Source: a virus
Length of the DNA: 64,000 bases
Direction: 5' to 3' (one strand)
Virus record (IMG/VR): IMGVR_UViG_3300017767_002783
Span: 1-64,000 of that record
Shown here: positions 1-64,000 of the stretch, in pieces
Layout: every line of letters starts with the position of its first letter
Numbering within the stretch: position 1 is the first letter of the stretch
Program-made: the position numbers and the translations under genes
Notes under the pieces: model-generated
The model's input: the letters and a program-made list of their open reading frames with translations, nothing else
Told to the model about the DNA's origin: nothing
Database searches by the model: none

Positions 1-1
1 A

Positions 2-1174
2 AAATATCAAGAATACTTTGGTGGTTCTATTTTATTCACAAAAGAACAATACGAAACTATAAATGGTTATTCTAATGGATACTTTAATTGGGGAATGGAA
101 GATGATGATTTATTATATCGTGTAAAGAAAAAAGGTTTAGCTAAAGAAACATTTATGAATCACGAATCAGACGAAGAAAGAAACTTTATACGATTAGATG
201 GACTATCAAATTACATAAAAATAAATCCAAATGAATCAATACGAGAAGTAACAAGTAAAAGTTTTACAATGTCTGTAATGGTAAGGGCAGAAGATAGATT
301 TGATATTCCTAAATACTTAATAGGAGATGTTGAGAATAGGAAATTTATTCATCAGTACATTTTTGGACGACCATCATTTCAAATGGGATTAGGTTGGGAT
401 AATTCAGATGCATATTCTTTTGGATTGTTTGACCAAAAAAATAATCATTCTTATATGTGGATAAAAAGACCACCAGATGTTTGGACACATTTAATGGTTA
501 CGGTAGATGTTGATAATAGTAAACTTAGATTTTATTTAAATGGAGAAGAATCAGATTCACGATTCGGTCATGGTTCACAATCACCATTAGAATTCAAATC
601 ACCTTTAAAAAAATATGGTGGTAATCCATTTTATATAGGTGTGGGTGATCCTAACAAAGAGGAATCTAATTTCTTTGCTGGTGATATTGCACAAGTTTGT
701 TTATTTGATAGAGCCTTTAGTGATGATGAAATAAACCAATATTATAAAACTGATTATCCATTTGCAATAAATTCAAAATTACATTATGATTTTTCTAAAG
801 TAGAAAATGATATTGTTTATGATATGAGTGGTAACGGAAATCACGGACTTTTGAGAGGTGGATACATAGAATCAGAATCAATTGGTAAAATACCAAACAC
901 TACCTTACCATATAGAACTCGACCAGGTAGGTTTTTCTCACAGGCACACAAAAGAAATGATATGGTTGGTGGTAAATGGGTACATCAGAAAGATACAAGT
1001 ATCAATGAAAGAAGATTTGTTGAAGAAGTTCAAGGTGGTATGATTAATACAGATGACGATGGACTTACAGATTTAAATTATAGTGTGGTTGGTAGGAAAA
1101 CATTATTTGGTACTAAGCATGAAATGATAGATTTTAAATGTGAACAAGATATTCCAAGTCATGTGGAGTTTTAA
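2..1174 (+). CDS. GT7-type galactosyltransferase C-terminal domain fused to LamG domain, 5' truncated
   Basis: The reading frame is open from the first bases of the window, so the gene begins upstream; the Met at position 95 is internal. The first ~45 codons carry the hallmark of the GT7 (beta-1,4-galactosyltransferase) C-terminal domain: YFGGSILFTKEQY, INGYSNGYFNWG and the acidic MEDDDL, the latter matching the catalytic/Mn-binding EDDD. From about position 190 to 760 the protein looks like a LamG/concanavalin-like beta-sandwich (IRLDGLSNYIKI, FTMSVMVRAED, FYLNGEE, AGDIAQVCLFDRAFSDDEI), a fold that often binds carbohydrate. The remaining ~130 residues are unassigned. The next gene starts inside its stop (TAATG). 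GT7 and LamG calls rest on motif reading; function as a sugar transferase acting on phage or host glycan is inferred. Confidence 0.75.
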   Translation, partial: KYQEYFGGSILFTKEQYETINGYSNGYFNWGMEDDDLLYRVKKKGLAKETFMNHESDEERNFIRLDGLSNYIKINPNESIREVTSKSFTMSVMVRAEDRFDIPKYLIGDVENRKFIHQYIFGRPSFQMGLGWDNSDAYSFGLFDQKNNHSYMWIKRPPDVWTHLMVTVDVDNSKLRFYLNGEESDSRFGHGSQSPLEFKSPLKKYGGNPFYIGVGDPNKEESNFFAGDIAQVCLFDRAFSDDEINQYYKTDYPFAINSKLHYDFSKVENDIVYDMSGNGNHGLLRGGYIESESIGKIPNTTLPYRTRPGRFFSQAHKRNDMVGGKWVHQKDTSINERRFVEEVQGGMINTDDDGLTDLNYSVVGRKTLFGTKHEMIDFKCEQDIPSHVEF

Positions 1175-2475
1175 TGATTGTTTTAGGTTATGATTTTTAT
1201 AAAGATAATTCTATTCAAAAACCAAATGGTTTGATAGGTCAAAAAATAACGGATGATAATAAAGACACATCCAATATTTTTCAGTTATATTTACCGCCAT
1301 ATTTAATAGAAATGTTCGATAATTTTAAAATAGATTATAAGGCTGATTCGGTTGATAACATTGAAAAAATGAATTTAAAACATAAATGGATTTATGTATT
1401 AGATGCACTTGGTGATCCTCGTGGTTGGTTAGGTAAATATTCTAAAGATGAAAATTCAATAAAGTCTGTATTTAGTGGTGTTAGTAAAAAGGCATTAAAA
1501 CAGGTTCGAGACAATAAGGCCGTAATTATGATTTATCAGCCTATGGAAGGTTACCCTACCAATTGGTTGGGTAATGATGTTTATGAAATAATTTATAAAG
1601 AAATTAAAAAATATAAATTAAATCCCAAAAATATTTTATATGTGACTGGTAATTGGAAATTAAAAGAAGATTTCAAAAAGTGGAAACCCAAATCAAAATA
1701 TTCTAAATCAGAAAATATTGTTGTATATAGTTTTAATAATGAAAGATATTTAGATTTTAGGAATAAATGGGAAGTTGCGGATTTAAATTCTAATAAAAAA
1801 AGAAGGGCATATTTTTTATGTTATAATAGGACACCACGAGGTCATAGAATGTATTTACTTTGTCTATTGCATGGTGCTGGTTTGATTCAAAAAGGATTTG
1901 TTTCATGTTCAGAAGTGCCTACGGATAAAAACTCACAAACTATTTTTAGTGGGTTTCTACATAATTTAGGTGTTGGTGTCAATTTACGAAAAAATGCAAT
2001 TCAACTAAGACAAGAATTTGCTAAAGGTTCACCCTACATAGTGGATGTTGATGAATGGGGAACAAATCATTTTGATACATCACCACCTTGGCCATATGAA
2101 GAATCATTTTTTTCTGTAACCACTAATACTTTGTTTGAAGATGACGCATTATTTTTAGATGAAAAAATTTGGAAACCTATATTGAATTACCATCCTTTTA
2201 TTTTTGTAGGATGTTATAATAGTTTAGAAAAACTCAAAGAGTTAGGGTTTAAAACATTTCATCCTTTTATAGACGAAAGTTATGATAAAGAAAAAAATCC
2301 TGTAAAGAGAATGTTAATGATTGTTAAAGAAATAGAAAGGTTGTGTAGTTATACGATGGAAGAAATGGAAAATTGGTATGAACAATTACTTCCAAGATTA
2401 AAATACAATCATCATCATTTATTTGATAGAAAAAACTTTAGTGAGTTTTTAAAAGTGATAAAACATGAAGTATAG
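1174..2475 (+). CDS. Glycosyltransferase-like protein, paralogue family A (copy 1 of 9)
   Basis: A 433-residue protein whose C-terminal ~130 residues define a family repeated nine times in this window: an E-K motif (LDEKIWKPILNYHPFIFVG, Glu near residue 330), then LKELGFKTFHPFIDESYD and a terminal helix rich in Leu/Glu ending near KYNHHH. The E-K-x-W-x-x-(x)-HPF-x-x-x-G arrangement resembles the nucleotide-sugar-binding half of GT-B enzymes such as GT10 fucosyltransferases and GT47 exostosins. The N-terminal ~300 residues differ strongly among copies, as expected if they bind different acceptors. Overlaps its upstream neighbour by one base and its downstream paralogue by 11. Glycosyltransferase function is inferred from the motif and the neighbourhood; no signal peptide or membrane segment is visible. 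Confidence 0.6.
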   Translation: MIVLGYDFYKDNSIQKPNGLIGQKITDDNKDTSNIFQLYLPPYLIEMFDNFKIDYKADSVDNIEKMNLKHKWIYVLDALGDPRGWLGKYSKDENSIKSVFSGVSKKALKQVRDNKAVIMIYQPMEGYPTNWLGNDVYEIIYKEIKKYKLNPKNILYVTGNWKLKEDFKKWKPKSKYSKSENIVVYSFNNERYLDFRNKWEVADLNSNKKRRAYFLCYNRTPRGHRMYLLCLLHGAGLIQKGFVSCSEVPTDKNSQTIFSGFLHNLGVGVNLRKNAIQLRQEFAKGSPYIVDVDEWGTNHFDTSPPWPYEESFFSVTTNTLFEDDALFLDEKIWKPILNYHPFIFVGCYNSLEKLKELGFKTFHPFIDESYDKEKNPVKRMLMIVKEIERLCSYTMEEMENWYEQLLPRLKYNHHHLFDRKNFSEFLKVIKHEV

Positions 2476-3634
2476 TTTTATTTTTGATGATGATAATACA
2501 TCTATGGGATTTCTTGAAAATGTAAGATTTGCAGGAATTGATATCAATAGAAAATCAATTGACAATATAAAAGATGATTTAAATTATTATGTAATGTGGA
2601 GTGGTAGTGGGAATAGCATCGATAAGTCAAAGGTTGAGTTAATCAATCAAGGTAAAATGAAATTACTTTTGATTTCGGATGGTGAGGCGTTACAAGAAAT
2701 GACATTAAATTGGGCCGTAGATGTTATTAAAGATTTTAAAATAGATTCAAAACAAGTTATTTTTATGTCTTATGATTTAAGAAGTGATGAAACATATAAG
2801 TTATTATTAAAAGAATTTTCTAAATTTAGAAAATATCCATTAAGTGTTATTGGGATGGATACATATTGTTTTGAATCTCATTCAAATTTTGGTGATTTAC
2901 CGCTACCAAATAAAGATAAAAAACCATACAAATATGTTTGTTATAATGCAAACGCAAAAGAATATAGAATGTTTATGGTTACTGAACTATTTAGACGAGG
3001 ACTTGATAAACAAGGATTGATTTCTCTACTATTTAGATATGGTTCACCACAACAGATGAGTAGTGATTTTGTAAGTGAATTAGGATTTAATACAAATAAA
3101 GAATTTGGTAAATTGGTTGATAGTTACGCTAAAACAGAAATGACTAAACGAGTACCTTTAATTCTTGACCAAACTGTAAAACAAGTTGATAAAAATGATA
3201 GACCTGTTTCAGTTAATCATATAGAAAATTCATATTTTAATATAATAACAGAAAGTTATATGTACAACAAATCATTACCACAATCTCATAAAACGATTTT
3301 TGAAATGAGTGAAAAAACATATAAGGCACTTATATGTCAACCATTTATCCATTTGGGTAGTTATGGAGTTTTAGAGTATATGAAATCAATGGGATATAAA
3401 ACTTTTCCTGAATTATTTGATGAAAGTTATGATGGTATAATAAATCATACAGATAGATTGTTAGCAGTTGTGAATTCGGTAGAAAAGGCCTGTAAAATTG
3501 ATGATAGTGAATTTCATCATATTTATTGTAATGAAATTATACCAAAAGTTATTCACAATAGAAAATTGGCTAAATCTAAAAAAATTAAAGAAAAAATATG
3601 GAATAAGTTTATATCGGAGTTAGTAAAGTTATGA
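2465..3634 (+). CDS. Glycosyltransferase-like protein, paralogue family A (copy 2)
   Basis: 389 residues, ATG start overlapping the preceding paralogue. Contains the family A signature MSEKTYKALICQPFIHLG (Glu near residue 282), followed by MKSMGYKTFPELFDESYD and a helical tail ending VIHNRKLAKSKK. The upstream half (FNIITESYM, YVCYNANAKEYRMF) aligns in spacing with other copies but shares few residues. The two copies are tandem and probably arose by duplication followed by rapid divergence. Likely a sugar transferase with its own acceptor specificity; this is an inference. Confidence 0.58.
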   Translation: MKYSFIFDDDNTSMGFLENVRFAGIDINRKSIDNIKDDLNYYVMWSGSGNSIDKSKVELINQGKMKLLLISDGEALQEMTLNWAVDVIKDFKIDSKQVIFMSYDLRSDETYKLLLKEFSKFRKYPLSVIGMDTYCFESHSNFGDLPLPNKDKKPYKYVCYNANAKEYRMFMVTELFRRGLDKQGLISLLFRYGSPQQMSSDFVSELGFNTNKEFGKLVDSYAKTEMTKRVPLILDQTVKQVDKNDRPVSVNHIENSYFNIITESYMYNKSLPQSHKTIFEMSEKTYKALICQPFIHLGSYGVLEYMKSMGYKTFPELFDESYDGIINHTDRLLAVVNSVEKACKIDDSEFHHIYCNEIIPKVIHNRKLAKSKKIKEKIWNKFISELVKL

Positions 3635-4152
3635 ATGATGATTGTACTGGATATTTAAAACCATTTTGGGATGATGAATACAAACATTTGAAGTATAAAA
3701 AAATGCCATTTAATAGTAAATATGATGTATCCAAATGGAGAGAAAAGGGTTATACACAAGATGAAAAATACTTTACAGGAGAAATGTGTAATTACAACGA
3801 AAAACAACCAAGTTGGAATGAAACATTTATTTCTTGGGCTAGATATCAACACGGATTACATGATATTGGGTGTTGTTATTATCGTATGGTAACAAATGAA
3901 ATATTACCAGTACACGGAGATGATTACAAACTTTATAGAGAAAAATTTAAAGTAGAACTTGTTGATTGTTATAGAATTTTAGTATTTTTAGAAGATTGGA
4001 AAAGTGGTCATTATTTTGAATTTAATAATAGGCCAGTAGTTGATTGGAAAAGTGGTGATTATTTTATATGGAATGATAAAGTTCCACATATGGCAGCAAA
4101 TATTGGTATAGATGATAGATATACCTTACAAATAACAGGACATAAAAAATGA
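3631..4152 (+). CDS. 2-oxoglutarate/Fe(II)-dependent oxygenase-like (cupin fold) protein
   Basis: 173 residues. The pattern HGDD (H-x-D iron ligands, residues ~91-94), a central beta-strand region CYRILVFLED, GDYFIWNDKVPHMAANIG (third ligand His near residue 151) and RYTLQITG (2-oxoglutarate-binding Arg) matches the double-stranded beta-helix of 2OG/Fe(II) hydroxylases, close to aspartyl/asparaginyl beta-hydroxylase-type enzymes. The substrate is unknown. Sitting between glycosyltransferase-like genes and a sulfotransferase, it may hydroxylate a sugar, lipid or protein-bound glycan. One of three such oxygenases in the island. Confidence 0.65.
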   Translation: MNDDCTGYLKPFWDDEYKHLKYKKMPFNSKYDVSKWREKGYTQDEKYFTGEMCNYNEKQPSWNETFISWARYQHGLHDIGCCYYRMVTNEILPVHGDDYKLYREKFKVELVDCYRILVFLEDWKSGHYFEFNNRPVVDWKSGDYFIWNDKVPHMAANIGIDDRYTLQITGHKK

Positions 4153-4883
4153 AAGTTTATAATCTTACAACCGAAAAATGTGCATCTAGATCTGTCGGTG
4201 GTGCCATAGAGGTTATATTGGGTGATAAGTATTTAAAAACTTATCCTGAAAAACATTCAAAAATATTTCCTAAATTTATACAATCTTATTATCATCTTAC
4301 AACAGACGATTGGAATAATTTTGATAAATTATGTGATGATAATTATGTTTTTCAATTTGTGAGAAATCCGTTTGATAGATTTGTTTCTTCTTTTATAATG
4401 GCATATGGTGGAGATGAGGGACATAATTTTATAGCTGACGATATACCAAAACTTAGAAATCCAATATCAAAAGAAAATCAATTACTCTGTTTTAAAGATT
4501 TTTGTAAAAGAGTATCTGATAGTTTTAATGGTGGAAATTTTAATATGAATTCACACGTCATGTTACAAACTGATTGTTTAAGTTTTACTGCTAGAACTCC
4601 GAAACATAATATTATGGAGTTTGATATATGTGATTATATTGAAAGAAAAAAATATAATATTTTTAAAGTAGAAAATTATGATGAAAGTCTTGAAACACTC
4701 ACATCTGATTTTGAAAAAAATAATTTTGTTACTTTTAAATTTCTTAAAAATATTGGTAAAATAGGAGATAGGTCATCGAAGAAATTCAGTACTGATTATA
4801 GAGATTGGTATAATGATGAAACATATAATTTAATGAGTCCTCATTTTAAAAAAGAAATGGAGTTATTTAATTATGAATTTTAA
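4149..4883 (+). CDS. Sulfotransferase (Sulfotransfer_2-like)
   Basis: 244 residues. The N-terminal TTEKCASRSVGGAI is a 5'-phosphosulfate-binding loop (T-x-K-C-A-S-x-S as in carbohydrate sulfotransferases), and FVRNPFDRFVSSFI near residues 74-87 is the 3'-phosphate-binding R-x-P-x-x-R-x-x-S motif. Together these identify a PAPS-dependent sulfotransferase of the chondroitin/HNK-1 carbohydrate type. Probably adds sulfate to a phage-directed glycan, which would make the decoration anionic. ATGA overlap with the upstream oxygenase and a short overlap with the next glycosyltransferase suggest co-translation. Confidence 0.8.
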   Translation: MKVYNLTTEKCASRSVGGAIEVILGDKYLKTYPEKHSKIFPKFIQSYYHLTTDDWNNFDKLCDDNYVFQFVRNPFDRFVSSFIMAYGGDEGHNFIADDIPKLRNPISKENQLLCFKDFCKRVSDSFNGGNFNMNSHVMLQTDCLSFTARTPKHNIMEFDICDYIERKKYNIFKVENYDESLETLTSDFEKNNFVTFKFLKNIGKIGDRSSKKFSTDYRDWYNDETYNLMSPHFKKEMELFNYEF

Positions 4884-6171
4884 CAAAATATATTTACAAA
4901 ATTTGTTTATAGAAAATCCACCACACACTTCTGCAGAATTACTTTTTGAATGGGATAGGCCTCCAGATAATTCTTTTCAAATGAGCCTATATTCTGAAAT
5001 AGAAACTGCAAAAGAAACTAATAAGTATATATTATTAATTAATGTTAACTTTGATCCTTGGTATCAATTTACAGAAAATAAAGATGTACGAGATGGAGTT
5101 TTAAAATCACTAAAAGAATTTTCAAATAAAGATGAAAGATTTAAAAAATATGTCAAGGATGTGAAAAATAAAAAAGCCTTAATATGTTTTATATGTTATG
5201 AGCCGAGTAATTTTTACTTCGAACCATATACTGAATTATTTTTAAATTTTTGTAATTACTTAAAAGTAAATCAGAAAAGTACATTTTTTATGGTGCCAGA
5301 AGATTATCATGTAGATATAGAAACTAATGGGTTTGATGTAATATTTTATCCAGGTCATACACCAAGAGGATTAGAAAATTATGAAGAATTAGATGAGTAT
5401 GTAAACTTTTACAGGTTTTACAATAAACATACAAGAGATATGTACAGAGATAAACATTTTATTTCTACAAATAATGGTGGAAGAATAGGACGAACAAACA
5501 TTTATAAAATCGTAGACGATAATAATTTATACGAAAAGGGGTATTTTTCATATCTACATACAGGAGATGATACCCTTGAAGGTTTAAAACAAAATTTAAA
5601 TTGGTTTGGGCCAATTCAATGGTCACCACAATATTGGGATTATAAAGAAGAAAATAATTTAAAGTATGAAGAATTTGATGATGATTATGTACAGAAATTA
5701 TATGACAAATTACCTATTGTATTAGATATAGAAAGAATAGCTTCAGGTGAAAAATATTATTTACAACCAGGTTTTTTAAATTCTTATTTTAATATAAATT
5801 GTGAGAGTTTTGAACAAAATGATGAGTGGAGTTATTGTAGTGAAAAATCATTTAAACCATTAATTTCTTGTCAACCATTTATATTAGTGGCAGGACAAAA
5901 TCATTTAAAAACTTATAAAAAGTGGGGATATAAAACTTTTCATCCTTATATTGATGAGAGTTATGATGATGAACCAGATTACCATATACGGATGAAAATG
6001 ATTGAAAATGAAATTTTAAGATTGTGTTCTTTTACTAAAAAAGAAATACATGAATGGTATTGGAATATGAATGATATACTATTACACAATTTAAATAATT
6101 TTAAAAAAACTATAACTACCGATTCACAAAAACGATATAAGAAAATTGAGGACAAGTGGAAAAATATATAA
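4873..6171 (+). CDS. Glycosyltransferase-like protein, paralogue family A (copy 3)
   Basis: 432 residues. Carries CSEKSFKPLISCQPFILVAG (Glu near residue 323), WGYKTFHPYIDESYDDEPD and EILRLCSFTKKEIHEWYWN, the complete family A C-terminal block. The segment SYFNINCESFEQ just before it matches the S-Y-F-x-(I/V)-x-x-E-S element seen in other copies. The N-terminal half is specific to this copy. Follows the sulfotransferase with an 11-base overlap. Predicted cytoplasmic sugar transferase; substrate unknown. Confidence 0.58.
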   Translation: MNFNKIYLQNLFIENPPHTSAELLFEWDRPPDNSFQMSLYSEIETAKETNKYILLINVNFDPWYQFTENKDVRDGVLKSLKEFSNKDERFKKYVKDVKNKKALICFICYEPSNFYFEPYTELFLNFCNYLKVNQKSTFFMVPEDYHVDIETNGFDVIFYPGHTPRGLENYEELDEYVNFYRFYNKHTRDMYRDKHFISTNNGGRIGRTNIYKIVDDNNLYEKGYFSYLHTGDDTLEGLKQNLNWFGPIQWSPQYWDYKEENNLKYEEFDDDYVQKLYDKLPIVLDIERIASGEKYYLQPGFLNSYFNINCESFEQNDEWSYCSEKSFKPLISCQPFILVAGQNHLKTYKKWGYKTFHPYIDESYDDEPDYHIRMKMIENEILRLCSFTKKEIHEWYWNMNDILLHNLNNFKKTITTDSQKRYKKIEDKWKNI

Positions 6172-6935
6172 TAACAAGTGGATGTAGTTATTCTGATGTT
6201 TCAATGGGAGCGTGGCCTAAACACATTGATGAATTTTTTCCTAATGTAATTGTCAAGAATTATGGTTCTTGTGCAAGAGGAAATGACTACATTAGTCGAA
6301 CAATAATATCATCAGTGCAAAAGTTGTTAGATGATGGTGTAAAACCAAATAATATTTTTGTTTTGGGGTGTTGGTCTGGATTACAAAGACGAGATATATT
6401 AATAAATAAAGAAAGTGTTAAACAGCATTTTTCTTTATCTCATCATACAAAAAAACAAAATGAGTTGGGATTTACAAATAAATTACCAATAGGTGAGTGG
6501 GAAGGATTTAACGAGGAATGGTGGAAACTTATATCAGAAGAACAAGGTATAATAATTTCACTTGAGAATATTTTGAGAACAGAGTGGTTTTTAAGAGATA
6601 AAAAAATAAATTATAAATTTTTCAGTTTTGTTAATATTTTTGTAGATTCACATTACTTTGAGGAATGGAATCCAAAATATAATACAGAATCTAATACAAA
6701 AATTATTGAAAAATATCCAAATACTAAATATCTTTGGGATATGATAGATTGGGATAAATGGTGGTTTTGGAAAAATTATGGTGGAGTCGGTAATTGGATA
6801 TTAGAAAATGTTAAGGGTGGATATGATAAAGATGAGATTGGTGGAATGTTAGGACATAACCATCCAACTGAAAAAGGTCATAAAGAGTTTGCAGAAAAAA
6901 TAGTATCTATTTTTATAAATGATACTTATAATTAA
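6156..6935 (+). CDS. SGNH-hydrolase-like protein, family B (copy 1 of 8)
   Basis: 259 residues with a GTG start (VEKYIITSGCSYS) that overlaps the upstream gene by 16 bases. Block I is TSGCSYSD, where the Ser of G-C-S takes the place of the GDSL nucleophile; NYGSCARGNDYISR is a block II-like Gly/Asn element, and HNHPTEKGHKEFAEKI near the C-terminus matches block V with the catalytic His. This suggests an esterase or O-acyltransferase of the SGNH fold. Many bacterial glycan-modifying acetyltransferases use this fold, so a role in acylating or deacylating sugars fits the island, but no substrate can be read from the sequence. Confidence 0.6.
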   Translation: MEKYIITSGCSYSDVSMGAWPKHIDEFFPNVIVKNYGSCARGNDYISRTIISSVQKLLDDGVKPNNIFVLGCWSGLQRRDILINKESVKQHFSLSHHTKKQNELGFTNKLPIGEWEGFNEEWWKLISEEQGIIISLENILRTEWFLRDKKINYKFFSFVNIFVDSHYFEEWNPKYNTESNTKIIEKYPNTKYLWDMIDWDKWWFWKNYGGVGNWILENVKGGYDKDEIGGMLGHNHPTEKGHKEFAEKIVSIFINDTYN

Positions 6936-6948
6936 CAAAGGAGTTATT

Positions 6949-7053
6949 ATGATAAAATATTTTAAATATCTTTGGTTTAAAGTTAAAGCTTGGTATCTTT
7001 ACAAGAAGAAAATCAAAGAAATTAGAAAACGAGATCCGTTTATTTACAAATAA
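6949..7053 (+). CDS. Small basic protein (34 residues), conserved-looking
   Basis: A short frame preceded by a strong ribosome-binding site (AAAGGAG, 6937-6943, five bases before the ATG) in the only gap between two overlapping genes. It encodes a peptide rich in Lys, Tyr, Trp and Ile, starting MIKYFKYLWFKVKAWYLY and ending RKRDPFIYK. I recall similar short Lys/aromatic peptides ending in -DPFIY- from T4-like marine phages, but could not search for them. No function is evident; an amphipathic helix is likely. The good ribosome-binding site and exact fit to the gap support it being real. Confidence 0.6.
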   Translation: MIKYFKYLWFKVKAWYLYKKKIKEIRKRDPFIYK

Positions 7054-7054
7054 A

Positions 7055-7717
7055 ATGGAAATTATAGGTTTTGGTGATAGTTGGGTTGCTGGACACGGAG
7101 TAGAAGCTGACGAGAAGTATTCTGATGTTCCTAATGAAAAAGTACCTGATGAGATATTAAAAATTCGTTTAAATGGTTCTTTAATTTCACAACTGGCAAA
7201 TAAAGTAGATTGTACATGGAAAAACTATGGGTTATGTGGTGCAAGTAATAGTGAGATTTATAATTCTTTTTTAGAATGGTATAATAGTGTAAAAGTTAAT
7301 AGTAGATATGTAGTTATTGTTGGATTTACAGTTACAAGTCGTGATGTTATACCATCTAAAACTGAAAAAGAACGAGGAATTAATCGAGAATTAATAGATG
7401 AATCTGATCAGATTAGACATTTACTACTTATTTATGATAAAATTTTAAAGTTATGTAAAGATAAAAATATTAATTGTATTTTTTTCAACGCGTGGGATTC
7501 AAGTTTGGATGATAAGTATGAAAACTTTTGGAAACCATCAGATACTATGGCTAATTTTTTATTAAATAAAGAGAAGAATGTGTGGCAATATGATTGGGGA
7601 AAAAATAATTATTATAAACTTGTTGGTACACGAGGTGGTTGGCATCCAAATATTAAAGGTTATAAATACATTACAGAAGAATTATATAATTTTGGAGTGA
7701 AATTAAAAATATGGTAA
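7055..7717 (+). CDS. SGNH-hydrolase-like protein, family B (copy 2)
   Basis: 220 residues, the shortest full copy. Block I is IGFGDSWVAGHG with a canonical G-D-S, block II-like NYGLCGASNSEIYNS, a hydrophobic strand YVVIVGFTVTSRD, and the C-terminal GWHPNIKGYKYITEEL supplying the catalytic His. All SGNH landmarks are therefore present. It belongs to the G-D-S subgroup together with the copies at 14173, 20632 and 34195. Starts two bases after the small upstream gene. Probably an esterase or acyltransferase on glycans (inference). Confidence 0.62.
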   Translation: MEIIGFGDSWVAGHGVEADEKYSDVPNEKVPDEILKIRLNGSLISQLANKVDCTWKNYGLCGASNSEIYNSFLEWYNSVKVNSRYVVIVGFTVTSRDVIPSKTEKERGINRELIDESDQIRHLLLIYDKILKLCKDKNINCIFFNAWDSSLDDKYENFWKPSDTMANFLLNKEKNVWQYDWGKNNYYKLVGTRGGWHPNIKGYKYITEELYNFGVKLKIW

Positions 7718-8586
7718 ATAGGTTATTAACAATGGGATGTAGTTTTAGTTGTAATTCTTATCCTGAAATTTTACAAAACATAATGGGTGATATAGAAGTT
7801 CATAATTGGTCACGACATTCTTGTGGAAACGAACACATAATGAGGTCGGTTATATTTGGTTGTCAACAACATTATCAACAATATAAAACTTATGATAATT
7901 TATATGTTATTGTACAATGGTCAGGATTGCATAGGGTAGAAAAATTAGTTACTAAAAAAGAAACCATAGAGTTTGATGATTATTTAGAAAATGCCGAAGT
8001 TACACCAATAGTAAATTGGGATGATGATTGGGAGAGTGGTAAAAAAAGAGAATCGGGTTGGTTGTTTGGAACGGGCTGGTTTCATTTACCAATTTGGAAA
8101 AAGTGGTTTCAAACCATAGAAACTGATGAACTTGCCTTTATTAGAACTATGGAATGTATTTTAACACTACAACACTTTTTTAAATCAAATAATATAAATT
8201 ATAAAATGATAAAGATGGAAAATATTTTTAATGATTATTCGGTTGATTATTTAAAGGGGGCCACGATATCAGAACCCGATTCACAAGATTCTGGTGTGTT
8301 ATGGAATCATTTGAGCACTTTAGATACCATTAAAAATGTTTCAAAGAATACACCATTACTTAAAGATAAGTTTCCAAACGCCACTCATTTGTGGGATATG
8401 ATTGATTGGTCTAAATGGTTTTTATATAAAAATGATTTGGTTGAGAATGGTGGAATTTCAGAGTGGACTTTATTTGAGGGAAGTCGGCCTTGGTCTACCG
8501 AAGATGATGTACAACATCCAAGTATGGAAAATAGAGAATTATTTACAAGAAAAGTTTTATTAGAGGATATTGAGAAATGGAAATAA
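7711..8586 (+). CDS. SGNH-hydrolase-like protein, family B (copy 3)
   Basis: 291 residues. Block I LLTMGCSFSCNSYP, block II-like HSCGNEHIMRSVIFG, strand YVIVQWSGLHRVEKL and C-terminal HPSMENRELFTRKVL. It belongs to the G-C-S subgroup together with the copies at 6156, 8577 and 9536, all of which also share a W-S/W-x-G-x-x-R segment and an H-L-W-D-M-I-D-W stretch about 60 residues before the C-terminus. Tandem arrangement indicates local duplication. Function beyond an SGNH-type fold is unknown. Confidence 0.58.
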   Translation: MVNRLLTMGCSFSCNSYPEILQNIMGDIEVHNWSRHSCGNEHIMRSVIFGCQQHYQQYKTYDNLYVIVQWSGLHRVEKLVTKKETIEFDDYLENAEVTPIVNWDDDWESGKKRESGWLFGTGWFHLPIWKKWFQTIETDELAFIRTMECILTLQHFFKSNNINYKMIKMENIFNDYSVDYLKGATISEPDSQDSGVLWNHLSTLDTIKNVSKNTPLLKDKFPNATHLWDMIDWSKWFLYKNDLVENGGISEWTLFEGSRPWSTEDDVQHPSMENRELFTRKVLLEDIEKWK

Positions 8587-9539
8587 AAATTAAAGGAATT
8601 GATAGACATATTATAACAGGTGGTTGTAGTTTTACAAATTGTGCAAAATCTTGGCCATATCATATAGACCAAGAAAAATATGGGTGGGTACACAATGTTG
8701 CAACACCAGGTGCTGGGCAGGCATTTATATCTCGTAGTGTTATTTACGAAATTGAACAGATGATAGGCAATGGTATCCGTACTGAAGATATTGATGTATT
8801 TGTAATGTGGTCAGGAATAGATAGGTATGAAATACTATCTACTCAAAAAGAAACGCCGATGCATCAACTCTATATAGAGGGTAATGATATGAATTGGTTA
8901 GAAAATTTTGTTTATAGAGATGGTGACAGAATTCCTTTTGAGGAATCTTGTTGGTTAAAAAGTTCGACTCGTGGTATGCAGTGGGAAAATAAACCTGTTG
9001 TTAAATTATTTGATACTTATTTTAAACACTTCCACACGGAAGAAGAAAGTTTTGTTAGAAGTCTTGAAAATATTTTAAGATTACAATGGTATCTTGAAAG
9101 TAAAGGTATAAACTACAAATTTATGTGTTGGCAAAACATCTTTAATAAATATAGTTTTACCGTACCTAAAGGTTTTCCATCGGCAGGTGAAGTTAATGAA
9201 GGACATAATATTTGGTGTATGGGTTGGTTTGACAATTATCATTGGTCACCAAATAGAATTTTTCCGAAGGATGTAACTTGTAAACTATCAAAAGATACAC
9301 CTTTATTAAAAGACTTATATGAAAATTCAACTCATCTGTGGGATATGTTAGATTTAAACAGATGGTGGTTTTATGAAGATAATCAAATAGAATATGGTGG
9401 TTTGGCAGAATGGATTGTTTTGGGTAAACGACATCCTTTTGGAAATGGTCGTGAGGATCCAGGACATCCATCCGAAAAATCTCACGGAGTTTTTACAGAA
9501 GAAGTTATTTATAAATTATTAGAGGAGTTAAGAGGATGA
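8577..9539 (+). CDS. SGNH-hydrolase-like protein, family B (copy 4)
   Basis: 320 residues, ATG start inside the end of the previous copy. Block I ITGGCSFTNCAKSWPYHI, block II-like TPGAGQAFISRSVIY, strand VFVMWSGIDRYEIL, then HLWDMLDLNRWWFYED and HPSEKSHGVFTEEVI near the end. The central ~60 residues contain an insertion relative to copy 1. Overlaps the next copy by four bases (ATGA). Likely the same biochemical class as its neighbours with a different substrate. Confidence 0.58.
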   Translation: MEIKIKGIDRHIITGGCSFTNCAKSWPYHIDQEKYGWVHNVATPGAGQAFISRSVIYEIEQMIGNGIRTEDIDVFVMWSGIDRYEILSTQKETPMHQLYIEGNDMNWLENFVYRDGDRIPFEESCWLKSSTRGMQWENKPVVKLFDTYFKHFHTEEESFVRSLENILRLQWYLESKGINYKFMCWQNIFNKYSFTVPKGFPSAGEVNEGHNIWCMGWFDNYHWSPNRIFPKDVTCKLSKDTPLLKDLYENSTHLWDMLDLNRWWFYEDNQIEYGGLAEWIVLGKRHPFGNGREDPGHPSEKSHGVFTEEVIYKLLEELRG

Positions 9540-10642
9540 AACATATAGTTACATCAGGTTGTAGTTTTTCAGAAGATACACACACTTGGTCTACGTTTGT
9601 TAGGTTATATAGTGAAGAATACCATCCATCAGAAAAAATAAAAGTTTGGAATTATGGATGTGGTTCTCGTGGAAATTTTTGGATTAGAAGGTCAATTAGT
9701 AGTAAGGTATTTGATTTACTACAAGAAGGTGTTAATCCAAGTGATATTTACGCTATAGCATCTTGGTCAACTTCATCAAGAATAGAAACACCATTTGACC
9801 ACACTAAATGGCCAATAGATCCAGATATGGGTAATTTTGATCCATCTGATGAGACCAAACCAGGTAGAGGACTTGAAAGATTCGGTGAAGTTAGATATCA
9901 TAGGTATTTAGTATCAGACTTTGCTAGTAAATTCCATGACGGAAGTTCTTATGATGGTGGAGAAACATTTTGGACTTGCTGTCATCCTACTGTATATAAA
10001 ACTCACGAAGAAGAAATGTTAAAATTCAATCAACATAAATATGCATCTTCGTTAGAAATAATAAATTATTATGACCAAATTTTATTCTTACAAAATTATT
10101 TAGATGTAAATAAAGTTAATTATATGTTTATGAGTATGAGAAATTTAAGACAAAATATATTTGGAGATGATTCTCTGAGTAATGAAGATTGGTGGTGTAA
10201 ACAATTTAAGTGGAATGAAGATTCTAAATTTGAAATAAATAATTGTAAGTGTAGTCATTGTGAAGATTATAGAAGAAATGGTCATTGGTTAAAACCACAA
10301 TATTCTCGAATGATTACTCCAAATGTCAAGGAATGTCCTATGATTGAAGAATCACTACCACATTTAAAACCAACCATTAAACAAATAAATTGGGATAAGT
10401 TTTGGTTTTATAAAAATGAACGAAACGATTATGGTGGTAATTTAGAATGGACACATGAAAATACTGATTTTTGTTCTCCTAATCCAGAACCACATCATCC
10501 AATGCCACACTCTTGGTTAGAGTTCTTTTGGAATATTTTGAAACCAAGATTAGAAAAAGATAAAGTTTATGTTAAAGGAGATGATAGTTTTTATGTAGAT
10601 TTAACAACTCAATGGGGCAAATTTAAAGGAGATAATATATGA
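9536..10642 (+). CDS. SGNH-hydrolase-like protein, family B (copy 5)
   Basis: 368 residues, the longest stand-alone copy. Block I VTSGCSFSEDTHTWST, block II-like NYGCGSRGNFWIRRSI, strand YAIASWSTSSRIETP and C-terminal HHPMPHSWLEFFW. A Cys/His cluster (NNCKCSHCEDYRRNGH, about residues 236-251) could bind a metal and is absent from the other copies. The C-terminal ~30 residues extend past the usual end of the fold. ATGA overlap upstream and 4-base overlap with the carbamoyltransferase gene downstream suggest translation as a unit. Confidence 0.55.
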   Translation: MKHIVTSGCSFSEDTHTWSTFVRLYSEEYHPSEKIKVWNYGCGSRGNFWIRRSISSKVFDLLQEGVNPSDIYAIASWSTSSRIETPFDHTKWPIDPDMGNFDPSDETKPGRGLERFGEVRYHRYLVSDFASKFHDGSSYDGGETFWTCCHPTVYKTHEEEMLKFNQHKYASSLEIINYYDQILFLQNYLDVNKVNYMFMSMRNLRQNIFGDDSLSNEDWWCKQFKWNEDSKFEINNCKCSHCEDYRRNGHWLKPQYSRMITPNVKECPMIEESLPHLKPTIKQINWDKFWFYKNERNDYGGNLEWTHENTDFCSPNPEPHHPMPHSWLEFFWNILKPRLEKDKVYVKGDDSFYVDLTTQWGKFKGDNI

Positions 10643-12126
10643 AAATATTAGGGATAAACGGATTAAATCACGACGCTGCAGTGGCCCTTATAGAAGATGG
10701 TGAAGTATTATTTGCTGGTCATAGTGAGAGATATAGTGGGGTTAAAAACGATTCTGATTTAAACAATGAGTTGATGGCTGATTGTTATCGATATGGTAGA
10801 CCAGACAAAATTGCATATTTTGAACGACCATACTTAAAAAAACTTAGACAATTAAAGGCAGGTCAGTATAGTGAAGTTCTTTCTACTAAAAATATTCCAT
10901 ATAATTATTTAAAAAAATGGATAGGAAATACTCCAATTGAATATGTTCAACATCATCAATCTCATGCAGCAGCAGGATACTACACGAGTCCTTATGAAGA
11001 ATCTGCAATCGTAGTAATAGATGCAATAGGAGAGTTTGAGACTTGTACGATTTGGTATGCTTGGGGAAGTCATTTTGAAAAACGATATAGTTTAAAATAT
11101 CCAAAATCACTTGGTCTTTGGTATTCAGCAATGACTCAACGATTAGGATTAAAACCGCAAGAAGATGAATACATCCTTATGGGAATGGCTGGTTGGGGGA
11201 CGGTTAATGAGGAATTAAAACAAAACATACGAAATGATTTCTTTAACGATAGTGATAAACTGATTGACCTAAAGAATAATTTACACAGAGGTTGTTTAGA
11301 TTGGAATCCTGAATACTACAAAGATGATGATAGTGAACAATGGAAATTTGATATTGCAGCAAATGTCCAATCAATTTGTGAAGAAGAAATCGTAAAGGTA
11401 TTTGAGTTGACAAAACAATTAGTACCCGAAACAGATAATTGTGTTTACATGGGTGGAGTTGCATTAAATTGTGTAGCAAACTCAATTATAGCCCGTGACC
11501 ACTATCCTAATTTATGGATATTACCAAATCCAGGTGATGCAGGTTCATCATTAGGTTCTGCAGCATATGTATTTGGTGAACACGTGAATTGGACTTCACC
11601 ATTTACAGGTTATGATATAAAAGGAAAATATCCAACCACAAAAGTATTAAATGAATTGTTGAGGGGGAATATAGTAGGAGTGGCAAATGGTAGAGCAGAA
11701 TTTGGGCCACGAGCTTTGGGTAATAGAAGTTTGTTGGCAGATCCAAGAGGTAAGAATATTAAAGACCAAATGAATGAAATTAAAAATAGACAAAAGTTTC
11801 GTCCCTTTGCACCATCGGTGCTGGAAGAGCACGCCCACGAAATATTTGATATGCCAGTTCGTAAGTCTCAGTTTATGCAATTTACTGCACCTTGTAAATT
11901 TCCTAAGAAGTATCCAGCAATATGCCATGTTGATAATACTTCAAGAGTTCAAACCGTCAGTAAAGATGATAATCCTGGATATTATAAATTGATAAAAAGA
12001 TTTTATGAGAAAACAGGATGTCCAATGGTTTTAAATACAAGTTTAAACATAAAAGGACAACCGATTGTAAACTCATATCATGATGGAGTAGAATTTACTA
12101 AAAAGTATAATGTGAAGGTGTTTTAA
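10639..12126 (+). CDS. Carbamoyltransferase (NodU/CmcH family)
   Basis: 495 residues. The N-terminal ILGINGLNHDAAVALIEDG and VQHHQSHAAAGYYTSP (H-H-x-x-x-H, metal-binding His) are typical of the Kae1/ASKHA-like domain of O-carbamoyltransferases; NCVYMGGVALNCVAN and PNPGDAGSSLGSA are the ATP-handling elements; the C-terminal domain begins FGPRALGNRSLLADP and includes RPFAPSVLEE and VLNTSLNIKGQP. The enzyme transfers carbamoyl from carbamoyl phosphate via a carbamoyl-adenylate to a hydroxyl. It is somewhat shorter than the usual ~540-580 residues, losing the last ~50. Preceded by a GGAGATAATAT ribosome-binding site. In this context it probably carbamoylates a sugar hydroxyl. Confidence 0.85.
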   Translation: MKILGINGLNHDAAVALIEDGEVLFAGHSERYSGVKNDSDLNNELMADCYRYGRPDKIAYFERPYLKKLRQLKAGQYSEVLSTKNIPYNYLKKWIGNTPIEYVQHHQSHAAAGYYTSPYEESAIVVIDAIGEFETCTIWYAWGSHFEKRYSLKYPKSLGLWYSAMTQRLGLKPQEDEYILMGMAGWGTVNEELKQNIRNDFFNDSDKLIDLKNNLHRGCLDWNPEYYKDDDSEQWKFDIAANVQSICEEEIVKVFELTKQLVPETDNCVYMGGVALNCVANSIIARDHYPNLWILPNPGDAGSSLGSAAYVFGEHVNWTSPFTGYDIKGKYPTTKVLNELLRGNIVGVANGRAEFGPRALGNRSLLADPRGKNIKDQMNEIKNRQKFRPFAPSVLEEHAHEIFDMPVRKSQFMQFTAPCKFPKKYPAICHVDNTSRVQTVSKDDNPGYYKLIKRFYEKTGCPMVLNTSLNIKGQPIVNSYHDGVEFTKKYNVKVF

Positions 12127-12800
12127 TGAAAAGTATTGATATAATAAAAGAACTTGAAAAGTGGATAGTTGATAAAGGAAGTGGTGGATATACTGAAGGA
12201 GTAGATTCATATACTGAATATTATTCTGGTACAAATCCAATAGAAGGTATTCAGCAAACTAAACAAGAAATAAAAGAGTTTGTAGAATATTTAAATGATA
12301 AATTTAATGGTGGTATTATTTTGGAAGTTGGATTGGGATATTTTGGTAGTACTCATTTTATATGGAGAATGATTTTTGATAAAGTTATCACAATTGAAAA
12401 TCAAAATGATAGAATTAAAGAATTTGGTTTGAACACTCAAAAATATTATAATAAGTGGATTTTAAATGATGGAAAAAGTTTCTTTATACATGGAGATTCG
12501 AATAGTCCAGGCACCGTAGGTGATTTATACAACTTAACTCAAAACGAAGAAATAGATATTGTGTTTATAGATGCTTTACATACTTATGAAGCAGTATTAA
12601 CTGATTGGTTGGTTTATAGTCCACGAGTCAAGAGAGGTGGAATTGTGGCATTCCATGATTGTGAGAAAAGATTTCCACATCGTAAAGGAGTTGCGGATTT
12701 TATAGATGAATTAGAAAATGGAAACATAGATGGTAAAAAATATAAAATGAATAAGATTGTACATTCAGCTGAACAAGGAATTTGTTGGTATATAAAATGA
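12126..12800 (+). CDS. Class I SAM-dependent methyltransferase (Methyltransf_24/CmcI-like)
   Basis: 224 residues. GIILEVGLGYFGSTHF near residue 60 is the SAM-binding motif I in the form used by sugar/cephalosporin-type methyltransferases, VITIENQND holds the acidic residue at the end of strand 2, IDIVFIDALHTYEAVLTDW and GGIVAFHDCEKR are the later motifs, with the metal-ligand-like D and H-D pair. This group often O-methylates sugars or lipid-linked glycans with a divalent metal. Start follows the carbamoyltransferase stop by TAATG overlap. Substrate not readable. Confidence 0.72.
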   Translation: MKSIDIIKELEKWIVDKGSGGYTEGVDSYTEYYSGTNPIEGIQQTKQEIKEFVEYLNDKFNGGIILEVGLGYFGSTHFIWRMIFDKVITIENQNDRIKEFGLNTQKYYNKWILNDGKSFFIHGDSNSPGTVGDLYNLTQNEEIDIVFIDALHTYEAVLTDWLVYSPRVKRGGIVAFHDCEKRFPHRKGVADFIDELENGNIDGKKYKMNKIVHSAEQGICWYIK

Positions 12801-14194
12801 ATTTATTTATATTTTTATCACAGATGGGTTCAAATCACCATTTTCGTAATTTTGACAATATGGGTGATTGGAAAAAATATGCACACAATTGGGATTTTGA
12901 TCTTTCCCATATAGCAAAAATAAAAAATGATAATTTAGATGTTGGATTATTAGAATGGAAATTTGATTATCATCATAATCTTTTTAATAATTTTGCATTA
13001 GAGTCTAATATATTGGACAACCTTGATGGGGATAGACCTTGTGTTATTTTATGGGAATGTCGAGATGAAATTGGTGAATTAGTAAGATGGGAACAAAACA
13101 AAGACCATCCTTTAATAAAAAATTTATTTAGAAAATTAAAAAATAAACAATCAAAATTGGTATTTTTTAATTGTGATGTCGGTCATGTTTATAATAAGGG
13201 AACTGAAAAGGACTTAGAGGATCCAGATTGGATGTATATAAAGGATTTCTTAAAAAGATATAATATTTCAGGTGAACAATTATCAATAATCGGGCCTGAC
13301 AAATATGTCATTAGGGAAGATAGAGATAAGGTTGATAATGAAGGAGTAACTTTTTATAATTTTCACAGACAGGCAGCATATCAAAAAATTTATAATTTTG
13401 ATTATTATAAAAATTTTAACAAAGTGGTTCAGAGTACAAGACCATTTCTCAGACAAAAGAAATATCTATGTTTAAATAATAGTACAAGAGAACATAGAGC
13501 AGATATATTTACCTTTTTACATCAGAATAATTTTATGTCAGATGGTTATCTTTCATATGGTTCATTTTACGGAGATACAGGTCCGAATAATCAAATATCT
13601 GCTGGGGTTTTATCAGAAAGTCAAATAGAAGATGTTTGGCACGATTTTAAAAATTTAAAATATAAAAAAAATAAAATAAAAGAAACTTTTAAACTTATTC
13701 CAAGACTTGTGGATAAGAAAGTAAATTGGACAGAAAATTTTGATGGTGATATAGGTACGGTAATTAATCCATCATTATATTTAAGTTCATATTTTAACAT
13801 TGTCACAGAAACAGATTTTGATATGGATTGGAGAGATATACAAATTACACATCTTACAGAAAAAACAATAAAACCCATTCATATGTTTCATCCTTTTATT
13901 ATAATCGGGCCTTACAAATCATTAGAAGTTCTTAGAGATTATGGTTTTAAAACATTTAGTCCACATATTGACGAGAGTTATGATGATTGTAAAAATGCAC
14001 ACGAGAGGATGGAGTTAATCAAAAAAGAAATTTTAAGATTAAATTCTATGAGTATAGAAGAATTAGATGTTTGGTATTGGAATATGTTCAATATTTTAAA
14101 CCATAATTATAAACACTTACGACATCATAGTAGAAAACAGGTTACTAATTTAGTAAATATTTTGGAGGAAAAATGGAAAAGCTTGATAAAATAA
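12797..14194 (+). CDS. Glycosyltransferase-like protein, paralogue family A (copy 4)
   Basis: 466 residues from the ATG at 12797, which overlaps the preceding stop as ATGA; an in-frame TTG 15 bases upstream is a worse choice. The C-terminal block reads LTEKTIKPIHMFHPFIIIG (Glu near residue 354), DYGFKTFSPHIDESYD, EILRLNSMSIEELDVWYWN and LNHNYKHLRHH. The upstream segment SYFNIVTETDFDM is the strand-turn element shared by the family. KKYLCLNNSTREHRADIF near residue 220 is also conserved among copies (L-C-x-N-x-x-x-x-x-H-R). Predicted GT-B-like sugar transferase. Confidence 0.6.
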   Translation: MNLFIFLSQMGSNHHFRNFDNMGDWKKYAHNWDFDLSHIAKIKNDNLDVGLLEWKFDYHHNLFNNFALESNILDNLDGDRPCVILWECRDEIGELVRWEQNKDHPLIKNLFRKLKNKQSKLVFFNCDVGHVYNKGTEKDLEDPDWMYIKDFLKRYNISGEQLSIIGPDKYVIREDRDKVDNEGVTFYNFHRQAAYQKIYNFDYYKNFNKVVQSTRPFLRQKKYLCLNNSTREHRADIFTFLHQNNFMSDGYLSYGSFYGDTGPNNQISAGVLSESQIEDVWHDFKNLKYKKNKIKETFKLIPRLVDKKVNWTENFDGDIGTVINPSLYLSSYFNIVTETDFDMDWRDIQITHLTEKTIKPIHMFHPFIIIGPYKSLEVLRDYGFKTFSPHIDESYDDCKNAHERMELIKKEILRLNSMSIEELDVWYWNMFNILNHNYKHLRHHSRKQVTNLVNILEEKWKSLIK

Positions 14195-15006
14195 AATATC
14201 TTTATGTTGGTGGAGATAGTTGGTCTCGTGGTGATGATTTACCAGAAGATGAAACTTTAGCTGATTATCCTGATGGTCCTATGGGTAGACCAATTGGTAG
14301 GTATAGTGATGTTCTCGGTGAAAAAATTGGATGGGAAGTTATAAATGAATCTCAAGGTGGTGGAAGTAACGATAGAACGGTTAGAAAAATGATTGATTGG
14401 TTTGCAAAAAATAAAGACAAGTGGGAAGAAACTTTCGTAGTTATTTGTTGGACACAATATACACGAGAAGAACTTTGGAATGATGTGATGGGAGAATATG
14501 AAACTCAACAATTCCAATCAACAGATTTAGACAAGAGAGAAGGTAAGTGGTTTGGTGAACAGGCAGATGAAATGTTAATCCAATCAGATGCTGGTTTAAA
14601 ACCAACAAAAAAATGGTGGGAAACATATCTGATAAATTTTTATAATTTCGATAAGCGTTCACAAAACATGATTAGACAAATTATATTCTTACAGAGTTTT
14701 TTAAAGGCAAATAATATCCCTTATTATTTTCACAACGCATTTTCTAATGATGCATACACACATAGTTCTTGGTTGATGTCGGAGTGGAGCGTTGATTATG
14801 ATGAAGAAAAGTGGAAAGAAATAACAAGTATGATTGATTATAATTTTTATCACCCAAATTCTTTTATGACTTGTATACAAGATTGGGAAGAAGATGGATT
14901 GATTGAAGAAGATAAGGGTTTATATCCAAATGGTGGACATCCTACATCTGTATCACATAAATTATTTGCAGATGAACTCTATAACGCAATAAAAAACAAA
15001 TATTAA
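14173..15006 (+). CDS. SGNH-hydrolase-like protein, family B (copy 6)
   Basis: 277 residues, preceded by GGAGG four bases before the ATG. Block I YLYVGGDSWSRGDDLP (canonical G-D-S), block II-like NESQGGGSNDRTVRKMIDW, strand TFVVICWTQYTREEL, long helix RQIIFLQSFLKANNIPYYF and C-terminal GGHPTSVSHKLFADELY. The closest relatives inside the window are the copies at 20632 and 34195, which share the SNxxxxRTxxDW pattern. The likely activity is ester hydrolysis or acyl transfer on a glycan. Confidence 0.62.
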   Translation: MEKLDKIKYLYVGGDSWSRGDDLPEDETLADYPDGPMGRPIGRYSDVLGEKIGWEVINESQGGGSNDRTVRKMIDWFAKNKDKWEETFVVICWTQYTREELWNDVMGEYETQQFQSTDLDKREGKWFGEQADEMLIQSDAGLKPTKKWWETYLINFYNFDKRSQNMIRQIIFLQSFLKANNIPYYFHNAFSNDAYTHSSWLMSEWSVDYDEEKWKEITSMIDYNFYHPNSFMTCIQDWEEDGLIEEDKGLYPNGGHPTSVSHKLFADELYNAIKNKY

Positions 15007-15008
15007 AG

Positions 15009-15731
15009 TTGGTTAAGTATACAAATATAAAAGATATACCTTGGTATAATTTTACTCTTTTAAGATCGTCACATAGTGATAAAGATAGGGGGTGGAATGG
15101 TATTACATTTGCAAAACGAATGTATATAGATAATGAGAACAATCTTTTATACACACTTTCTTCTGAAACTACTTTTTTACAAAAGGTGGCCGAAAGTAAT
15201 ATAGTAGAAAGAATGTCATACGGAGGTCTTACTGAAGCCAGAAGTTATTGTGTTGAATCGTTTATAACAAATAACAATGAAGTTGTTGGTTATGTTCAAA
15301 AAATGTATGGTGGTGTGGACACTACTATATTTAACCTACTAATTGATAGTAAATATTCTCGATTGGCAGTTGATTTTATAAACCGATGGAAACGGGCAGT
15401 TAATAAATGTGATTTTTTTTGGGATTTGAGTGAAGTTAGAATTGATTCGGATGGAAATATACAACCTATTGATTTAGACGAAGGAATATTGAGTAGTGAT
15501 AGAGGAGAGTGGCCATGGTGGACTCAGTTTAAAGGTTATTGGACTGAACCTATGCAATTTCAAGAAACATTAGCCCGAAGTGGTATATTCCTCGGCCCAA
15601 AATTTGATTACGAAACTTATAAACAAACTCAATCACATAGATTTCAAGATAAGTTTGCTGGATATTTAATTCCTATACCAAAATATAATTGGAAAAATTA
15701 TCTTATCGAAATGAAAAAGAATAAAAAATGA
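15009..15731 (+). CDS. Hypothetical protein with a weak kinase-like pattern
   Basis: 240 residues from a TTG start three bases after the previous stop; no ATG gives a better start. The order of an early strand pair, EARSYCVESFI / VVGYVQKMYGG (hinge-like), and then FFWDLSEVRIDSDGNIQPIDLDEG recalls the catalytic loop and D-x-D segment of aminoglycoside-phosphotransferase or lipopolysaccharide-kinase folds (D-L-x-x-x-N-x..., I-D-x-D). The similarity is weak and the canonical His-x-Asp is not exact. If true it could phosphorylate a sugar. Otherwise unrecognised. ATGA-type overlap with the next gene. Confidence 0.4.
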   Translation: MVKYTNIKDIPWYNFTLLRSSHSDKDRGWNGITFAKRMYIDNENNLLYTLSSETTFLQKVAESNIVERMSYGGLTEARSYCVESFITNNNEVVGYVQKMYGGVDTTIFNLLIDSKYSRLAVDFINRWKRAVNKCDFFWDLSEVRIDSDGNIQPIDLDEGILSSDRGEWPWWTQFKGYWTEPMQFQETLARSGIFLGPKFDYETYKQTQSHRFQDKFAGYLIPIPKYNWKNYLIEMKKNKK

Positions 15732-16744
15732 AAAAGATAATAGTAAATCATGCAGGATTACTTGCACAATATAATAATGTTATACTATCAGTTTTAGAAG
15801 AATGTCCGACAGAAGAAGAATTTGAATTTGTATTCGATGATTTCTGGCCAAGTCCATTTGAACCAAAAGGAAATATTTTTTACAATGATAAGAGTATTTC
15901 GTGTAGTGATATAGGAGATTTAACAAATTTAAATCAAAATAAATCACGATTAGATTTGGAAAAAACACAATTGATGTTATCTCGAAAATTTGTACCTTTG
16001 GATATTGTAAAACATTATAATAAAATAATAGATAAGTTCTTCAATCCAACCGAAAAGTTAAATCAATCTTTTTCTAATATGTTAAATAAATACAAAATAG
16101 ATACAACGAAAACTATTTTTGCATATTTTAGAGGAACAGATGGGGCATATGAAAGACCAGCTGGTTCTTTTCCAGTTTGGGGATATATGCCAATTTTAGA
16201 TAAGATTTTAAACTCGGATACCGAGATAGACACAATAGTATTACAAAGTGATGCTGGTCACTTTTATTTTTATATACAAGACTATCTATGGAAAACTTAT
16301 CCAAACATACGAGTTGTAATCATTGATGATGTGAATTTACCCAATACAACTTGGGAATTTATATCAGAAAAAACAAATGATCATCCTTTTTACGGAAATG
16401 AACACGAGGATAGGATTAAAAAACATTCAGTATGGGTAACTGAACCACAAACACATACTGAACATTTAGAGAGTGGGTTTTATGAAAGTCCAAATCAGTT
16501 CAGTTTATTTTGGACATCCATATCAATAATTTCATCAAAGTGTAAATACTTTATTGGTAATAAAAGTAATTTTTCTTTGTTTAGTAATTTATATAGAAAA
16601 AATAGCAAAAATACGGCAATACTTGACGCACAACTTAAAGTAAAATTAAATTCGGATATAATGAGTGAAGAAGAATTTCAAGATAGTGATTATATGAAAA
16701 CTAACTTTCCAGCAAGGAATAGGAATATATGGAAAACACAGTAA
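15728..16744 (+). CDS. Probable fucosyltransferase-like glycosyltransferase
   Basis: 338 residues. FAYFRGTDGAYE near residue 135 resembles the H-x-R-G-(T/G)-D motif that binds GDP-fucose in GT11/GT23/GT65-type enzymes; IDTIVLQSDAGHFY is the following S-D strand; the C-terminal SISIISSKCKYFIGNKSNFSLF matches the 'sxCkyfIgsxSsfS' motif of the same superfamily. These three elements appear in the correct order and spacing. The donor may be GDP-fucose or a related GDP-deoxysugar, which fits the GDP-mannose dehydratase-like gene downstream. Donor identity is inferred. Confidence 0.5.
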   Translation: MKKIIVNHAGLLAQYNNVILSVLEECPTEEEFEFVFDDFWPSPFEPKGNIFYNDKSISCSDIGDLTNLNQNKSRLDLEKTQLMLSRKFVPLDIVKHYNKIIDKFFNPTEKLNQSFSNMLNKYKIDTTKTIFAYFRGTDGAYERPAGSFPVWGYMPILDKILNSDTEIDTIVLQSDAGHFYFYIQDYLWKTYPNIRVVIIDDVNLPNTTWEFISEKTNDHPFYGNEHEDRIKKHSVWVTEPQTHTEHLESGFYESPNQFSLFWTSISIISSKCKYFIGNKSNFSLFSNLYRKNSKNTAILDAQLKVKLNSDIMSEEEFQDSDYMKTNFPARNRNIWKTQ

Positions 16745-17274
16745 AGGGTAGGTTCGATTCTGTAAATGAAACTTATCAACCTTATGTTAAAAAACATTTA
16801 GGTGAAAATTCATTACAAAATATTTTAACTTGTGGTGGTTCTGATGGTGCAGTAAATGTAGAACTTGAGCGTCACAAAGAATTTACTTATGAAAATATTT
16901 TTCACTATGAATTTAAAGATAGAGAAATTCATTTTGATGTAGTAATAAAAGATAATATTTTATGTCCTGAAGTCCCTATTGAATCTGTAAATTTGATTTA
17001 TGCAGATGTTGGTGGACCAGGTTGTTATGATATGATAATGAAAGATGACATAAAAAGTGGTGTTCTTAAAATACTTGAGGCTGGATTATATCAAAATAAA
17101 CTTGGAATATTAGTTTTTTTATATTTTGACGGAGTAGGAATTGAACCTTTTTTAAATAGACAATATGGTGATTATAAATCAAAAGATTTTTTTAGTAAAG
17201 ATGTTACTTGGTATGATAAATATAACAAGGGAACATATTCTCAAAGATTAGATGGTGTGGTTTTTTATAAATGA
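16729..17274 (+). CDS. Hypothetical protein
   Basis: 181 residues, ATG overlapping the previous gene by 16 bases and itself overlapped by the next start (ATGA). It contains NILTCGGSDGAVNVELERH, ESVNLIYADVGGPGCYDMI and GILVFLYFDGVGIEPF, alternating strands and helices that could be an alpha/beta (Rossmann-like, possibly methyltransferase) fold, but no diagnostic motif is intact. No signal peptide or membrane segment. The context implies a role in glycan synthesis. I do not recognise the family. Confidence 0.55.
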   Translation: MENTVKGRFDSVNETYQPYVKKHLGENSLQNILTCGGSDGAVNVELERHKEFTYENIFHYEFKDREIHFDVVIKDNILCPEVPIESVNLIYADVGGPGCYDMIMKDDIKSGVLKILEAGLYQNKLGILVFLYFDGVGIEPFLNRQYGDYKSKDFFSKDVTWYDKYNKGTYSQRLDGVVFYK

Positions 17275-18353
17275 GAAAGTATATTATAGTACGGAAATGG
17301 GCATGGACGAGTTTTTGGGATATTAGTTTTGGTAATCGAATAAGATTTTGGGAATTTGCACAGACCATTAATAAAATAAATAATTATAAATACACCCTTT
17401 TAGTACAGAGTGAAAACGTGGATGTGTGGGGTGAAAGTTATTTTATTAATTATCCAAATACTATTGTAGTTAGATCATTTCCAACTATCAGTAATAAGAA
17501 GGTAAGACTTATTGATAATGCAAAGAATTATCATGAAGGAACTTTTGTATTCGATGACGATGTTATTGATATAACACCATCCGTAGATAATTGGAACTAT
17601 GTGAGACCTTTATGGGATGAGAATAATAGTAAAGTATCAACAAAAACCGACAATGTTGTTGCACAGGAATACCAAAAAACTGGTCATAGACCAATATTTG
17701 ATATTGAAATATATGATAAAAAATTAGAAACTATTATTAAAGAAGAAGTTAAAGGTCGTGTGGGATTACACTTGAGGGGTGATACTCCAAATGGTCAATG
17801 GGATATTTACAAAAAACAACACCCAAATTCAAGAAAAGAATATATTAAACAAGAACTTGATAAAATAGTGGATAGTGGATTTGACAAATTTTATTTATCT
17901 ACTGATATTTTTGTTAAGCCTACTCAAAGGTTGATTAAAAAAGATTTTGTTAATTTTCATAAAGGTGTTTTGACAGACTTTGATGAAACCCATTGGAGTG
18001 AAGATTTAATAAATAAAGATGAGTATATTTGGAATGATGCATTTTATGAATATGATAAAGAAGAATATTTGTGGATAAATAGATTAAATACACCTGCGGA
18101 TATAATGAAAGGAATTGGTGGTGAAAAACAATATAATTGGGTAAAAGAATTATATGATGAGTATGATATAATTGATTATAGGAGTATTCTCAGTAAATAT
18201 GATACTTTTTTAAATAATTGGAAAAAATTAAGATGTATTGATATAATTGATTTGTGGAGTTTGATTTATAGTGAAAAGTTTAGTGACCAAATGGGTAATA
18301 ATGCTGGAACATTTTCTCGATTTGTCACTAATTACAGGAAAAAATTTGAATAG
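17271..18353 (+). CDS. Probable glycosyltransferase (NodZ/fucosyltransferase-like)
   Basis: 360 residues. WDISFGNRIRFWEFA near the N-terminus resembles the opening 'GlGNrLrxl' loop of the fucosyltransferase superfamily, and VGLHLRGDTPNG near residue 162 is the H-x-R-G-D donor-binding motif, followed by FDKFYLSTDIF (the S-T-D strand). The last ~150 residues contain IDIIDLWSLIYSEKF, which may correspond to the later 'DfxxLSxs' motif. Together these support a GDP-sugar-dependent transferase. It ends the first transcription-like block; a 146-base leader follows. Confidence 0.5.
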   Translation: MRKYIIVRKWAWTSFWDISFGNRIRFWEFAQTINKINNYKYTLLVQSENVDVWGESYFINYPNTIVVRSFPTISNKKVRLIDNAKNYHEGTFVFDDDVIDITPSVDNWNYVRPLWDENNSKVSTKTDNVVAQEYQKTGHRPIFDIEIYDKKLETIIKEEVKGRVGLHLRGDTPNGQWDIYKKQHPNSRKEYIKQELDKIVDSGFDKFYLSTDIFVKPTQRLIKKDFVNFHKGVLTDFDETHWSEDLINKDEYIWNDAFYEYDKEEYLWINRLNTPADIMKGIGGEKQYNWVKELYDEYDIIDYRSILSKYDTFLNNWKKLRCIDIIDLWSLIYSEKFSDQMGNNAGTFSRFVTNYRKKFE

Positions 18354-18384
18354 TTTTTAATTTTGTTTATACTTATATATAAGA

Positions 18385-18492
18385 AGTCTTGTAGAGATAA
18401 CACGGGTAACCAATCCTGAAAGTCCAAACCCTCTACAAAGTAGACTATAAACATGGGTGGCATCAAAGTAATTGGTGTCTCCGTTAAGGAGA
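18385..18492 (+). ncRNA. Structured leader RNA with sequestered ribosome-binding site (candidate wcaG-type cis-regulatory RNA)
   Basis: The 146-base gap before the dehydratase gene contains AGTCT (18385-18389) paired with AGACT (18442-18446) and TGTAGAG (18390-18396) paired with CTCTACA (18431-18437), forming one 12-bp stem with a 4-base bulge on the 3' side and a 34-base internal loop. ACCAAT in that loop (18409-18414) is complementary to ATTGGT (18471-18476), a possible pseudoknot. TCTCC (18478-18482) then pairs with GGAGA (18488-18492), hiding the AAGGAG ribosome-binding site seven bases before the ATG. The wcaG RNA family is known upstream of exopolysaccharide genes in marine cyanobacteria and phages; assignment to it is inferred from position and gene context, not from a model search. 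Confidence 0.6.
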
Positions 18493-18499
18493 TTTTTTT

Positions 18500-19531
18500 A
18501 TGCGAGTTTTAATAACAGGTATTACAGGTTTTGTTGGTAGTCATATGGCTGACTATCTAATTGAAAATATTCCAAATGTAGAAATATTTGCTATCAGAAG
18601 ATGGAGAAGTCGTGATGATAATATCAGACATTTGTACTCTGCTGGTAAATATGGTGATGATAAACAAGACCATGTTCAATTTATTGAGGCAGATTTAGGT
18701 GATAGGGGAAGCTTGTCAAATGCGATAAAAATATCTAAACCAGATATTGTTTATCATTTTGCGGCTCAAAGTTTTCCTGAATCAAGTTTTCTCACGCCAG
18801 TTAGTACCCTTACAACAAATGTAATTGGTACTACCAATCTTTTAGAAGAATTAAAATTGGCAAAGGATAGAAATTATTGTAATCCTACAATAATAAGTGT
18901 TTCCTCATCCGAGGTATATGGTAATCCAAAGGAAGATGAAGTTCCAATAACAGAAGATAACTGTATTAGAGCAGCCAATCCATACTCAATATCAAAAGTA
19001 GGACATGATTTAATGTCACAATATTATGCAAATGCATACGATATGAAAATCATAATAACTCGTATGTTTTCCCATGAGGGTTCTCGTAGAGGAAAACGAT
19101 TTGCACTATCGTGGTTTGCATATCAGATAGTAATGGCAGAAAAAGATGAAAACTTTCCACCATATGCCCCAAGTTTCCCAACACATCCTATTAAACACGG
19201 AAATCTCGATTCCGTTAGAACTTATAATCATATAGAAGATGCAGTTCATGCCTATTGGTTGGCCGTAGATAAGTGTGATTCTGGTGAAGTTTATAATATA
19301 GGTGGTGATTACACTTGTACGGTTGGAGATGCATTAGATATGTTAATATCAAAATCAATAAATCCTAAAGCCTTTATAAAAGAACTTGATCCTGCAAGAG
19401 TTAGACCAACTGATATTACATTACAAATACCAAGTAGTGATAAATTCCGAGAGAAAACAGGTTGGAAACCAATAAAAGGATTAGAAGAAATTTGTGATGA
19501 TTTATTAAATTATTGGAGAAAAGTTTTATGA
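18500..19531 (+). CDS. GDP-mannose 4,6-dehydratase-like NAD(P)-dependent SDR
   Basis: 343 residues. VLITGITGFVGSHMADYL is the Rossmann GxxGxxG; IVYHFAAQSF, the catalytic Ser in VSSSEVYGNP, and YSISKVGHD (YxxxK) are all present. RMFSHEGSRRGKRFALSW parallels the GDP-mannose 4,6-dehydratase N-H-E-S-P-R-R-G-x-x-F segment, and HGNLDSVRTYNHIEDAVHA parallels its G-N-L-D-a-x-R-D-W-x-H-x-x-D-Y motif. The reaction would give GDP-4-keto-6-deoxymannose, the common precursor of fucose, perosamine and colitose. Expression is probably controlled by the folded leader in front of it. First gene of a nucleotide-sugar cluster (18500-30291). Confidence 0.75.
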   Translation: MRVLITGITGFVGSHMADYLIENIPNVEIFAIRRWRSRDDNIRHLYSAGKYGDDKQDHVQFIEADLGDRGSLSNAIKISKPDIVYHFAAQSFPESSFLTPVSTLTTNVIGTTNLLEELKLAKDRNYCNPTIISVSSSEVYGNPKEDEVPITEDNCIRAANPYSISKVGHDLMSQYYANAYDMKIIITRMFSHEGSRRGKRFALSWFAYQIVMAEKDENFPPYAPSFPTHPIKHGNLDSVRTYNHIEDAVHAYWLAVDKCDSGEVYNIGGDYTCTVGDALDMLISKSINPKAFIKELDPARVRPTDITLQIPSSDKFREKTGWKPIKGLEEICDDLLNYWRKVL

Positions 19532-20004
19532 TTGAAGGATTAGAGACTTTTGAAATAGATGCTTGGGAAGATTTCAGAGGTGATATTTACACAACTTGGG
19601 ATAGTGAAAAATATCCAAGACTAAATTGGAGACTTGATAAATTTTCACATTCACGAAAAAATACACTACGAGGTTTACACGGAGATGATAAAACTTGGAA
19701 ACTTATAAATTGTGTACAAGGAGAATTTTACCTTATAGTTGCAGATAATCGACCTAGCTCACCATCATATAGAGATTGGGATTCGTTTGTATTATCAGCT
19801 AAAAACAGAAAACAAGTTTTAGTTCCACCTGGTTGTGCAAATGGACACTTTGTTCTAAGTGATGATTGTACATTTCATTACAAACAGGCATTTGATGGGA
19901 ATTACAATGATATAGATAAACAATTTGTCATAAAATGGGATGATGAGATGTGGTCATTCGAATGGCCCCACAACAATCCAACTTTATTTGGGAGAGACAG
20001 ATGA
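19528..20004 (+). CDS. dTDP-4-dehydrorhamnose 3,5-epimerase-like (RmlC-fold) protein
   Basis: 158 residues from the ATG that overlaps the previous stop (ATGA). DAWEDFRGDIYTTWD, NTLRGLHGDDKTWKL (R-G-L-H with the catalytic His region), INCVQGEFYLIVADNR and LVPPGCANGHFVLSDDC match the cupin-fold RmlC family (F-x-D-x-R-G, R-G-x-H, V-P-x-G-x-A-H-G). The usual Y-K-x-x-x-Y segment is represented by HYKQAF. Probably epimerises a 4-keto-6-deoxy sugar nucleotide at C3/C5 or C3 only. It is shorter than typical RmlC (~180). Confidence 0.72.
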   Translation: MIEGLETFEIDAWEDFRGDIYTTWDSEKYPRLNWRLDKFSHSRKNTLRGLHGDDKTWKLINCVQGEFYLIVADNRPSSPSYRDWDSFVLSAKNRKQVLVPPGCANGHFVLSDDCTFHYKQAFDGNYNDIDKQFVIKWDDEMWSFEWPHNNPTLFGRDR

Positions 20005-20630
20005 ATATACCATACACATTAGAAAAAGTAAGAGATATTAAAATAACAGAATCCGATTTAATCGAATTTGAAGAAGAAGTCAAAGAGAAGTATGAAAATA
20101 CTGAAATAAAAGCTCCTGTTCATTTAACTAAAAATAACGAAAAGGAATTGATAGAAATATTTCAATATGTACATCCTGATGATTGGGTTTTTTGTGGACA
20201 TAGAAATCACCATCATGCACTTTTACATGGTGTTCCACGAGACACACTAATGGATTTGGTAGTTCGTGGTAGAAGTATGAGTGTACATTCTAAAAAACCT
20301 AAGCTTTACTCATCTTCTATTGTGGGTGGAACTATATCTATTGCACTTGGTACGGCACTATCTTTAAAACGGAAGGGTTCTAAACAAAAGGCTTGGTGTT
20401 TTATAGGAGATATGGCCTTTGAAACGGGTATCTTTTATGAGGCACATAAATACGCAACTAATTTTGATTTACCATTACAATTTGTTGTTGAGGATAATAA
20501 TATGAGTACCAATACACCAACAGATGAAACTTGGAATTATAAAAAAAGAGATATCCCATATGGTGTAATTTACTATCAATATGACAGAGGATTTCCACAT
20601 CATGGAACAGGAAATTGGGTATTATTTTAA
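20001..20630 (+). CDS. Minimal ThDP-binding (dehydrogenase E1-alpha-like) subunit
   Basis: 209 residues from the ATG at 20001 (ATGA overlap). FCGHRNHHHALLHGVPRD, GRSMSVHSKK, SIVGGTISIALGTALSLKRKG and FIGDMAFETGIFYEAHKYA ... VVEDNNMSTNT follow the E1-alpha order, ending in the G-D-(G/M)...N-N ThDP/Mg-binding motif with Met replacing the second Gly. Family members are ~330-360 residues, so both ends are trimmed. Its natural partner is the E1-beta-like gene at 21372, separated from it by an SGNH gene. Possible reaction: ThDP-dependent decarboxylation or ketol transfer on a sugar-related substrate; no lipoyl E2 gene is visible. Confidence 0.6.
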   Translation: MNIPYTLEKVRDIKITESDLIEFEEEVKEKYENTEIKAPVHLTKNNEKELIEIFQYVHPDDWVFCGHRNHHHALLHGVPRDTLMDLVVRGRSMSVHSKKPKLYSSSIVGGTISIALGTALSLKRKGSKQKAWCFIGDMAFETGIFYEAHKYATNFDLPLQFVVEDNNMSTNTPTDETWNYKKRDIPYGVIYYQYDRGFPHHGTGNWVLF

Positions 20631-20631
20631 T

Positions 20632-21375
20632 ATGAAATATTTGTATGTTGGTGGAGATAGTATGTCTGATGGTTCTTGTTTAATTGAATATTCTGATGAA
20701 CGGATAAAAAGATTAAAATTAAAACACACGGAGTGGGATATTGGATTTGATGAGAGGTGGAGTAAATTACTTTCAGATAAACTTAATTTAGAAGAAATAA
20801 ATCAGGCCAGACATGGTAATTCAAATGATAAAATATTTAGAACTACTATGGATTGGGCACTTAACCATATTGAAGATTTAAGTGAAACTTTATTTGTTAT
20901 TGGTTGGACAGGCTATGATAGATTTGAGTTTTATGATAATTACTTGGATAGATATGTACAAGTTTCAAATGGAGAACCTACTCATAATGATAGGGATGAC
21001 AAGAGATTACAAAAATATGTAATTCAGTATTGGAAAGAACATCACAACAAAAAAGAAGTTAAGGATAATTACTTACGAAAAATAATTTCATTACAATCTT
21101 TTTTTCAATCAAATAATATATCTTACTTATTTTTTGATGCAATTGGATTACAAGTTGATGTAATTAAAGAAAATAAATATAAGTTGTTTCTTGATAAAAA
21201 TCATTGGTGGAATTATAATAAATCAATTAATAGTTTTCATCATATAGCAGAAAAATTAAAAAGTTTTGGAATTGATTTTAAAGATGACGAACACGGATAT
21301 CACGGACATCCTGGTATTGAAGCACACGAGAAATTATCAGAAGAACTTTATGTAAAGGTTAAAAATATATTATGA
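20632..21375 (+). CDS. SGNH-hydrolase-like protein, family B (copy 7)
   Basis: 247 residues from the ATG at 20632, which begins one base after the previous stop; the frame continues upstream but only by overlapping the E1-like gene. Block I YLYVGGDSMSDGSC, NQARHGNSNDKIFRTTMDW, TLFVIGWTGYDRFEF and GYHGHPGIEAHEKLSEELY. It lies between the two halves of the E1-like enzyme, suggesting it inserted there or is translated with them. ATGA overlap with the beta-like gene. Confidence 0.62.
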   Translation: MKYLYVGGDSMSDGSCLIEYSDERIKRLKLKHTEWDIGFDERWSKLLSDKLNLEEINQARHGNSNDKIFRTTMDWALNHIEDLSETLFVIGWTGYDRFEFYDNYLDRYVQVSNGEPTHNDRDDKRLQKYVIQYWKEHHNKKEVKDNYLRKIISLQSFFQSNNISYLFFDAIGLQVDVIKENKYKLFLDKNHWWNYNKSINSFHHIAEKLKSFGIDFKDDEHGYHGHPGIEAHEKLSEELYVKVKNIL

Positions 21376-21902
21376 AATACAAAGATGAATTAATAAGAAG
21401 TATGGAGTGGTTGAGTGAGAAAGATGATACAGTTTTTCTTGGACAATCAGTTTTATATAGTGGTAATGCCATTTATAATACATTAAATACTTTACCATCA
21501 GAGAAAATGATAGAACTTCCTGTTTTTGAGGAAGTTCAAATGGGAATGAGTACAGGATTAGCATTAGATGGATATGTTCCAATTAGTTGTTTTCCACGAT
21601 TTGATTTCTTAATGAGGTGTATGGATGCATTAATGAACCATTTAGACAAGGTTAAATATATGACAGAAAATATATTTCAACCAAAGGTCATTATTAGAAC
21701 TTCCATTGGGGCTAAATTTCCATTGGATGGTGGGATACAACACACACGAGATTACACTCAGATGATGAAAGATAATTTAACAGAAATTGATGTAGTTTTA
21801 TTAAATGAGCCTGAAGAAATATTTCCTGCATTTAAAAAGGCTTACGAAAACGAAGGTTCTACAATGATTGTGGAACAAGGAGATTTTTATAATGAAAAAT
21901 AA
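21372..21902 (+). CDS. Minimal E1-beta-like (transketolase pyrimidine-domain) subunit
   Basis: 176 residues. VFLGQSVLYSGNAI, IELPVFEEVQMGMSTGLALDGYVPIS (the Glu of F-E-E-V is positioned to activate ThDP), FDFLMRCMDALMNHLDKVKYM and PKVIIRTSIGAKFPLDGG-IQHT match the pyrimidine-binding domain of E1-beta/transketolase. The C-terminal transketolase_C domain, present in ~325-residue relatives, is missing entirely. With the gene at 20001 it would form a heteromeric ThDP enzyme of only ~385 residues per pair. The extreme shortening in both halves suggests a specialised carboligase rather than a dehydrogenase complex. Confidence 0.6.
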   Translation: MKYKDELIRSMEWLSEKDDTVFLGQSVLYSGNAIYNTLNTLPSEKMIELPVFEEVQMGMSTGLALDGYVPISCFPRFDFLMRCMDALMNHLDKVKYMTENIFQPKVIIRTSIGAKFPLDGGIQHTRDYTQMMKDNLTEIDVVLLNEPEEIFPAFKKAYENEGSTMIVEQGDFYNEK

Positions 21903-22803
21903 AAGTGTATTAGTAACAGGTGGTGGTGGAATGGTGGCACATTTTTTAATAAAATTATTAAAAGATTTAGATGCTAATGTTACAAGAGTAGATTTACCAA
22001 CTTCACAATTACCCGTTGATATCGAAGGTGATTTAAGAAGTAGAAAATTTTGTGAAGAAATATGTGAAGGTAAAGATTTTATTTTTAATCTCGCCGGACT
22101 TAAAGGTTCACCAAAACGAGTGATAGAATCTCCAGCGACATTTAGTGTTCCACAAGTTCAGTTTGGTGCAAATATGGCTGAAGCAGCTTTTAATTCTAAA
22201 TGTAAGTGGTATTTATACACAAGTTCAGTAGGTGTGTACCATCCCGCAGAAGTTTTTTACGAGGATGACGTATGGGAAACATTTCCGTCAAAACACGATT
22301 GGTATCCTGGCTGGGCAAAAAGAATGGGAGAATTAAATGTTCAATCGTATATGGAAGAAACCAACAATAAAAATTGTTCAATAGTTAGACCTGCTAATGT
22401 ATATGGTCCTTATGATAATTTTGGTGAATGGTCTATGGTTGTTCCATCATTAATTAAAAAGGCCTTTGAAAATGATGTATTGGAAGTGTGGGGTGATGGT
22501 TCACCTATAAGAGATTTAATTTATGCTGAAGATGTGGCACGTGGAATGTTACATATGGTACAGAACGAAGTAAATGAACCAGTTAATCTTGCAAGTGGAA
22601 CAGGAGTAACCATCAAGGAAGTTGCAGAAATAGTTTCTAAATATTTTGGTAAAGAGATTAAGTGGGATACTACAAAACCTATGGGTGATATGAAAAGAAT
22701 AATGAGTACAGAACGTGCAGAAAGTTATGGGTTTACACCAAATGTATCTTTAACAGAAGGAATACATAATACCATTGAGTGGTATTTAAAAATCAATGAG
22801 TGA
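21892..22803 (+). CDS. NAD(P)-dependent nucleotide-sugar epimerase/reductase (SDR)
   Basis: 303 residues from the ATG at 21892 with an AAGGAGA ribosome-binding site inside the previous gene. SVLVTGGGGMVAHFLIKLL is the NAD-binding loop, NLAGLKGSP and YTSSVGVYHP supply the catalytic Ser region, and the YxxxK position reads WYPGWAKRMGE, where the Tyr is one residue further from the Lys than usual. RPANVYGPYDNFGEWS and WGDGSPIRDLIYAEDVARG are standard later motifs. Resembles GDP-fucose synthase/ColC-type reductases or 4-epimerases; the exact reaction is not readable. Confidence 0.68.
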   Translation: MKNKSVLVTGGGGMVAHFLIKLLKDLDANVTRVDLPTSQLPVDIEGDLRSRKFCEEICEGKDFIFNLAGLKGSPKRVIESPATFSVPQVQFGANMAEAAFNSKCKWYLYTSSVGVYHPAEVFYEDDVWETFPSKHDWYPGWAKRMGELNVQSYMEETNNKNCSIVRPANVYGPYDNFGEWSMVVPSLIKKAFENDVLEVWGDGSPIRDLIYAEDVARGMLHMVQNEVNEPVNLASGTGVTIKEVAEIVSKYFGKEIKWDTTKPMGDMKRIMSTERAESYGFTPNVSLTEGIHNTIEWYLKINE

Positions 22804-23860
22804 TGTAATAACACTAAAACGGATATTAGATGGTGGTAGAGGTTTGCCAACTCAAAAGGATCCGTATGATTGGTATAGGTGGTATAGTAAAATTGATTTC
22901 AATAAAAGAACACTTATTTTAACTCGTCACGAAGCTTCAGATGCTCTAAGAATAAAAAAATTGTTGGAAGTAATGAAAGATAGATATAACATGACTAAAG
23001 ATGATTTTGTTATTATAGAGGGTAATCTTAATCTTCCACTTGATTTTGTTGAGAATTGGGATGAGTATTTATATTGTCCACTTGGAGATGGAGTAGGTTG
23101 GGAATATTATAAGAAATTTTTATTTCAAGAAAATGATAATAAACTTAAAACAAAGAAATTTTTATGTATGAACGGTTCATTTCAACCACATAGAGTAGTA
23201 TTATTAGATGATTTATACAAAAATAATTGTTTAGAAGATTCTCATTATTCAAATAATTTTGGTGGTGAGGAGTTTTATGATTGGGTTAAAAAACAAATAA
23301 AAATAGATTGGAACGCTGTATGGGCAAAAGTAGAACTTTCAAAGGATTTTTGGTCTGGTAACAAAAAAAGATTAGATGGTGCTGATGAAAGTGATGAACA
23401 TCTGTCAATACAAACACATATTAAATATTTTCAAGATTCATATTTTTCTGTTGTTACGGAAACTTGGTTTAATAGTCAGATACCAGAGGAGTTAGTAAAA
23501 GATTATCCAAACACACCATTAAAAATAACTGAGAAAACTTGGAGAGCTTTATTTTTTCATCCATTTATAGTTTTGGGATGTCCTTATACATTAAGGTATT
23601 TAAAAGGTTTAGGATTTAAAACTTTTCCTGAATTTTTTGATGAGTCTTATGATGAGATAGAAGATGTTCGTGGACGATATGATGCAGTATTAAATAACAT
23701 TTTAGAACTTAATAAAAAATCTTTAGAAGAATTAAAAGAAATGTATGATTCCGTTTACGATAAGATACTATACAATCAACGACTTTTTCATGATTGGGAT
23801 AGAGACAAATTAGTATCGGATTTATATGAAAAAATTATGAAAAATCCAAATGAATTATAA
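22796..23860 (+). CDS. Glycosyltransferase-like protein, paralogue family A (copy 5)
   Basis: 354 residues, one of the shorter members. SYFSVVTETWFNS precedes ITEKTWRALFFHPFIVLG (Glu near residue 246), then LKGLGFKTFPEFFDESYD and ILYNQRLFHDWDR. KKFLCMNGSFQPHRVVLL is the family's L-C-x-N-x-x-x-x-H-R segment. Located in the nucleotide-sugar cluster, so it may use the sugar made by the neighbouring enzymes. Overlaps both neighbours by 8-11 bases. Confidence 0.6.
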   Translation: MSDVITLKRILDGGRGLPTQKDPYDWYRWYSKIDFNKRTLILTRHEASDALRIKKLLEVMKDRYNMTKDDFVIIEGNLNLPLDFVENWDEYLYCPLGDGVGWEYYKKFLFQENDNKLKTKKFLCMNGSFQPHRVVLLDDLYKNNCLEDSHYSNNFGGEEFYDWVKKQIKIDWNAVWAKVELSKDFWSGNKKRLDGADESDEHLSIQTHIKYFQDSYFSVVTETWFNSQIPEELVKDYPNTPLKITEKTWRALFFHPFIVLGCPYTLRYLKGLGFKTFPEFFDESYDEIEDVRGRYDAVLNNILELNKKSLEELKEMYDSVYDKILYNQRLFHDWDRDKLVSDLYEKIMKNPNEL

Positions 23861-24503
23861 AATAAAATATAATAAAAACGGATATGTGGTAATTGATGAT
23901 TTTTTACCTATTGATATTTACAATGAGATAGTAGATATTTTTCAAGAAGGTGAGTATGAAGAAATTGCACAATCATTTGATGATAGATATGAATTGTGGA
24001 ATAGTGGTGATGAATATTTCCCATCAGTAGATGAGGTGTATACAAATCATTTTTATGGAAGTCAAGGTGTATCTCATAGTCCACGAGTTTTGGAGATTTA
24101 TAAAAAATATATAAAACCTATTATTGAATCTATTACGGATGGGAAGTCTGGCAAAGGTAGACATCAGGCAACAAAGTATAATAGAAATGGTAAAGATTTT
24201 TTAAGAACCCATGTAGATGATTATATGGGTTATATTGGATATGTGATGCATTTTCAAAAAGAAACTTGGAAATATGATTGGGGTGGATTACTACATATGT
24301 CAATTGATAATGATATTAAAACTATTTTACCACAACCAAACAGATTAGTGATACATAATCATTCTATGGGTATACCTCATTGGGTTACACCGACAAATAA
24401 TTGGTCAAAGGAAAGTAGATATACACTTACTGGTTTTTGTATTAAAAATGATGATAAGTTGCCCGAAACTTGGAGAAGTAGAGATGACTATTCCATACTT
24501 TGA
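23850..24503 (+). CDS. 2-oxoglutarate/Fe(II)-dependent oxygenase (prolyl-hydroxylase-like)
   Basis: 217 residues. NGYVVIDDFLPIDIYNEI is a typical start of the prolyl-4-hydroxylase-like 2OG oxygenases; FLRTHVDDYMGYIGYVMHF carries H-x-D, and GIPHWVTPTNNWSKESRYTLTGF supplies the distal His and the 2OG-binding Arg (R-Y-T-L-T-G). KYDWGGLLHMS resembles the conserved W-x-x-x-x-G-G-x-L. Complete for the family. Similar phage enzymes hydroxylate proteins or small molecules; the target here is unknown. Confidence 0.72.
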   Translation: MNYKIKYNKNGYVVIDDFLPIDIYNEIVDIFQEGEYEEIAQSFDDRYELWNSGDEYFPSVDEVYTNHFYGSQGVSHSPRVLEIYKKYIKPIIESITDGKSGKGRHQATKYNRNGKDFLRTHVDDYMGYIGYVMHFQKETWKYDWGGLLHMSIDNDIKTILPQPNRLVIHNHSMGIPHWVTPTNNWSKESRYTLTGFCIKNDDKLPETWRSRDDYSIL

Positions 24504-25359
24504 TGAAATAGAGTCGTGGGCTCGAAGAAAGTATATTAGAGAAGAACTTAGTGAAAAATCTTCTCTAAGTAAAATATTAGGATCTGATATGAATTTCGTA
24601 AAAAACGAAATTGAAAAACCCTTTTATGATTTTTTTATTAGAATTATGGAAAAGAATAATATTGAACACGATGATTTAGAAAAACTTCATAAACAATTTC
24701 CAAAAAGTTATTTTACTTTTGAGGGTGATGGTTATAAATCTGCTGTTAATAAAGTAGGTGAATTATTATATAATCAAGATGAAAAATTTAAAAAAGAATA
24801 TGTTGAGAAAGTATTAAAAAAGATTTATAAATTATTGGGAAAAGATTTTTATTTTCAATCCGTACCTAATTTTAGAGTTCATTTTCCTAATATGGAAAGT
24901 AGTATTTTTCCTATGTGGCATTCAGATTGGATGAACGGTCACCACACACGAGAAATAAATATTTGGTGTCCTATTACACAAAATAAAGATTTAGGATTTA
25001 GAGTATTAGATTTAAAAACTTCTAAGAAAATTCTTTCTAAATATAATCACGATTCTGAATACTTTTCTAAAAATAGAGAGGATACTGATTTAAAAAAATA
25101 TTTACATAGTAAATCAAATAATCTTAAAGGATTAAAAGATGTTATGATTTTTAATGGGTATTGTCTACACACGACTATGGACAGACCTAAAAATGATTTG
25201 ACCACAAGAGTTTCGGTGGATTTTAGGCTAGTTTTATGTGATGATTATCATTCAACACCCTATTTATTTAGGGGAGATGAACGATTTGCAAGAAAACAGG
25301 CAATATTTTCACCAGGAGGAAAATTTGGTTATGATCAGCATCCAATTAGTTATTATTAA
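24484..25359 (+). CDS. 2-oxoglutarate/Fe(II) oxygenase-like protein (phytanoyl-CoA-dioxygenase-like)
   Basis: 291 residues from the ATG at 24484, chosen because GGAG lies eight bases upstream; an earlier in-frame ATG would lengthen the overlap to 56 bases. MWHSDWMNGHHTREINIWCP (H-x-D, residues ~145-147) and FNGYCLHTTMDRPKNDLTTRVSVDFRL (His plus Arg) form the iron- and 2OG-binding set, in the arrangement used by sugar- and antibiotic-pathway dioxygenases. Probably oxidises a sugar intermediate or a decorated glycan. Third 2OG enzyme of the island. Confidence 0.65.
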   Translation: MTIPYFDEIESWARRKYIREELSEKSSLSKILGSDMNFVKNEIEKPFYDFFIRIMEKNNIEHDDLEKLHKQFPKSYFTFEGDGYKSAVNKVGELLYNQDEKFKKEYVEKVLKKIYKLLGKDFYFQSVPNFRVHFPNMESSIFPMWHSDWMNGHHTREINIWCPITQNKDLGFRVLDLKTSKKILSKYNHDSEYFSKNREDTDLKKYLHSKSNNLKGLKDVMIFNGYCLHTTMDRPKNDLTTRVSVDFRLVLCDDYHSTPYLFRGDERFARKQAIFSPGGKFGYDQHPISYY

Positions 25360-25373
25360 AAAGGAGTTACAAA

Positions 25374-26300
25374 ATGCCAGCAGATAGTAGAACAAAAACT
25401 ACAATAATAAAATTAAGAAAACATAAGAGAACAAAAGAAAAAACTTGTCTTGTTACCGCTTATGATTATCCACAATCACTAATAGCAGATAAGGCAGGTG
25501 TTGATGCAATACTTGTAGGTGATTCTTGTGGGATGACAACACACGGATACAAAACAACTATACCCGTTACAATGGATGAGATGATAAACCATTGTGAATC
25601 AGTATCACGAGGAGCAAAAGATGCTTTCTTAATCGGTGATATGCCTTATATGTCCTACCAAGAATCAAATGAATTGGCAGTTAGAAACGCTGGAAGATTC
25701 ATAGTTGCTGGTATGGATATGGTAAAGGTTGAGGGAGCAATGGTTGATAGAATCAAGGCAATATGTGATTCAGGTATTATGGTTATGAGTCATTTGGGAT
25801 TAACACCACATACTCGTGCTAAACTTGGTGGATATAAAGTTCAAGGTAAAACAGCAAAGAGTGCTGAGATAGTGTTAGACCAAGCAAAAAGATTACAAGA
25901 TGCTGGATGTTCAGCATTATTATTAGAAGCAATGCCAACCGAACCAGCAGGAATAATAGCAGAAACACTTGATATACCAGTTTATGGTATTGGTGCAGGA
26001 GATAGAGTTGATGGACAACTTGTTATTCTTCACGATTTAGTAGGATTGTTTTGGGAGTTTAAATCTAAGTTTGTAAAGAGATATTGTGAAGCAGGTCAGT
26101 TGATACAATCGGCACTTGAAGATTATAAATCAGAAGTAAAGGGTGGTCAGTTTCCAGCAGAAGAAAACTTTTATGAAATTAAAGAAGAAGAACTTGAAAA
26201 ACTACTTGGTGATACATCTTGGAAGTATGAAAAAGATAGGGTTGAGAATTTAGCAAAACCCAAACATAGTGTTACACCAATAACTACAAAGAGGGATTAA
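25374..26300 (+). CDS. panB: 3-methyl-2-oxobutanoate hydroxymethyltransferase
   Basis: 308 residues, ribosome-binding site AAGGAG (25361-25366). VTAYDYPQSLIADKAGVDAILVGDSCGM, MPYMSYQESNELAVRNAGRF, MVKVEGA, VMSHLGLTPHTRAKLGGYKVQGK, LLLEAMPTE and YGIGAGDRVDGQ are all PanB signatures, with the metal-binding Asp residues, the Lys/Glu of the V-K-x-E-G strand and the catalytic Glu kept. The enzyme adds a hydroxymethyl from methylene-tetrahydrofolate to a branched 2-oxoacid to give ketopantoate. PanB is uncommon in phages. It sits just before a ThDP carboligase, so it may act in CoA precursor supply or on a 2-oxoacid used to decorate a glycan; the sequence does not decide. Confidence 0.9.
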   Translation: MPADSRTKTTIIKLRKHKRTKEKTCLVTAYDYPQSLIADKAGVDAILVGDSCGMTTHGYKTTIPVTMDEMINHCESVSRGAKDAFLIGDMPYMSYQESNELAVRNAGRFIVAGMDMVKVEGAMVDRIKAICDSGIMVMSHLGLTPHTRAKLGGYKVQGKTAKSAEIVLDQAKRLQDAGCSALLLEAMPTEPAGIIAETLDIPVYGIGAGDRVDGQLVILHDLVGLFWEFKSKFVKRYCEAGQLIQSALEDYKSEVKGGQFPAEENFYEIKEEELEKLLGDTSWKYEKDRVENLAKPKHSVTPITTKRD

Positions 26301-28156
26301 TGAAAGTAGCAGATTATATAATAAACCATCTATCCGATATAGGGGTAAAAGAAATATTCGTTGTGTATGGACACGCTAACGGAGATTTAGTTGATGGATT
26401 TACGAGAAATGATAACATACGATACATAGCAACTATGCACGAACAAGGTGGTGGTTTTGCTGCCGAAGGTTATTCAAAAGTTAGTGGTGATATAGGAGTT
26501 GCAATGTCTACAAGTGGTCCTGGTGGAATGAATCTTGTCACACCAATCGGAAATTGTTTTTACGATAGTGTTCCGTGTTTATTTATAACTGGTCAAATTA
26601 ATTCTCAGTTTATGAGACCTAATGAAAGTATCAGACAGATAGGATTTCAAGAGACAGATATAGTTGGAATAGTAGAACCTATTACAAAATATGCAAAGAT
26701 GATAACAGATAAAAATGATGTTAAGTATGAACTTGAATATGCTATACATAAAGCAAAAGAAGGTCGTCCTGGTCCTGTATTGTTAGATATACCATTAAAT
26801 ATTCAAAAACAAGATATAGAAGATGTTGATAGTTTGGTTGGATTTGAAGATACGGTTGGGGATACATATAATGTTTCTAAAATTGAGGAACAAGTTGATA
26901 ACTTCATTAAAGATTTTAAAAATAGTGAAAGACCTTGTTTGATGATTGGTGGTGGAGTTAGATTAAGTGGTGCCATTGATGAATTATTACAACTCGGTAA
27001 AACTTTAAAGATTCCTATGTTTCCAACTTGGAACGCACTTGATGTTGTATGTGATGATTATGAATATTTTGGTGGTAGGATTGGAACTTATGGTGGAAAA
27101 GGAAGAAACTTTGGAATCCAAAATTCTGATTTATTATTAGCAATAGGTAGTAGGATATCAGGTAGAATTACTGGTGGTAACATACATAGTTTTGCTAGAA
27201 ATGCTAAAAAATATACGGTAGATGTTGATATACCTGGATTACAAAAGAAACTACAGCAAGTTCCATTTGATGAATGTATTTACTCAGATGCAAAATTATT
27301 TATTAATATTTTACAGAAAAAGTTATTAATTTTAGAGAGAACGGAAACTTTACCTGATTTTACTTGGTGGGTAGATAGAGTAAAAGGTTGGAGAGATAAA
27401 TATGATCCTGTAACAAAGGATATGTTTAAACCAACCAAGTATGTACATCCATATGCATTTACTCGTATTCTATCAGAAGAAATGAAAAGTAATGATATAT
27501 TCTGTGGTGATTGTGGGGGTAACATTGTGGTTACTAATCACGCATTTGAAACAAAAACTGGTCAAAGATACTTTACAAATAATGGAAACTCACCTATGGG
27601 ATTCTCGTTTGCTGGTGGACTTGGAGCAGCAGTAGCAGCAGATAAATCACAAAATGTAGTTTGTGTGATTGGTGATGGTGGATTCAATATGAATATACAA
27701 GAACTACAAACTTTATTAAATTATGACATTCCCTTAAAAACTATCATTATGAATAATCATATTTATGGTATAACTAAGGCATTCCAAGAAACTAATTTTG
27801 AGGGTAGGATGGAAGCATGTGGGCCTATAGGATACAATCCACCAAACTTTAAAGATATTGTTGAGGCGTATAAAATACCTACGATGATAGTGGACGATGG
27901 TTCAGATTATGAAAAAGTCCGAGAACAGATTAGAGAGTTTTTGAATCACGAAGGTCCTATTGTTATGGATTTAAATTGTCATGAATATCATAATTATAAT
28001 CCAAAGATAATCGGTTGGGAAACACCAATCGAGGATATGTATCCTTATTTAGAGGAAGATGAGTTCAGTTCAAATATGTATATTGAACCAATCAAATATC
28101 AAAATGGAAGATTTTATCCATCCAATACGAATGATGAAGAATGGGGTAATGATTAA
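26300..28156 (+). CDS. ThDP-dependent carboligase of the acetolactate synthase family
   Basis: 618 residues, TAATG overlap with panB. The pyrimidine domain carries the catalytic Glu in MHEQGGGFAAEGY (Glu48); the middle domain contains LMIGGGVRLSGAI; the PP domain has VCVIGDGGFNMNIQEL and IIMNNHIYGITKAF (the G-D-G ... N-N ThDP/Mg motif). Length and domain order match acetolactate synthase, acetohydroxyacid-type ligases and YerE, the flavin-type enzyme that adds a two-carbon unit from pyruvate to a 4-keto sugar in yersiniose formation. No regulatory small subunit is nearby. Next to a ColD-like dehydratase, a YerE-like role in branching a keto sugar is attractive but inferred. Confidence 0.78.
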   Translation: MKVADYIINHLSDIGVKEIFVVYGHANGDLVDGFTRNDNIRYIATMHEQGGGFAAEGYSKVSGDIGVAMSTSGPGGMNLVTPIGNCFYDSVPCLFITGQINSQFMRPNESIRQIGFQETDIVGIVEPITKYAKMITDKNDVKYELEYAIHKAKEGRPGPVLLDIPLNIQKQDIEDVDSLVGFEDTVGDTYNVSKIEEQVDNFIKDFKNSERPCLMIGGGVRLSGAIDELLQLGKTLKIPMFPTWNALDVVCDDYEYFGGRIGTYGGKGRNFGIQNSDLLLAIGSRISGRITGGNIHSFARNAKKYTVDVDIPGLQKKLQQVPFDECIYSDAKLFINILQKKLLILERTETLPDFTWWVDRVKGWRDKYDPVTKDMFKPTKYVHPYAFTRILSEEMKSNDIFCGDCGGNIVVTNHAFETKTGQRYFTNNGNSPMGFSFAGGLGAAVAADKSQNVVCVIGDGGFNMNIQELQTLLNYDIPLKTIIMNNHIYGITKAFQETNFEGRMEACGPIGYNPPNFKDIVEAYKIPTMIVDDGSDYEKVREQIREFLNHEGPIVMDLNCHEYHNYNPKIIGWETPIEDMYPYLEEDEFSSNMYIEPIKYQNGRFYPSNTNDEEWGND

Positions 28157-29340
28157 TGTTTAAATGGCAACTTATAAACGATAGTATAACTCAAGAAGAT
28201 AAACAACAACTTATTGATTACATCAGTATCGATAATGCAAGATTTACTCAAGGAAGTAAAGTAAAAGAGTTTGAAAATGTTTGGTCGGAATGGTTAGATG
28301 TGAAACATAGTGTTTTTGTAAATTCAGGAGCCTCAGCAAATTACATAATGGTTTCTATTATGAAAGAAATGAGGGGAGTTGGTGAAGTTATAGTTCCAAC
28401 TTTAGGTTGGGTGAGTGATGTATCACCTATCGTGAATCTTGGATTAAAGCCAGTTTTTGTAGATGTTTCTTTGGAAACCTTTTCTACTGATTTAGAAAAG
28501 ATAAAATCTTTGGTAAATAAAAATACAATTGGAGTTACACTTGTTCATTGTTTGGGTTTCAACGCAATAACACACGAGTTGGTAAAATATTGTAAGGACA
28601 ATGATTTATTCTTAATTGAGGATTGTTGTGAATCTCATGGTGCAACATACGAAGGTAATAAAATAGGAACTTTTGGTGATGTGTCTAATTTTTCATTTTA
28701 TTTTGGACACCACATGACAACAATCGAAGGTGGTATGGTTTGTACAAATGATGATGAAATATATCAATATGCAAAAATGTTTCGTTCACACGGAATGACT
28801 CGATTGGATTATTTACAAAATGATGAATTGGGAAGAAAATTACAAAAAAAATACGAAATATCACATCCTGATTTAAACCCACTTTTTACTTTTGCAGTAC
28901 CAGGTTATAATATGAGAAATCAAGAATTAAATGCAATACTTGGTTTATCTCAAATAAAAAGATTAGATTATAATATAGATAAACGAGTAGATAATTTATA
29001 TCTTTGGTTAGGTAAATTAGATTCGTCTGTGTTCAAAACTGATTATCAAACAGATGGAAATAGTAATTTTGCACTACCATTAATAGTTTTAAACAATGAT
29101 AAAGACAGATTTATTAGAGTATGTGATATATTAGAAGATAACCAAGTAGAATACAGAGTAGGAACTGCTGGTGGTGGTAATCAGGCTAAACAACCATATT
29201 TAGAAAAATATGATTACTATGCTGGTGATTTACCAAATTCTGATTACATACATCAGTTTGGATTGTATGTTGGGAATCATCCTGAATTAAAAGAAAATCA
29301 AATAATAGAATTATGTACTAAATTAAATGAGGAGTCATAA
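28156..29340 (+). CDS. DegT/DnrJ-family PLP enzyme with His at the lysine position (ColD/E1-type 3-dehydratase-like)
   Basis: 394 residues. VNSGASANYIM binds the PLP phosphate, LFLIEDCCESHGATYEG holds the Asp that contacts the pyridine nitrogen, and FSFYFGHHMTTIEGGMV replaces the Schiff-base lysine with His185. In the sugar aminotransferase family this exchange marks 3-dehydratases such as ColD (GDP-4-keto-6-deoxymannose 3-dehydratase) and the E1/RfbH dehydrases of 3,6-dideoxysugar synthesis, which deoxygenate C3 instead of aminating. Combined with the dehydratase at 18500 it predicts a GDP-linked 3,6-dideoxy-4-keto sugar. RfbH/E1 also bind a [2Fe-2S] cluster; no such Cys set is seen, favouring ColD. 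Confidence 0.75.
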   Translation: MFKWQLINDSITQEDKQQLIDYISIDNARFTQGSKVKEFENVWSEWLDVKHSVFVNSGASANYIMVSIMKEMRGVGEVIVPTLGWVSDVSPIVNLGLKPVFVDVSLETFSTDLEKIKSLVNKNTIGVTLVHCLGFNAITHELVKYCKDNDLFLIEDCCESHGATYEGNKIGTFGDVSNFSFYFGHHMTTIEGGMVCTNDDEIYQYAKMFRSHGMTRLDYLQNDELGRKLQKKYEISHPDLNPLFTFAVPGYNMRNQELNAILGLSQIKRLDYNIDKRVDNLYLWLGKLDSSVFKTDYQTDGNSNFALPLIVLNNDKDRFIRVCDILEDNQVEYRVGTAGGGNQAKQPYLEKYDYYAGDLPNSDYIHQFGLYVGNHPELKENQIIELCTKLNEES

Positions 29341-30291
29341 ATGTTTTATAAAGATAAAAAAATTGTTGTAACGGGTGGAAGTGGTTTCGTAGGAACAAAC
29401 TTTATACTTGAACTACTTGAAAGAGGTGCCGATGTTACCACTCACACTCATGTTAGACCTATGGAAATAGAAGATGATAGAATTAAAGTTATAGAAAATA
29501 TAGATTTATTTAAACTTGAAGATTGTATTAAACTATTAGAAGGTGCTGACTATGTTATTCATTGTGGTGGTTACATAACAAATCCATCAGAAGTAAGAAC
29601 TAATGTTCAAGTATTGTTACATAACATTAATAGTACTGCAAATGTTTTAGAGGCCGCAGCAAAATGTGAACTTAAAGGTTATTTGGATATAAATAGTTCT
29701 ACTGGTTATCCAGATAAACGATATCCAATTACAGAAGATGAATATTGGGATGAAGAACCACATGAATCTTACTTTGGTTATGGGTGGATGAGAAGGTATA
29801 GAGAAAAACTAATGGAGTTTGTAAGTGGATTTTCCAATTTAAAAATAGCCTTAGCAAGAGGAACTGCAATGTATGGGCCATTTGACAACTTTAATCCTAA
29901 AACTTGTCATGTAGTTCCTGCACTAATTAACAGAGTTTTAAGTGGTGAGGATCCGTTTGTGGTTTGGGGAACATCAGATGTTGTTAGGGATTTTTTATAT
30001 GTCAGAGATGTAGTTGATGGTGGATTGTTAGTTTTAGAAAAGGGAGAATCTATGAGACCATATAATGTTGGGGCTGGAACAGCAATTACAGTTGGTGATA
30101 TTGTAGATGCAGTTTTAAAGGCCACAAATAAAAATCCAAAAGTACAATATGATGAAACAAAACCAACCACGATACCTTTTAGAATGGTAAGTACCGAAAG
30201 AATTAAAGATGAACTTGGATTTGAACCAAAGTGGTCTTTTGAAGAAGGAATTAAAAAAACTGTGGATTGGTATGTTAACAATAGGAGTTGA
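29341..30291 (+). CDS. NAD(P)-dependent nucleotide-sugar epimerase/reductase (SDR)
   Basis: 316 residues, starting immediately after the preceding stop. IVVTGGSGFVGTNFILEL is the NAD loop, VIHCGGYITNPSE and INSSTGYPD the central strands, and the YxxxK position reads YGWMRRYREK with Arg in place of Lys. RGTAMYGPFDNFNP and WGTSDVVRDFLYVRDVV are standard later motifs. It resembles GDP-fucose synthase/ColC-type reductases. Position after the ColD-like gene suggests it reduces or epimerises the 3,6-dideoxy-4-keto (or branched) product. The Lys-to-Arg change may lower or alter activity. Confidence 0.68.
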   Translation: MFYKDKKIVVTGGSGFVGTNFILELLERGADVTTHTHVRPMEIEDDRIKVIENIDLFKLEDCIKLLEGADYVIHCGGYITNPSEVRTNVQVLLHNINSTANVLEAAAKCELKGYLDINSSTGYPDKRYPITEDEYWDEEPHESYFGYGWMRRYREKLMEFVSGFSNLKIALARGTAMYGPFDNFNPKTCHVVPALINRVLSGEDPFVVWGTSDVVRDFLYVRDVVDGGLLVLEKGESMRPYNVGAGTAITVGDIVDAVLKATNKNPKVQYDETKPTTIPFRMVSTERIKDELGFEPKWSFEEGIKKTVDWYVNNRS

Positions 30292-31627
30292 TAAATTTTC
30301 AGATGAAGGCCCACCAAGAGTAACTACACAAGGAAGATTCACACCGATAGATAATTGTATTGAGTATAAATCATTTGACTACTTCCCTTGTGATTCTGGT
30401 TTTGTAATTGGTGAATATTTTGAAAATCAAGATGTAGATATTAAATTAGTATCGAAAATAAAAAATGAAAAATATGTATATCCTGTATGTGTGAGAAATT
30501 TTGGACATTCGATAGGTATAGATATTTGGTCTAATAAGGATGTCAACACATCATTTTTAGATTTTATTCCGAATACAACTTTAGAACATCTTCGTAATAA
30601 TCAAGCAAAATTATTAGTATATTATGGATATGAAGAAGATTCTATACATGGTGATTCTTTATTTAGATTGTATGATGAGTTTGTAAAAAAACTATTAAAA
30701 AAAGAAATACCATTAAAAAATGTAATATATAGTGATGCTAATGTATTGTTGAATGAAGAATCAGATATTAATGATATTAAAATGGTAGTTTCTAATTATT
30801 GTACTAATACCGTTGATAGATTTAATAACGAACATAAAAATAATTTATATCATGGTGGACATTCAAGAAGTATAGAAAATAGAGAAAAATGGGAAGATGG
30901 TGAGAATAATGTAAGAAGTAAATATTTTTTATGCTATAACAGACTTCCCAAAGAACATAGAGCATTAGTAGTTTTATCTTTAGATATCAATAATAATTTA
31001 GATAAAGGTATAGTATCATTTCCTGATTATGGTATGAGTAGTTGGGATGTTGTTGACAAAGAGGAAGATTATTTAAAGTCGCAACATTACGGATATCTTT
31101 TAAATGATAAAGAGGTAGAAAGTAAGTACGAAAATGGGGCCGATGATCTCAAGAAAAAACTACCTTTAGTTTTAGATAAAAAAGATTTTACAGTATGTCA
31201 TTCAGTTATTAATAATATTATTCCACATTATTTAGATACATATTTTACTATATGTACAGAATCACATTTTGAAACACGAGAGAAAAATGGTAATTCAATA
31301 GGATTTACAGAAAAGACTTGGAAACCTATTCTCAATTTTCATCCGTTTGTTTATGTAGGTAACGCTGGTAGTTTGAAAAAATTAAAGGAATATGGTTTTA
31401 AAACATTTGAACCTTTTATTGATGAGTCATATGATAACATTGATGATACAGGACAAAGATTTCTGGCTATAGAAAAAGAGATTAATAAATTATGTGAGAA
31501 ATCATTAGAAGAATTACATGAATGGTATTGGTCAATAAAAGATATATTGAAACACAATTATAAGCACTTTTATAAAGTATACTCGGTGGAACAACGAAAT
31601 AATTTTTTAAATGAAATATCCATATAG
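30272..31627 (+). CDS. Glycosyltransferase-like protein, paralogue family A (copy 6)
   Basis: 451 residues from the ATG at 30272; an earlier in-frame ATG at 30209 would overlap the SDR gene by 83 bases, and neither has a clear ribosome-binding site, so the start is uncertain. FTEKTWKPILNFHPFVYVG (Glu near residue 347), LKEYGFKTFEPFIDESYD, EINKLCEKSLEELHEWYWS and LKHNYKHFYK form the family block; KYFLCYNRLPKEHRALV is the L-C-x-N segment. Overlaps the next copy. Confidence 0.6.
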   Translation: MLTIGVDKFSDEGPPRVTTQGRFTPIDNCIEYKSFDYFPCDSGFVIGEYFENQDVDIKLVSKIKNEKYVYPVCVRNFGHSIGIDIWSNKDVNTSFLDFIPNTTLEHLRNNQAKLLVYYGYEEDSIHGDSLFRLYDEFVKKLLKKEIPLKNVIYSDANVLLNEESDINDIKMVVSNYCTNTVDRFNNEHKNNLYHGGHSRSIENREKWEDGENNVRSKYFLCYNRLPKEHRALVVLSLDINNNLDKGIVSFPDYGMSSWDVVDKEEDYLKSQHYGYLLNDKEVESKYENGADDLKKKLPLVLDKKDFTVCHSVINNIIPHYLDTYFTICTESHFETREKNGNSIGFTEKTWKPILNFHPFVYVGNAGSLKKLKEYGFKTFEPFIDESYDNIDDTGQRFLAIEKEINKLCEKSLEELHEWYWSIKDILKHNYKHFYKVYSVEQRNNFLNEISI

Positions 31628-33080
31628 ACAATTTATACCTAAAGATTGTAGTTTAGAACCTTGTGTAAATTGGGAAATACATTACAAAACTAATAATCCA
31701 TTTTTCGAAAATCCTATAACGAAATATGAAGATTTAAGTGATGAATATACAAATTTATTTTTTGTTAATATTCCGCCTTGGAATTTTGTAACTAAATCTA
31801 TTGATTTTGATTGGTCTAATTACGAAAGAGTAAAAGATTTAGTAAACCAAAATAAATTAATATTGATATTAGATAGAAGAACTGAGCAAGTTTTACTTAC
31901 GGTTCGTATTTACCTATTTGATTTATTTGAGAAAAGGGGATTTAACACGGATAATATTTATATTTTTGATGGTAATATTAATTTCAAAATAAAAGATAAA
32001 GGAAATTGTTCGTTACCACTTGAAAATAATTTAACAATTGATTGGGCACCATATAGATATTCAGAATGTTATTTGAAAATGTTTGATGATGTAGTTCCAT
32101 ACGATGAAAATCAAACTAATTATTTAACAAAGTATAGAAAGCCATTTAAGTATGTGACATTCAATGGTACATTACATCCATACCGAGCTGGATTAATTGC
32201 ATATTTACTTCAACATAAACTTGATGAATATGGTTTAATATCTTGTGGTTCTTGTAAAGACCAACCAGACGAACTTGAAGATTTTATATATGAGTTTTTT
32301 GGTGTATTAAATTTAACAATATCTCAAGAAGAAGTCAAGGATTTTTTATCAAAACTTCCTTTGTTATTAGACAAAGGTGCAACACATTCAAAACACGCTG
32401 ATATCGATGAGGCACAATTATCACATATAACACATAAAGATTTTATTTTACCAAAAAATATAAAAAGAGTTTGGGAAAAATATGATTTGAGTGATGAGAA
32501 AATAGTTGATGAGATAGATAACATAGATGAAAAACGAATTGTTCAACAATGGTTTGCTGGAAAAGATGCTGAATATCGACACGATAGAACAATTCAAAAA
32601 TTTGGTTATGCACCATATGGTGGTTCAATAGTAGAAAATACTCCAGGATATATAAATTATAAAAACTCTTATTTTTCAATTGTTACTGAAAGTCCACCGA
32701 TAGATTTTATTGAACACGATCCTTATCTTGACGATAATATACATAGTACTATTCATAAAAGTACAGACAAAACAATACAATCTTTGATGTTTCATCCGTG
32801 TATTTTTTATACAGCACCTTATCATTTAAAATATCTTAGGGGGCTGGGGTTTAAAACTTTTCCTGAATTGTTTGACGAGAGTTATGATGAAATAGAAGAT
32901 TATGTAGAAAGGATTAAATTTGTAACATTAGAAGTACATAGAGTAATTAATATGTCATTTGATGAGTTACATGATATTTATATACAGTTATTACCAACAA
33001 TTAAACACAATCAATCAGTTATGGAAAAAATTGACAAAGAACAGATAGTTTTAAATTCGTTACAGGAAATTAAAGTATGA
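31611..33080 (+). CDS. Glycosyltransferase-like protein, paralogue family A (copy 7, Glu-to-Asp in E-K motif)
   Basis: 489 residues, the longest single-domain member. The E-K motif reads STDKTIQSLMFHPCIFYTAP, with Asp replacing the Glu that every other copy keeps. LRGLGFKTFPELFDESYD and TIKHNQSVMEKIDKE follow as usual. FKYVTFNGTLHPYRAGL replaces the L-C-x-N-x-x-x-x-H-R element. A long insertion (about residues 265-350) rich in charged residues precedes the SYFSIVTESPP element. The Asp change may alter donor binding. Start ATG overlaps the previous gene by 17 bases. Confidence 0.58.
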   Translation: MKYPYRQFIPKDCSLEPCVNWEIHYKTNNPFFENPITKYEDLSDEYTNLFFVNIPPWNFVTKSIDFDWSNYERVKDLVNQNKLILILDRRTEQVLLTVRIYLFDLFEKRGFNTDNIYIFDGNINFKIKDKGNCSLPLENNLTIDWAPYRYSECYLKMFDDVVPYDENQTNYLTKYRKPFKYVTFNGTLHPYRAGLIAYLLQHKLDEYGLISCGSCKDQPDELEDFIYEFFGVLNLTISQEEVKDFLSKLPLLLDKGATHSKHADIDEAQLSHITHKDFILPKNIKRVWEKYDLSDEKIVDEIDNIDEKRIVQQWFAGKDAEYRHDRTIQKFGYAPYGGSIVENTPGYINYKNSYFSIVTESPPIDFIEHDPYLDDNIHSTIHKSTDKTIQSLMFHPCIFYTAPYHLKYLRGLGFKTFPELFDESYDEIEDYVERIKFVTLEVHRVINMSFDELHDIYIQLLPTIKHNQSVMEKIDKEQIVLNSLQEIKV

Positions 33081-34198
33081 TTTTACATAAACCTTGGCCA
33101 GACGGATGGAACTATGGTGGAGTCGAAGTAATTAATAATTATTTTGAAAGACATTATGATAAGAAATTTGTAATCATACAATTTCCTTGGCCGTGTTATG
33201 ACCAAGAGGAATATTGGAAATGTAGTTTTAAAGATAATTCTAATCATTCATCTTGGGTTAGTGCAAAACAGGCCTTATTAGAAGTTGAATTTGATTATCT
33301 TGTAATATATGAACCTGTGGAGTGGATGTTTCATAAAGATACCATTAAAGATTATTACAATTTTTTTAAGTGGTGTAACATACCAATGGAAAAAATAATA
33401 TATCAAGGGCCAAATCATGGAATGTATAAATACTATGACCACATCAATCTTGATAAGAAAATGAGATTTAATAGTGTTTCCTTTAACCATTGTTTAATAT
33501 CATCTTTGGATACTCATAAGAATACACTTAACGATTATACAGAAGAAGTAAAATTTGACGGAAGTAAATTATTTATCTGTCCTATGAGTAGTAAAGGAGA
33601 TCATCGTGAATTATTATATTATAAATTAAAAGAAAATAATTTGTTAAAGGATGGTCATGTTTCTGCAAGATGGAAAGAAGTTTATCTTGATGATTTGGGA
33701 TTGGGCCCACACCGTGGTATCCATCAACAAGAAACATCACATTTAAGTTCAGTTCATTCCATACTTCCTTATTATAAAGATGCATTTTGTAGTGTAGTTA
33801 CAGAATCAGAATATCATAAATTTAATATAAGATTTACAGAAAAATTTTATTTTCCAATAATGTACAATCAACCATTTATGGTTTTGGGTTCACCAAGTCT
33901 ATTAAAGTGGATTAAAAAATATGGATTTGAAACTTTTCCTGAATTGTTTGATGAGAGTTATGATGAAGAAAATGATTTGAAAAAACGGACAGAAATTATT
34001 ATAGATAATTTAAAAAAACTACAAGACAAGTCAAATCAAGAATTACAAGATTTATTAGAAATGGTTAAACCTAAGATTATTCACAATAAAAAAATATTAA
34101 AAAAATACGCAAATTGTAATATAAATCAACATTCCTATACTGAATTACTCAATGTTATGAAGTTGGCAATGGATGAACAAATTAGGAATGTGTTATGA
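33077..34198 (+). CDS. Glycosyltransferase-like protein, paralogue family A (copy 8)
   Basis: 373 residues, ATGA overlaps at both ends. AFCSVVTESEYHK, FTEKFYFPIMYNQPFMVLG (Glu near residue 254), IKKYGFETFPELFDESYD and KIIHNKKILKKY carry the C-terminal block; KLFICPMSSKGDHRELL is the equivalent of the L-C-x-N segment. The N-terminal part (WNYGGVEVINNYFERHYD) recalls the opening loop of some GT-B enzymes. Specific donor and acceptor unknown. Confidence 0.58.
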   Translation: MILHKPWPDGWNYGGVEVINNYFERHYDKKFVIIQFPWPCYDQEEYWKCSFKDNSNHSSWVSAKQALLEVEFDYLVIYEPVEWMFHKDTIKDYYNFFKWCNIPMEKIIYQGPNHGMYKYYDHINLDKKMRFNSVSFNHCLISSLDTHKNTLNDYTEEVKFDGSKLFICPMSSKGDHRELLYYKLKENNLLKDGHVSARWKEVYLDDLGLGPHRGIHQQETSHLSSVHSILPYYKDAFCSVVTESEYHKFNIRFTEKFYFPIMYNQPFMVLGSPSLLKWIKKYGFETFPELFDESYDEENDLKKRTEIIIDNLKKLQDKSNQELQDLLEMVKPKIIHNKKILKKYANCNINQHSYTELLNVMKLAMDEQIRNVL

Positions 34199-35004
34199 AA
34201 TATTTATATACAAATGGTTGTAGCTTTGTTTGGGGAGATGAATTACAAAATCCAAATGATAGTAATTGGCAATTTACCCATCGATGGAGTAAAGTACTTT
34301 CAGATAAAATGGGAGTTGAAGAAATAAACCATTCACAAAATGGAAGTTCTAATAATAGAATTTATAGGACAACAAAAGATTGGATTTTTAATAATAAAGA
34401 TAAGTTGAAAGATACTTTTATAGTTTTAGGTTGGTCACAATCGGTAAGAACAGAAAGGTATAATGATATTGCTAATATGTATGAATCAATAAATTTTGCT
34501 GTTCAACCAGAATATATGTCTGCTTCCAATAATAATGGAATGGATGCTAGTGGAGATCCCGCAGGTAATAAAGACCACGGCCCATTTTTAGGTATGTCAC
34601 CATCACAAAACTTTTGGGAACAATATGTAAAGTATTATTTTGATGATAATTATTTTAACGAAGAAACTGCCCTACGAGTATTTGCAATGCAACAATTATT
34701 AGAAAAATATAATATAAAATACTACTTTTATTTTTCTATGGAGAATAATGTATTACATCACATACAAGGTAATTATGAAAATTTGTATAACCTTGATAAA
34801 ATTTACCATCAATGTCAAGAAGATTGGATAATGGATGAGGTGAAAAAGAAAACAGGTGGTATTCTTGAGTGGGATAATAAAGTAAATACATTTAAAAATA
34901 CTAAGGGTGGATGGAGTGGATTTAATGGTTCACATCCTGATGAAAAATCACATTCATTATGGGCAGATTTTTTATATAAAGAATTTAGAAGGTTATACAA
35001 ATGA
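34195..35004 (+). CDS. SGNH-hydrolase-like protein, family B (copy 8)
   Basis: 269 residues. Block I YLYTNGCSFVWGDELQN combines the G-C-S variant with the W-G-D context of the G-D-S subgroup, linking the two subgroups. NHSQNGSSNNRIYRTTKDW, TFIVLGWSQSVRTERY and GSHPDEKSHSLWADFLY complete the SGNH pattern. Lies between two glycosyltransferase-like genes with four-base overlaps. Probably modifies acyl groups on the same glycan. Confidence 0.6.
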   Translation: MKYLYTNGCSFVWGDELQNPNDSNWQFTHRWSKVLSDKMGVEEINHSQNGSSNNRIYRTTKDWIFNNKDKLKDTFIVLGWSQSVRTERYNDIANMYESINFAVQPEYMSASNNNGMDASGDPAGNKDHGPFLGMSPSQNFWEQYVKYYFDDNYFNEETALRVFAMQQLLEKYNIKYYFYFSMENNVLHHIQGNYENLYNLDKIYHQCQEDWIMDEVKKKTGGILEWDNKVNTFKNTKGGWSGFNGSHPDEKSHSLWADFLYKEFRRLYK

Positions 35005-37925
35005 CGGATGTACTATTTATAAATCCTGCGAGTTCAAAAGAGGTATATCAAAATCTTTCAAATGAATATTCTGCCATAGGAACACCATATTGGGCCTTAT
35101 TATTAGCAGAATCTTGTCGTTCTAAAAAACACAAAGTAAAGATAATTGATGTATTGGCAGAAAAACTTGATGATGATACATTCATTAAACGTGTTTTTGA
35201 TATAAATCCAAAATTAATAGTCTTTTGTGTATATGGAGAAAATGTAAATGGTGGAACTGCACAAATGGAAGGTGCACTTCGATTGTCTAAGTTATTAAAA
35301 GCAAAAGAATGGATACATCCGAGAGCTCCGATATCCTTTTTGGGTTCTCATGTACAGGCATTGCCTACTAAAGTTTTGAGAGAAGAATTGAGTGTTGATA
35401 TTGTTTTTACAAACGAAGGTGTTTATTCTTTGTGGGAAATTTTAAAACTAGATCGTGAAGAAATTTGGATTACGGATTATTTACAAAAAGTAAAAGGTAT
35501 TGGTTATAGGATAGATGAATCACATAAAAAAACACAAATATTAACAGAACCACAACAAGTTGTACCACAAGAAAGAATGGATATAGATTTACCTGGATAT
35601 GCTTGGGATTTATTACCATATAAAGAAAAACCTTTTGATTTGTATCGTTCACCAATGTGGCATGCAGAATACGATGAGAAAAAAAGAACACCTTATGCTT
35701 CTATATACACATCGTTAGGTTGTGTATTTCAATGTGAATTTTGTATGATTAATATGATTAATAGGGATGATAATGAAGAAATAGGTGTTGCCGGTAACTA
35801 TAATAAAATGAGGTTTTGGTCAACTGAGTTTATATTAAAACAATTTGATAAGTTGGTAGGGATGGGAGTAAAAACTATTAGAATTATTGATGAGATGTTT
35901 TTACTTAATCCAAAATATTATGTACCTTTATGTGAGGGATTGATAGAAAGAGGATATGGTTCTGAATTAATAATGTGGGCATATTCAAGAGTAGATACTA
36001 TTAAAAAACCAAAAGTTTTAAAATTATTAAGAGATGCAGGAATAAGATGGTTGGCACTTGGTATTGAAAGTTCACAGAAAAGTATAAGGTTAGAAGTTTC
36101 TAAAGGTAAATTTGAAGATGTAGACATTAAGGATGTGGTTAAAAAAGTAGAAGATGCCAATATTCATGTTATGGCAAATTATATCTTTGGTTTACCAACC
36201 GATACCTTAGATACTATGAAAGAAACCTTAGAGTTTAGTAAAGAATTAAATACCGTTGGGTGGAATGCCTACCCTGCAATATCATTGCCTGGTACTCAAT
36301 GGTACAAAGATAGTTCAGATTACTTTTTAAATAAAAAATATAGTTCGTATTCGTTTCACTCATACGATACAAAACCAACAACTTCAAAACAATTATCATC
36401 TGATGAAATATTAAAATTTAGAGATTCTGCGTGGAAAGAGTATCATACTGATGAATTATTTTTAGATAAAATAGAGAATAAACTCGGTAAGGTTGCACGA
36501 AATAATATTGAAGAAATGAGTAAAGTTACTCTTGATAGAAAAGATAACAAAGTACCAACTCGATTTGATGTTATAGAAATTATATGTGAAACTGGTGGAT
36601 TTTGGAATAGTACAGACGACAGATTTCCATCACCAATTTTTAATCATTATGAATATGGTGGAGCATATCCTAAAATCAATGATTATATAGGTGATGATTC
36701 TGCTGCTATAAAAGATGCAAGTTATAATAATGAGGGGGAACATTATGATTCACCCATGATAACCAATCAAACTAATTTTAATGATTCTCAGTTTGATCAG
36801 AAAACACATAGTTATAAAAATTCAAATATAAAATATCCTTTGATATTAAATCATCATGGTGAAATATTAGAGAGGTGGATGGTAAATAAAATATTAAACG
36901 ATTTAGAAAAAGTTGGGGTTGAATCAGGCAAAGTAAAAATTTTAGATAGTAATACTGCAAAAAATCTTCATCCTAATGTTGTTGGGGTAGATTCGGAATT
37001 TTATCAAATTGAATTTCTTGTTAGAAAAAAATATTTATTTGGTAACAAGATACCTTATACAGATGAGTATTTTAAATTTTTAGAAAATCATAGAAAACCA
37101 AAAACATATATTGCACTCTGTTCTACTTTGCACATACATAGAAAGTTTTCTTTAAATGAAATATTTAGAAGAAATATTTTAGATAAGGGGTATGTTTCAG
37201 CATACTTTGGAAATCAAGATGAAATTGATTATCATAATTCTTTGAAAAGTGCAGAAGAAATGAATAAAGCATATAATTCAACTGATACTGCAGTAGAAAA
37301 TAATTGGTATCCAAATTCCTTTGAATATGAGGAATGGAAAAAACTTCCATTAGTTTTAGATATGGTACAGCATATAAATCCAAGTGGAAAATTTACAGAA
37401 ATGACCGATTCAACTGCCAGATTTGTAAATTTAGATGAATTTGATGAAACAGAAATAAGGGCGTCTCTTGATAATAAATGGCCAATATTAGAGGATAAAA
37501 AGGCGATTCCACATAAGTATTTTGAGAATAGTTATTTTTCATTCGTAATGGATTCAGTACTTGGTAGTGGTTTTGATAGTCCAAATGAATTTAAATTTAT
37601 AACAGAAAAAGTTTATAGAACTATGCTATTACACCCTATGATTTTATTGGGATGTGCATATACATTAAAACATTTACGGAGTAGAGGATTTGAAACTTTT
37701 CCAGAAATGTTTGATGAAAGTTATGATGAAATTGAAAACGATAAGGAAAGATTTTTCTTTATAATGAACGAAGTAGAAAGAGTGTGTAATTTACCTAAAG
37801 AAGAATTACACGAAAAATATGTTTCTGTTTTACCTAAAATAAAACATAATCAAGAAATTTTTTATAATTCAAAAGAACTTATTCATAAAGAGATGGATGA
37901 GTTAGAAAAGGAGTTAGTATCATGA
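35001..37925 (+). CDS. B12-binding/radical SAM protein fused to a family A glycosyltransferase-like domain (copy 9)
   Basis: 974 residues. Residues ~1-150 resemble a cobalamin-binding Rossmann domain (KHKVKIIDVLAEK, SFLGSHVQALPTKVLRE) though the D-x-H-x-x-G His is not evident. SLGCVFQCEFCMIN near residue 240 is a C-x3-C-x2-C radical SAM cluster motif, followed by WLALGIESSQKSIR and ANYIFGLPTDTLDTM typical of BchE-type enzymes. From ~residue 620 the protein becomes a complete family A copy (ALCSTLHIHRKFS, SYFSFVMDS, ITEKVYRTMLLHPMILLG, RSRGFETFPEMFDESYD). No stop or frameshift lies between. A single polypeptide coupling radical chemistry (methylation or C-C bond formation) to sugar transfer is predicted. 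Confidence 0.7.
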   Translation: MTDVLFINPASSKEVYQNLSNEYSAIGTPYWALLLAESCRSKKHKVKIIDVLAEKLDDDTFIKRVFDINPKLIVFCVYGENVNGGTAQMEGALRLSKLLKAKEWIHPRAPISFLGSHVQALPTKVLREELSVDIVFTNEGVYSLWEILKLDREEIWITDYLQKVKGIGYRIDESHKKTQILTEPQQVVPQERMDIDLPGYAWDLLPYKEKPFDLYRSPMWHAEYDEKKRTPYASIYTSLGCVFQCEFCMINMINRDDNEEIGVAGNYNKMRFWSTEFILKQFDKLVGMGVKTIRIIDEMFLLNPKYYVPLCEGLIERGYGSELIMWAYSRVDTIKKPKVLKLLRDAGIRWLALGIESSQKSIRLEVSKGKFEDVDIKDVVKKVEDANIHVMANYIFGLPTDTLDTMKETLEFSKELNTVGWNAYPAISLPGTQWYKDSSDYFLNKKYSSYSFHSYDTKPTTSKQLSSDEILKFRDSAWKEYHTDELFLDKIENKLGKVARNNIEEMSKVTLDRKDNKVPTRFDVIEIICETGGFWNSTDDRFPSPIFNHYEYGGAYPKINDYIGDDSAAIKDASYNNEGEHYDSPMITNQTNFNDSQFDQKTHSYKNSNIKYPLILNHHGEILERWMVNKILNDLEKVGVESGKVKILDSNTAKNLHPNVVGVDSEFYQIEFLVRKKYLFGNKIPYTDEYFKFLENHRKPKTYIALCSTLHIHRKFSLNEIFRRNILDKGYVSAYFGNQDEIDYHNSLKSAEEMNKAYNSTDTAVENNWYPNSFEYEEWKKLPLVLDMVQHINPSGKFTEMTDSTARFVNLDEFDETEIRASLDNKWPILEDKKAIPHKYFENSYFSFVMDSVLGSGFDSPNEFKFITEKVYRTMLLHPMILLGCAYTLKHLRSRGFETFPEMFDESYDEIENDKERFFFIMNEVERVCNLPKEELHEKYVSVLPKIKHNQEIFYNSKELIHKEMDELEKELVS

Positions 37926-39202
37926 ATGTAGGATTTATAGGATTGGGTAAACTTGGTTTACCTTGTGCTTTGGCAGTAGAATCGAGAGGTCATAAAGTAG
38001 TAGGTTATGATCCTTCAGAACAAGTTAAAGAAATTGTCGATACAAAGAAACTTCAATATCAGGAAATATGGGCTCAAGACCATTTAGATAAAAGTAAGAT
38101 AGAAATAAAATCGATAAGAGAAGTTGTACAGGAATCTGATATTATTTTCGTTCCGATTCAGACACCACACGGAGATGAATTTGAAGGAATTACACGGATA
38201 CCAAAGCATAGAAAAGATTTTGATTACACTTATTTAAAACAAGGTATTAAAGATTTAGAAATAGAAATATGGGATGAACAGCGACCAAAAGTGGTTATTA
38301 TTATTTCTACGGTTTTACCTGGTACAATCCGTAAAGAAATTAAACCAATTATAGACCACAATCCATATTTTAAATTGTGTTACAATCCATTCTTTATTGC
38401 TATGGGAACAACAATGAGAGATTTTTTACATCCTGAATTTATTTTATTTGGTCAAGATGATGATTGGGCATTAAAAACTGCAAGAAAGTTTTACAAAACA
38501 ATAACACATGCTCCTGTGTTTGAAACTACAATTGAAAATGCCGAATTGATTAAGGTTTCTTACAATACTTTTATATCTACAAAATTATCTTTTGCAAATA
38601 CCGTAATGGAAATGTGTCATAAACTACCTAATACCAATTGTGATGATGTGATGAATGCGTTATCACTTGGTACTAAAAGAATATTAGCCGAATCCTATTG
38701 GTCAGGTGGTATGGGAGATGGTGGTGGATGTCACCCAAGAGATAACATAGCACTTAGTTGGTTATCACAAGAGTTAGATTTATCTCATGATTGGTTTGAT
38801 AATATAATGAAACAACGAGAAAATCAAACTGATTGGTTAGCCGATTTGATAGAAAAACATGCTGAAGATAGAGGAATAAATATACTCGGAAAATCTTTCA
38901 AACCTGAAACCAACATTGCAACAGGCAGTCCATCCATCTTATTACAGAATATATTAGAAGAAAGAGGACATGGAGTATTTATATGGGATCCGTATGTTGA
39001 TGAGCCTTGGGAAAAAATAAAGGAAATGTACGATGATAGTGAAACTGAGAATCATTCTCAATTATATTTTATCGGAACTAAACATCCTGAATTTACAAGT
39101 TTTCCGTTTGAAAAAGGTTCAGTAATAATTGATCCTTGGAGATACATTCCTACATCAGAGGACTATAAAGTTATTCACATCGGTATAGGCGAATCCATCT
39201 AA
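37922..39202 (+). CDS. UDP-glucose/UDP-N-acetylmannosamine dehydrogenase family protein
   Basis: 426 residues. NVGFIGLGKLGLPCALAVE binds NAD; VPIQTPHG, VIIISTVLPGT and FIAMGTTMRDFLHPEFILFG are N-terminal domain motifs; ENAELIKVSYNTFIS has the conserved Lys/Asn pair; GGGCHPRDNIAL carries the catalytic Cys; ILGKSFKPETNIATGSPS and WDPYVD belong to the C-terminal domain. The enzyme oxidises a nucleotide sugar C6 alcohol to a carboxylate in two NAD-dependent steps, giving a uronic acid. It ends the glycan island; a promoter-like gap follows. Confidence 0.82.
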   Translation: MNVGFIGLGKLGLPCALAVESRGHKVVGYDPSEQVKEIVDTKKLQYQEIWAQDHLDKSKIEIKSIREVVQESDIIFVPIQTPHGDEFEGITRIPKHRKDFDYTYLKQGIKDLEIEIWDEQRPKVVIIISTVLPGTIRKEIKPIIDHNPYFKLCYNPFFIAMGTTMRDFLHPEFILFGQDDDWALKTARKFYKTITHAPVFETTIENAELIKVSYNTFISTKLSFANTVMEMCHKLPNTNCDDVMNALSLGTKRILAESYWSGGMGDGGGCHPRDNIALSWLSQELDLSHDWFDNIMKQRENQTDWLADLIEKHAEDRGINILGKSFKPETNIATGSPSILLQNILEERGHGVFIWDPYVDEPWEKIKEMYDDSETENHSQLYFIGTKHPEFTSFPFEKGSVIIDPWRYIPTSEDYKVIHIGIGESI

Positions 39203-39226
39203 TAACTTCTAAAATTTTCCTTTTCT

Positions 39227-39236
39227 TATATTTATT
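39227..39236 (+). promoter_or_regulatory. Promoter-like motif TATATTTATT
   Basis: In the 66-base gap after the dehydrogenase gene, TATATTTATT ends 33 bases before the ATG at 39269. It differs by one base from TATATTTATA, which occurs in three later gaps, and resembles T4-type late promoter AT-rich boxes. It marks the boundary between the glycan island and the cargo block. No transcript data; motif recurrence is the only evidence. Confidence 0.4.
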
Positions 39237-39268
39237 AGTGAATCATTACACCTAAACGGAGTTTGCTT

Positions 39269-40057
39269 ATGATAAAATTGGTAGATTTACTAAACGAAGG
39301 AGTTCGAGATCCAGGTATCTTTAAAGGTATATTCTTGGCTGGAGGACCTGGTAGTGGTAAATCCTATGTTGCAAAGGGTTTATTCGGTATTCCTGAAAAA
39401 ATAAATGTTTCCAAGTATGGATTAAAAATGGTTAATCAAGACCAAGAATTAGAAATGCTTTTAAAGAAATTTTATGGGCAAGATTCATCCGTAGATTACC
39501 TTAACATTCAAAAGTTTCCTGACGAATTATTTAAACAACTTACAGATCCAGATTATGCAGGATATAGTGGTTTACGAGGTTATGCTAAATCACTAAATAA
39601 ACAGAGAATGGCACAATACTTGGAAGGTCGTTTGGGCGTTATTATCGATGGAACTGGTCATAAATTTAAATCCGTACAAAAGAAAAGAAAAAGATTGATA
39701 GATTTAGGTTATGATACTTATATGGTTTTCGTAACAACCTCATTAGAAGTTGCACAGCAAAGAAACGAAACAAGACCACGAGTATTACCAGCAGATGTGG
39801 TAGAGGATAGTTGGAAAGATGTTCAGAAAAATATGGCATTCTTTCAAGGGTTGTTCGGTGGTAGTAATTTTTTAATTGTGGATAACAATAAACACTTAGA
39901 ACCAAAACAGGCAGAAAAGAAATTTAAGATGTTAGTTGGTCAAGGAATTGATAAGTTTATGAAAAAACCAGTTAAAAATAAAATAGCAAAAAAATGGATG
40001 AAACAACAAAGTTTAGTACCAAAAAAAGATTTAAAGCAAATGTTAAAAAGGAGTTAA
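39269..40057 (+). CDS. P-loop kinase (zeta-toxin-like) with N-terminal capsid-targeting-like sequence
   Basis: 262 residues from the ATG at 39269 (CGGAG seven bases upstream); an in-frame TTG six bases earlier is unlikely. The first ten residues, MIKLVDLLNE, match the capsid-targeting pattern with a predicted cleavage after Glu10 (L-N-E). FLAGGPGSGKSYVAKGLF near residue 25 is Walker A; VVIIDGTGHK-like LGVIIDGTGHKFKS and the later R-x-x-x-R pair (QQRNETRPR) fit zeta-toxin/polynucleotide-kinase-like folds. Could phosphorylate nucleotides, nucleotide sugars or RNA ends. Opens the cargo block. Confidence 0.72.
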   Translation: MIKLVDLLNEGVRDPGIFKGIFLAGGPGSGKSYVAKGLFGIPEKINVSKYGLKMVNQDQELEMLLKKFYGQDSSVDYLNIQKFPDELFKQLTDPDYAGYSGLRGYAKSLNKQRMAQYLEGRLGVIIDGTGHKFKSVQKKRKRLIDLGYDTYMVFVTTSLEVAQQRNETRPRVLPADVVEDSWKDVQKNMAFFQGLFGGSNFLIVDNNKHLEPKQAEKKFKMLVGQGIDKFMKKPVKNKIAKKWMKQQSLVPKKDLKQMLKRS

Positions 40058-40058
40058 A

Positions 40059-40361
40059 ATGGCGTTTATAATAGTAGAACCTTGTGTGGGTACTTGCGAT
40101 ACAGCTTGTGTAGAAGTTTGTCCTGTTGATTGTATTCACGGACCTGATGACAGAGAAGGTAGAGGAGATGAGGCAAAGGCAGATGGATTTAATCCTGACG
40201 GAAAACAACTTTACATCGATCCAGAAGAATGTATCGATTGTGGGGCTTGTGAGCCTGAATGTCCAGTTGAGGCGATTTTTGAAGAAGATGATGTTCCTGA
40301 AGAATGGGAAAAGTATACAAAATTAAATTATGAATTTTTTGGTAGAGAGTTCAATGATTAA
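40059..40361 (+). CDS. Ferredoxin (two Fe-S clusters, FdxA-like)
   Basis: 100 residues with AAAAGGAG just before the ATG. EPCVGTCDTACVEVCPVDC holds the first cluster Cys set, in the V-E-V-C-P-V-D-C form typical of 7Fe ferredoxins, and CIDCGACEPECPVEAI the second (C-x2-C-x2-C-x3-C-P). The insertion DDREGRGDEAKADGF between them is longer than in FdxA. Probably an electron donor in the host cell, possibly for the radical SAM protein encoded upstream. Phage ferredoxins are rare outside photosynthesis-related cases. Overlaps the next gene by eight bases. Confidence 0.85.
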   Translation: MAFIIVEPCVGTCDTACVEVCPVDCIHGPDDREGRGDEAKADGFNPDGKQLYIDPEECIDCGACEPECPVEAIFEEDDVPEEWEKYTKLNYEFFGREFND

Positions 40362-40713
40362 ACTTGTGGATATACTTAATGAGTATTCACATAACAACGG
40401 TTCAACGGGCGGTTCGGATGCGGGAGAACCCGAAACAGGTTGGACGAATCCACGAAGAAAACGAAAGTTGGGAGTGGATAGTAGTAAACCCGAGCCTTGG
40501 TTTGAGAAGGGTAGATATACTCAACTTCATTTTCCAAAGGCGGATAATCCATATGATGCAGCAAAAGGTAGAGGTGATGATAAGAGTATTCAGAGAGTTC
40601 AAGTGATAAAGAGAGTTATTAATACTGGACTTAAATATGAAGATTTTTATGACACTATAGCAAGTTGGGATAAATATGGTGGTCAAGATTATTCAACGGA
40701 TTTTGAGAAATAG
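40354..40713 (+). CDS. Small hypothetical protein with capsid-targeting-like N-terminus
   Basis: 119 residues from the ATG at 40354, chosen because it begins MIKLVDILNEYS, nearly identical to the N-terminus of the P-loop kinase two genes upstream. A predicted prohead-protease site follows Glu10. After it comes a Gly/Ser/Asn-rich linker and YTQLHFPKADNPYDAAKGRG, which resembles MQQVDFPASDNIYGGPDS in the protein at 47402. No catalytic motif. Possibly an internal head protein. Eight-base overlap with the ferredoxin gene. Confidence 0.6.
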   Translation: MIKLVDILNEYSHNNGSTGGSDAGEPETGWTNPRRKRKLGVDSSKPEPWFEKGRYTQLHFPKADNPYDAAKGRGDDKSIQRVQVIKRVINTGLKYEDFYDTIASWDKYGGQDYSTDFEK

Positions 40714-40714
40714 T

Positions 40715-41629
40715 ATGATTAAATTAAAACAATTATTAACAGAAGATTGGTTAGACGATAATAAGTGGTATCCTGCTCATACAAGAAAAACATTAGATAA
40801 TATAAAATATGGGGATAAGATAGCACTCTATCCTAAATTACACGAAAAGATGTTTGGTAAAATACCTATTAGTTCATTTCATGTTACTAATCCAGACCAC
40901 ATAAAAACAATTGGTAAGATAATAGGTAAGAAAAAATCCATATCAACATTCACTCGTGCTAACAATGACTCACCACTTGCTAAAGGTAGAGGTATTCAAA
41001 CAGGTACGGGTGGAGTTATATTTTATGTTAGGGGAAACTTACTTGCTAAACGATACATGGACTTCGATACAGTACCCGATAAGACTGGTCGTAGATGGAT
41101 AGAATCACATTACATAACTGGTGATAGAATGATTTTTAAAAATGCTATGAAAAGAGCTGGATTCTTTAAGAAACTTGAAACAATGGAAAATAAAATTAGA
41201 CGAATAGATGCGGTATTTCATGACTTATGGATGACAGATGATGAAATTGAATATGATGAATATAAAAAATTAACAGTAAAAGAAGCAGGACCTTATATTA
41301 GTAAATTTATAAAAGAGTGGTTTGATTGGCAAAACAAGTGGTTGGTAAAGAATAAATCAAAAATAAAGAAGAATCTTATAAATCCAGAAGATAAACCATC
41401 GGCATGGTGGAATGAAATTCTTATATATAATCCTAAGATTATAGATGTTTTTGTAATGGAGAGGATTACAAGGGATGGATATTGGATGCAACAATGGGGA
41501 GACAATAAACCAGGACCTTGGCAAAAAGAAATTCTCAAATATGTCCCCAAGAACAAAATAACAATCGGTACACCAGCAAAATTTAGAAAATGGTACAAGG
41601 ACAGAGAAGGAATAATAGACCAAGTATGA
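40715..41629 (+). CDS. Unrecognised putative internal head protein, weakly ADP-ribosyltransferase-like
   Basis: 304 residues from the ATG at 40715, one base after the preceding stop. MIKLKQLLTEDW gives the capsid-targeting pattern with L-T-E at Glu10. The next part reads FHVTNPDHI, SISTFTRANND, GGVIFYVRGNL and KTGRRWIESHY; an early strand, an S-x-S-T-like element and a later Glu are reminiscent of the R-S-E order of ADP-ribosyltransferases, such as T4 Alt, which is also a packaged protein with a capsid-targeting sequence. The match is weak: the E-x-E is not clear. Similar proteins occur in marine phages without known function. Confidence 0.5.
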   Translation: MIKLKQLLTEDWLDDNKWYPAHTRKTLDNIKYGDKIALYPKLHEKMFGKIPISSFHVTNPDHIKTIGKIIGKKKSISTFTRANNDSPLAKGRGIQTGTGGVIFYVRGNLLAKRYMDFDTVPDKTGRRWIESHYITGDRMIFKNAMKRAGFFKKLETMENKIRRIDAVFHDLWMTDDEIEYDEYKKLTVKEAGPYISKFIKEWFDWQNKWLVKNKSKIKKNLINPEDKPSAWWNEILIYNPKIIDVFVMERITRDGYWMQQWGDNKPGPWQKEILKYVPKNKITIGTPAKFRKWYKDREGIIDQV

Positions 41630-43212
41630 TTTATCTTTCTAATTTAATTCCGTTGAATGAGTATTCTAAATTTAGGCTCAACATCCCCTCTGACATCAGG
41701 AAGATACACAAGCTTTTTAAGAAAAACAAGAAAAAACTTTTTGTTGTGGGTGGAGCAGTAAGGGATGCAATATTAGGAAAGAGTCCAAAAGATTTTGATT
41801 TAGCCACCGATGCTAAACCCGATGAGGTATTACAAATAGCAAAAAAAGGTGGATTGAAAACCGTAGAGGTTGGAAAACAATTCGGTGTCGTGATAGTTGG
41901 TGGACACGAAATAGCAACATTCAGAAAGGATATTGGTAAAGGGAGACGCCCAAGTTCAGTTGATTATACCGACATCGAGGGTGATGTAAAAAGAAGGGAT
42001 TTGACCATAAATGCGTTGTTCTACGATATGGATAGGGGTGAAATTGTAGACTTGGTTGGTGGTATAGCAGATTTAAAAAAGAAGAAGATTCGAACCGTTG
42101 GAAATGCTGTCGAAAGATTTGATGAAGATCCGTTAAGAAAGATGAGGGCATTAAGATTTCAAGGTGCACTCGGTGGTAAGTTAGGTAAGGAAACTGAAAG
42201 GGCACTAAGACAGAATCCAAGTCTTAAAGGTGTGAGTAAAGAAAGAATCAGAGATGAGTTTGTCAAGTCGATTAGAAAGGCAAAATCACCCAAGAGGTAT
42301 TTACAGCTTGCTGATTCGTTAGGATTTACAAAACAGATATTACCTGGATTACAAGTTAAGATTCCATACATAAATGAAAACGATTATATTTTATTTTTAG
42401 CTTGGATTTTACGAAAAAATGATGTAAATTCAATAAGGAAATTAAATGGTTTAGCCTATCCTACTCAAGAAATAATTGATATTCAGTTTTTAAATTCATT
42501 ACAGAATTTTAAACCTGAGAATATTTTTTTGATTAAAAAGTTTCAAGAAAAGACCAAATTGAGTAAAGGTCAAATTCTTAAATGGGGTAAGTACATTGGA
42601 AAAGATTTTAAAAAATTAATTAGATTTAAACTATCGGTAAGGGGTAGTGATGTTTCAAGTGATTTAAAAGGAAGGGACATCGGTAAAGCAATACAAAATA
42701 TGGAAAAAGATAAATTCTTAAATGAAATAGCAGTTCGGAAAAAACCGAAGAAATTCAAAGACATTTATAACGCGTTACCAAGTGACTTGAAGAAACGCGT
42801 GTATAATCTAAAAAACTACGACCAGAGGAGAGATGCACATCCTGAAGGTAATGTTTTAAAACATACTATTGCTGTTACGAATAGGGCACTTAAAACAGGT
42901 GATATAGACTTCGCTCTATCAGCATTGTTTCACGATATAGGAAAAGACTCAACTGCTAAATTACATCCAAAGAAAGGGTTTTGGACTCATTATGGACATG
43001 AGCATGTATCAGCTAAATTGGTTAAGAAATACGCCAAGTGGATAAAATCAATGGGTGGTAATCCACTTGATATTTATTGGATAGTAAAACAACACATGAG
43101 AATGAAAGTATTTGATAAGATGAAATGGACAAAACAAGAAAAGATGAAAAAATTTAGAGCATTTGATAAGTTAAAGAAATTTACAACCTTCGATAAAGGT
43201 GGGAGAGTATAA
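41626..43212 (+). CDS. tRNA nucleotidyltransferase/poly(A) polymerase family protein with HD domain
   Basis: 528 residues from the ATG at 41626 (ATGA). LFVVGGAVRDAILGKSPKDFDLATDA is the G-G-x-V-R-D ... D-x-D polymerase-beta fold core, VKRRDLTINALFYD the R-R-D-x-T-I-N-A motif and RFDEDPLRKMRALRF the A/C-recognition arginines, as in class II CCA-adding enzymes and poly(A) polymerase. The C-terminal part includes HPEGNVLKHTIAV, ALFHDIGKDST and HYGHEHVSA, a complete HD phosphohydrolase. The N-terminus MIYLSNLIPLNEYS fits a capsid-targeting/cleavage site after Glu12. It may repair host or phage tRNA 3' ends, possibly on injection. Confidence 0.85.
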   Translation: MIYLSNLIPLNEYSKFRLNIPSDIRKIHKLFKKNKKKLFVVGGAVRDAILGKSPKDFDLATDAKPDEVLQIAKKGGLKTVEVGKQFGVVIVGGHEIATFRKDIGKGRRPSSVDYTDIEGDVKRRDLTINALFYDMDRGEIVDLVGGIADLKKKKIRTVGNAVERFDEDPLRKMRALRFQGALGGKLGKETERALRQNPSLKGVSKERIRDEFVKSIRKAKSPKRYLQLADSLGFTKQILPGLQVKIPYINENDYILFLAWILRKNDVNSIRKLNGLAYPTQEIIDIQFLNSLQNFKPENIFLIKKFQEKTKLSKGQILKWGKYIGKDFKKLIRFKLSVRGSDVSSDLKGRDIGKAIQNMEKDKFLNEIAVRKKPKKFKDIYNALPSDLKKRVYNLKNYDQRRDAHPEGNVLKHTIAVTNRALKTGDIDFALSALFHDIGKDSTAKLHPKKGFWTHYGHEHVSAKLVKKYAKWIKSMGGNPLDIYWIVKQHMRMKVFDKMKWTKQEKMKKFRAFDKLKKFTTFDKGGRV

Positions 43213-44942
43213 TGGATAAATTAACAAGAGAATTGATAAGAGATTTACTACCCGAAGAAGATAGACCTAAGATTAAAAAGATTGTAGGAATCTATGGTGG
43301 TAGGTATCAACCATTTGGCCCACATCACTTAAAAACTTACAAGTGGTTAAAGTCAAAGGTAGATGATGCTTACATCACCACATCAGACATCAAAAAACCA
43401 CCAAAACACCCTATGAATTACAGAGAAAAACTTCGTCATATGGTAAAGATGGGTGTTCCTAAGAATCGTATTATAAAGGAAAAAGTTCCATTAGTGGCAA
43501 ATAATGTGCTAAAAAAATACGATTCCGAGACTACAGCCGTGATATATATATTTGGAGCTAAGGATGCTGGTAGATTGGCAGGTGGTAAAAAGAAAAGTGG
43601 TGGTTTATCGTATTTCCAAGATTATAGAAAACACAAGAATAATCTAAAAGGATATGAGGAACACGGATACTTTATGGTAGCTCCACATCAATCAGTTAGG
43701 GTTGGTGGAAAAGAAGTTAGTGGAACGGTAATGAGAGAATTACTCGGTTCACCTAAAATAGATGATAAAGAAAGACCTAAATTATTTAAACAGGCATTTG
43801 GTTATTTCGATAAAGGTGTTTATCAAATGATGACCAACAAGTTTAGAAAGTTATTTGAGATCAAAGAAAATTTACTTACAGAAAGATTAGTAGCCGCTAG
43901 AAACAAAGGACACTTGAAGAATGGTGGTAAGACAGCACTAACCACAGGTGGAATAATTTCAAAGTTTAAAGGTAGGGGGGATATATCGGACGCATTTAGT
44001 TTTGCTATGAAGGATTTGGAAAAGGCCATCGGTTCTCTTTCTGAAAAACAAAGAAACAGAATATTCAAGAATGGTAAGGCTTGGATGAATCTTGAGGTTA
44101 TGTGGCCAAAGTCATCTAATGTGATAAATTATGACAAGGCAGAAATCGTATTTCACGGAGCACTCGAATATGATGATGAAGGAAATGCAATTGGAGAGGT
44201 CAAAGATAGTGCAAGAATGTTAGCTGGTATGATTAAACAAGTCAACCAAAACATACAGAAACGATATAAGATTGGAAAACCTAATTTTTTAACCGTACCT
44301 AAACATCAAAATTTTGAAAAGAAGAAAAAGTATTTTATAAATAAGTTAAATAGATTACAGAAACAATATAACTTAAAAGATAGTGATTCACTTTCAGTAT
44401 ATCACCAAACCTATTGGGAAGAATTTATATTTAATGCAGCAAAACAACACGGATTTACAATTCCAAAGGCACCATTAAAAAAATTAACTAAAAGATGGGC
44501 ATTTTTTGATAAGTCGTATAAAGTTCCAATGATTAAAAAAGATTTTAAAAATCATCCTGAATTTTTAGATTGGGTATTGACTACGGATAAAGTAGACCAC
44601 GCAAAAATGGTTAAAAAGAATATGAAACCATTTGAGGAATTGTTCTTTGAAGTTGGTGCAGAAATAATGACAAATGTAAGTGGTTGGTTAGCAGCAAATC
44701 CTGACTCTACGGTTCAACGAGTAAAGAAACAATTAGATGCAGCAATTAAAGATGTGAGAAGTAAAAAGGATTTGAAAAAACTTAACACATTAAAATTACA
44801 ATTGGATAAATTAAATAAGATTGGTGGTCTGAAGGCAATAGTTCCAAGTGAAGGAATAGTTTTTAAATACAACGGAAAGACATTTAAATTTACAGGAGCA
44901 TTTGCACCTATTAATCAAATAACAGGATTGATGACATTCTAA
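43212..44942 (+). CDS. NMNAT-like nucleotidyltransferase fused to the C-terminal half of a ligase-like protein
   Basis: 576 residues. VGIYGGRYQPFGPHHLKTYKW (residues ~19-39) is a nucleotidylyltransferase G-x-(F/Y)-x-P-x-H-x-x-H motif; SVRVGGKEVSGTVMRELL is the matching later S-x-T-x-(V/I)-R segment. After NLLTE (Glu224) the protein abruptly becomes LVAARNKGHLKNGGKTAL, followed by AWMNLEVMWP and AEIVFHGALEYDDEG, which I recognise as the interior of a covalent-nucleotidyltransferase/ligase-like marine phage protein whose K-x-D-G motif is missing here and lies at the end of the gene at 46653. N-terminal DLLPE may be a capsid cleavage site. Fusion and loss are directly visible; ligase activity is inferred. 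Confidence 0.72.
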   Translation: MDKLTRELIRDLLPEEDRPKIKKIVGIYGGRYQPFGPHHLKTYKWLKSKVDDAYITTSDIKKPPKHPMNYREKLRHMVKMGVPKNRIIKEKVPLVANNVLKKYDSETTAVIYIFGAKDAGRLAGGKKKSGGLSYFQDYRKHKNNLKGYEEHGYFMVAPHQSVRVGGKEVSGTVMRELLGSPKIDDKERPKLFKQAFGYFDKGVYQMMTNKFRKLFEIKENLLTERLVAARNKGHLKNGGKTALTTGGIISKFKGRGDISDAFSFAMKDLEKAIGSLSEKQRNRIFKNGKAWMNLEVMWPKSSNVINYDKAEIVFHGALEYDDEGNAIGEVKDSARMLAGMIKQVNQNIQKRYKIGKPNFLTVPKHQNFEKKKKYFINKLNRLQKQYNLKDSDSLSVYHQTYWEEFIFNAAKQHGFTIPKAPLKKLTKRWAFFDKSYKVPMIKKDFKNHPEFLDWVLTTDKVDHAKMVKKNMKPFEELFFEVGAEIMTNVSGWLAANPDSTVQRVKKQLDAAIKDVRSKKDLKKLNTLKLQLDKLNKIGGLKAIVPSEGIVFKYNGKTFKFTGAFAPINQITGLMTF

Positions 44943-45205
44943 TGGAAGATTTCGAAGATATACAAGAAATCTTTAAGATGAAAAAAATGAATAATATTAA
45001 ATTTATTATTAATATTATTGGTTTGGTAGGTGCATTAGGTGGTGGATGGTACAAGTTAGAAAATAGAGTATCAACATTAGAAACACAGATAGAACAAGAA
45101 AATAGTGTTAAGGCAATACAAGCCGAATTAGAATTAATGAAAAGAGATCAAGAACTTGAGGACTTAAAATTTAAGTTTAAACTTGATTCGTTACAAAGGA
45201 GTTAG
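44942..45205 (+). CDS. Small membrane-anchored protein
   Basis: 87 residues. After ~20 charged residues, IKFIINIIGLVGALGGGWYKL forms one predicted membrane segment, followed by a coiled coil (VSTLETQIEQENSVKAIQ... to the C-terminus). Short type II membrane proteins with a coiled coil occur among phage spanins, holin-associated proteins and virion-anchoring proteins; no lysis enzyme is visible nearby. One-base overlap with the upstream gene (TAATG). Function unknown. Confidence 0.62.
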   Translation: MEDFEDIQEIFKMKKMNNIKFIINIIGLVGALGGGWYKLENRVSTLETQIEQENSVKAIQAELELMKRDQELEDLKFKFKLDSLQRS

Positions 45206-45208
45206 AGT

Positions 45209-45805
45209 ATGAGTGATAGTATTTTATCAACTAATCACAGAGAACGAGAAAGACAAATAGAAAATATTAAGCGTGTTGCTCGTGGTGATAAAGTTGAGAA
45301 AAAGATTTATGTTCAGATGGAAGATTTGGACGAAAAGAAAAAAAGAGAAGAAGAAGTAAGATTAGAACGAGAAAAGAAAAATGAACGCTCAGCTGCATTA
45401 AAGGATGCTAGAATGCCTTGGTTTTGTCCTAAGTGTAAAAAGGTAATGAAAAAACGATTAGATGATAAGATGTATAGATTACATCAACATTGTTTTGATT
45501 GTCAAATAACATTTGAAAATAAACTTCGTATCGAAGGAAAATACGAGAAGTGGGAAGAAAGTAAGGTGTTAAACAACCAACTTTCTTATATACGAGACCA
45601 AATTTCAAGTATAGAAGATTGGAAAGTAGAGGCTTCTAAACCAGTAGAGATTTATGATTCGGTTGGTGTTAAAGAAATAGAACTACAACAAGAAAAGTGG
45701 AGTCAGAATAAGGAACAAGTTGAAAAAATGTCTACCGAGGCCCTCGAAGAATTAAATAAAATTAAAGAAGAAGTTGAAGAAAAACTCAATAGTTTAGAAG
45801 TTTAA
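45209..45805 (+). CDS. Zinc-ribbon-like protein with coiled coil
   Basis: 198 residues with AAAGGAGTTAGAGT before the ATG. Residues ~72-100 contain WFCPKCKKVMKKR and HQHCFDCQI, two C-x2-C pairs (with a His between) forming a likely zinc ribbon. The flanks are highly charged helices, including a long C-terminal coiled coil. Perhaps a DNA- or RNA-binding factor or a virion assembly adaptor. I do not recognise a family. It ends the sub-operon; a promoter-like motif follows. Confidence 0.6.
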   Translation: MSDSILSTNHRERERQIENIKRVARGDKVEKKIYVQMEDLDEKKKREEEVRLEREKKNERSAALKDARMPWFCPKCKKVMKKRLDDKMYRLHQHCFDCQITFENKLRIEGKYEKWEESKVLNNQLSYIRDQISSIEDWKVEASKPVEIYDSVGVKEIELQQEKWSQNKEQVEKMSTEALEELNKIKEEVEEKLNSLEV

Positions 45806-45813
45806 TATTTATA
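45805..45813 (+). promoter_or_regulatory. Promoter-like motif ATATTTATA
   Basis: AATATTTATATG overlaps the stop of the zinc-ribbon gene and lies 32 bases before the GTG start at 45845, about the same spacing as the copies at 39227 and 52860. A second AT-rich stretch (CTATATATAT) follows. Candidate late-type promoter based on recurrence only. Confidence 0.4.
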
Positions 45814-45844
45814 TGTGTGAAACTATATATATCGGAGAAAATAA

Positions 45845-46105
45845 GTGATTAAAATGAAGAAAATATTAGAAGAAAAGGTAGACCTTGATGATATTTCTAT
45901 GAATCACCAAAAATTACTAAGGGTTGGAAGTAATTACATTTATAAGGCACGAGATGGGAAACTTTGGTATGAACTTGAGGATGATATTAAAAAGAGTAAG
46001 AATAGAACTTTAATGAGATACTTTAAAAAATATGATGAAGCTCGTCTTAAACTTCAAAATGCTGGTGCAATGTTAACCAGGGCATTTGATTTGGAAAAAA
46101 GATGA
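45845..46105 (+). CDS. Small hypothetical protein with capsid-targeting-like N-terminus
   Basis: 86 residues, GTG start after CGGAGAAAATAA. MIKMKKILEEKVDL gives the targeting pattern with L-E-E (Glu10). The rest, including LLRVGSNYIYKARDGKLWYELED and MRYFKKYDEARLKLQ, forms a compact beta-hairpin plus helices of unknown function. ATG of the next gene overlaps its stop (ATGA). Possibly a packaged protein. Confidence 0.6.
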   Translation: MIKMKKILEEKVDLDDISMNHQKLLRVGSNYIYKARDGKLWYELEDDIKKSKNRTLMRYFKKYDEARLKLQNAGAMLTRAFDLEKR

Positions 46106-46656
46106 TTAAATTAAAAGAATTAATAGTAGAACGAATTGTAACACATAGTGACTTTCATAAAGTCATAAATATGGCTAAAAAGGCAACTGGCGCTAAACCT
46201 AAAATACCATCAAAAACAATAAAACTTTGTAAAGAAGTAATGAAAGATGGTTTTCATAAATTAGATTATAGAGGTAAGCCTGGTAAGAAAAGACAACCTA
46301 CTAACTTAATGTATCAGTATTACGCTTATGTACAAGGATGGGGACATTCTAAATACAAAAATGATTGGGATTGGAGAAGTGATAAAGGTGATAAGATTTT
46401 AAATTGGGTTCAAACATCAGGATATAATGATGGTATATTTGATTATGATTATTTAAAGTACCATGTAAATACTGATATGCAAGCATCGCAAGTTGTAGGA
46501 AATATCAGACCTGGTTCAAAAGATGAAGAACCAGCTTACTATTTAGTTAAAGATTATTTAAATAGTTTTAGTGCAAGACGAGGTGGTAGAGATGAGGATA
46601 TGTTAGTTGCTAAAGTTCAATGGTGGTTAGATAAAAACAAAGTTGAAACAAGATGA
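46102..46656 (+). CDS. Hypothetical protein with capsid-targeting-like N-terminus
   Basis: 184 residues. MIKLKELIVERI matches the capsid-targeting pattern with I-V-E at Glu10. The body contains KKATGAKPKIPSKTIKLC, NLMYQYYAYVQGWGHSKY and KDWDWRS-like segments, then a C-terminal VAKVQWWLDKNK. Mostly helical and basic. It sits in the cargo block between another targeted protein and the ligase N-half gene. No diagnostic motif; I do not recognise the family. Confidence 0.6.
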   Translation: MIKLKELIVERIVTHSDFHKVINMAKKATGAKPKIPSKTIKLCKEVMKDGFHKLDYRGKPGKKRQPTNLMYQYYAYVQGWGHSKYKNDWDWRSDKGDKILNWVQTSGYNDGIFDYDYLKYHVNTDMQASQVVGNIRPGSKDEEPAYYLVKDYLNSFSARRGGRDEDMLVAKVQWWLDKNKVETR

Positions 46657-47402
46657 GAGATTACTTAAAAGAATTTAGTGATGATGTCATTGGTGATTTT
46701 TTAGTTGAGAATGATATTAAAGATATTTTAAATGAGGCTGGTTCGGCAACAAATAATGCACCAACTGATGACGGGCCACCTACATTTTACAAATCTTTGG
46801 GACAATACAAATCCGAGTCTGAAGATTGGATACAATCATTACAGAATGATTTAGGTTGGAAAGTAATTGATTATATACTAAGTGATGGAGCAATGGATCC
46901 AGAAGAAGATTACACTATGTCACATAGAGCAACAAATCCAATATCTCACGGAGAGGTAAAAAAGTATAAAAAAACTTTACGGAATGTAATGGATAATTTG
47001 GGTTGGAAAGTCATGAAGTGGATGGGAGTTGATAAAGACCAACAAATGGCCGGCCCACCTATAGCATCAGGAATTGATGCTAAAACTCGTAAAGAAAATA
47101 ACGAAGCAGATACTGATTTAGCGGCAAAGAAAACAAAAAAGAAATTTAAAGGTGGTCGTCCAAGACTTCATGTTGAGAAATATTCACCACTTTCAAAAGA
47201 TTGGTGGGATGATGAACTTAGAGAATTAATCACAGAAGGTGGAGCATACGGACATATGGCACATCCTTTTGATGATAAAAATTTAACATTTAAAGATTTA
47301 AAAAATATCATAGAAAGAGGTTTAGGTGGTCAGTTAGATAGGGAAGATAATGTAACTGAAAAACTTGATGGACAAAACCTTATGATAAGTTGGAGAAATT
47401 AG
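46653..47402 (+). CDS. Putative internal protein ending in the N-terminal (K-x-D-G) half of a ligase-like protein
   Basis: 249 residues. Two predicted protease sites: DIKDILNEA (near residue 28) and ELITEGG (Glu195). The ~165 residues between them look like a marine-phage internal-head domain (NAPTDDGPPTFYKS, LGWKVIDYILSDG). After Glu195 comes GGAYGHMAHPFDDKN, then VTEKLDGQNLMISWRN ending exactly at the stop. Lys237-Leu-Asp-Gly240 resembles the K-x-D-G active site of covalent nucleotidyltransferases, and the expected continuation (LVAARNKGH...) is in the gene at 43212. So the 54-residue N-half is detached and downstream of its C-half. Split is seen directly; catalytic role is inferred. Confidence 0.72.
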   Translation: MRDYLKEFSDDVIGDFLVENDIKDILNEAGSATNNAPTDDGPPTFYKSLGQYKSESEDWIQSLQNDLGWKVIDYILSDGAMDPEEDYTMSHRATNPISHGEVKKYKKTLRNVMDNLGWKVMKWMGVDKDQQMAGPPIASGIDAKTRKENNEADTDLAAKKTKKKFKGGRPRLHVEKYSPLSKDWWDDELRELITEGGAYGHMAHPFDDKNLTFKDLKNIIERGLGGQLDREDNVTEKLDGQNLMISWRN

Positions 47403-48088
47403 TGAACATATTCGAAAAAGGATTGTGGAAATTAATTAACGAAGCTTCACCAACGGGTACTTCAGGATATGGTGGATCTGGAATAACCACAGGAGATGCA
47501 TGGCCCGATGGTTTATTTACCAAAAGAGGTGAAAGACGATATGTAGGACCTGCAAGTTTAACTCGTGGAATGCAACAAGTTGATTTTCCAGCATCAGATA
47601 ATATCTATGGGGGTCCTGATAGTCAGAATAATGAAAGACGGGCAAAAAGAGATGCAGGTAAACTTTACAAATATTTAAGTGATCCCGATGGTAATTCAGA
47701 AATTAAATCTGATGAGTTAAGAGATGACACACCACCATTATCACCGAGACAAAGAACTTATGGAATACACGGATTTCACAGAAAACAAGAATATACCATT
47801 CCACCTGAAACAGCAAATTTTGTAACAACTGCTCAAACTTTAATTAAACCAACAACACCACCAGAGGGAACAGAAAGTGGTGGAGTACCAGCAACACCTG
47901 AACCTGGTTCTAAGGAAATGGGAAGTGTAAGTGGATATAGACAAGCACAGCAAGGTGGAGAATCGGTATTTGCAGGTAATAAAAAATTATGGAATAAATG
48001 GAAAGACCACAGAATAATGGGTGCAGTTAAAGGTAGAGAATGGAAAGGTGGTAAGTTAGTTGATTTGTTACCTAAAGGAGTTAAATAA
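47402..48088 (+). CDS. Putative internal head protein
   Basis: 228 residues from a GTG that overlaps the previous stop (TAGTG), with GGAGA about ten bases upstream. MNIFEKGLWKLINEASP contains I-N-E (Glu14), a predicted cleavage site. The mature part is Gly/Pro/Ser-rich and probably extended (TSGYGGSGITTGDAWPDG, PPLSPRQRTYGIHG) and carries MQQVDFPASDNIYGGPDS, shared in pattern with the protein at 40354. No enzyme motif. Context favours a packaged or virion protein. Confidence 0.6.
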   Translation: MNIFEKGLWKLINEASPTGTSGYGGSGITTGDAWPDGLFTKRGERRYVGPASLTRGMQQVDFPASDNIYGGPDSQNNERRAKRDAGKLYKYLSDPDGNSEIKSDELRDDTPPLSPRQRTYGIHGFHRKQEYTIPPETANFVTTAQTLIKPTTPPEGTESGGVPATPEPGSKEMGSVSGYRQAQQGGESVFAGNKKLWNKWKDHRIMGAVKGREWKGGKLVDLLPKGVK

Positions 48089-48375
48089 TGGCCATTACAA
48101 TAGATATAAATGTTGGAGATACCATCTTAGGTGGTAGATTTAAAAACAAAAAAATTAAAGTAAAAGAAATTGGTAAAGATGATTATGGAATGCCAACAAT
48201 AAACGGAAGAAAGGTAGTTAATTTTAGAATACCAAAACCCGTTGATGAAAAAATGGTTAGGGATAAGGACGGATTCGGAAAATATAAAAAAAATGATGAT
48301 AGTGATTTTGATGAACCAGCTAAAACTAAAAAATTAGAGGGTAAATCTACATACAAACAAATAATGGAGATGTAA
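48088..48375 (+). CDS. Small conserved-looking hypothetical protein
   Basis: 95 residues. MAITIDINVGDTILGGRFKNKKIKVKEIGKDDYGMPTINGRKVV folds most simply as a small beta-barrel (SH3-like) followed by a charged tail ending STYKQIMEM. Similar short proteins accompany internal-head genes in other marine T4-like phages as far as I recall. The start ATG overlaps the upstream stop region (TAATGG). Function unknown. Confidence 0.6.
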   Translation: MAITIDINVGDTILGGRFKNKKIKVKEIGKDDYGMPTINGRKVVNFRIPKPVDEKMVRDKDGFGKYKKNDDSDFDEPAKTKKLEGKSTYKQIMEM

Positions 48376-48377
48376 AT

Positions 48378-48692
48378 ATGGACTTTTTAAAGAAACTCAT
48401 AGTTGGTATTTTAGGACTTTTTGGATTAAGTACTATTTTAAGTGCTAAAAAATCAAAAGAAGTAGAGGAACTTGGTAAAGTAATTAAAGAACAGAAGAAA
48501 AAAGAAAAAGAAGTTGCAAAGGAAGTGGAAAAATTAGAAGAAAATAAAACCAAAAACAAAAAAGAAATAACAAATTTAAAAAGAAAACTTACTCGTACTA
48601 AGAACGAGGTAAAAAAGATGGAAGTAACTTTCGAAAAGGATGCCGTAGACGATGCAGCAGCTTTTTTAAGAAAGTTTTCAAAATCTAAATAA
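48378..48692 (+). CDS. Membrane-anchored coiled-coil protein (spanin-like or virion protein)
   Basis: 104 residues. MDFLKKLIVGILGLFGLSTIL is a single N-terminal membrane segment, followed by ~70 residues of strongly charged coiled coil (KEVEELGKVIKEQKKKEKEVAKEVEK...) and a short globular tail. This topology resembles the inner-membrane spanin (Rz type), but no overlapping outer-membrane spanin or endolysin is adjacent. Lysine/glutamate content is extreme. Function is therefore tentative. Confidence 0.55.
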   Translation: MDFLKKLIVGILGLFGLSTILSAKKSKEVEELGKVIKEQKKKEKEVAKEVEKLEENKTKNKKEITNLKRKLTRTKNEVKKMEVTFEKDAVDDAAAFLRKFSKSK

Positions 48693-48716
48693 TTATATAT
48701 ATAAGGAGAAAACAAT

Positions 48717-48983
48717 ATGAGCATGCACAGAGCAACACCTACAATTCGTGCAACTGGCGATTATAATAGAATAACAAAAGTTCCTTCTTCAACAACATTT
48801 CATGCGACTGGTTCAAATGCTGGTGCAGCATTTATATGTGAAGTAGTAACTAATGTTGTTATTCATGCCGCAAATGGTGGAGTGATACCAGGAACATCTT
48901 TGTCAGCAGATACACTATATCCGATTGGAACAAAGAAAGTAGTGATTGGTGGAAGTGGTATAGTTTATGTATTACACAGATAG
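48717..48983 (+). CDS. Small putative virion protein
   Basis: 88 residues, preceded by TTATATATATAAGGAGAAAACAAT, an AT-rich promoter-like stretch joined to a strong ribosome-binding site. The sequence is low in charge and rich in Thr, Gly, Val and Ala (TPTIRATGDYN, TTFHATGSNAGAAF, GGSGIVYVLHR), predicted all-beta. This composition is common in head-decoration, head-fibre or tail proteins of phages. No homologue is recognised. Placed immediately before the terminase block. Confidence 0.6.
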   Translation: MSMHRATPTIRATGDYNRITKVPSSTTFHATGSNAGAAFICEVVTNVVIHAANGGVIPGTSLSADTLYPIGTKKVVIGGSGIVYVLHR

Positions 48984-48986
48984 GTA

Positions 48987-49367
48987 ATGAATATGAAACA
49001 CTTATGGATATTATTGTTATCCATACCATTGTTTGCACAAACAACTTTAACAGACGAACAGGTATTGGGAATAGCAAATCAAATTAAAGAATTACAATAT
49101 TCTGATAGTACTAAATCAGCTCAGATTAAAATCTACGAAGGCTTAGTAACGGAATATGAGGAACAGATGGAGTTAGATTCTTTACTACTTGTAGCAAAAG
49201 ATAAACAGATTGTCTCGATAAAGGCACAAAATGAGGCTTACATAAAAAAGGCAAAACTGGCAAAACCGAGTTGGTACGAAAATAAATGGCTATACTTTAC
49301 ATATGGGGTGGCATCAGTAACCATTCCCACTTACTTTGGAATTAAAATATTGGATATAGCAGATTAA
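48987..49367 (+). CDS. Secreted coiled-coil protein with C-terminal membrane segment
   Basis: 126 residues. MNMKHLWILLLSIPLFAQTT is a clear signal peptide ending in an A-Q type cleavage region, residues ~25-95 are coiled coil, and WLYFTYGVASVTIPTYFGIKIL is a C-terminal membrane segment. A periplasmic coiled coil anchored near both ends could be a unimolecular spanin-like lysis protein. A second in-frame ATG six bases downstream is possible. TAATG overlap with the terminase gene. Confidence 0.6.
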   Translation: MNMKHLWILLLSIPLFAQTTLTDEQVLGIANQIKELQYSDSTKSAQIKIYEGLVTEYEEQMELDSLLLVAKDKQIVSIKAQNEAYIKKAKLAKPSWYENKWLYFTYGVASVTIPTYFGIKILDIAD

Positions 49368-50944
49368 TGACTGATAATAATAAAATAAAAGAAGTAATCA
49401 AAAAAGAGTATTTAAAATGTGCTAAAGATCCAGTATATTTTTTGAAAAAGTATGCTGTCATTCAGCATCCAATGAAAGGTAAAGTTCCATTTGAGTTATA
49501 CCCATTTCAAGAAGCATCATTAAAAGATTTTAAGAATCATAATTATAATGTTATTTTGAAAGCTCGTCAGTTAGGTATATCAACATTAACTGCTGGATAC
49601 TCTTTATGGATGATGACATTTCAATCAGATAAGAACATATTGGTTATAGCAACCAAACAAGATACCGCTAAGAATTTGGTTACGAAGATTCGAGTGATGC
49701 ATGCAAACCTACCGAGTTGGGTAAGGTCACAATGTGTTGAGGATAACAAACTCTCACTTAGATATTCAAATGGTTCACAAGTAAAGGCCGTATCATCTAC
49801 TGAGGATGCAGGTCGTTCAGAGGCACTATCCTTACTCGTTATGGATGAGGCAGCATTTATCGATAAGATTGATACAATATGGACTGCTGCACAAAGTACA
49901 TTATCTACTGGTGGTCAATGTATTGCACTATCCACACCAAATGGTGTTGGTAATTGGTTTCATAAAACTTGGGTTGGTGCAGAAAATGGAACTAATGATT
50001 GGAATATGATAAAACTTCATTGGACGGTTCATCCTGAACGAGAACAAGATTGGAGAGATGAACAGGATAAGTTATTAGGACCAAGTGGAGCCGCACAAGA
50101 ATGTGATTGTGACTTCATCACTTCTGGTCGTGGTGTTATTGATGCTAGAATTTTAGAAGAATATAAAAATACTTTAATTGAAAAACCAATCGAAAAAAGA
50201 GGAATGGATAGTAACTTGTGGATATACAGACAACCTAATTATACAAAGAATTATGTAGTTGCTGCTGATGTTGCTCGTGGTGATGGACAAGACTTTTCTG
50301 CATTTCATGTAATAGAAATAGAAAATATGGAACAAGTTGCAGAATACAAGGGAAAGATTTCTACCAAAGATTTTGGTAATTTATGTATGAATACCGCTCA
50401 AGAGTATAACAACGCATTACTTGTTATTGAGAACTCAAGTATTGGTTGGGCAGCAATTCAACAAGTAATTGATAGGGAATACGAAAACCTATTTTATACA
50501 AGTAAAGATTTAAGGTATGTTGATGTCGCAAGACAAGTAACAAACCGATATAGAAATTCCGAAAGACAAATGGTTCCTGGATTCAGTATGACTATGAAAA
50601 CAAGACCATTAGTAATCGCGAAATTAGAAGAATATTTTAGAGAAAAATCTATCATCGTTCATTCAGATAGATTAATCGATGAATTATTTGTATTTATTTA
50701 TCATAATAATAGAGCTGAGGCTATGGAAGGGTACAATGATGACCTTACAATGAGTCTAGCAATAGGATTATGGGTAAGGGATACAGCACTTCGATTAAAT
50801 GCCGAAGGAATGGCATTACAAAAAACAGTCTTAAATAAAATGTTAGATTATGAAGCAGTTTACACACCATCAGATAACAAAACAGATGATTGGGTGATGG
50901 AAACTGGAAATACAAAAGAAGATCTAACTTGGTTAGTAAAATAA
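49367..50944 (+). CDS. Terminase large subunit (gp17-like)
   Basis: 525 residues. VILKARQLGISTLTAGYSLW provides the Walker A-like adenine/phosphate loop (K-A-R-Q-x-G-x-S-T), LLVMDEAAFIDKIDTIW Walker B with the catalytic Glu, ALSTPNGVGNWFHKTW the coupling motif, and YVVAADVARGDGQDFSAFHVIE the first acidic residue set of the RNase H-like nuclease, with later Asp in EGYNDDLTMS. This is the packaging ATPase/nuclease of T4-like phages. Unlike T4, tail sheath and tube genes do not separate it from the portal gene. Starts by TAATG overlap. Confidence 0.92.
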   Translation: MTDNNKIKEVIKKEYLKCAKDPVYFLKKYAVIQHPMKGKVPFELYPFQEASLKDFKNHNYNVILKARQLGISTLTAGYSLWMMTFQSDKNILVIATKQDTAKNLVTKIRVMHANLPSWVRSQCVEDNKLSLRYSNGSQVKAVSSTEDAGRSEALSLLVMDEAAFIDKIDTIWTAAQSTLSTGGQCIALSTPNGVGNWFHKTWVGAENGTNDWNMIKLHWTVHPEREQDWRDEQDKLLGPSGAAQECDCDFITSGRGVIDARILEEYKNTLIEKPIEKRGMDSNLWIYRQPNYTKNYVVAADVARGDGQDFSAFHVIEIENMEQVAEYKGKISTKDFGNLCMNTAQEYNNALLVIENSSIGWAAIQQVIDREYENLFYTSKDLRYVDVARQVTNRYRNSERQMVPGFSMTMKTRPLVIAKLEEYFREKSIIVHSDRLIDELFVFIYHNNRAEAMEGYNDDLTMSLAIGLWVRDTALRLNAEGMALQKTVLNKMLDYEAVYTPSDNKTDDWVMETGNTKEDLTWLVK

Positions 50945-50956
50945 TAAGAGGATAAA

Positions 50957-52837
50957 ATGGCACAAACAAGCTTAAGAGCAAGATTAACACGACTTTTTTC
51001 TACAAATGTAATCGTAAGACATGCAGGTGGTAGAAAGTTAAAGATTGCCGATACAGACAGAGTACAAAGTGCTCAGAAAAATAGTCTTGTAGATAGGTGG
51101 TCAAGACTACACACCAATATGAATACTGGTGGGTACGGAGCATCACAGGCAATTAGTTTTCAAGCCCAAAGATTGGCTTTATTTAGAGATTACGAAGAAA
51201 TGGATAACGATGCTATCATATCAAGTGCGTTAGATATTTACTCTGATGAATCAACAATGAAAAATGAGTATGGTAAAGTATTAGATATTCAAACTGAAAA
51301 TGAGAATATTCATGATATTCTACATAATTTATTTTATGATGTATTGAATATAGAATTTAATCTTTGGCCGTGGGTTCGTAACCTATGTAAGTATGGAGAT
51401 TTTTATCTCTACTTAGATATAAAAGAAAAGTATGGAGTTACCAATGTAGTACCACTTTCAGCATATGATGTTACTCGTGTTGAGGGAGAAGATCCAGAAA
51501 ATCCGTATAGAACAAAGTTTATTGTTGAGGATGGAGATTCGAGACATAGTTCTTCAATGAGTCAAAATAAGGAAATGGAAAATTTTGAAATTGCACATTT
51601 TCGTTTGTTATCAGATGCAAATTTTATACCATATGGTAAAGGTATGATAGAAGGTGGTCGTAAGATTTGGAAACAATTATCTCTTATGGAAGATGCTATG
51701 TTGATTCATAGAATTATGAGAGCACCAGAAAAGAGAGTGTTTAAGATTGACATTGGAAATATTCCACCCGCAGAAGTCGAAAATTTTATGCAAAAGATTG
51801 TTAATAAAATGAAAAAGGCTCCTGTCATAGATACCACAACTGGTGATTATAATTTAAAATACAACATACAAAATCTTACAGAAGATTTTTTCCTACCTGT
51901 TCGAGGTGGAGATAGTGGAACACAGATTGATAGTTTAGCAGGACTAACATATGAGGCAGTAGATGATATTGAATACCTAAGAAATAAATTAATGGCATCC
52001 CTAAAGATACCAAAGGCCTTTCTTGGTTATGATGAAGCCGCTGGTAGTAAGGCAACATTAGCAGCAGAAGATGTAAGGTTTGCAAGAACAATTGAAAGAA
52101 TACAGAGAATCGTTACGAGTGAATTAACAAAGATTGCAATAGTTCATTTGTATTCACAAGGATATACAGATGCAGACCTTGTTGATTTTGAATTAAATTT
52201 AAAAAATCCATCTACGATTTACGAAGAAGAAAAGATTGAGTTGTGGAATAACAAACAGAGTCTTGCTTCAAGTCTAATGGATTCTAAAATAGCAGACACA
52301 GAGTGGATTTATGATAATGTGTTTAAATTTTCAGAAGAAGAAAAAGAAAAAGTCAGACTTGGATTACTAAAAGACCAAAAACGGAAATTTAGATGGTCAC
52401 AGATTGAAATGGAAGGTAATGATCCTGTTCAAAGTGAAGAAGCAGTTGGAACTCAAGGGGCGATGATGAATAATATGGGTGATGGAGAAGGACAGAGATT
52501 TTCTGGACCTCAACCACCAGGAGCAAGAACAGGAAGAACAAGTCGTGAATTAGATATGGATATACCAGAAGATGGTTGGCCAGGAAGTGGTCGTCCAAAG
52601 GAAGGACCTAAACACAAGAAGGATTCAAGTGTAAGAGGTCGTGATCCATTAGGTTCTCACGATAAGAGAAAAGGTAGTAGTGGTAGTCCAAAGTACGGAC
52701 TTGCACTAGCTCACCTTGATAAATTAAAACAAGATTTAGGTAAAGTCAGTAAAGAAGAAGTAAAAATAATTACAGAAACTTCTGATGTAGAACAAGAATA
52801 TAAGAATGAAGTATCATCGGGTAAAAGTGATACTTAA
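50957..52837 (+). CDS. Portal protein (gp20-like)
   Basis: 626 residues with an AAGAGGATAAA ribosome-binding site. SSALDIYSDESTMKNEYGKVL, LIHRIMRAPEKRVFKIDIGN, MKKAPVIDTTTGDYNLKYNI and LKIPKAFLGYDEAAGSKATLAAEDVRF are typical of T4-type portal proteins; the stem region I-H-R-I-x-R-A-P-E-x-R is strongly conserved. The C-terminal ~120 residues (GNDPVQSEEAVGT...) are charged and probably disordered. Forms the dodecameric DNA entry vertex and initiates prohead assembly. Confidence 0.92.
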   Translation: MAQTSLRARLTRLFSTNVIVRHAGGRKLKIADTDRVQSAQKNSLVDRWSRLHTNMNTGGYGASQAISFQAQRLALFRDYEEMDNDAIISSALDIYSDESTMKNEYGKVLDIQTENENIHDILHNLFYDVLNIEFNLWPWVRNLCKYGDFYLYLDIKEKYGVTNVVPLSAYDVTRVEGEDPENPYRTKFIVEDGDSRHSSSMSQNKEMENFEIAHFRLLSDANFIPYGKGMIEGGRKIWKQLSLMEDAMLIHRIMRAPEKRVFKIDIGNIPPAEVENFMQKIVNKMKKAPVIDTTTGDYNLKYNIQNLTEDFFLPVRGGDSGTQIDSLAGLTYEAVDDIEYLRNKLMASLKIPKAFLGYDEAAGSKATLAAEDVRFARTIERIQRIVTSELTKIAIVHLYSQGYTDADLVDFELNLKNPSTIYEEEKIELWNNKQSLASSLMDSKIADTEWIYDNVFKFSEEEKEKVRLGLLKDQKRKFRWSQIEMEGNDPVQSEEAVGTQGAMMNNMGDGEGQRFSGPQPPGARTGRTSRELDMDIPEDGWPGSGRPKEGPKHKKDSSVRGRDPLGSHDKRKGSSGSPKYGLALAHLDKLKQDLGKVSKEEVKIITETSDVEQEYKNEVSSGKSDT

Positions 52838-52859
52838 ATGATGAATTATTAGAAGTTTT

Positions 52860-52869
52860 TATATTTATA
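52860..52869 (+). promoter_or_regulatory. Promoter-like motif TATATTTATA
   Basis: TATATTTATA in the 64-base gap after the portal gene, ending 33 bases before the ATG at 52902. Identical 10-mers occur at 60816 and 61807, also in intergenic gaps of the head module. The complement contains TATAAATA, the T4 late promoter core, so orientation and exact use are open. Confidence 0.45.
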
Positions 52870-52901
52870 GATGAAGAAATATACAATTTAGGAGCATGAA
52901 T

Positions 52902-53768
52902 ATGGCCCAACGTGTCAAACACTCGAAAATAAAGAATACAGGAATACTCTTTGAGTTAATATCTCGTCAAATCACCGTAGATATAATGAATGGTGATGAA
53001 AAGAGTAAATCAGTAGAAATGCTAAAAAAATTCTTTAATGAGAATACAGAACTTGGTAAAGAGAATCAACTCTATCAAGTTTTACTTAAAGAAAATTACA
53101 ATTCTACCCGCAAGGCAGAAAAATTAGTAGAGGCTGTCTTAAAGTCAAGAGAAAAATTACAGAATAAAAGACTGCGTACTGAAAAATATAATCTTATTAG
53201 AGAGATTAAATCAAATTATAACGTAGAGGATTTTTTTAGAGCAAGAATACCTAATTATAAGGTTTATGCTTCTATATATAAATCATTTATTAGTGAAACT
53301 ACACCAATATTTGATCCAGTAAATGAAGTTGAAAGTAACTTTTCTATCATAGAACACATTACTCGTAATAAAGTTAAGTCTAAAAATAAAGATAGTAAGG
53401 TCATTTCTGAATTTAAGAACGAAGATAAAGATTTAAGATTACTTTCTTATCAGTTAATGGTAGATAACTTCAACGGTAAGTATAAAAAGTTAAACTCTAT
53501 GCAAAGAAATCTTCTAAAAGAGTACATTAATAACATTTCTAATACTAATTCTCTTAGAGAATTCGTAAATGGTGAAATTATAAAGGTAAAACAAATTCTA
53601 AGTAAGATTTTACCTAAAGTCTCAGATGATATCACAAAAATTAAATTATCGGAGGCTATAAATCAAGTAGACTCTATAACAAAAGGTAAGATAGTTAAGG
53701 ATAAACAAGTTGTTGCACTAATGAGGTATTATGAACTTATAAAGGAGTTGAGGAATGTCGCGTCCTAA
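52902..53768 (+). CDS. Conserved head-module protein downstream of portal
   Basis: 288 residues from the ATG at 52902; TAGGAG is seven bases upstream, while the earlier ATG at 52896 would be only one base from it. MAQRVKHSKIKNTGILFELI is followed by an all-helical, Lys/Asn/Glu-rich body with no membrane segment. Its place between portal and prohead protease corresponds to T4 genes 67/68 (prohead core), which are small helical proteins. I recall proteins with this opening sequence in other marine T4-like phages. Exact role unknown; a scaffold or vertex-associated protein is plausible. Confidence 0.65.
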   Translation: MAQRVKHSKIKNTGILFELISRQITVDIMNGDEKSKSVEMLKKFFNENTELGKENQLYQVLLKENYNSTRKAEKLVEAVLKSREKLQNKRLRTEKYNLIREIKSNYNVEDFFRARIPNYKVYASIYKSFISETTPIFDPVNEVESNFSIIEHITRNKVKSKNKDSKVISEFKNEDKDLRLLSYQLMVDNFNGKYKKLNSMQRNLLKEYINNISNTNSLREFVNGEIIKVKQILSKILPKVSDDITKIKLSEAINQVDSITKGKIVKDKQVVALMRYYELIKELRNVAS

Positions 53769-54471
53769 CGGAGATACACTTCTTAATTTAATTCGTGAGT
53801 TAATTAAAAACGAATTGGATGAGGCAAATTCTACTGCAACAGCCGGTGGTGAATATCAAACACCACTTGCATTTAAAGGTGAGAAAAGAAAGGCGGGTAA
53901 GAAAAAGAAAAAGGCTGGATTTGATGGTGGACACCACGATCCGACCATCGGTACTGATAATTTCGAACCAGAGGACCCTAAGTTAAGAAAAGAATCGGTA
54001 GTAAGTGAAGAAAAGAAAAATTCTAATAATCTTTACTTAGAATTTACTGATGCTCTACAAGATTTCAATGACAAATGTATTAAGATAGCTGATAAAATCA
54101 CTAAATTAAAAGGTGATAAGACCGATGGAAAAATTTTAATGAAAAATGTTAAAAAACATCTTATACCACTTAGTAAGTTAATGAATAGTTGGAACAGAGG
54201 AGCTCAAAGTAATCCACATTTAACTACTGAAGGTAGATATCACGCTTGGAGAAATGATAATACCTTAACACCCAAGCAAAAAATTGGAATGGCAATGAGA
54301 GAGACTCGTGATAATCTATCAGAGTTAGAACGAGTTGTCAAGTATAATGTAAAATTAAAAAATGAGTTAAATGTTGACTCAAGGTCATATTGGAAGAATA
54401 CACATAAGGCTTTAAGTAAAATAAGTGAGAGATTAGTTAATTTAGCTAATAAGGTTGGACAACTACATTAA
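53755..54471 (+). CDS. Putative prohead core/internal protein
   Basis: 238 residues, ATG overlapping the previous gene by 14 bases. The N-terminus LLNLIRELIKNELDEANST is an amphipathic helix ending in L-D-E (predicted cleavage), followed by GGEYQTPLAFKG, a motif echoed as VYKTPMAFK in the protein at 59795. A lysine-rich, glycine linker (KRKAGKKKKKAGFDGGHHD) precedes a helical C-terminal domain. Basic internal proteins of T4 bind packaged DNA, so a similar task is plausible. Confidence 0.6.
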   Translation: MSRPNGDTLLNLIRELIKNELDEANSTATAGGEYQTPLAFKGEKRKAGKKKKKAGFDGGHHDPTIGTDNFEPEDPKLRKESVVSEEKKNSNNLYLEFTDALQDFNDKCIKIADKITKLKGDKTDGKILMKNVKKHLIPLSKLMNSWNRGAQSNPHLTTEGRYHAWRNDNTLTPKQKIGMAMRETRDNLSELERVVKYNVKLKNELNVDSRSYWKNTHKALSKISERLVNLANKVGQLH

Positions 54472-54476
54472 AGATT

Positions 54477-54665
54477 ATGACATTCGAACAGAACAAAAAG
54501 TCTTTTATGGACTCTTTGTTCAGTATTTCAACGATGCTAAAGAGATGGCATACTGAAATACAGAGCAAAGATGTTGATAAAAACTATATGATTGAAAAGT
54601 TAACTGCGTGGATTAAAAAACTTGAAGAATTAAGACACGATATTATGATGAGGAAAGATAAGTGA
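54477..54665 (+). CDS. Small helical protein
   Basis: 62 residues starting five bases after the preceding stop and overlapping the next GTG start by four bases. Entirely helical by composition (NKKSFMDSLFSISTML, WIKKLEELRHDIMMRKDK). No motif, no membrane segment. Tight packing between head genes supports it as real; a small prohead core component is possible. Confidence 0.55.
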   Translation: MTFEQNKKSFMDSLFSISTMLKRWHTEIQSKDVDKNYMIEKLTAWIKKLEELRHDIMMRKDK

Positions 54666-55000
54666 TAAAACTCGGAGATTTATTAACAGAGGCAAGTATT
54701 TCGGAAGAAATGGGAGAGCTAAAACTCTACATTGACAACGATTCGAGTCTATATAGACAAAGATACATGCCAATATTGAAAAATTTGTCAAAAAAGAAGA
54801 AAAAGGGTAATTATCGTAAAACATTAGCCCAAAAAGCATTCATGTATCTAATTGACGATGGTGCAAAACGATATGTTAGGTCATACGGTGGAAATCACTT
54901 AGATGTTTTCCCAAAAAGACAAAGAAAGCAGTTAGCAAAGGATTATGTAGAAGAATTTGAACAAATTTTTAAAAATCAAGAATATGATTTTATGAGATAG
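54662..55000 (+). CDS. Putative internal head protein with capsid-targeting-like N-terminus
   Basis: 112 residues from a GTG start (GTGATAAAACTC, overlapping the previous stop). MIKLGDLLTEASIS fits the targeting pattern with L-T-E at Glu10, the same cut sequence found in the packaged-type proteins at 40715 and 43212. The mature part is basic (KNLSKKKKKGNYRK, PKRQRKQLAKDY) and contains YLIDDGAKRYVRSYGGN. The high Lys/Arg content fits a DNA-associated internal protein. Family not recognised. Confidence 0.62.
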   Translation: MIKLGDLLTEASISEEMGELKLYIDNDSSLYRQRYMPILKNLSKKKKKGNYRKTLAQKAFMYLIDDGAKRYVRSYGGNHLDVFPKRQRKQLAKDYVEEFEQIFKNQEYDFMR

Positions 55001-55009
55001 GAGATTAGC

Positions 55010-55810
55010 GTGTCAAAATTTAAAAAAATAATTAAAGAAGATTGGTGGAGTGATTTAAGTCCTGAAGGACAGGCAAAATACTTAAAAAGTAATCCTAATT
55101 CGAAAAAAGCACAATCGGCAAAAAAGAAAAAGAAAGATGAACCATCTGCAGCACCAAGTTGGACTGCTGATGATATGGATTCTATTTTTGGAACAAGAAA
55201 TCAAAGTGGTGGGGGATGGCAAAAACCTCGTAATGATGCTGATAGAGCAGCTGATGATGAAGCAGATGATATGAAAACTCAAGACGCACAAGATTCAAGA
55301 GATGCGGAAGATAGAAAAGATGCAGGTATAAAACCAATTAAAGACGATAAAGATACACAAAGAATGGGATCCAGTGTATTAAGTAAAATCGGTGGTACTC
55401 AAGATCCAGATAGATTAGAATTACAAGGTACACAAGAAGCAGATAATGGTCAAACTATTATTCAATGGAAAGACAAAGAAGATGGAATGATGGTGGGTGT
55501 AGATGCACAAGGTAACATTTATCAAGATGGTGATAGGCAAAATTATGGTATACAAGTTAGCACACAAAGTGATGTGTTTGGAGATGACCAAAATGCACAA
55601 TTATTGTATAAACAAAAGAAAGCCCGTGAAACTGGAGGTACAGATCCATATACAGGTAAAAAATATGATAAACCAACTGGAAGAACTGGAAAAGAATTAG
55701 ACCAAGAAACTCTTACAATAGATGGTAAAGAATATCGTAAAATCAATGAAAGTGTAGAATCAAAACCAAAATATCAATTTTCAGAATTCTACCAAAGATT
55801 AAAGAGATAG
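55010..55810 (+). CDS. Putative internal head protein, hydrophilic
   Basis: 266 residues from a GTG start after AGGAGATTAGC. MSKFKKIIKEDWWSDLS carries I-K-E at Glu10. The rest is very hydrophilic and low in complexity (SKKAQSAKKKKKDEP, DAQDSRDAEDRKDAG) until a beta-rich segment (ADNGQTIIQWKDKEDGMMVGVDAQGNIYQDG), and a C-terminal QFSEFYQRLKR. Probably a protease-processed core component. It immediately precedes the protease gene, where T4 places its core genes. Confidence 0.6.
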   Translation: MSKFKKIIKEDWWSDLSPEGQAKYLKSNPNSKKAQSAKKKKKDEPSAAPSWTADDMDSIFGTRNQSGGGWQKPRNDADRAADDEADDMKTQDAQDSRDAEDRKDAGIKPIKDDKDTQRMGSSVLSKIGGTQDPDRLELQGTQEADNGQTIIQWKDKEDGMMVGVDAQGNIYQDGDRQNYGIQVSTQSDVFGDDQNAQLLYKQKKARETGGTDPYTGKKYDKPTGRTGKELDQETLTIDGKEYRKINESVESKPKYQFSEFYQRLKR

Positions 55811-55820
55811 GAGTAATATA

Positions 55821-56441
55821 ATGTCAAAACAATTAATAGTAGATTATTTACCTTTTGAGATTTCAAGAGAACAGATAAACGAATCAATTAAACAGAATAA
55901 TGGTCGTTTAGTGGTTCATGGTGTATTGCAGAGGTCAGATGCTAAGAATCAAAATGGTAGAGTCTATCCACATGAGATTTTGGCAAGAGAATCGAGTAAG
56001 TATGATGAGGGTTTCATCAAACAGAAACGTGCAATGGGTGAGTTAGACCATCCTGAATCATCAGTAGTTAATTTACAGAATGTATCTCATAATATTACCG
56101 AAATGCATTGGGAAGGTAAGAACTTAGTCGGTACGGTCGAGGTTCTTGGAACACCAAGTGGTAATATATTAACAGAATTATTTAAAGCAGGTATTAAGTT
56201 GGGTATCAGTTCTCGTGGAATGGGTTCAGTTCAACCAATGAGTGAGGGTGATGGACAACAAGTAGGAGATGATTTCGAATTAATAGCTTTTGATTTCGTA
56301 TCAAATCCATCCACACACGGAGCTTTCTTATATCCTATGAAAGAAAGTGTTGGAAACGAAATACCAATTACCGAAGGTAGAACCTGTGGTAAGTATTGTA
56401 AAGTTGAAAGTATTATAAACGACATAATTAGAGGAGAGTAA
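55821..56441 (+). CDS. Prohead core protease (gp21-like)
   Basis: 206 residues with TAGGAGTAATATA before the [27 protein letters not shown] is the conserved N-terminal strand set, [11 protein letters not shown] carries the catalytic His, and [13 protein letters not shown] the Ser nucleophile (S-S-R-G), as in T4 gp21 and herpesvirus-like assemblins. In T4 this enzyme cleaves scaffold, capsid and internal proteins after L/I-x-E. Its presence makes the repeated L/I-x-E N-termini in this window meaningful. Position before the scaffold and capsid genes is conserved. Confidence 0.9.
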
Positions 56442-56442
56442 A

Positions 56443-56925
56443 ATGGCCAAACTAACAAAATTAATAAGTGAGAGTAAAGTCCTCAAACGAGAGTTTGGTG
56501 AAGCACTTCCTACTTTCAGTAGTGTAATGAAAAAACACCAAGAGAATAAATTTAAAGAAGATTTAGATGCTGTCGGTAAAGAGGATGATGATGTGGATAA
56601 CGATGGTGATTCAGATAAAACTGATGATTATCTAAAAAATCGTAGAAAAGTAGTTGCTAAAGCTATCAAGAAGGATTCTGTAAAAGAAGATGCAATTCGT
56701 AAGCTTGTTCGTAACGAAATTAAAAATATAGTAGAGGCTGATGAGTTTGACCAACCTGTACCTGCACAAATAGAAAGATATTTAAAGAAATTTCTTAACG
56801 CAGTACAAGGTGCTAGACTTAATCGTAGAAGGGTAACAGCAATACTTGGTCGTGTTGTTAAACAGCTAAATATAGAACCAAGTGAATTGATGAGATATGT
56901 TAGAAAAGTCAAAAAGGGATTATAA
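56443..56925 (+). CDS. Putative internal head protein with targeting-like N-terminus and Ca-loop-like segment
   Basis: 160 residues. [19 protein letters not shown] has I-S-E at Glu10, followed by [19 protein letters not shown], nearly the same as the start of the protein at 59025. [16 protein letters not shown] (about residues 48-63) resembles an EF-hand/dockerin calcium loop (D-x-D-x-D-G-D-x-D). The rest is helical and basic ([17 protein letters not shown]). One-base gap after the protease gene. Likely a packaged or core protein. Confidence 0.62.
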
Positions 56926-57113
56926 TGAATAAAGCTGATACATTTAAAATGAACAAAAATTGGAGAAAGTTTAGACTTCAAACTAATGAAGAGCAAAAAA
57001 CAGAATCTAAAATTAAATCCATTGTCAATTCAGTAAATGAACAAAATTTAAAGAACTTATCGGAAGAAGAATTAAATAAATTCTACACCGAGGTTAAAAA
57101 AATTATAAAATAA
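56925..57113 (+). CDS. Small charged protein
   Basis: 62 residues, TAATG overlap with the previous gene. [24 protein letters not shown] followed by a helix ending NKFYTEVKKIIK. No motif. The gap of 53 bases after it contains no good start for a longer version of the next gene; the next frame is open from 57137 but has no start codon before 57167. Confidence 0.55.
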   Translation: MNKADTFKMNKNWRKFRLQTNEEQKTESKIKSIVNSVNEQNLKNLSEEELNKFYTEVKKIIK

Positions 57114-57166
57114 TGAAAGATGGCCACCATACTTGACCATATAGTGGTGAAGAACATCCAGTTTGG

Positions 57167-58561
57167 ATGAAACACGAGGAAGAACCTTTGGACGATTACA
57201 ATAAGCGTATGAAAGAATACATTAATGATATAGTCAAACAAGAAATTGTTAGTCTCGGTGAGGAAAAGAAACGAGATTACAAAAAAGAGTATGCTAAATA
57301 TGGTTCATCCACTAAGGCTAAAAAATACAGAGCAGAATTAAATAAGTACAATCGTAAGAAAGGTACTTATGGAAATGGTGATGGTAAAGATGCCTCACAC
57401 AAAGGGGGAAAGATAGTGGGATTTGAATCACAATCTAAAAACAGAGGACGAGCAGAAAAAAGTCGTTTGAAGAAAGAAGATATAAAAGAGAAATCAATAC
57501 CACACGCAAATCCAAATTACAATATGGAAAAGACGATGCAAAAATTAGCAAAGTCATTAGGTATAAAATCCGTTGTGAGTATGTATACTGGTAGTGGTAG
57601 TTTGAGTTATTTTTTAGATGATGATAGAGAAGCAAAGAAACTACAAAAATTTTTAAAAAGGTCATTCAAGAGAGTTCGACTAATACCATTAGACAAATCA
57701 AAAGGTGATGACGCAAATTGGGTAGTAGCGGCAGATATGTTAGGATTTGAATCCATAAATGAATCGGAACAAGATAAGATAAAACAATATTTGATGAAAA
57801 AAGGTGATAATGAAAAAGACGCCACAGAAAAATTAAGATATTACGATATGGTTACAAAGATGTACAAGAAAGCCAACTCCACCAAAAAGGCTGAAATAAT
57901 GTCATCATTATGGGCTAATGAAAATGTAGCACCTAATCACGATGGTAAATCAGCACCATATGGTAGTGGGTATGAAGAAATGGACGAAGGTAGGTCTATA
58001 AAAGAAAATCTAATACCATTTTACAAATACATGGGTGATTTCTACGGAAAAAAAGGTATTTATCCTGATAAGAAAGGTAGAGATTTGAAAGTTGGAGATA
58101 TAAACAAAGCCCTTTCAGTTTATCTCAAAAAGTATTCAAATGACACTTTCACGGGCGATAGTATTGATAGAGAAAGAATCCGTGATATTCTAATCAAGAT
58201 GAGAAAGTTAGATCCTGATTACTCTAAAAAAGAATCCGTAAACGAGGGTGTTAGTCAATCTCAGGCACAAGAGATAATGAAACAACTTGGTGGTAGAAAA
58301 TTTGAAATGTTAATGGGTGTGAAATCAAAGGGTATCGGTAAAGATGGATTAATCCTACATATCGGTAGAAATTCAAAGAGAGTATCACACATCATTATTG
58401 ATTTAGACAGAGGTAGAGATTTATACAACTTAACATTTGGAAAGATATACAAGTATCAATTCAAGGTCATAAAGAAACTTAAAGGTATATATGTAGACCA
58501 ATTACATGATATGATTGAAAAGTATACTGGATTATACACAACATTTGGGAGTAGAAGATGA
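57167..58561 (+). CDS. Multidomain putative internal protein
   Basis: 464 residues. The N-terminal domain, KKRDYKKEYAKYGSSTKAKKYRAEL followed by GNGDGKDASHKGGKIVGFES and SKNRGRAEKSRLK, resembles a small DNA-binding (HNH-like, without an obvious catalytic pair) domain recurrent in marine phages. The middle includes a substrate-like repeat region (NEDAKLRY-type: KGDNEKDATEKLRYYDMVTKMYKK). The C-terminal SKGIGKDGLILHIGRNSKRVSHIIIDLDRGRDLYNLTF domain is one I also recall from marine phages. Start uncertain: no ribosome-binding site near 57167. Function unknown. Confidence 0.55.
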   Translation: MKHEEEPLDDYNKRMKEYINDIVKQEIVSLGEEKKRDYKKEYAKYGSSTKAKKYRAELNKYNRKKGTYGNGDGKDASHKGGKIVGFESQSKNRGRAEKSRLKKEDIKEKSIPHANPNYNMEKTMQKLAKSLGIKSVVSMYTGSGSLSYFLDDDREAKKLQKFLKRSFKRVRLIPLDKSKGDDANWVVAADMLGFESINESEQDKIKQYLMKKGDNEKDATEKLRYYDMVTKMYKKANSTKKAEIMSSLWANENVAPNHDGKSAPYGSGYEEMDEGRSIKENLIPFYKYMGDFYGKKGIYPDKKGRDLKVGDINKALSVYLKKYSNDTFTGDSIDRERIRDILIKMRKLDPDYSKKESVNEGVSQSQAQEIMKQLGGRKFEMLMGVKSKGIGKDGLILHIGRNSKRVSHIIIDLDRGRDLYNLTFGKIYKYQFKVIKKLKGIYVDQLHDMIEKYTGLYTTFGSRR

Positions 58562-59025
58562 AAATATCAAGACTAAGAGAAATAATTAAAGAAGAAGTTC
58601 AAAGTGTTCTTACAGAGGGAACTCGTTGGTTGGTTGGTATTGAACAACCAAATGGTAAAATTCTATCCACATACGGACATTACGATGGTTATCCTGAATG
58701 GGCAGGTAAACACTTGAAAAAGTATTATAGAAATCCGGCAGTAGTAAAACAACTTTTAAAACTTGGAAGTGCAGGAATTTCTACAATTGGTAAGAAGATT
58801 AAAGGAAGTAAAGACCATTCATTTGAAAAACCTGAAAAAGATGTAACCGTATTTTATGGTAGAGATAGAGGTGAAAAGGGTAGAATGACAAGTAATTGGA
58901 GAAACAGAGACGCTGTAAAATTTGATAGTGGTGAGGAATATGCTTATATCTACAATATGAAAGAGAAGAAATGGTATTACAAATCACGATATTCAAACCC
59001 AAGAGATTGGACGGAGTTAAGATAG
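58558..59025 (+). CDS. Putative packaged protein with conserved phage domain of unknown function
   Basis: 155 residues, ATGA overlap. MKISRLREIIKEEVQSVLTEG is a basic amphipathic helix ending in L-T-E (Glu20), a predicted protease site. The mature protein starts TRWLVGIEQPNGKILSTYGHYDGYPEW and continues KHLKKYYRNPAVVKQLLKLG, KDVTVFYGRDRGEKGR, a domain widespread in tailed phages (including non-marine ones) but with no function that I know. Here it appears behind a targeting helix, implying delivery with the virion. Confidence 0.65.
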   Translation: MKISRLREIIKEEVQSVLTEGTRWLVGIEQPNGKILSTYGHYDGYPEWAGKHLKKYYRNPAVVKQLLKLGSAGISTIGKKIKGSKDHSFEKPEKDVTVFYGRDRGEKGRMTSNWRNRDAVKFDSGEEYAYIYNMKEKKWYYKSRYSNPRDWTELR

Positions 59026-59426
59026 TGAAAAAATTAAAAGAAATATTACACGAGAGTAAGTACCTTAAAAGAGAGTTCGGTGATAAATTACCGACATTGA
59101 ATAGTGTGACGAAACAACATCAAGATTCTAAAGAACCAATTAACGAATCTAAACTTCCTCAGTTTGGAAAACTAAGTGATGTATCCGATTATCACCGTAA
59201 GTGGGGAGATATGTTTAACGAGTTAGAAAGATTTAGAGATTACGGCCCAACAGAATCCGATATGTATGATTGGAATGATAGAAGTCATTACAACAATGTA
59301 ACAAAAGAATTTCACGCTCATATGGATAAGGTAGGTAAGAAACTCAATTCCGCATTAAGAGATATGGAAAATTCTTGGAAGGTGTGGGATACAATTTTAA
59401 AGAAACATCGTAAGAAAGACAAATAA
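59025..59426 (+). CDS. Putative internal head protein with targeting-like N-terminus
   Basis: 133 residues from a GTG overlapping the previous stop (TAGTG), with ACGGAG nine bases upstream; an in-frame ATG at 58971 would force a long overlap. KKLKEILHESKYLKREFGDK (after the initiating residue) has L-H-E at Glu10 and parallels the N-terminus of the protein at 56443. The rest is helical (HAHMDKVGKKLNSALRDMEN). Probably a prohead core or packaged protein that duplicated within the module. Confidence 0.62.
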   Translation: MKKLKEILHESKYLKREFGDKLPTLNSVTKQHQDSKEPINESKLPQFGKLSDVSDYHRKWGDMFNELERFRDYGPTESDMYDWNDRSHYNNVTKEFHAHMDKVGKKLNSALRDMENSWKVWDTILKKHRKKDK

Positions 59427-59439
59427 TTAGGAGAAAGTA

Positions 59440-59790
59440 ATGGCAAAATTAGATGCATATTTAAACTTAGATTCAGCAACTGGAAGTTTATGGACACATT
59501 ATGATGGGGCAAAGTTCAATCAGTTAACTGGTTCAGCATTAGATACACAATTAGGATCATATGGGGCATTTGTATCAAATTCCGTCTATACTGGTCAGTA
59601 TTCAGCATCAGATGGTTGGTCAGATACAAACAAGCAAAAATTAGCAGAATGGTGTAGTGAAACTGATTTAGTAACTTGGACACATAAAAATAATATTAGA
59701 GGTGTAACACCACCAGCAGTACCAAGATATCAAGAAGCACACACAGCTTCGATATGGTTAGAGAGCTGGGATAATAACGATAATGTATAA
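59440..59790 (+). CDS. Hypothetical protein, possible virion component
   Basis: 116 residues with TTAGGAGAAAGTA before the ATG. MAKLDAYLNLDSATGSLWTHY and LGSYGAFVSNSVYTGQYSASDG are rich in Ser, Thr, Tyr and Gly with few charges, unlike the basic neighbours; no targeting-type cleavage site. WCSETDLVTWTHKNNIRG lies in the second half. Predicted beta-rich; a minor structural protein is possible. No family recognised. Confidence 0.52.
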   Translation: MAKLDAYLNLDSATGSLWTHYDGAKFNQLTGSALDTQLGSYGAFVSNSVYTGQYSASDGWSDTNKQKLAEWCSETDLVTWTHKNNIRGVTPPAVPRYQEAHTASIWLESWDNNDNV

Positions 59791-59794
59791 TTAG

Positions 59795-60811
59795 ATGCCT
59801 TTTAAATCTGAAAAACAAAGAAGATGGATGCACGCTAACAAACCTAAAATGGCTAAAAAGTGGGAAAAAGAGGAGGCTCTAAAGGAAAAGATTCGTGGTA
59901 TTATTAAACGAGAATTAGAGGCAACAAATTCTTCTGCAATACCAGTTTATAAAACACCTATGGCATTTAAAAAATCTACATTTAAGGCAATTGGTATAGA
60001 TGATGAAGATGATAGTGATGAATTATTAGGTGGGTTAAAGGATGTAAGAAAGAAAAACTCTAAGAAAGATAAAGAACAAAAAAAAATGAAAGAAATAAAA
60101 GACCACGAAGGTAAGATGGCAAAATCACAATTGGAAAGATCTATGAAGTATTCTAAGATGATTTACAATATGATACAGAATGTCGATAAGGGTAAGGGAG
60201 TTGAGTTTCCAGCTTGGGTTCAATCCAAACTAACTAAGGCAGAAGATTACTTACAGAGTGTTTTTAATTATTTAGATGGTAAAGACGGATTAGAGGATAA
60301 ATTTCAAGAGGGTGTAACCATAAAAACAATTGTAGAGGGTGTTAGAGTAAGAAATGGTGAATCAGCCAAACCAGGTATGTGGGAAGTTTTTGACAACCAT
60401 TCAGGTAAAAGTATTAAAGTGGTTAAAACAGCATCATCAGCTACAAGGTTAATGAATAGGTTGATGAATAGTGGTCAGTATAACGAAATTGCAACCAAAT
60501 GGGTAGGTGAAACAGTAGATGAAGCTATGCCTATGAAGATGAAACCATTTAGTTCATCAGAGGCAAGACAACTTGTTAACCAAGACATTAAAAAGATGTC
60601 AAAACATTTAGGTAAAGCATCACAACAATCTATTAAACTTATGATGAATGGTGTAAAGGGTGGTAAATATACTGCAATGGATATATCAAGAGGTTTAAAA
60701 GAAGGACCCGCCGGTAGAACACATTTCGGAGAACTTGGTTTTCTACAACAATTGTGGAACAAAGTTCGTGATGGATTTAGAAGATATTCAAAAGAAAAAA
60801 AACTCAGTTAG
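59795..60811 (+). CDS. Putative prohead core or head-associated protein
   Basis: 338 residues. MPFKSEKQRRWMHANKPKMAKKW is a short motif common at the start of phage proteins (P-F-K-S-x-x-Q-R-R-x-x-x-A). It is followed by IIKRELEATNSSAIPVYKTPMAFKK, resembling the LDEANST...TPLAF segment of the protein at 53755. The remainder is helical with KAEDYLQSVFNYLDGKDG and MWEVFDNHSGKSIKVVK. Ends one promoter-like motif before the next gene. Confidence 0.58.
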   Translation: MPFKSEKQRRWMHANKPKMAKKWEKEEALKEKIRGIIKRELEATNSSAIPVYKTPMAFKKSTFKAIGIDDEDDSDELLGGLKDVRKKNSKKDKEQKKMKEIKDHEGKMAKSQLERSMKYSKMIYNMIQNVDKGKGVEFPAWVQSKLTKAEDYLQSVFNYLDGKDGLEDKFQEGVTIKTIVEGVRVRNGESAKPGMWEVFDNHSGKSIKVVKTASSATRLMNRLMNSGQYNEIATKWVGETVDEAMPMKMKPFSSSEARQLVNQDIKKMSKHLGKASQQSIKLMMNGVKGGKYTAMDISRGLKEGPAGRTHFGELGFLQQLWNKVRDGFRRYSKEKKLS

Positions 60812-60815
60812 TATA

Positions 60816-60825
60816 TATTTATAGT
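60816..60825 (+). promoter_or_regulatory. Promoter-like motif TATATTTATA
   Basis: Exact copy of the 10-mer found at 52860 and 61807, in a 33-base gap, ending 19 bases before the ATG at 60845 with TTAAGGAGAAT in between. The shorter spacing would leave only a minimal leader. Candidate late promoter, evidence is recurrence and location only. Confidence 0.42.
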
Positions 60826-60844
60826 TGATTAAGGAGAATCAAAA

Positions 60845-61510
60845 ATGGCTAAATTAAAAGATTTAATTAAAGAAAACGCAATGTTAGGTGGAGTCGTATC
60901 TAAACCTGCATTCTCAAATCTCAATATGGGATTTAGAACACAAAAAAGTTCCACAAAACTTACTGATATAGTAGAGGATGTTTACGGACAATCTACTCAA
61001 AAAGTAAATGTAAAGGAATTTGTACAAGAAATTGGACAATACAATTCCTATGGTAATGAGATTTATCGTGAAGGTAATCTTAAAGAATTAGCAAATAAAC
61101 TTTCTCGTTTAGCAGAAACTGCAAAACAACATACTTTACAAGAAACCGAAGATTGGTTTGATAAAATCACGGTAAATCGTAATATGAAAGAACTAACTGG
61201 TCTCTCTGGTCAATTTAAGAAAGTTGCTACTGAGGCACAGGCATTACAAGAAAGAATGAGTGGTCTATATGAAGATATGGGACATATTCTTGGTAGATAT
61301 TATGAAATTAATGAATCTAATCCTACTGATACTAACGAAAGTAATGGAGTGGAGGCAGACACAGTAAAAGAAGGTTCTTACGAAGATTTCTTTCAGTCAG
61401 CAATGAAAAAATTTAATATAAGTTCACCAGATGAACTTGATGATGATGAAAAAGTAAAATTTTTCAATTATGTAGATAAAAATTATTCTGCAAAATCAGA
61501 AACAGACTAA
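60845..61510 (+). CDS. Putative prohead core protein with targeting-like N-terminus
   Basis: 221 residues, strong TTAAGGAG ribosome-binding site. MAKLKDLIKENAMLGG has I-K-E at Glu10. The body is helical (RLAETAKQHTLQETEDWF, KKVATEAQALQERMSGL) and its C-terminus is acidic (PDELDDDEKVKFFNYVDKN). Immediately upstream of bS21 and the scaffold, so a core component cleaved by the gp21-like protease is likely. Family recalled from marine phages but unnamed. Confidence 0.62.
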   Translation: MAKLKDLIKENAMLGGVVSKPAFSNLNMGFRTQKSSTKLTDIVEDVYGQSTQKVNVKEFVQEIGQYNSYGNEIYREGNLKELANKLSRLAETAKQHTLQETEDWFDKITVNRNMKELTGLSGQFKKVATEAQALQERMSGLYEDMGHILGRYYEINESNPTDTNESNGVEADTVKEGSYEDFFQSAMKKFNISSPDELDDDEKVKFFNYVDKNYSAKSETD

Positions 61511-61524
61511 AAAACGGAGGTTAC

Positions 61525-61788
61525 TTGGAAGTAAAAGTAAAAAAGAATAATGTAGAGTTCGCTCTTAGGTTATTAAAAAGAAAAATTAAAGATAGTGGTT
61601 TAATGGTAGAGTTGAGAGAAAGACAATACTATAAAAAACCATCAGCAAAAAAGTCAGAACAGAGAAAGTTGGGAAAGGTTCGTAATTGGATTAAACAACA
61701 CCAAATGAATCCAGATTGGTGTGGAGAACCACCAACAGCAGGACTAAAAGAAAAAATTAAGAAAGAACGATTACAATACAAAAAATAA
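61525..61788 (+). CDS. rpsU: Phage ribosomal protein bS21 homologue
   Basis: 87 residues from a TTG start, chosen because AACGGAGGTTAC (a near-perfect ribosome-binding site, CGGAGG at 61515-61520) is four bases upstream and no ATG exists nearby. VKVKKNNVEFALRLLKRKIKDSGLM followed by RERQYYKKPSAKKSEQRK matches bS21 (V-K-V-x-x-x-x-x-x-x-A-L-R-x-x-K-R ... R-R-x-x-Y-x-K-P-S-x-x-R). A ~30-residue extension (NWIKQHQMNPDWCGEPPTAG...) is not part of bacterial bS21. Marine phages carry bS21 and are thought to alter host ribosomes toward phage messages. Odd place, between core and scaffold genes. Confidence 0.85.
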   Translation: MEVKVKKNNVEFALRLLKRKIKDSGLMVELRERQYYKKPSAKKSEQRKLGKVRNWIKQHQMNPDWCGEPPTAGLKEKIKKERLQYKK

Positions 61789-61806
61789 CCGTTTTTCTAA
61801 GTTTTA

Positions 61807-61944
61807 TATATTTATATACACAAGAATATATCGTTCAATCGCATACGATATACCGACTAATGTAAACCACATTAAAGTTCCTAATAACTTTATTAATTCC
61901 ATTCCAAGTTTTTATGCTTGGGATAAACTCTTAGGAGAAAAATA
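61807..61944 (+). promoter_or_regulatory. Promoter-like motif and structured leader of the scaffold gene
   Basis: The 156-base gap before the scaffold gene contains TATATTTATA (61807-61816), then an inverted repeat TATATCG/CGATATA (7 bp, around 61829-61853), TAATAA/TTATTA (around 61883-61896) and CCAAG/CTTGG (around 61904-61922), and ends with TTAGGAGAAAAATA before the ATG. The leader is the longest in the head module. It may set the level of scaffold synthesis or end transcription from bS21. No known RNA family is recognised. Confidence 0.45.
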
Positions 61945-63306
61945 ATGGATGATCTTTTAAAAGACGCAATAGCAGATGCTAAAGCAGTCAGAGAGACCGC
62001 ACTTGCAAACGCTAAAATAGCTCTTGAAGAAGCATTTACTCCAAGGATTCAATCTATGCTTTCAAAGAAGATTCAGTCTGAAATCGAAGATGAGGAAACT
62101 CCTCATGATGAAGATGAAATGGCTGGAGAAGAAGTACCTGAAGCACCTGAAGCACCTGCAGAAGAAGAACCTGAAGTGGCAGTAGAGCCAGAAGTTGGTG
62201 AAGAACCATCTGATGAAATAGCTGTAGCTGATGAAGAAGAAGATGCACCTCACGATGAAATCGCTGATGCTGATGAAATGGCTATGGACGCCGATGAAAT
62301 CGCTGATGCTGATGAAGGTGAAGGACACGATGCTGATGAAGGTGAAGAAGATGTGATTGAAATCAATGGTGTAAAGTACGCCCCAGTAGTATCTGAGGAA
62401 GAAGAAGAAGATGCTGACGAAATGTATAAAGAGGAAGAAGAAGTTGATGAAGATGAACTCGACCTTGAATCTATTCTTAAAGAACTCGAAGATGAAGCCG
62501 ATGAAGGTGAAGATGACGATGTTAATGAAGAATATGATGAAAATGCAGTCGGTGACGGACATGATTCAGACGAAGTTAAAACAGCTGATGAAGCTGAATT
62601 AGCCGAGAATGATGTATCTTCCGATATAGGTGCTGGTGATAACAAAGTCAATGATGAAGCAAATGACTCGTCTAAAACAGGAGCACAAGGTCCTGAAGGT
62701 GAAGGAAGTGATTCTGAATCTGGAAAAGAAGATGACAATCTTGAAGTAGTTGATGACTTAGTTGAAGTAAATGGGCAAAAGTATCGTGCAATTAAAGAAG
62801 AAGATGAGGAAGAAGTCAATGAAGAAGATGACAAAGACATCGACCTTGAAGAAATCTTAAAAGCACTTTCAGAAGGTGATGATGATGTAGATGAAGAAGA
62901 AGCAGAAAAGAAAGACGAAGCAATTTCTAAACTCACATCTGAACTTAATGAACATCGCAATGTTGTTAAGTATCTTCGTTCAAAATTGAATGAAGTTAAT
63001 CTACTTAATGCTAAACTCTTGTTTACTAACAAATTATTCCGTGCACACGGTTTAAATAACGAACAGAAGTTAAAAGTGGTGGAAACTTTCGATAGAGCTA
63101 AAAACCTTAGAGAAGTCAAGTTGGTATTTTCAACTTTGGCAGAATCTTTTGGTAGCAAAACCGCAAAGCAGTCTAAACCAATTAAAGAGAGTAAAGGTTC
63201 AGCCTCTAAAGCAGTAGCTTCAACCAAACCTAAATCATCACCACAAGTGATTGAAGAAGGATTTGATATGAAGAAACGCTTTCAGAAGTTAGCTAATATT
63301 CTGTAA
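61945..63306 (+). CDS. Prohead core scaffold protein, highly acidic (gp22-like)
   Basis: 453 residues. Residues ~1-40 are helical (LLKDAIADAKAVRETAL), residues ~45-320 are extremely acidic with E/D runs, and the C-terminal ~120 residues are a coiled coil (ISKLTSELNEHRNVVKYLRSKL) and AESFGSK ... MKKRFQKLANIL, typical of T4-like scaffold ends. Two internal repeats, EINGVKYAPV (from residue ~138) and VEVNGQKYRAI (from ~273), each precede an acidic stretch and a D-L-E-x-I-L-K-x-L segment. Contains several L/I-x-E sites for the protease. Antisense frames of this gene are artefacts of its composition. Confidence 0.8.
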   Translation: MDDLLKDAIADAKAVRETALANAKIALEEAFTPRIQSMLSKKIQSEIEDEETPHDEDEMAGEEVPEAPEAPAEEEPEVAVEPEVGEEPSDEIAVADEEEDAPHDEIADADEMAMDADEIADADEGEGHDADEGEEDVIEINGVKYAPVVSEEEEEDADEMYKEEEEVDEDELDLESILKELEDEADEGEDDDVNEEYDENAVGDGHDSDEVKTADEAELAENDVSSDIGAGDNKVNDEANDSSKTGAQGPEGEGSDSESGKEDDNLEVVDDLVEVNGQKYRAIKEEDEEEVNEEDDKDIDLEEILKALSEGDDDVDEEEAEKKDEAISKLTSELNEHRNVVKYLRSKLNEVNLLNAKLLFTNKLFRAHGLNNEQKLKVVETFDRAKNLREVKLVFSTLAESFGSKTAKQSKPIKESKGSASKAVASTKPKSSPQVIEEGFDMKKRFQKLANIL

Positions 63307-63345
63307 TAGTAAAGTAATTAATAACAATTTTTTTGGAGAAAAAAA

Positions 63346-64000
63346 ATGGCAGACAATTTAAGTTCCATCGAAAATTTGATGGAATCATACGATTCTCAGA
63401 GAAGCCGTTTGGCAGAGACTCAAAAGTTAGTCAGTAAGTGGGAGCCTACTGGACTACTTGAAGGTCTTACCGATACAAACAAACAGCATGGAATGGCTGT
63501 TCTTCTTGAAAATCAGGCACGTCAGTTAATTGATGAATCATCAAAGACTGGTACTGCTTCGAATTCAGAAGAATGGAGTGGTGTTGCTTTACCATTGGTT
63601 CGTAGAATCTTTGGTGAATTAGCAGCTCAAGACTTTGTTAGTGTTCAACCTATGAACCTACCAAGTGGTCTTATATTCTATCTTGATTTCAAGTATGGTA
63701 CAGCCCAAACTGGTAATCATAACAAGAACTCGTTCATTCATGGTAATACTTCAGCATCTAACGCAGACGCTAGTGGTGGTTTATATGGAGCAGGTAAATT
63801 TGGATATTCAATCAATGACCAAGCAACTGCAACGATAGCACCAACCGTAGCATCCGCTTCTTGGAAAGAAGTAGAATTTGAACAATCATTATCCGCATCA
63901 ATTGCAACAACAGCATCTGATCAGATTATTAAAGGTACGGTCGCAAGGTCTAACTTTACTAACCCTGATGTTGAAGGTGTTCGTTCTTTTGTACTAAGTG
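63346..64000 (+). CDS. Major capsid protein (gp23-like), 3' truncated by window end
   Basis: The frame starts at the ATG at 63346 (TTTTGGAGAAAAAAA upstream) and is open to the last base, ~218 codons. MADNLSSIENLMESYDSQRSRL, then EPTGLLEGL, HGMAVLLENQARQLIDESSK, ALPLVRRIFGELAAQDFVSVQPMNLPSGLIFYLDFKYG match the T4 gp23 N-terminal region, where V-Q-P-M-x-x-P-(T/S)-G is strongly conserved. LIDES may be the maturation cleavage site removed from T4 gp23. It forms the icosahedral shell around the scaffold. Confidence 0.9.
   Translation, partial: MADNLSSIENLMESYDSQRSRLAETQKLVSKWEPTGLLEGLTDTNKQHGMAVLLENQARQLIDESSKTGTASNSEEWSGVALPLVRRIFGELAAQDFVSVQPMNLPSGLIFYLDFKYGTAQTGNHNKNSFIHGNTSASNADASGGLYGAGKFGYSINDQATATIAPTVASASWKEVEFEQSLSASIATTASDQIIKGTVARSNFTNPDVEGVRSFVLS

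Follow-up and report, generated by a model that had tools for sequence, protein, structure and literature searches.

About ten to sixteen proteins of an uncultured marine T4-type phage appear to carry a tag for packaging into the head

Genes of the locus and their leader motif

The window analyzed here is a stretch of 64,000 nucleotides from a virus record (IMGVR_UViG_3300017767_002783, positions 1 to 64,000), in which the genes for terminase, portal, protease and major capsid protein (MCP) lie near a set of genes with a common N-terminal leader (Table 1). An earlier note on this DNA had placed a gp21-like protease at 55,821, and the Pfam profile Peptidase_S77 bears this out (3.1e-26, 92.5 bits against a curated cut-off of 27). 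The P-loop kinase and the CCA-adding-type enzyme counted in the same set were likewise recovered above cut-off, the former by AAA_33 (6.1e-10, 40 bits against 27), with matches to Zeta_toxin (3.8e-8) and to a PHROG polynucleotide kinase (1.3e-7), and the latter by PolyA_pol (1.1e-31, 110.3 bits against 23), with an HD match at 5.3e-9.

Table 1. Features of the window. In the fourth column a slash marks the predicted cut; the last column gives residues 4/7/8/10 of the ten-residue leaders or the residues at which a later [LIVMF]xE ends.
Feature	Coordinates	Strand	Leader, site or other mark	Residues
P-loop kinase (AAA_33/Zeta family)	39269..40057	+	leader MIKLVDLLNE/G; module KIN of polyproteins	L/L/L/E
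Cargo candidate	40354..40713	+	leader MIKLVDILNE/Y	L/I/L/E
Cargo candidate	40715..41629	+	leader MIKLKQLLTE/D	L/L/L/E
CCA-adding-type nucleotidyltransferase + HD domain	41626..43212	+	leader MIYLSNLIPLNE/Y	ends at 12
NMNAT/cytidylyltransferase-like module	43212..43883	+	leader to LLPE; LLTE site at end	ends at 15
Split RNA-ligase-like protein, C-half	43884..44942	+	RLVAARNKGH directly after LLTE; motifs III, IV, V	
Cargo candidate	45845..46105	+	leader MIKMKKILEE/K; leader in 9/9 family members	M/I/L/E
Cargo candidate	46102..46656	+	leader MIKLKELIVE/R; leader in 8/8 family members	L/L/I/E
Module D7	46653..47237	+	leader to ILNE/A; end ELITE	ends at 7, 19, 28
Split RNA-ligase-like protein, N-half	47238..47402	+	GGAYGHMAHP...EKLDGQNLMISWRN-stop; motif I Lys	
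Cargo candidate	47402..48088	+	leader MNIFEKGLWKLINE/A; GTG start	ends at 14
Cargo/core candidate	53755..54471	+	...LIKNELDE/A	ends at 15, 23
Cargo candidate	54662..55000	+	leader MIKLGDLLTE/A; strict leader in 22/34 family members	L/L/L/E
Cargo candidate	55010..55810	+	leader MSKFKKIIKE/D	F/I/I/E
gp21-type prohead protease (Peptidase_S77), presumed cutter	55821..56441	+	Pfam profile	
Cargo candidate	56443..56925	+	ten-residue-type leader, Glu at 10	L/L/I/E
Cargo candidate	58558..59025	+	...QSVLTE/G	ends at 12, 20
Cargo candidate	59025..59426	+	leader MKKLKEILHE/S; strict leader in 16/24 family members	L/I/L/E
Cargo candidate	60845..61510	+	leader MAKLKDLIKE/N; strict leader in 10/34 family members	L/L/I/E
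gp23-like major capsid protein	63346..64000, continues beyond window	+	I-D-E site at Glu64 (ARQLIDE/SSKT)	

The module at 43,212 scored 18.2 bits with CTP_transf_like (0.003), below the cut-off of 21, which three of four related polyproteins reach with 21.7, 36.5 and 39.1 bits, the fourth scoring 20.9. For the protein at 40,354, the Pfam search returned no match. The start at 40,715 has a weak ribosome site, and the gene caller chose an upstream ATG at 40,676; its product might, at a guess from conserved H, STFT and NEIL motifs, be ADP-ribosyltransferase-like, and profile searches, Pfam and PHROG among them, gave no match for such an enzyme. Different modules are joined in the window only in ORFs 43,212 (NMNAT-like and ligase C-half) and 46,653 (D7 and ligase N-half). 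A KREFG-LPT motif is common to the proteins at 59,025 and 56,443.

The ten proteins that the earlier note had grouped by a shared leader with Glu at residue 10 all begin at real in-frame starts and carry hydrophobic residues at positions 4, 7 and 8. Written as a strict pattern, ^M.{2,3}[LIMFV]..[LIVMF][LIVMF].E, the leader marks 9 of the 35 called genes on the right side of 39.2 kb if starts are taken from the gene caller, 10 of them if the note's start at 40,715 is used, and 0 of 39 genes to the left (right versus left, Fisher 2.6e-4). Interior positions fit it 18 times in 6,981 on the right and 50 times in 11,643 on the left; at the higher rate, chance would yield about 0.15 of 35 genes, against ten observed. 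A set of 81 loci, consisting of 80 protease loci (several near-identical to the window) and the end of the record from which the window comes, gave 138 of 1,119 plus-strand genes and 0 of 45 minus-strand genes, compared with 3 of 6,125 at interior Met, the window being counted in.

None of the head-gene clusters carries the strict leader (terminase 0/46, portal 0/67, protease 0/81, scaffold 0/23, MCP 0/21), and in several families it is only partial (10/34, 22/34, 11/31 and 16/24 members), possibly owing in part to start-call errors. The VGD module also occurs in standalone copies, that of the window at 48,088 among them, which start with MAITID or alike and without the leader; relatives of cargo modules are thus not all tagged. 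As for the six proteins thought to carry the motif slightly later (41,626, 43,212, 46,653, 47,402, 53,755 and 58,558), [LIVMF]xE was found in all of them; the motif alone, at such later and variable spacing, is evidence of little weight.

Likeness to T4 leaders and pointers from cultured phages

The attribution of this leader to the T4 capsid-targeting type agrees with the N-termini, which match position by position if Tyr is allowed at residue 4 (IPII, IPIII). Leaders of 4 of the 10 T4 proteins examined (IPII, IPIII, Alt and gp24) fit the same frame with Glu at 10, and IPII, IPIII and Alt share with the window an N-terminal leader of about ten residues that is hydrophobic or aromatic at 4 and hydrophobic at 7 and 8. 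In both phages the S77 protease belongs to the same head module, and the LTE site of T4 gp23 at Glu65 corresponds to I-D-E at Glu64 of the window MCP. Mutagenesis in T4 assigned targeting mainly to residues 4 and 7 and processing to residues 8 and 10 (PMC9026906, available text). These likenesses support the leader set as one of T4-type capsid-targeted internal proteins.

The leader might instead be a core-binding tag of scaffold or core proteins resembling gp67 and gp68, which would build the head and be mostly destroyed or expelled, not injected. T4 core genes sit between those for portal and MCP, as several leader genes do in the window. Moreover, T4 gp21 cuts the core proteins, and the fragments mostly exit the head (PMC9026906, available text). 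The same leader nevertheless stands on enzymes of the window whose catalytic motifs are intact (kinase GGPGSGKS, HD HDIGK, ligase KLDG and EGIVFK), and the predicted cut sites described below are located at module starts, so that we consider a mere core tag unlikely.

Among cultured phages, the kinase homologues read MIPFILKE/G in HTVC008M, MKTFAELQE/G in Melnitz-3 and ...VTE/G in Atu_ph07, and S77 is present in 5 of 5 cultured records examined. CDS 31-76 of Agrobacterium phage Atu_ph07 account for 29 proteins found in virions by mass spectrometry, a block-level count (PMC6102473, available text). The kinase-containing homologue AUZ94865 (gp53) falls within this block, as do eight more genes among gp54-gp62 that start M[RK]W..LxE, a variant recognized after the strict-pattern count. 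This block is the sole experimental pointer to packaging, and an indirect one. The strict leader is not enriched in the block (1 of 50 called genes), and the genome-wide profiles of G001, HTVC008M and Mel-JY01 gave no clear [LI]xE peak near residue 10.

Polyproteins of the relatives, the split ligase and the Ntn-hydrolase-like module

The larger point, overlooked in the earlier note, is that the cargo of relatives is a polyprotein. The kinase, CCA/HD enzyme, NMNAT-like and RNA-ligase-like proteins recur as modules of shuffled polyproteins, of which we collected 68 complete ORFs (528-2463 aa) in 40 module orders, counting CCA and HD as one enzyme; 59 of the 68 hold three or more modules. Merging junction contexts of at least 70% identity left 75 distinct internal junctions, and in 65 of them the last residue before the module is Glu (KIN 20/20, PRV 10/10, NTN 5/5, SKK 3/3, LIG 27/37), with L, I, V, M or F two residues ahead of this Glu in 64 of the 65. 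Because module starts were placed visually on a single sequence per module, mostly just behind a Glu, these counts are fair only for the remaining sequences. Sites are scarce at the HD boundary (5 of 27 contexts), so CCA and HD would stay joined. HExxH (zincin-like metallopeptidase) was seen in 1 of the 68 complete ORFs, and a profile scan of four polyproteins found no peptidase family.

Such Glu motifs could be incidental features of linkers or helix caps, with the polyproteins working uncut as multi-domain proteins. Fused enzymes are common in phages, and hydrophobic-x-Glu is itself common: in such proteins 1.7% of positions end one, and 18% of random 14-mers contain one. Its placement exactly at the module start is, however, far above this background, and the ligase and Ntn-hydrolase-like modules also speak against coincidence, which we regard as very improbable.

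Ligase motifs I (KxDG), III (E), IV (EGxxxK) and V (K) are invariant in 24 sequences. The Pfam RNA_ligase match (0.045) is below cut-off; the fold comparison of the model is headed by T4 Rnl2 at VIA Z 5.5, all rows being below Z 8, and lists many RNA ligases, yet with unrelated proteins close behind the top row. Many relatives have the ligase in two pieces, and 25 distinct N-halves end just after motif I. In 31 of 31 C-halves, [LIM]-x-E coincides with the break or lies a few residues from it at most, which favors cutting after Glu. At Glu-less ligase junctions, an in-frame ATG is present in 19 of 20, with AAGGAG nine bases before it in 16, whereas only 17 of 2,118 in-frame internal ATGs in the polyproteins have AAGGAG 5-11 bases upstream, 15 of them at the ligase start. 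This replacement of Glu by an internal start at most such junctions likewise favors cutting after Glu.

In the close lineage, all 28 distinct contexts of the Ntn-hydrolase-like module have hydrophobic-x-Glu immediately before the presumed nucleophile Cys. Its model gave VIA Z 13.3 to the NAAA beta chain (192 residues, rmsd 4.4 A; model pLDDT 58), Foldseek returned six matches with E < 0.001, five of them named Ntn-hydrolases, and a cultured homologue matched Pfam AAT at 1.2e-4 (22.3 bits, below the cut-off of 23.2). The invariant Cys1 aligns with the start of the mature NAAA chain, model residues 1-11 having pLDDT < 50. Judged from this weak model, the module appears to have an Ntn-hydrolase fold of the penicillin V acylase, NAAA or acyltransferase type.

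The module might, like related enzymes, expose its Cys autocatalytically, and the Glu-Cys pair would then say nothing about S77. NAAA and isopenicillin N acyltransferase are activated autoproteolytically, precursor structures are among the fold matches, and small residues precede Cys in most distant copies (Ala, Ser, Gly or Met in 21 of 23). The close lineage, in contrast, keeps before Cys the motif of the other junctions, and S77 was found in 8 of 18 Glu-Cys records against 0 of 22 others, the Glu-Cys records being mostly one clade and the 10 without S77 found mostly short fragments. Where the module comes first in the ORF, five contexts retain a leader of the MKKHIEE/C kind, and the cultured MA9V-1 copy keeps MTSANNNEFLNE/C although Met-Cys could suffice. 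Autocatalysis is accordingly a less likely, though not a negligible, explanation. A nucleophile of the Ntn type should require a free N-terminus, and the constancy of Glu-Cys favors cutting after Glu.

Proposed mechanism and comparison with known systems

From the leader and its enrichment, the module homology, the junction counts, the Glu-Cys pattern and the split ligase, we think it probable that the tagged proteins are cargo directed to the capsid, processed there by the prohead protease and injected, with RNA repair as one of their purposes. The ten leaders and their later variants would act as T4-type capsid-targeting sequences, each bringing its protein into the prohead core, where the S77 protease would cut after [L/I/V/M/F]-x-E and so release the mature enzyme within the head as it matures; DNA would then be packaged around the cargo, and both would enter the next host together. 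In relatives, a single N-terminal leader on one polyprotein, with this cut site repeated ahead of almost all modules, would allow one targeting event to deliver many enzymes. The kinase, the CCA-adding enzyme/HD phosphohydrolase and the RNA-ligase-like nucleotidyltransferase would be suited to 'heal and seal' repair of RNA or tRNA, with the kit at hand ahead of any phage gene expression.

We give even chances to a fuller version for this T4-type lineage, in which the prohead protease cuts the cargo polyprotein in the head, switches on the Ntn-hydrolase through its N-terminal Cys, completes the RNA ligase from two separately tagged halves and frees an RNA-repair kit that is injected with the DNA and undoes tRNA cleavage before any phage gene expression; over evolutionary time the cargo would pass from tagged single genes to polyprotein modules and back. 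Were this so, the gp21-type protease would be a general cargo-release protease beyond shell maturation, and a ten-residue tag would load many enzymes into the head, singly or as a polyprotein. Exact new N-termini would be predicted for virion proteomes of relatives, a rule would be at hand for spotting injected proteins in uncultured phages, and RNA repair would be delivered pre-made, which would matter for anticodon-nuclease defenses.

The closest known systems are the T4 internal proteins and the 'polyvalent proteins'. Compared with T4, the window phage tags many more proteins in one region, among them a kinase, a CCA/HD enzyme and an RNA-ligase-like protein, and its relatives fuse cargo into polyproteins with internal sites. 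The RNA-repair enzymes of T4 are made after infection, whereas the repair-type enzymes of the window appear tagged for the virion. The logic of kinase plus RNA ligase is common to T4-type RNA repair (PMC7824862, available text).

The P1 Dar system also carries anti-restriction cargo in the head by an N-terminal capsid-targeting sequence, but the signal on DarB has 30 residues, and the available text (PMC9024508) describes no ten-residue leader common to many genes. Giant phage SPN3US similarly has a large internal head protein cargo with N-terminal propeptides removed by the prohead protease, one cut being named at Glu (E-124); it differs in its 14 sites in nine substrates, 42 uncleaved head proteins and propeptides longer than 110 residues in 6 of 8 cases, and a polyprotein is not mentioned in the available text (PMC10052503).

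Polyvalent proteins (Iyer et al. 2017, PMC5512222, available text) combine many unrelated enzyme domains per polypeptide in shuffled architectures, and their phage members lie near late or head genes with injection predicted; RNA ligases appear there solely in the statement that the 2H domains of polyvalent proteins do not associate with them. The processing of polyvalent proteins is predicted to rely on an embedded zincin-like metallopeptidase, frequent though not universal, whereas none turned up in the four of the relatives' polyproteins scanned by profile; the sites in the relatives' polyproteins fit the prohead protease. The relatives share with polyvalent proteins the presence of at least two unrelated catalytic domains in one polypeptide (68 complete ORFs), and the window encodes its cargo candidates together with head and packaging genes.

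Leader sequences in the head-module genes

The gene caller placed 72 of the 74 genes of the window (bases 1-64000 of a record of 65,773 bases) on the + strand. The ORFs left of 39.2 kb, read by eye, appear to resemble mostly sugar, glycan and other metabolic genes, and a T4-type head module lies right of this position. The left half also holds one paralogous family of eight large proteins (1174-37925), called at 1174, 2699, 4873, 12785, 22796, 30272, 33077 and 35001.

Members of the T4-type head module, by gene start in the window
Feature	Start	Basis
Terminase-like	49367	Assignment without profile
Portal-like	50957	Assignment without profile
S77 protease	55821	Only head-module member assigned by profile
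Scaffold-like protein, acidic	61945	Assignment without profile
gp23-like major capsid protein (MCP)	63346	Assignment without profile

An earlier note had proposed that ten right-hand proteins share a short N-terminal sequence resembling a capsid-targeting leader, and this description holds: all ten have Glu10 and hydrophobic residues at positions 4, 7 and 8. The gp21-like protease it had named, the presumed cutter, was assigned by profile to Peptidase_S77 (S77). Of the 35 right-hand genes, 9 match the strict leader pattern if the automatic starts are kept and 10 if 40715 is given the start from the earlier note; none of the 39 left-hand genes matches. In the interior of the window the pattern occurs at 0.26-0.43% of positions, so that 0.15 matches are expected among the 35. 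Across 81 loci, for which the protease loci were the best 80 of 225 relatives, 138 of 1119 + strand genes carry the pattern, compared with 3 of 6125 in the interior Met control.

The same note had suggested a comparison with the T4 internal proteins IPI-III and Alt, which was borne out for ipII and ipIII (both starting MKTYQEFIAE) and alt (MELITELFDE) and failed for ipI (NC_000866). Glu10 is present in these three and in the vertex protein gp24 (MAKINELLRE; NC_000866), while ipI, gp22, gp23 and three others among the ten T4 proteins compared do not fit the leader. According to PMC9026906, T4 targeting depends mainly on residues 4 and 7 and processing on residues 8 and 10, with the gp21 cut site after L/I-x-E. 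The window MCP has IDE at residue 64, near the LTE of T4 gp23 at Glu65.

Downstream of the leader, 56443, 59025 and related-loci clusters 9 and 32 share another short motif, K(R)xFG(D/E).LPT. A Cys-rich ferredoxin-like protein with CxxCxxC (40059-40361) lies without a leader between two leader genes. The 40715 protein may, as a guess, be an ADP-ribosyltransferase; a sequence profile search of its alignment against solved structures gave one row, none at E < 0.01. A near-identity DNA search of the phage collection with 39000-63900 gave no match, and PADLOC gave 0 matches on 7 proteins.

Polyproteins of relatives and their module junctions

Four proteins (kinase, CCA enzyme, 43212 and 40715) served as queries against viral contigs. 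In the protease, NMNAT-ligase, kinase and Ntn searches, the relatives used are the best 80 of 225, 143, 216 and 384, respectively. Loci among the matches listed contain single ORFs holding kinase (KIN), CCA, HD, NMNAT-like (NMN) and ligase-like (LIG) stretches. These were counted with 16 of the 24 module profiles built, taking CCA+HD as one enzyme, leaving out 10 ORFs that consist of this enzyme alone, and defining complete ORFs as distinct by their last 80 residues. Among the matches listed, this gave 68 complete multi-module ORFs of 528-2463 aa in 40 module orders, 59 with at least three modules and 30 with at least six; the ligase is the last module in 62 of the 62 that have one, [LIVMF]xE occurs within residues 5-20 in 62 of the 68, and HExxH occurs in 1. 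A Pfam scan of four polyproteins identified CTP_transf_like in all of them (three above the cut-off), AAA_33 in three (two above) and PolyA_pol with HD in two (both above), and found no peptidase family in these four. The lineage nearest the window has mainly single tagged genes, yet 43212 and 46653 each fuse two modules. Intein-like sequences seem to split the kinase just before the P-loop in one locus (L230:1683, VHN/SGKT) and the ligase at motif I in another (L218:12662, VHN/TDGQ).

For the junctions, module starts were placed by eye on one example each, contexts sharing at least 70% identity were collapsed into one, and those close to an open 5' end, as well as the GEE and WHP modules, were left out. 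Among the matches listed, the residue just ahead of the module is Glu at 65 of 75 internal junctions (KIN 20/20, LIG 27/37, Ntn-hydrolase-like (NTN) 5/5, PRV 10/10, SKK 3/3), with L, I, V, M or F two residues before it in 64 of the 65, and also near the N-terminus (KIN 8/9, PRV 3/4, NTN 1/1); the background frequency of positions at which [LIVMF]xE ends is 1.7% in the same kind of proteins. In other modules the motif lies a few residues farther upstream, and distinct contexts among the matches listed contain it within the last 14 residues in 72/75 (NMN), 81/81 (D7), 17/21 (VGD), 12/12 (CCA), 9/9 (MEM), 11/11 (TID) and 6/6 (MKA), compared with 18% of random 14-mers. The exception is the HD boundary, with 5 of 27 distinct contexts among the matches listed, a scarcity that is expected if CCA and HD stay joined.

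Split ligase and Ntn-hydrolase-like module

The KxDG, E, EGIVFK and K motifs of the ligase-like module are invariant in 24 sequences. Structural comparison gave weaker signals: RNA ligases top the second-look fold list, where every Z is under 8 and unrelated proteins score nearly as high, the best Foldseek match (T4 Rnl2) has a weak E of 0.41, and a sequence profile search of the alignment against solved structures gave 10 rows, none at E < 0.01. The ligase-like protein of the window is split: 46653 ends with the N-half, and the C-half makes up the latter part of 43212. Among the listed loci we counted 41 distinct intact junctions, 25 N-halves and 31 C-halves (1 of 32 C-side rows, from L218, was set aside as intein-like). 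The 25 N-halves stop 1-3 residues past SW. In 22 of the 31 C-halves [LIM]xE directly adjoins the native strand, which starts (G)KL/RLV/KLV/GLV, and in the other 9 it precedes a short AT(G) insert. A cut after [LIM]xE would re-create the partner half, with its boundary at the native break or close by.

Ten of the 37 distinct ligase junctions lack Glu, which might be taken to contradict cutting. This reading is countered by in-frame ATGs, which are present at Glu-less intact-ligase junctions in 19 of 20 distinct DNA contexts (L279 being the one without). AAGGAG lies nine bases upstream of the ATG in 16 of these contexts and AAAGAG in 3. As a control, AAGGAG occurs 5-11 bases before 17 of 2118 in-frame internal ATGs of polyproteins among the matches listed, and 15 of these 17 are the ligase start. 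From the sequence, the ATG with AAGGAG reads as an internal translation start. The ligase was detected in just two genome contigs, L455 and L456, from MAGs of Flavobacteriales and Neomarinimicrobiota, a weak hint at the host.

The NTN module, of 286 residues, occurs in many polyproteins, and its first residue is a Cys invariant in 8 aligned sequences; in Ntn enzymes of such type, the nucleophile is the amino-terminal Cys. Its model (pLDDT 58, pTM 0.64, residues 1-11 below 50) resembles bile salt hydrolase, penicillin V acylase, NAAA and isopenicillin N acyltransferase in Foldseek, with 6 matches at E < 0.001 and TM-scores of ~0.3-0.5. The VIA alignment of this model, whose residues 1-11 have pLDDT < 50, has Z 13.3 (192 residues, rmsd 4.4 A) and puts residue 1 at the mature-chain start. 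The sequence profile search against solved structures returned 0 rows for the Ntn alignment.

When the set was widened to the best 80 of 384 loci (79 matches, 51 distinct contexts), hydrophobic-x-Glu precedes the Cys in 28 of 28 close-lineage contexts and in 2 of 23 distant ones (L425, L427), the other 21 having Ala, Ser, Gly or Met. An S77 gene was detected in 7 of 16 close records (partial and at a contig end in one of them) and in 1 of 24 distant records, namely L425. Among records with Glu directly before Cys, 8 of 18 thus have S77, and it was found in none of the other 22 (Fisher 5.7e-4). This strongly suggests a tie between the pattern and S77 but does not prove it, since the records are fragments, mostly from a single clade. 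Among cultured phages, Chryseobacterium phage MA9V-1 encodes NTN as a protein of its own, with MTSANNNEFLNE directly before the Cys, and also an S77 protease. In this phage (OR050627.1, 126501-130544), S77 is annotated within one very long protein of ~1350 residues.

Cultured relatives and comparison with known systems

Kinases of cultured phages start with MIPFILKE/GLYDPGIF in Pelagibacter phage HTVC008M and MKTFAELQE/GVYDPNIF in Methylophilales phage Melnitz-3 (slash, presumed cut), and IIAE/GG links the NMNAT-like and ligase modules in Microcystis phage Mel-JY01. Agrobacterium phage Atu_ph07 AUZ94865 starts MKWNDLNE, with VTE/GVNDKHIF ahead of the kinase. S77 is present in all five records checked (HTVC008M, Melnitz-3, Mel-JY01, Atu_ph07, MA9V-1). 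AUZ94865 corresponds to gp53 in the paper's numbering, with the offset set by gp2 ClpX and gp4-5 topoisomerase, and falls within CDS 31-76, for which PMC6102473 gives 29 proteins detected in virions. Within the first 400 kb of Atu_ph07, the strict leader, with aromatics allowed at residue 4, matched 2 of 704 called genes; CDS 31-76 had 1 match in 50 genes, with no enrichment there. When the position of [LI]xE was profiled over its 859 called genes (annotated features number 714), a post hoc variant emerged, with the motif at residue 8 in 24 genes vs ~10 per position. The profiles of G001, HTVC008M and Mel-JY01 had no clear peak. At ~40.0-49.5 kb of Atu_ph07 (gp53-gp62), 9 of 10 genes start M[RK]W..LxE, seven of the nine being look-alike paralogues of ~250 residues; the stretch is possibly a tagged effector array.

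Healing and sealing of a cleaved tRNA needs kinase, HD and CCA domains plus a ligase. The same heal-and-seal logic appears in a review of jumbo-phage RNA repair (PMC7824862). Among the matches listed, KIN and LIG occur together in 36 of the 68 complete ORFs, CCA and LIG in 4, and KIN, HD and LIG in 1, so that the kit idea rests on the per-genome set and not on one chain. The chances that the modules form a tRNA-repair kit are about even, and other functions would have to account for the NMNAT-like, Ntn and D7 modules.

T4 already offers precedents for capsid targeting and for cutting by gp21 (PMC9026906). Polyvalent proteins are multi-domain proteins with predicted injection, their processing being assigned to embedded metallopeptidases (PMC5512222). 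Among the titles and abstract openings listed from the accessible literature on capsid targeting, prohead proteases and polyproteins, polyvalent proteins, internal head proteins, virion proteomes and RNA repair, none describes a polyprotein processed by a prohead protease.
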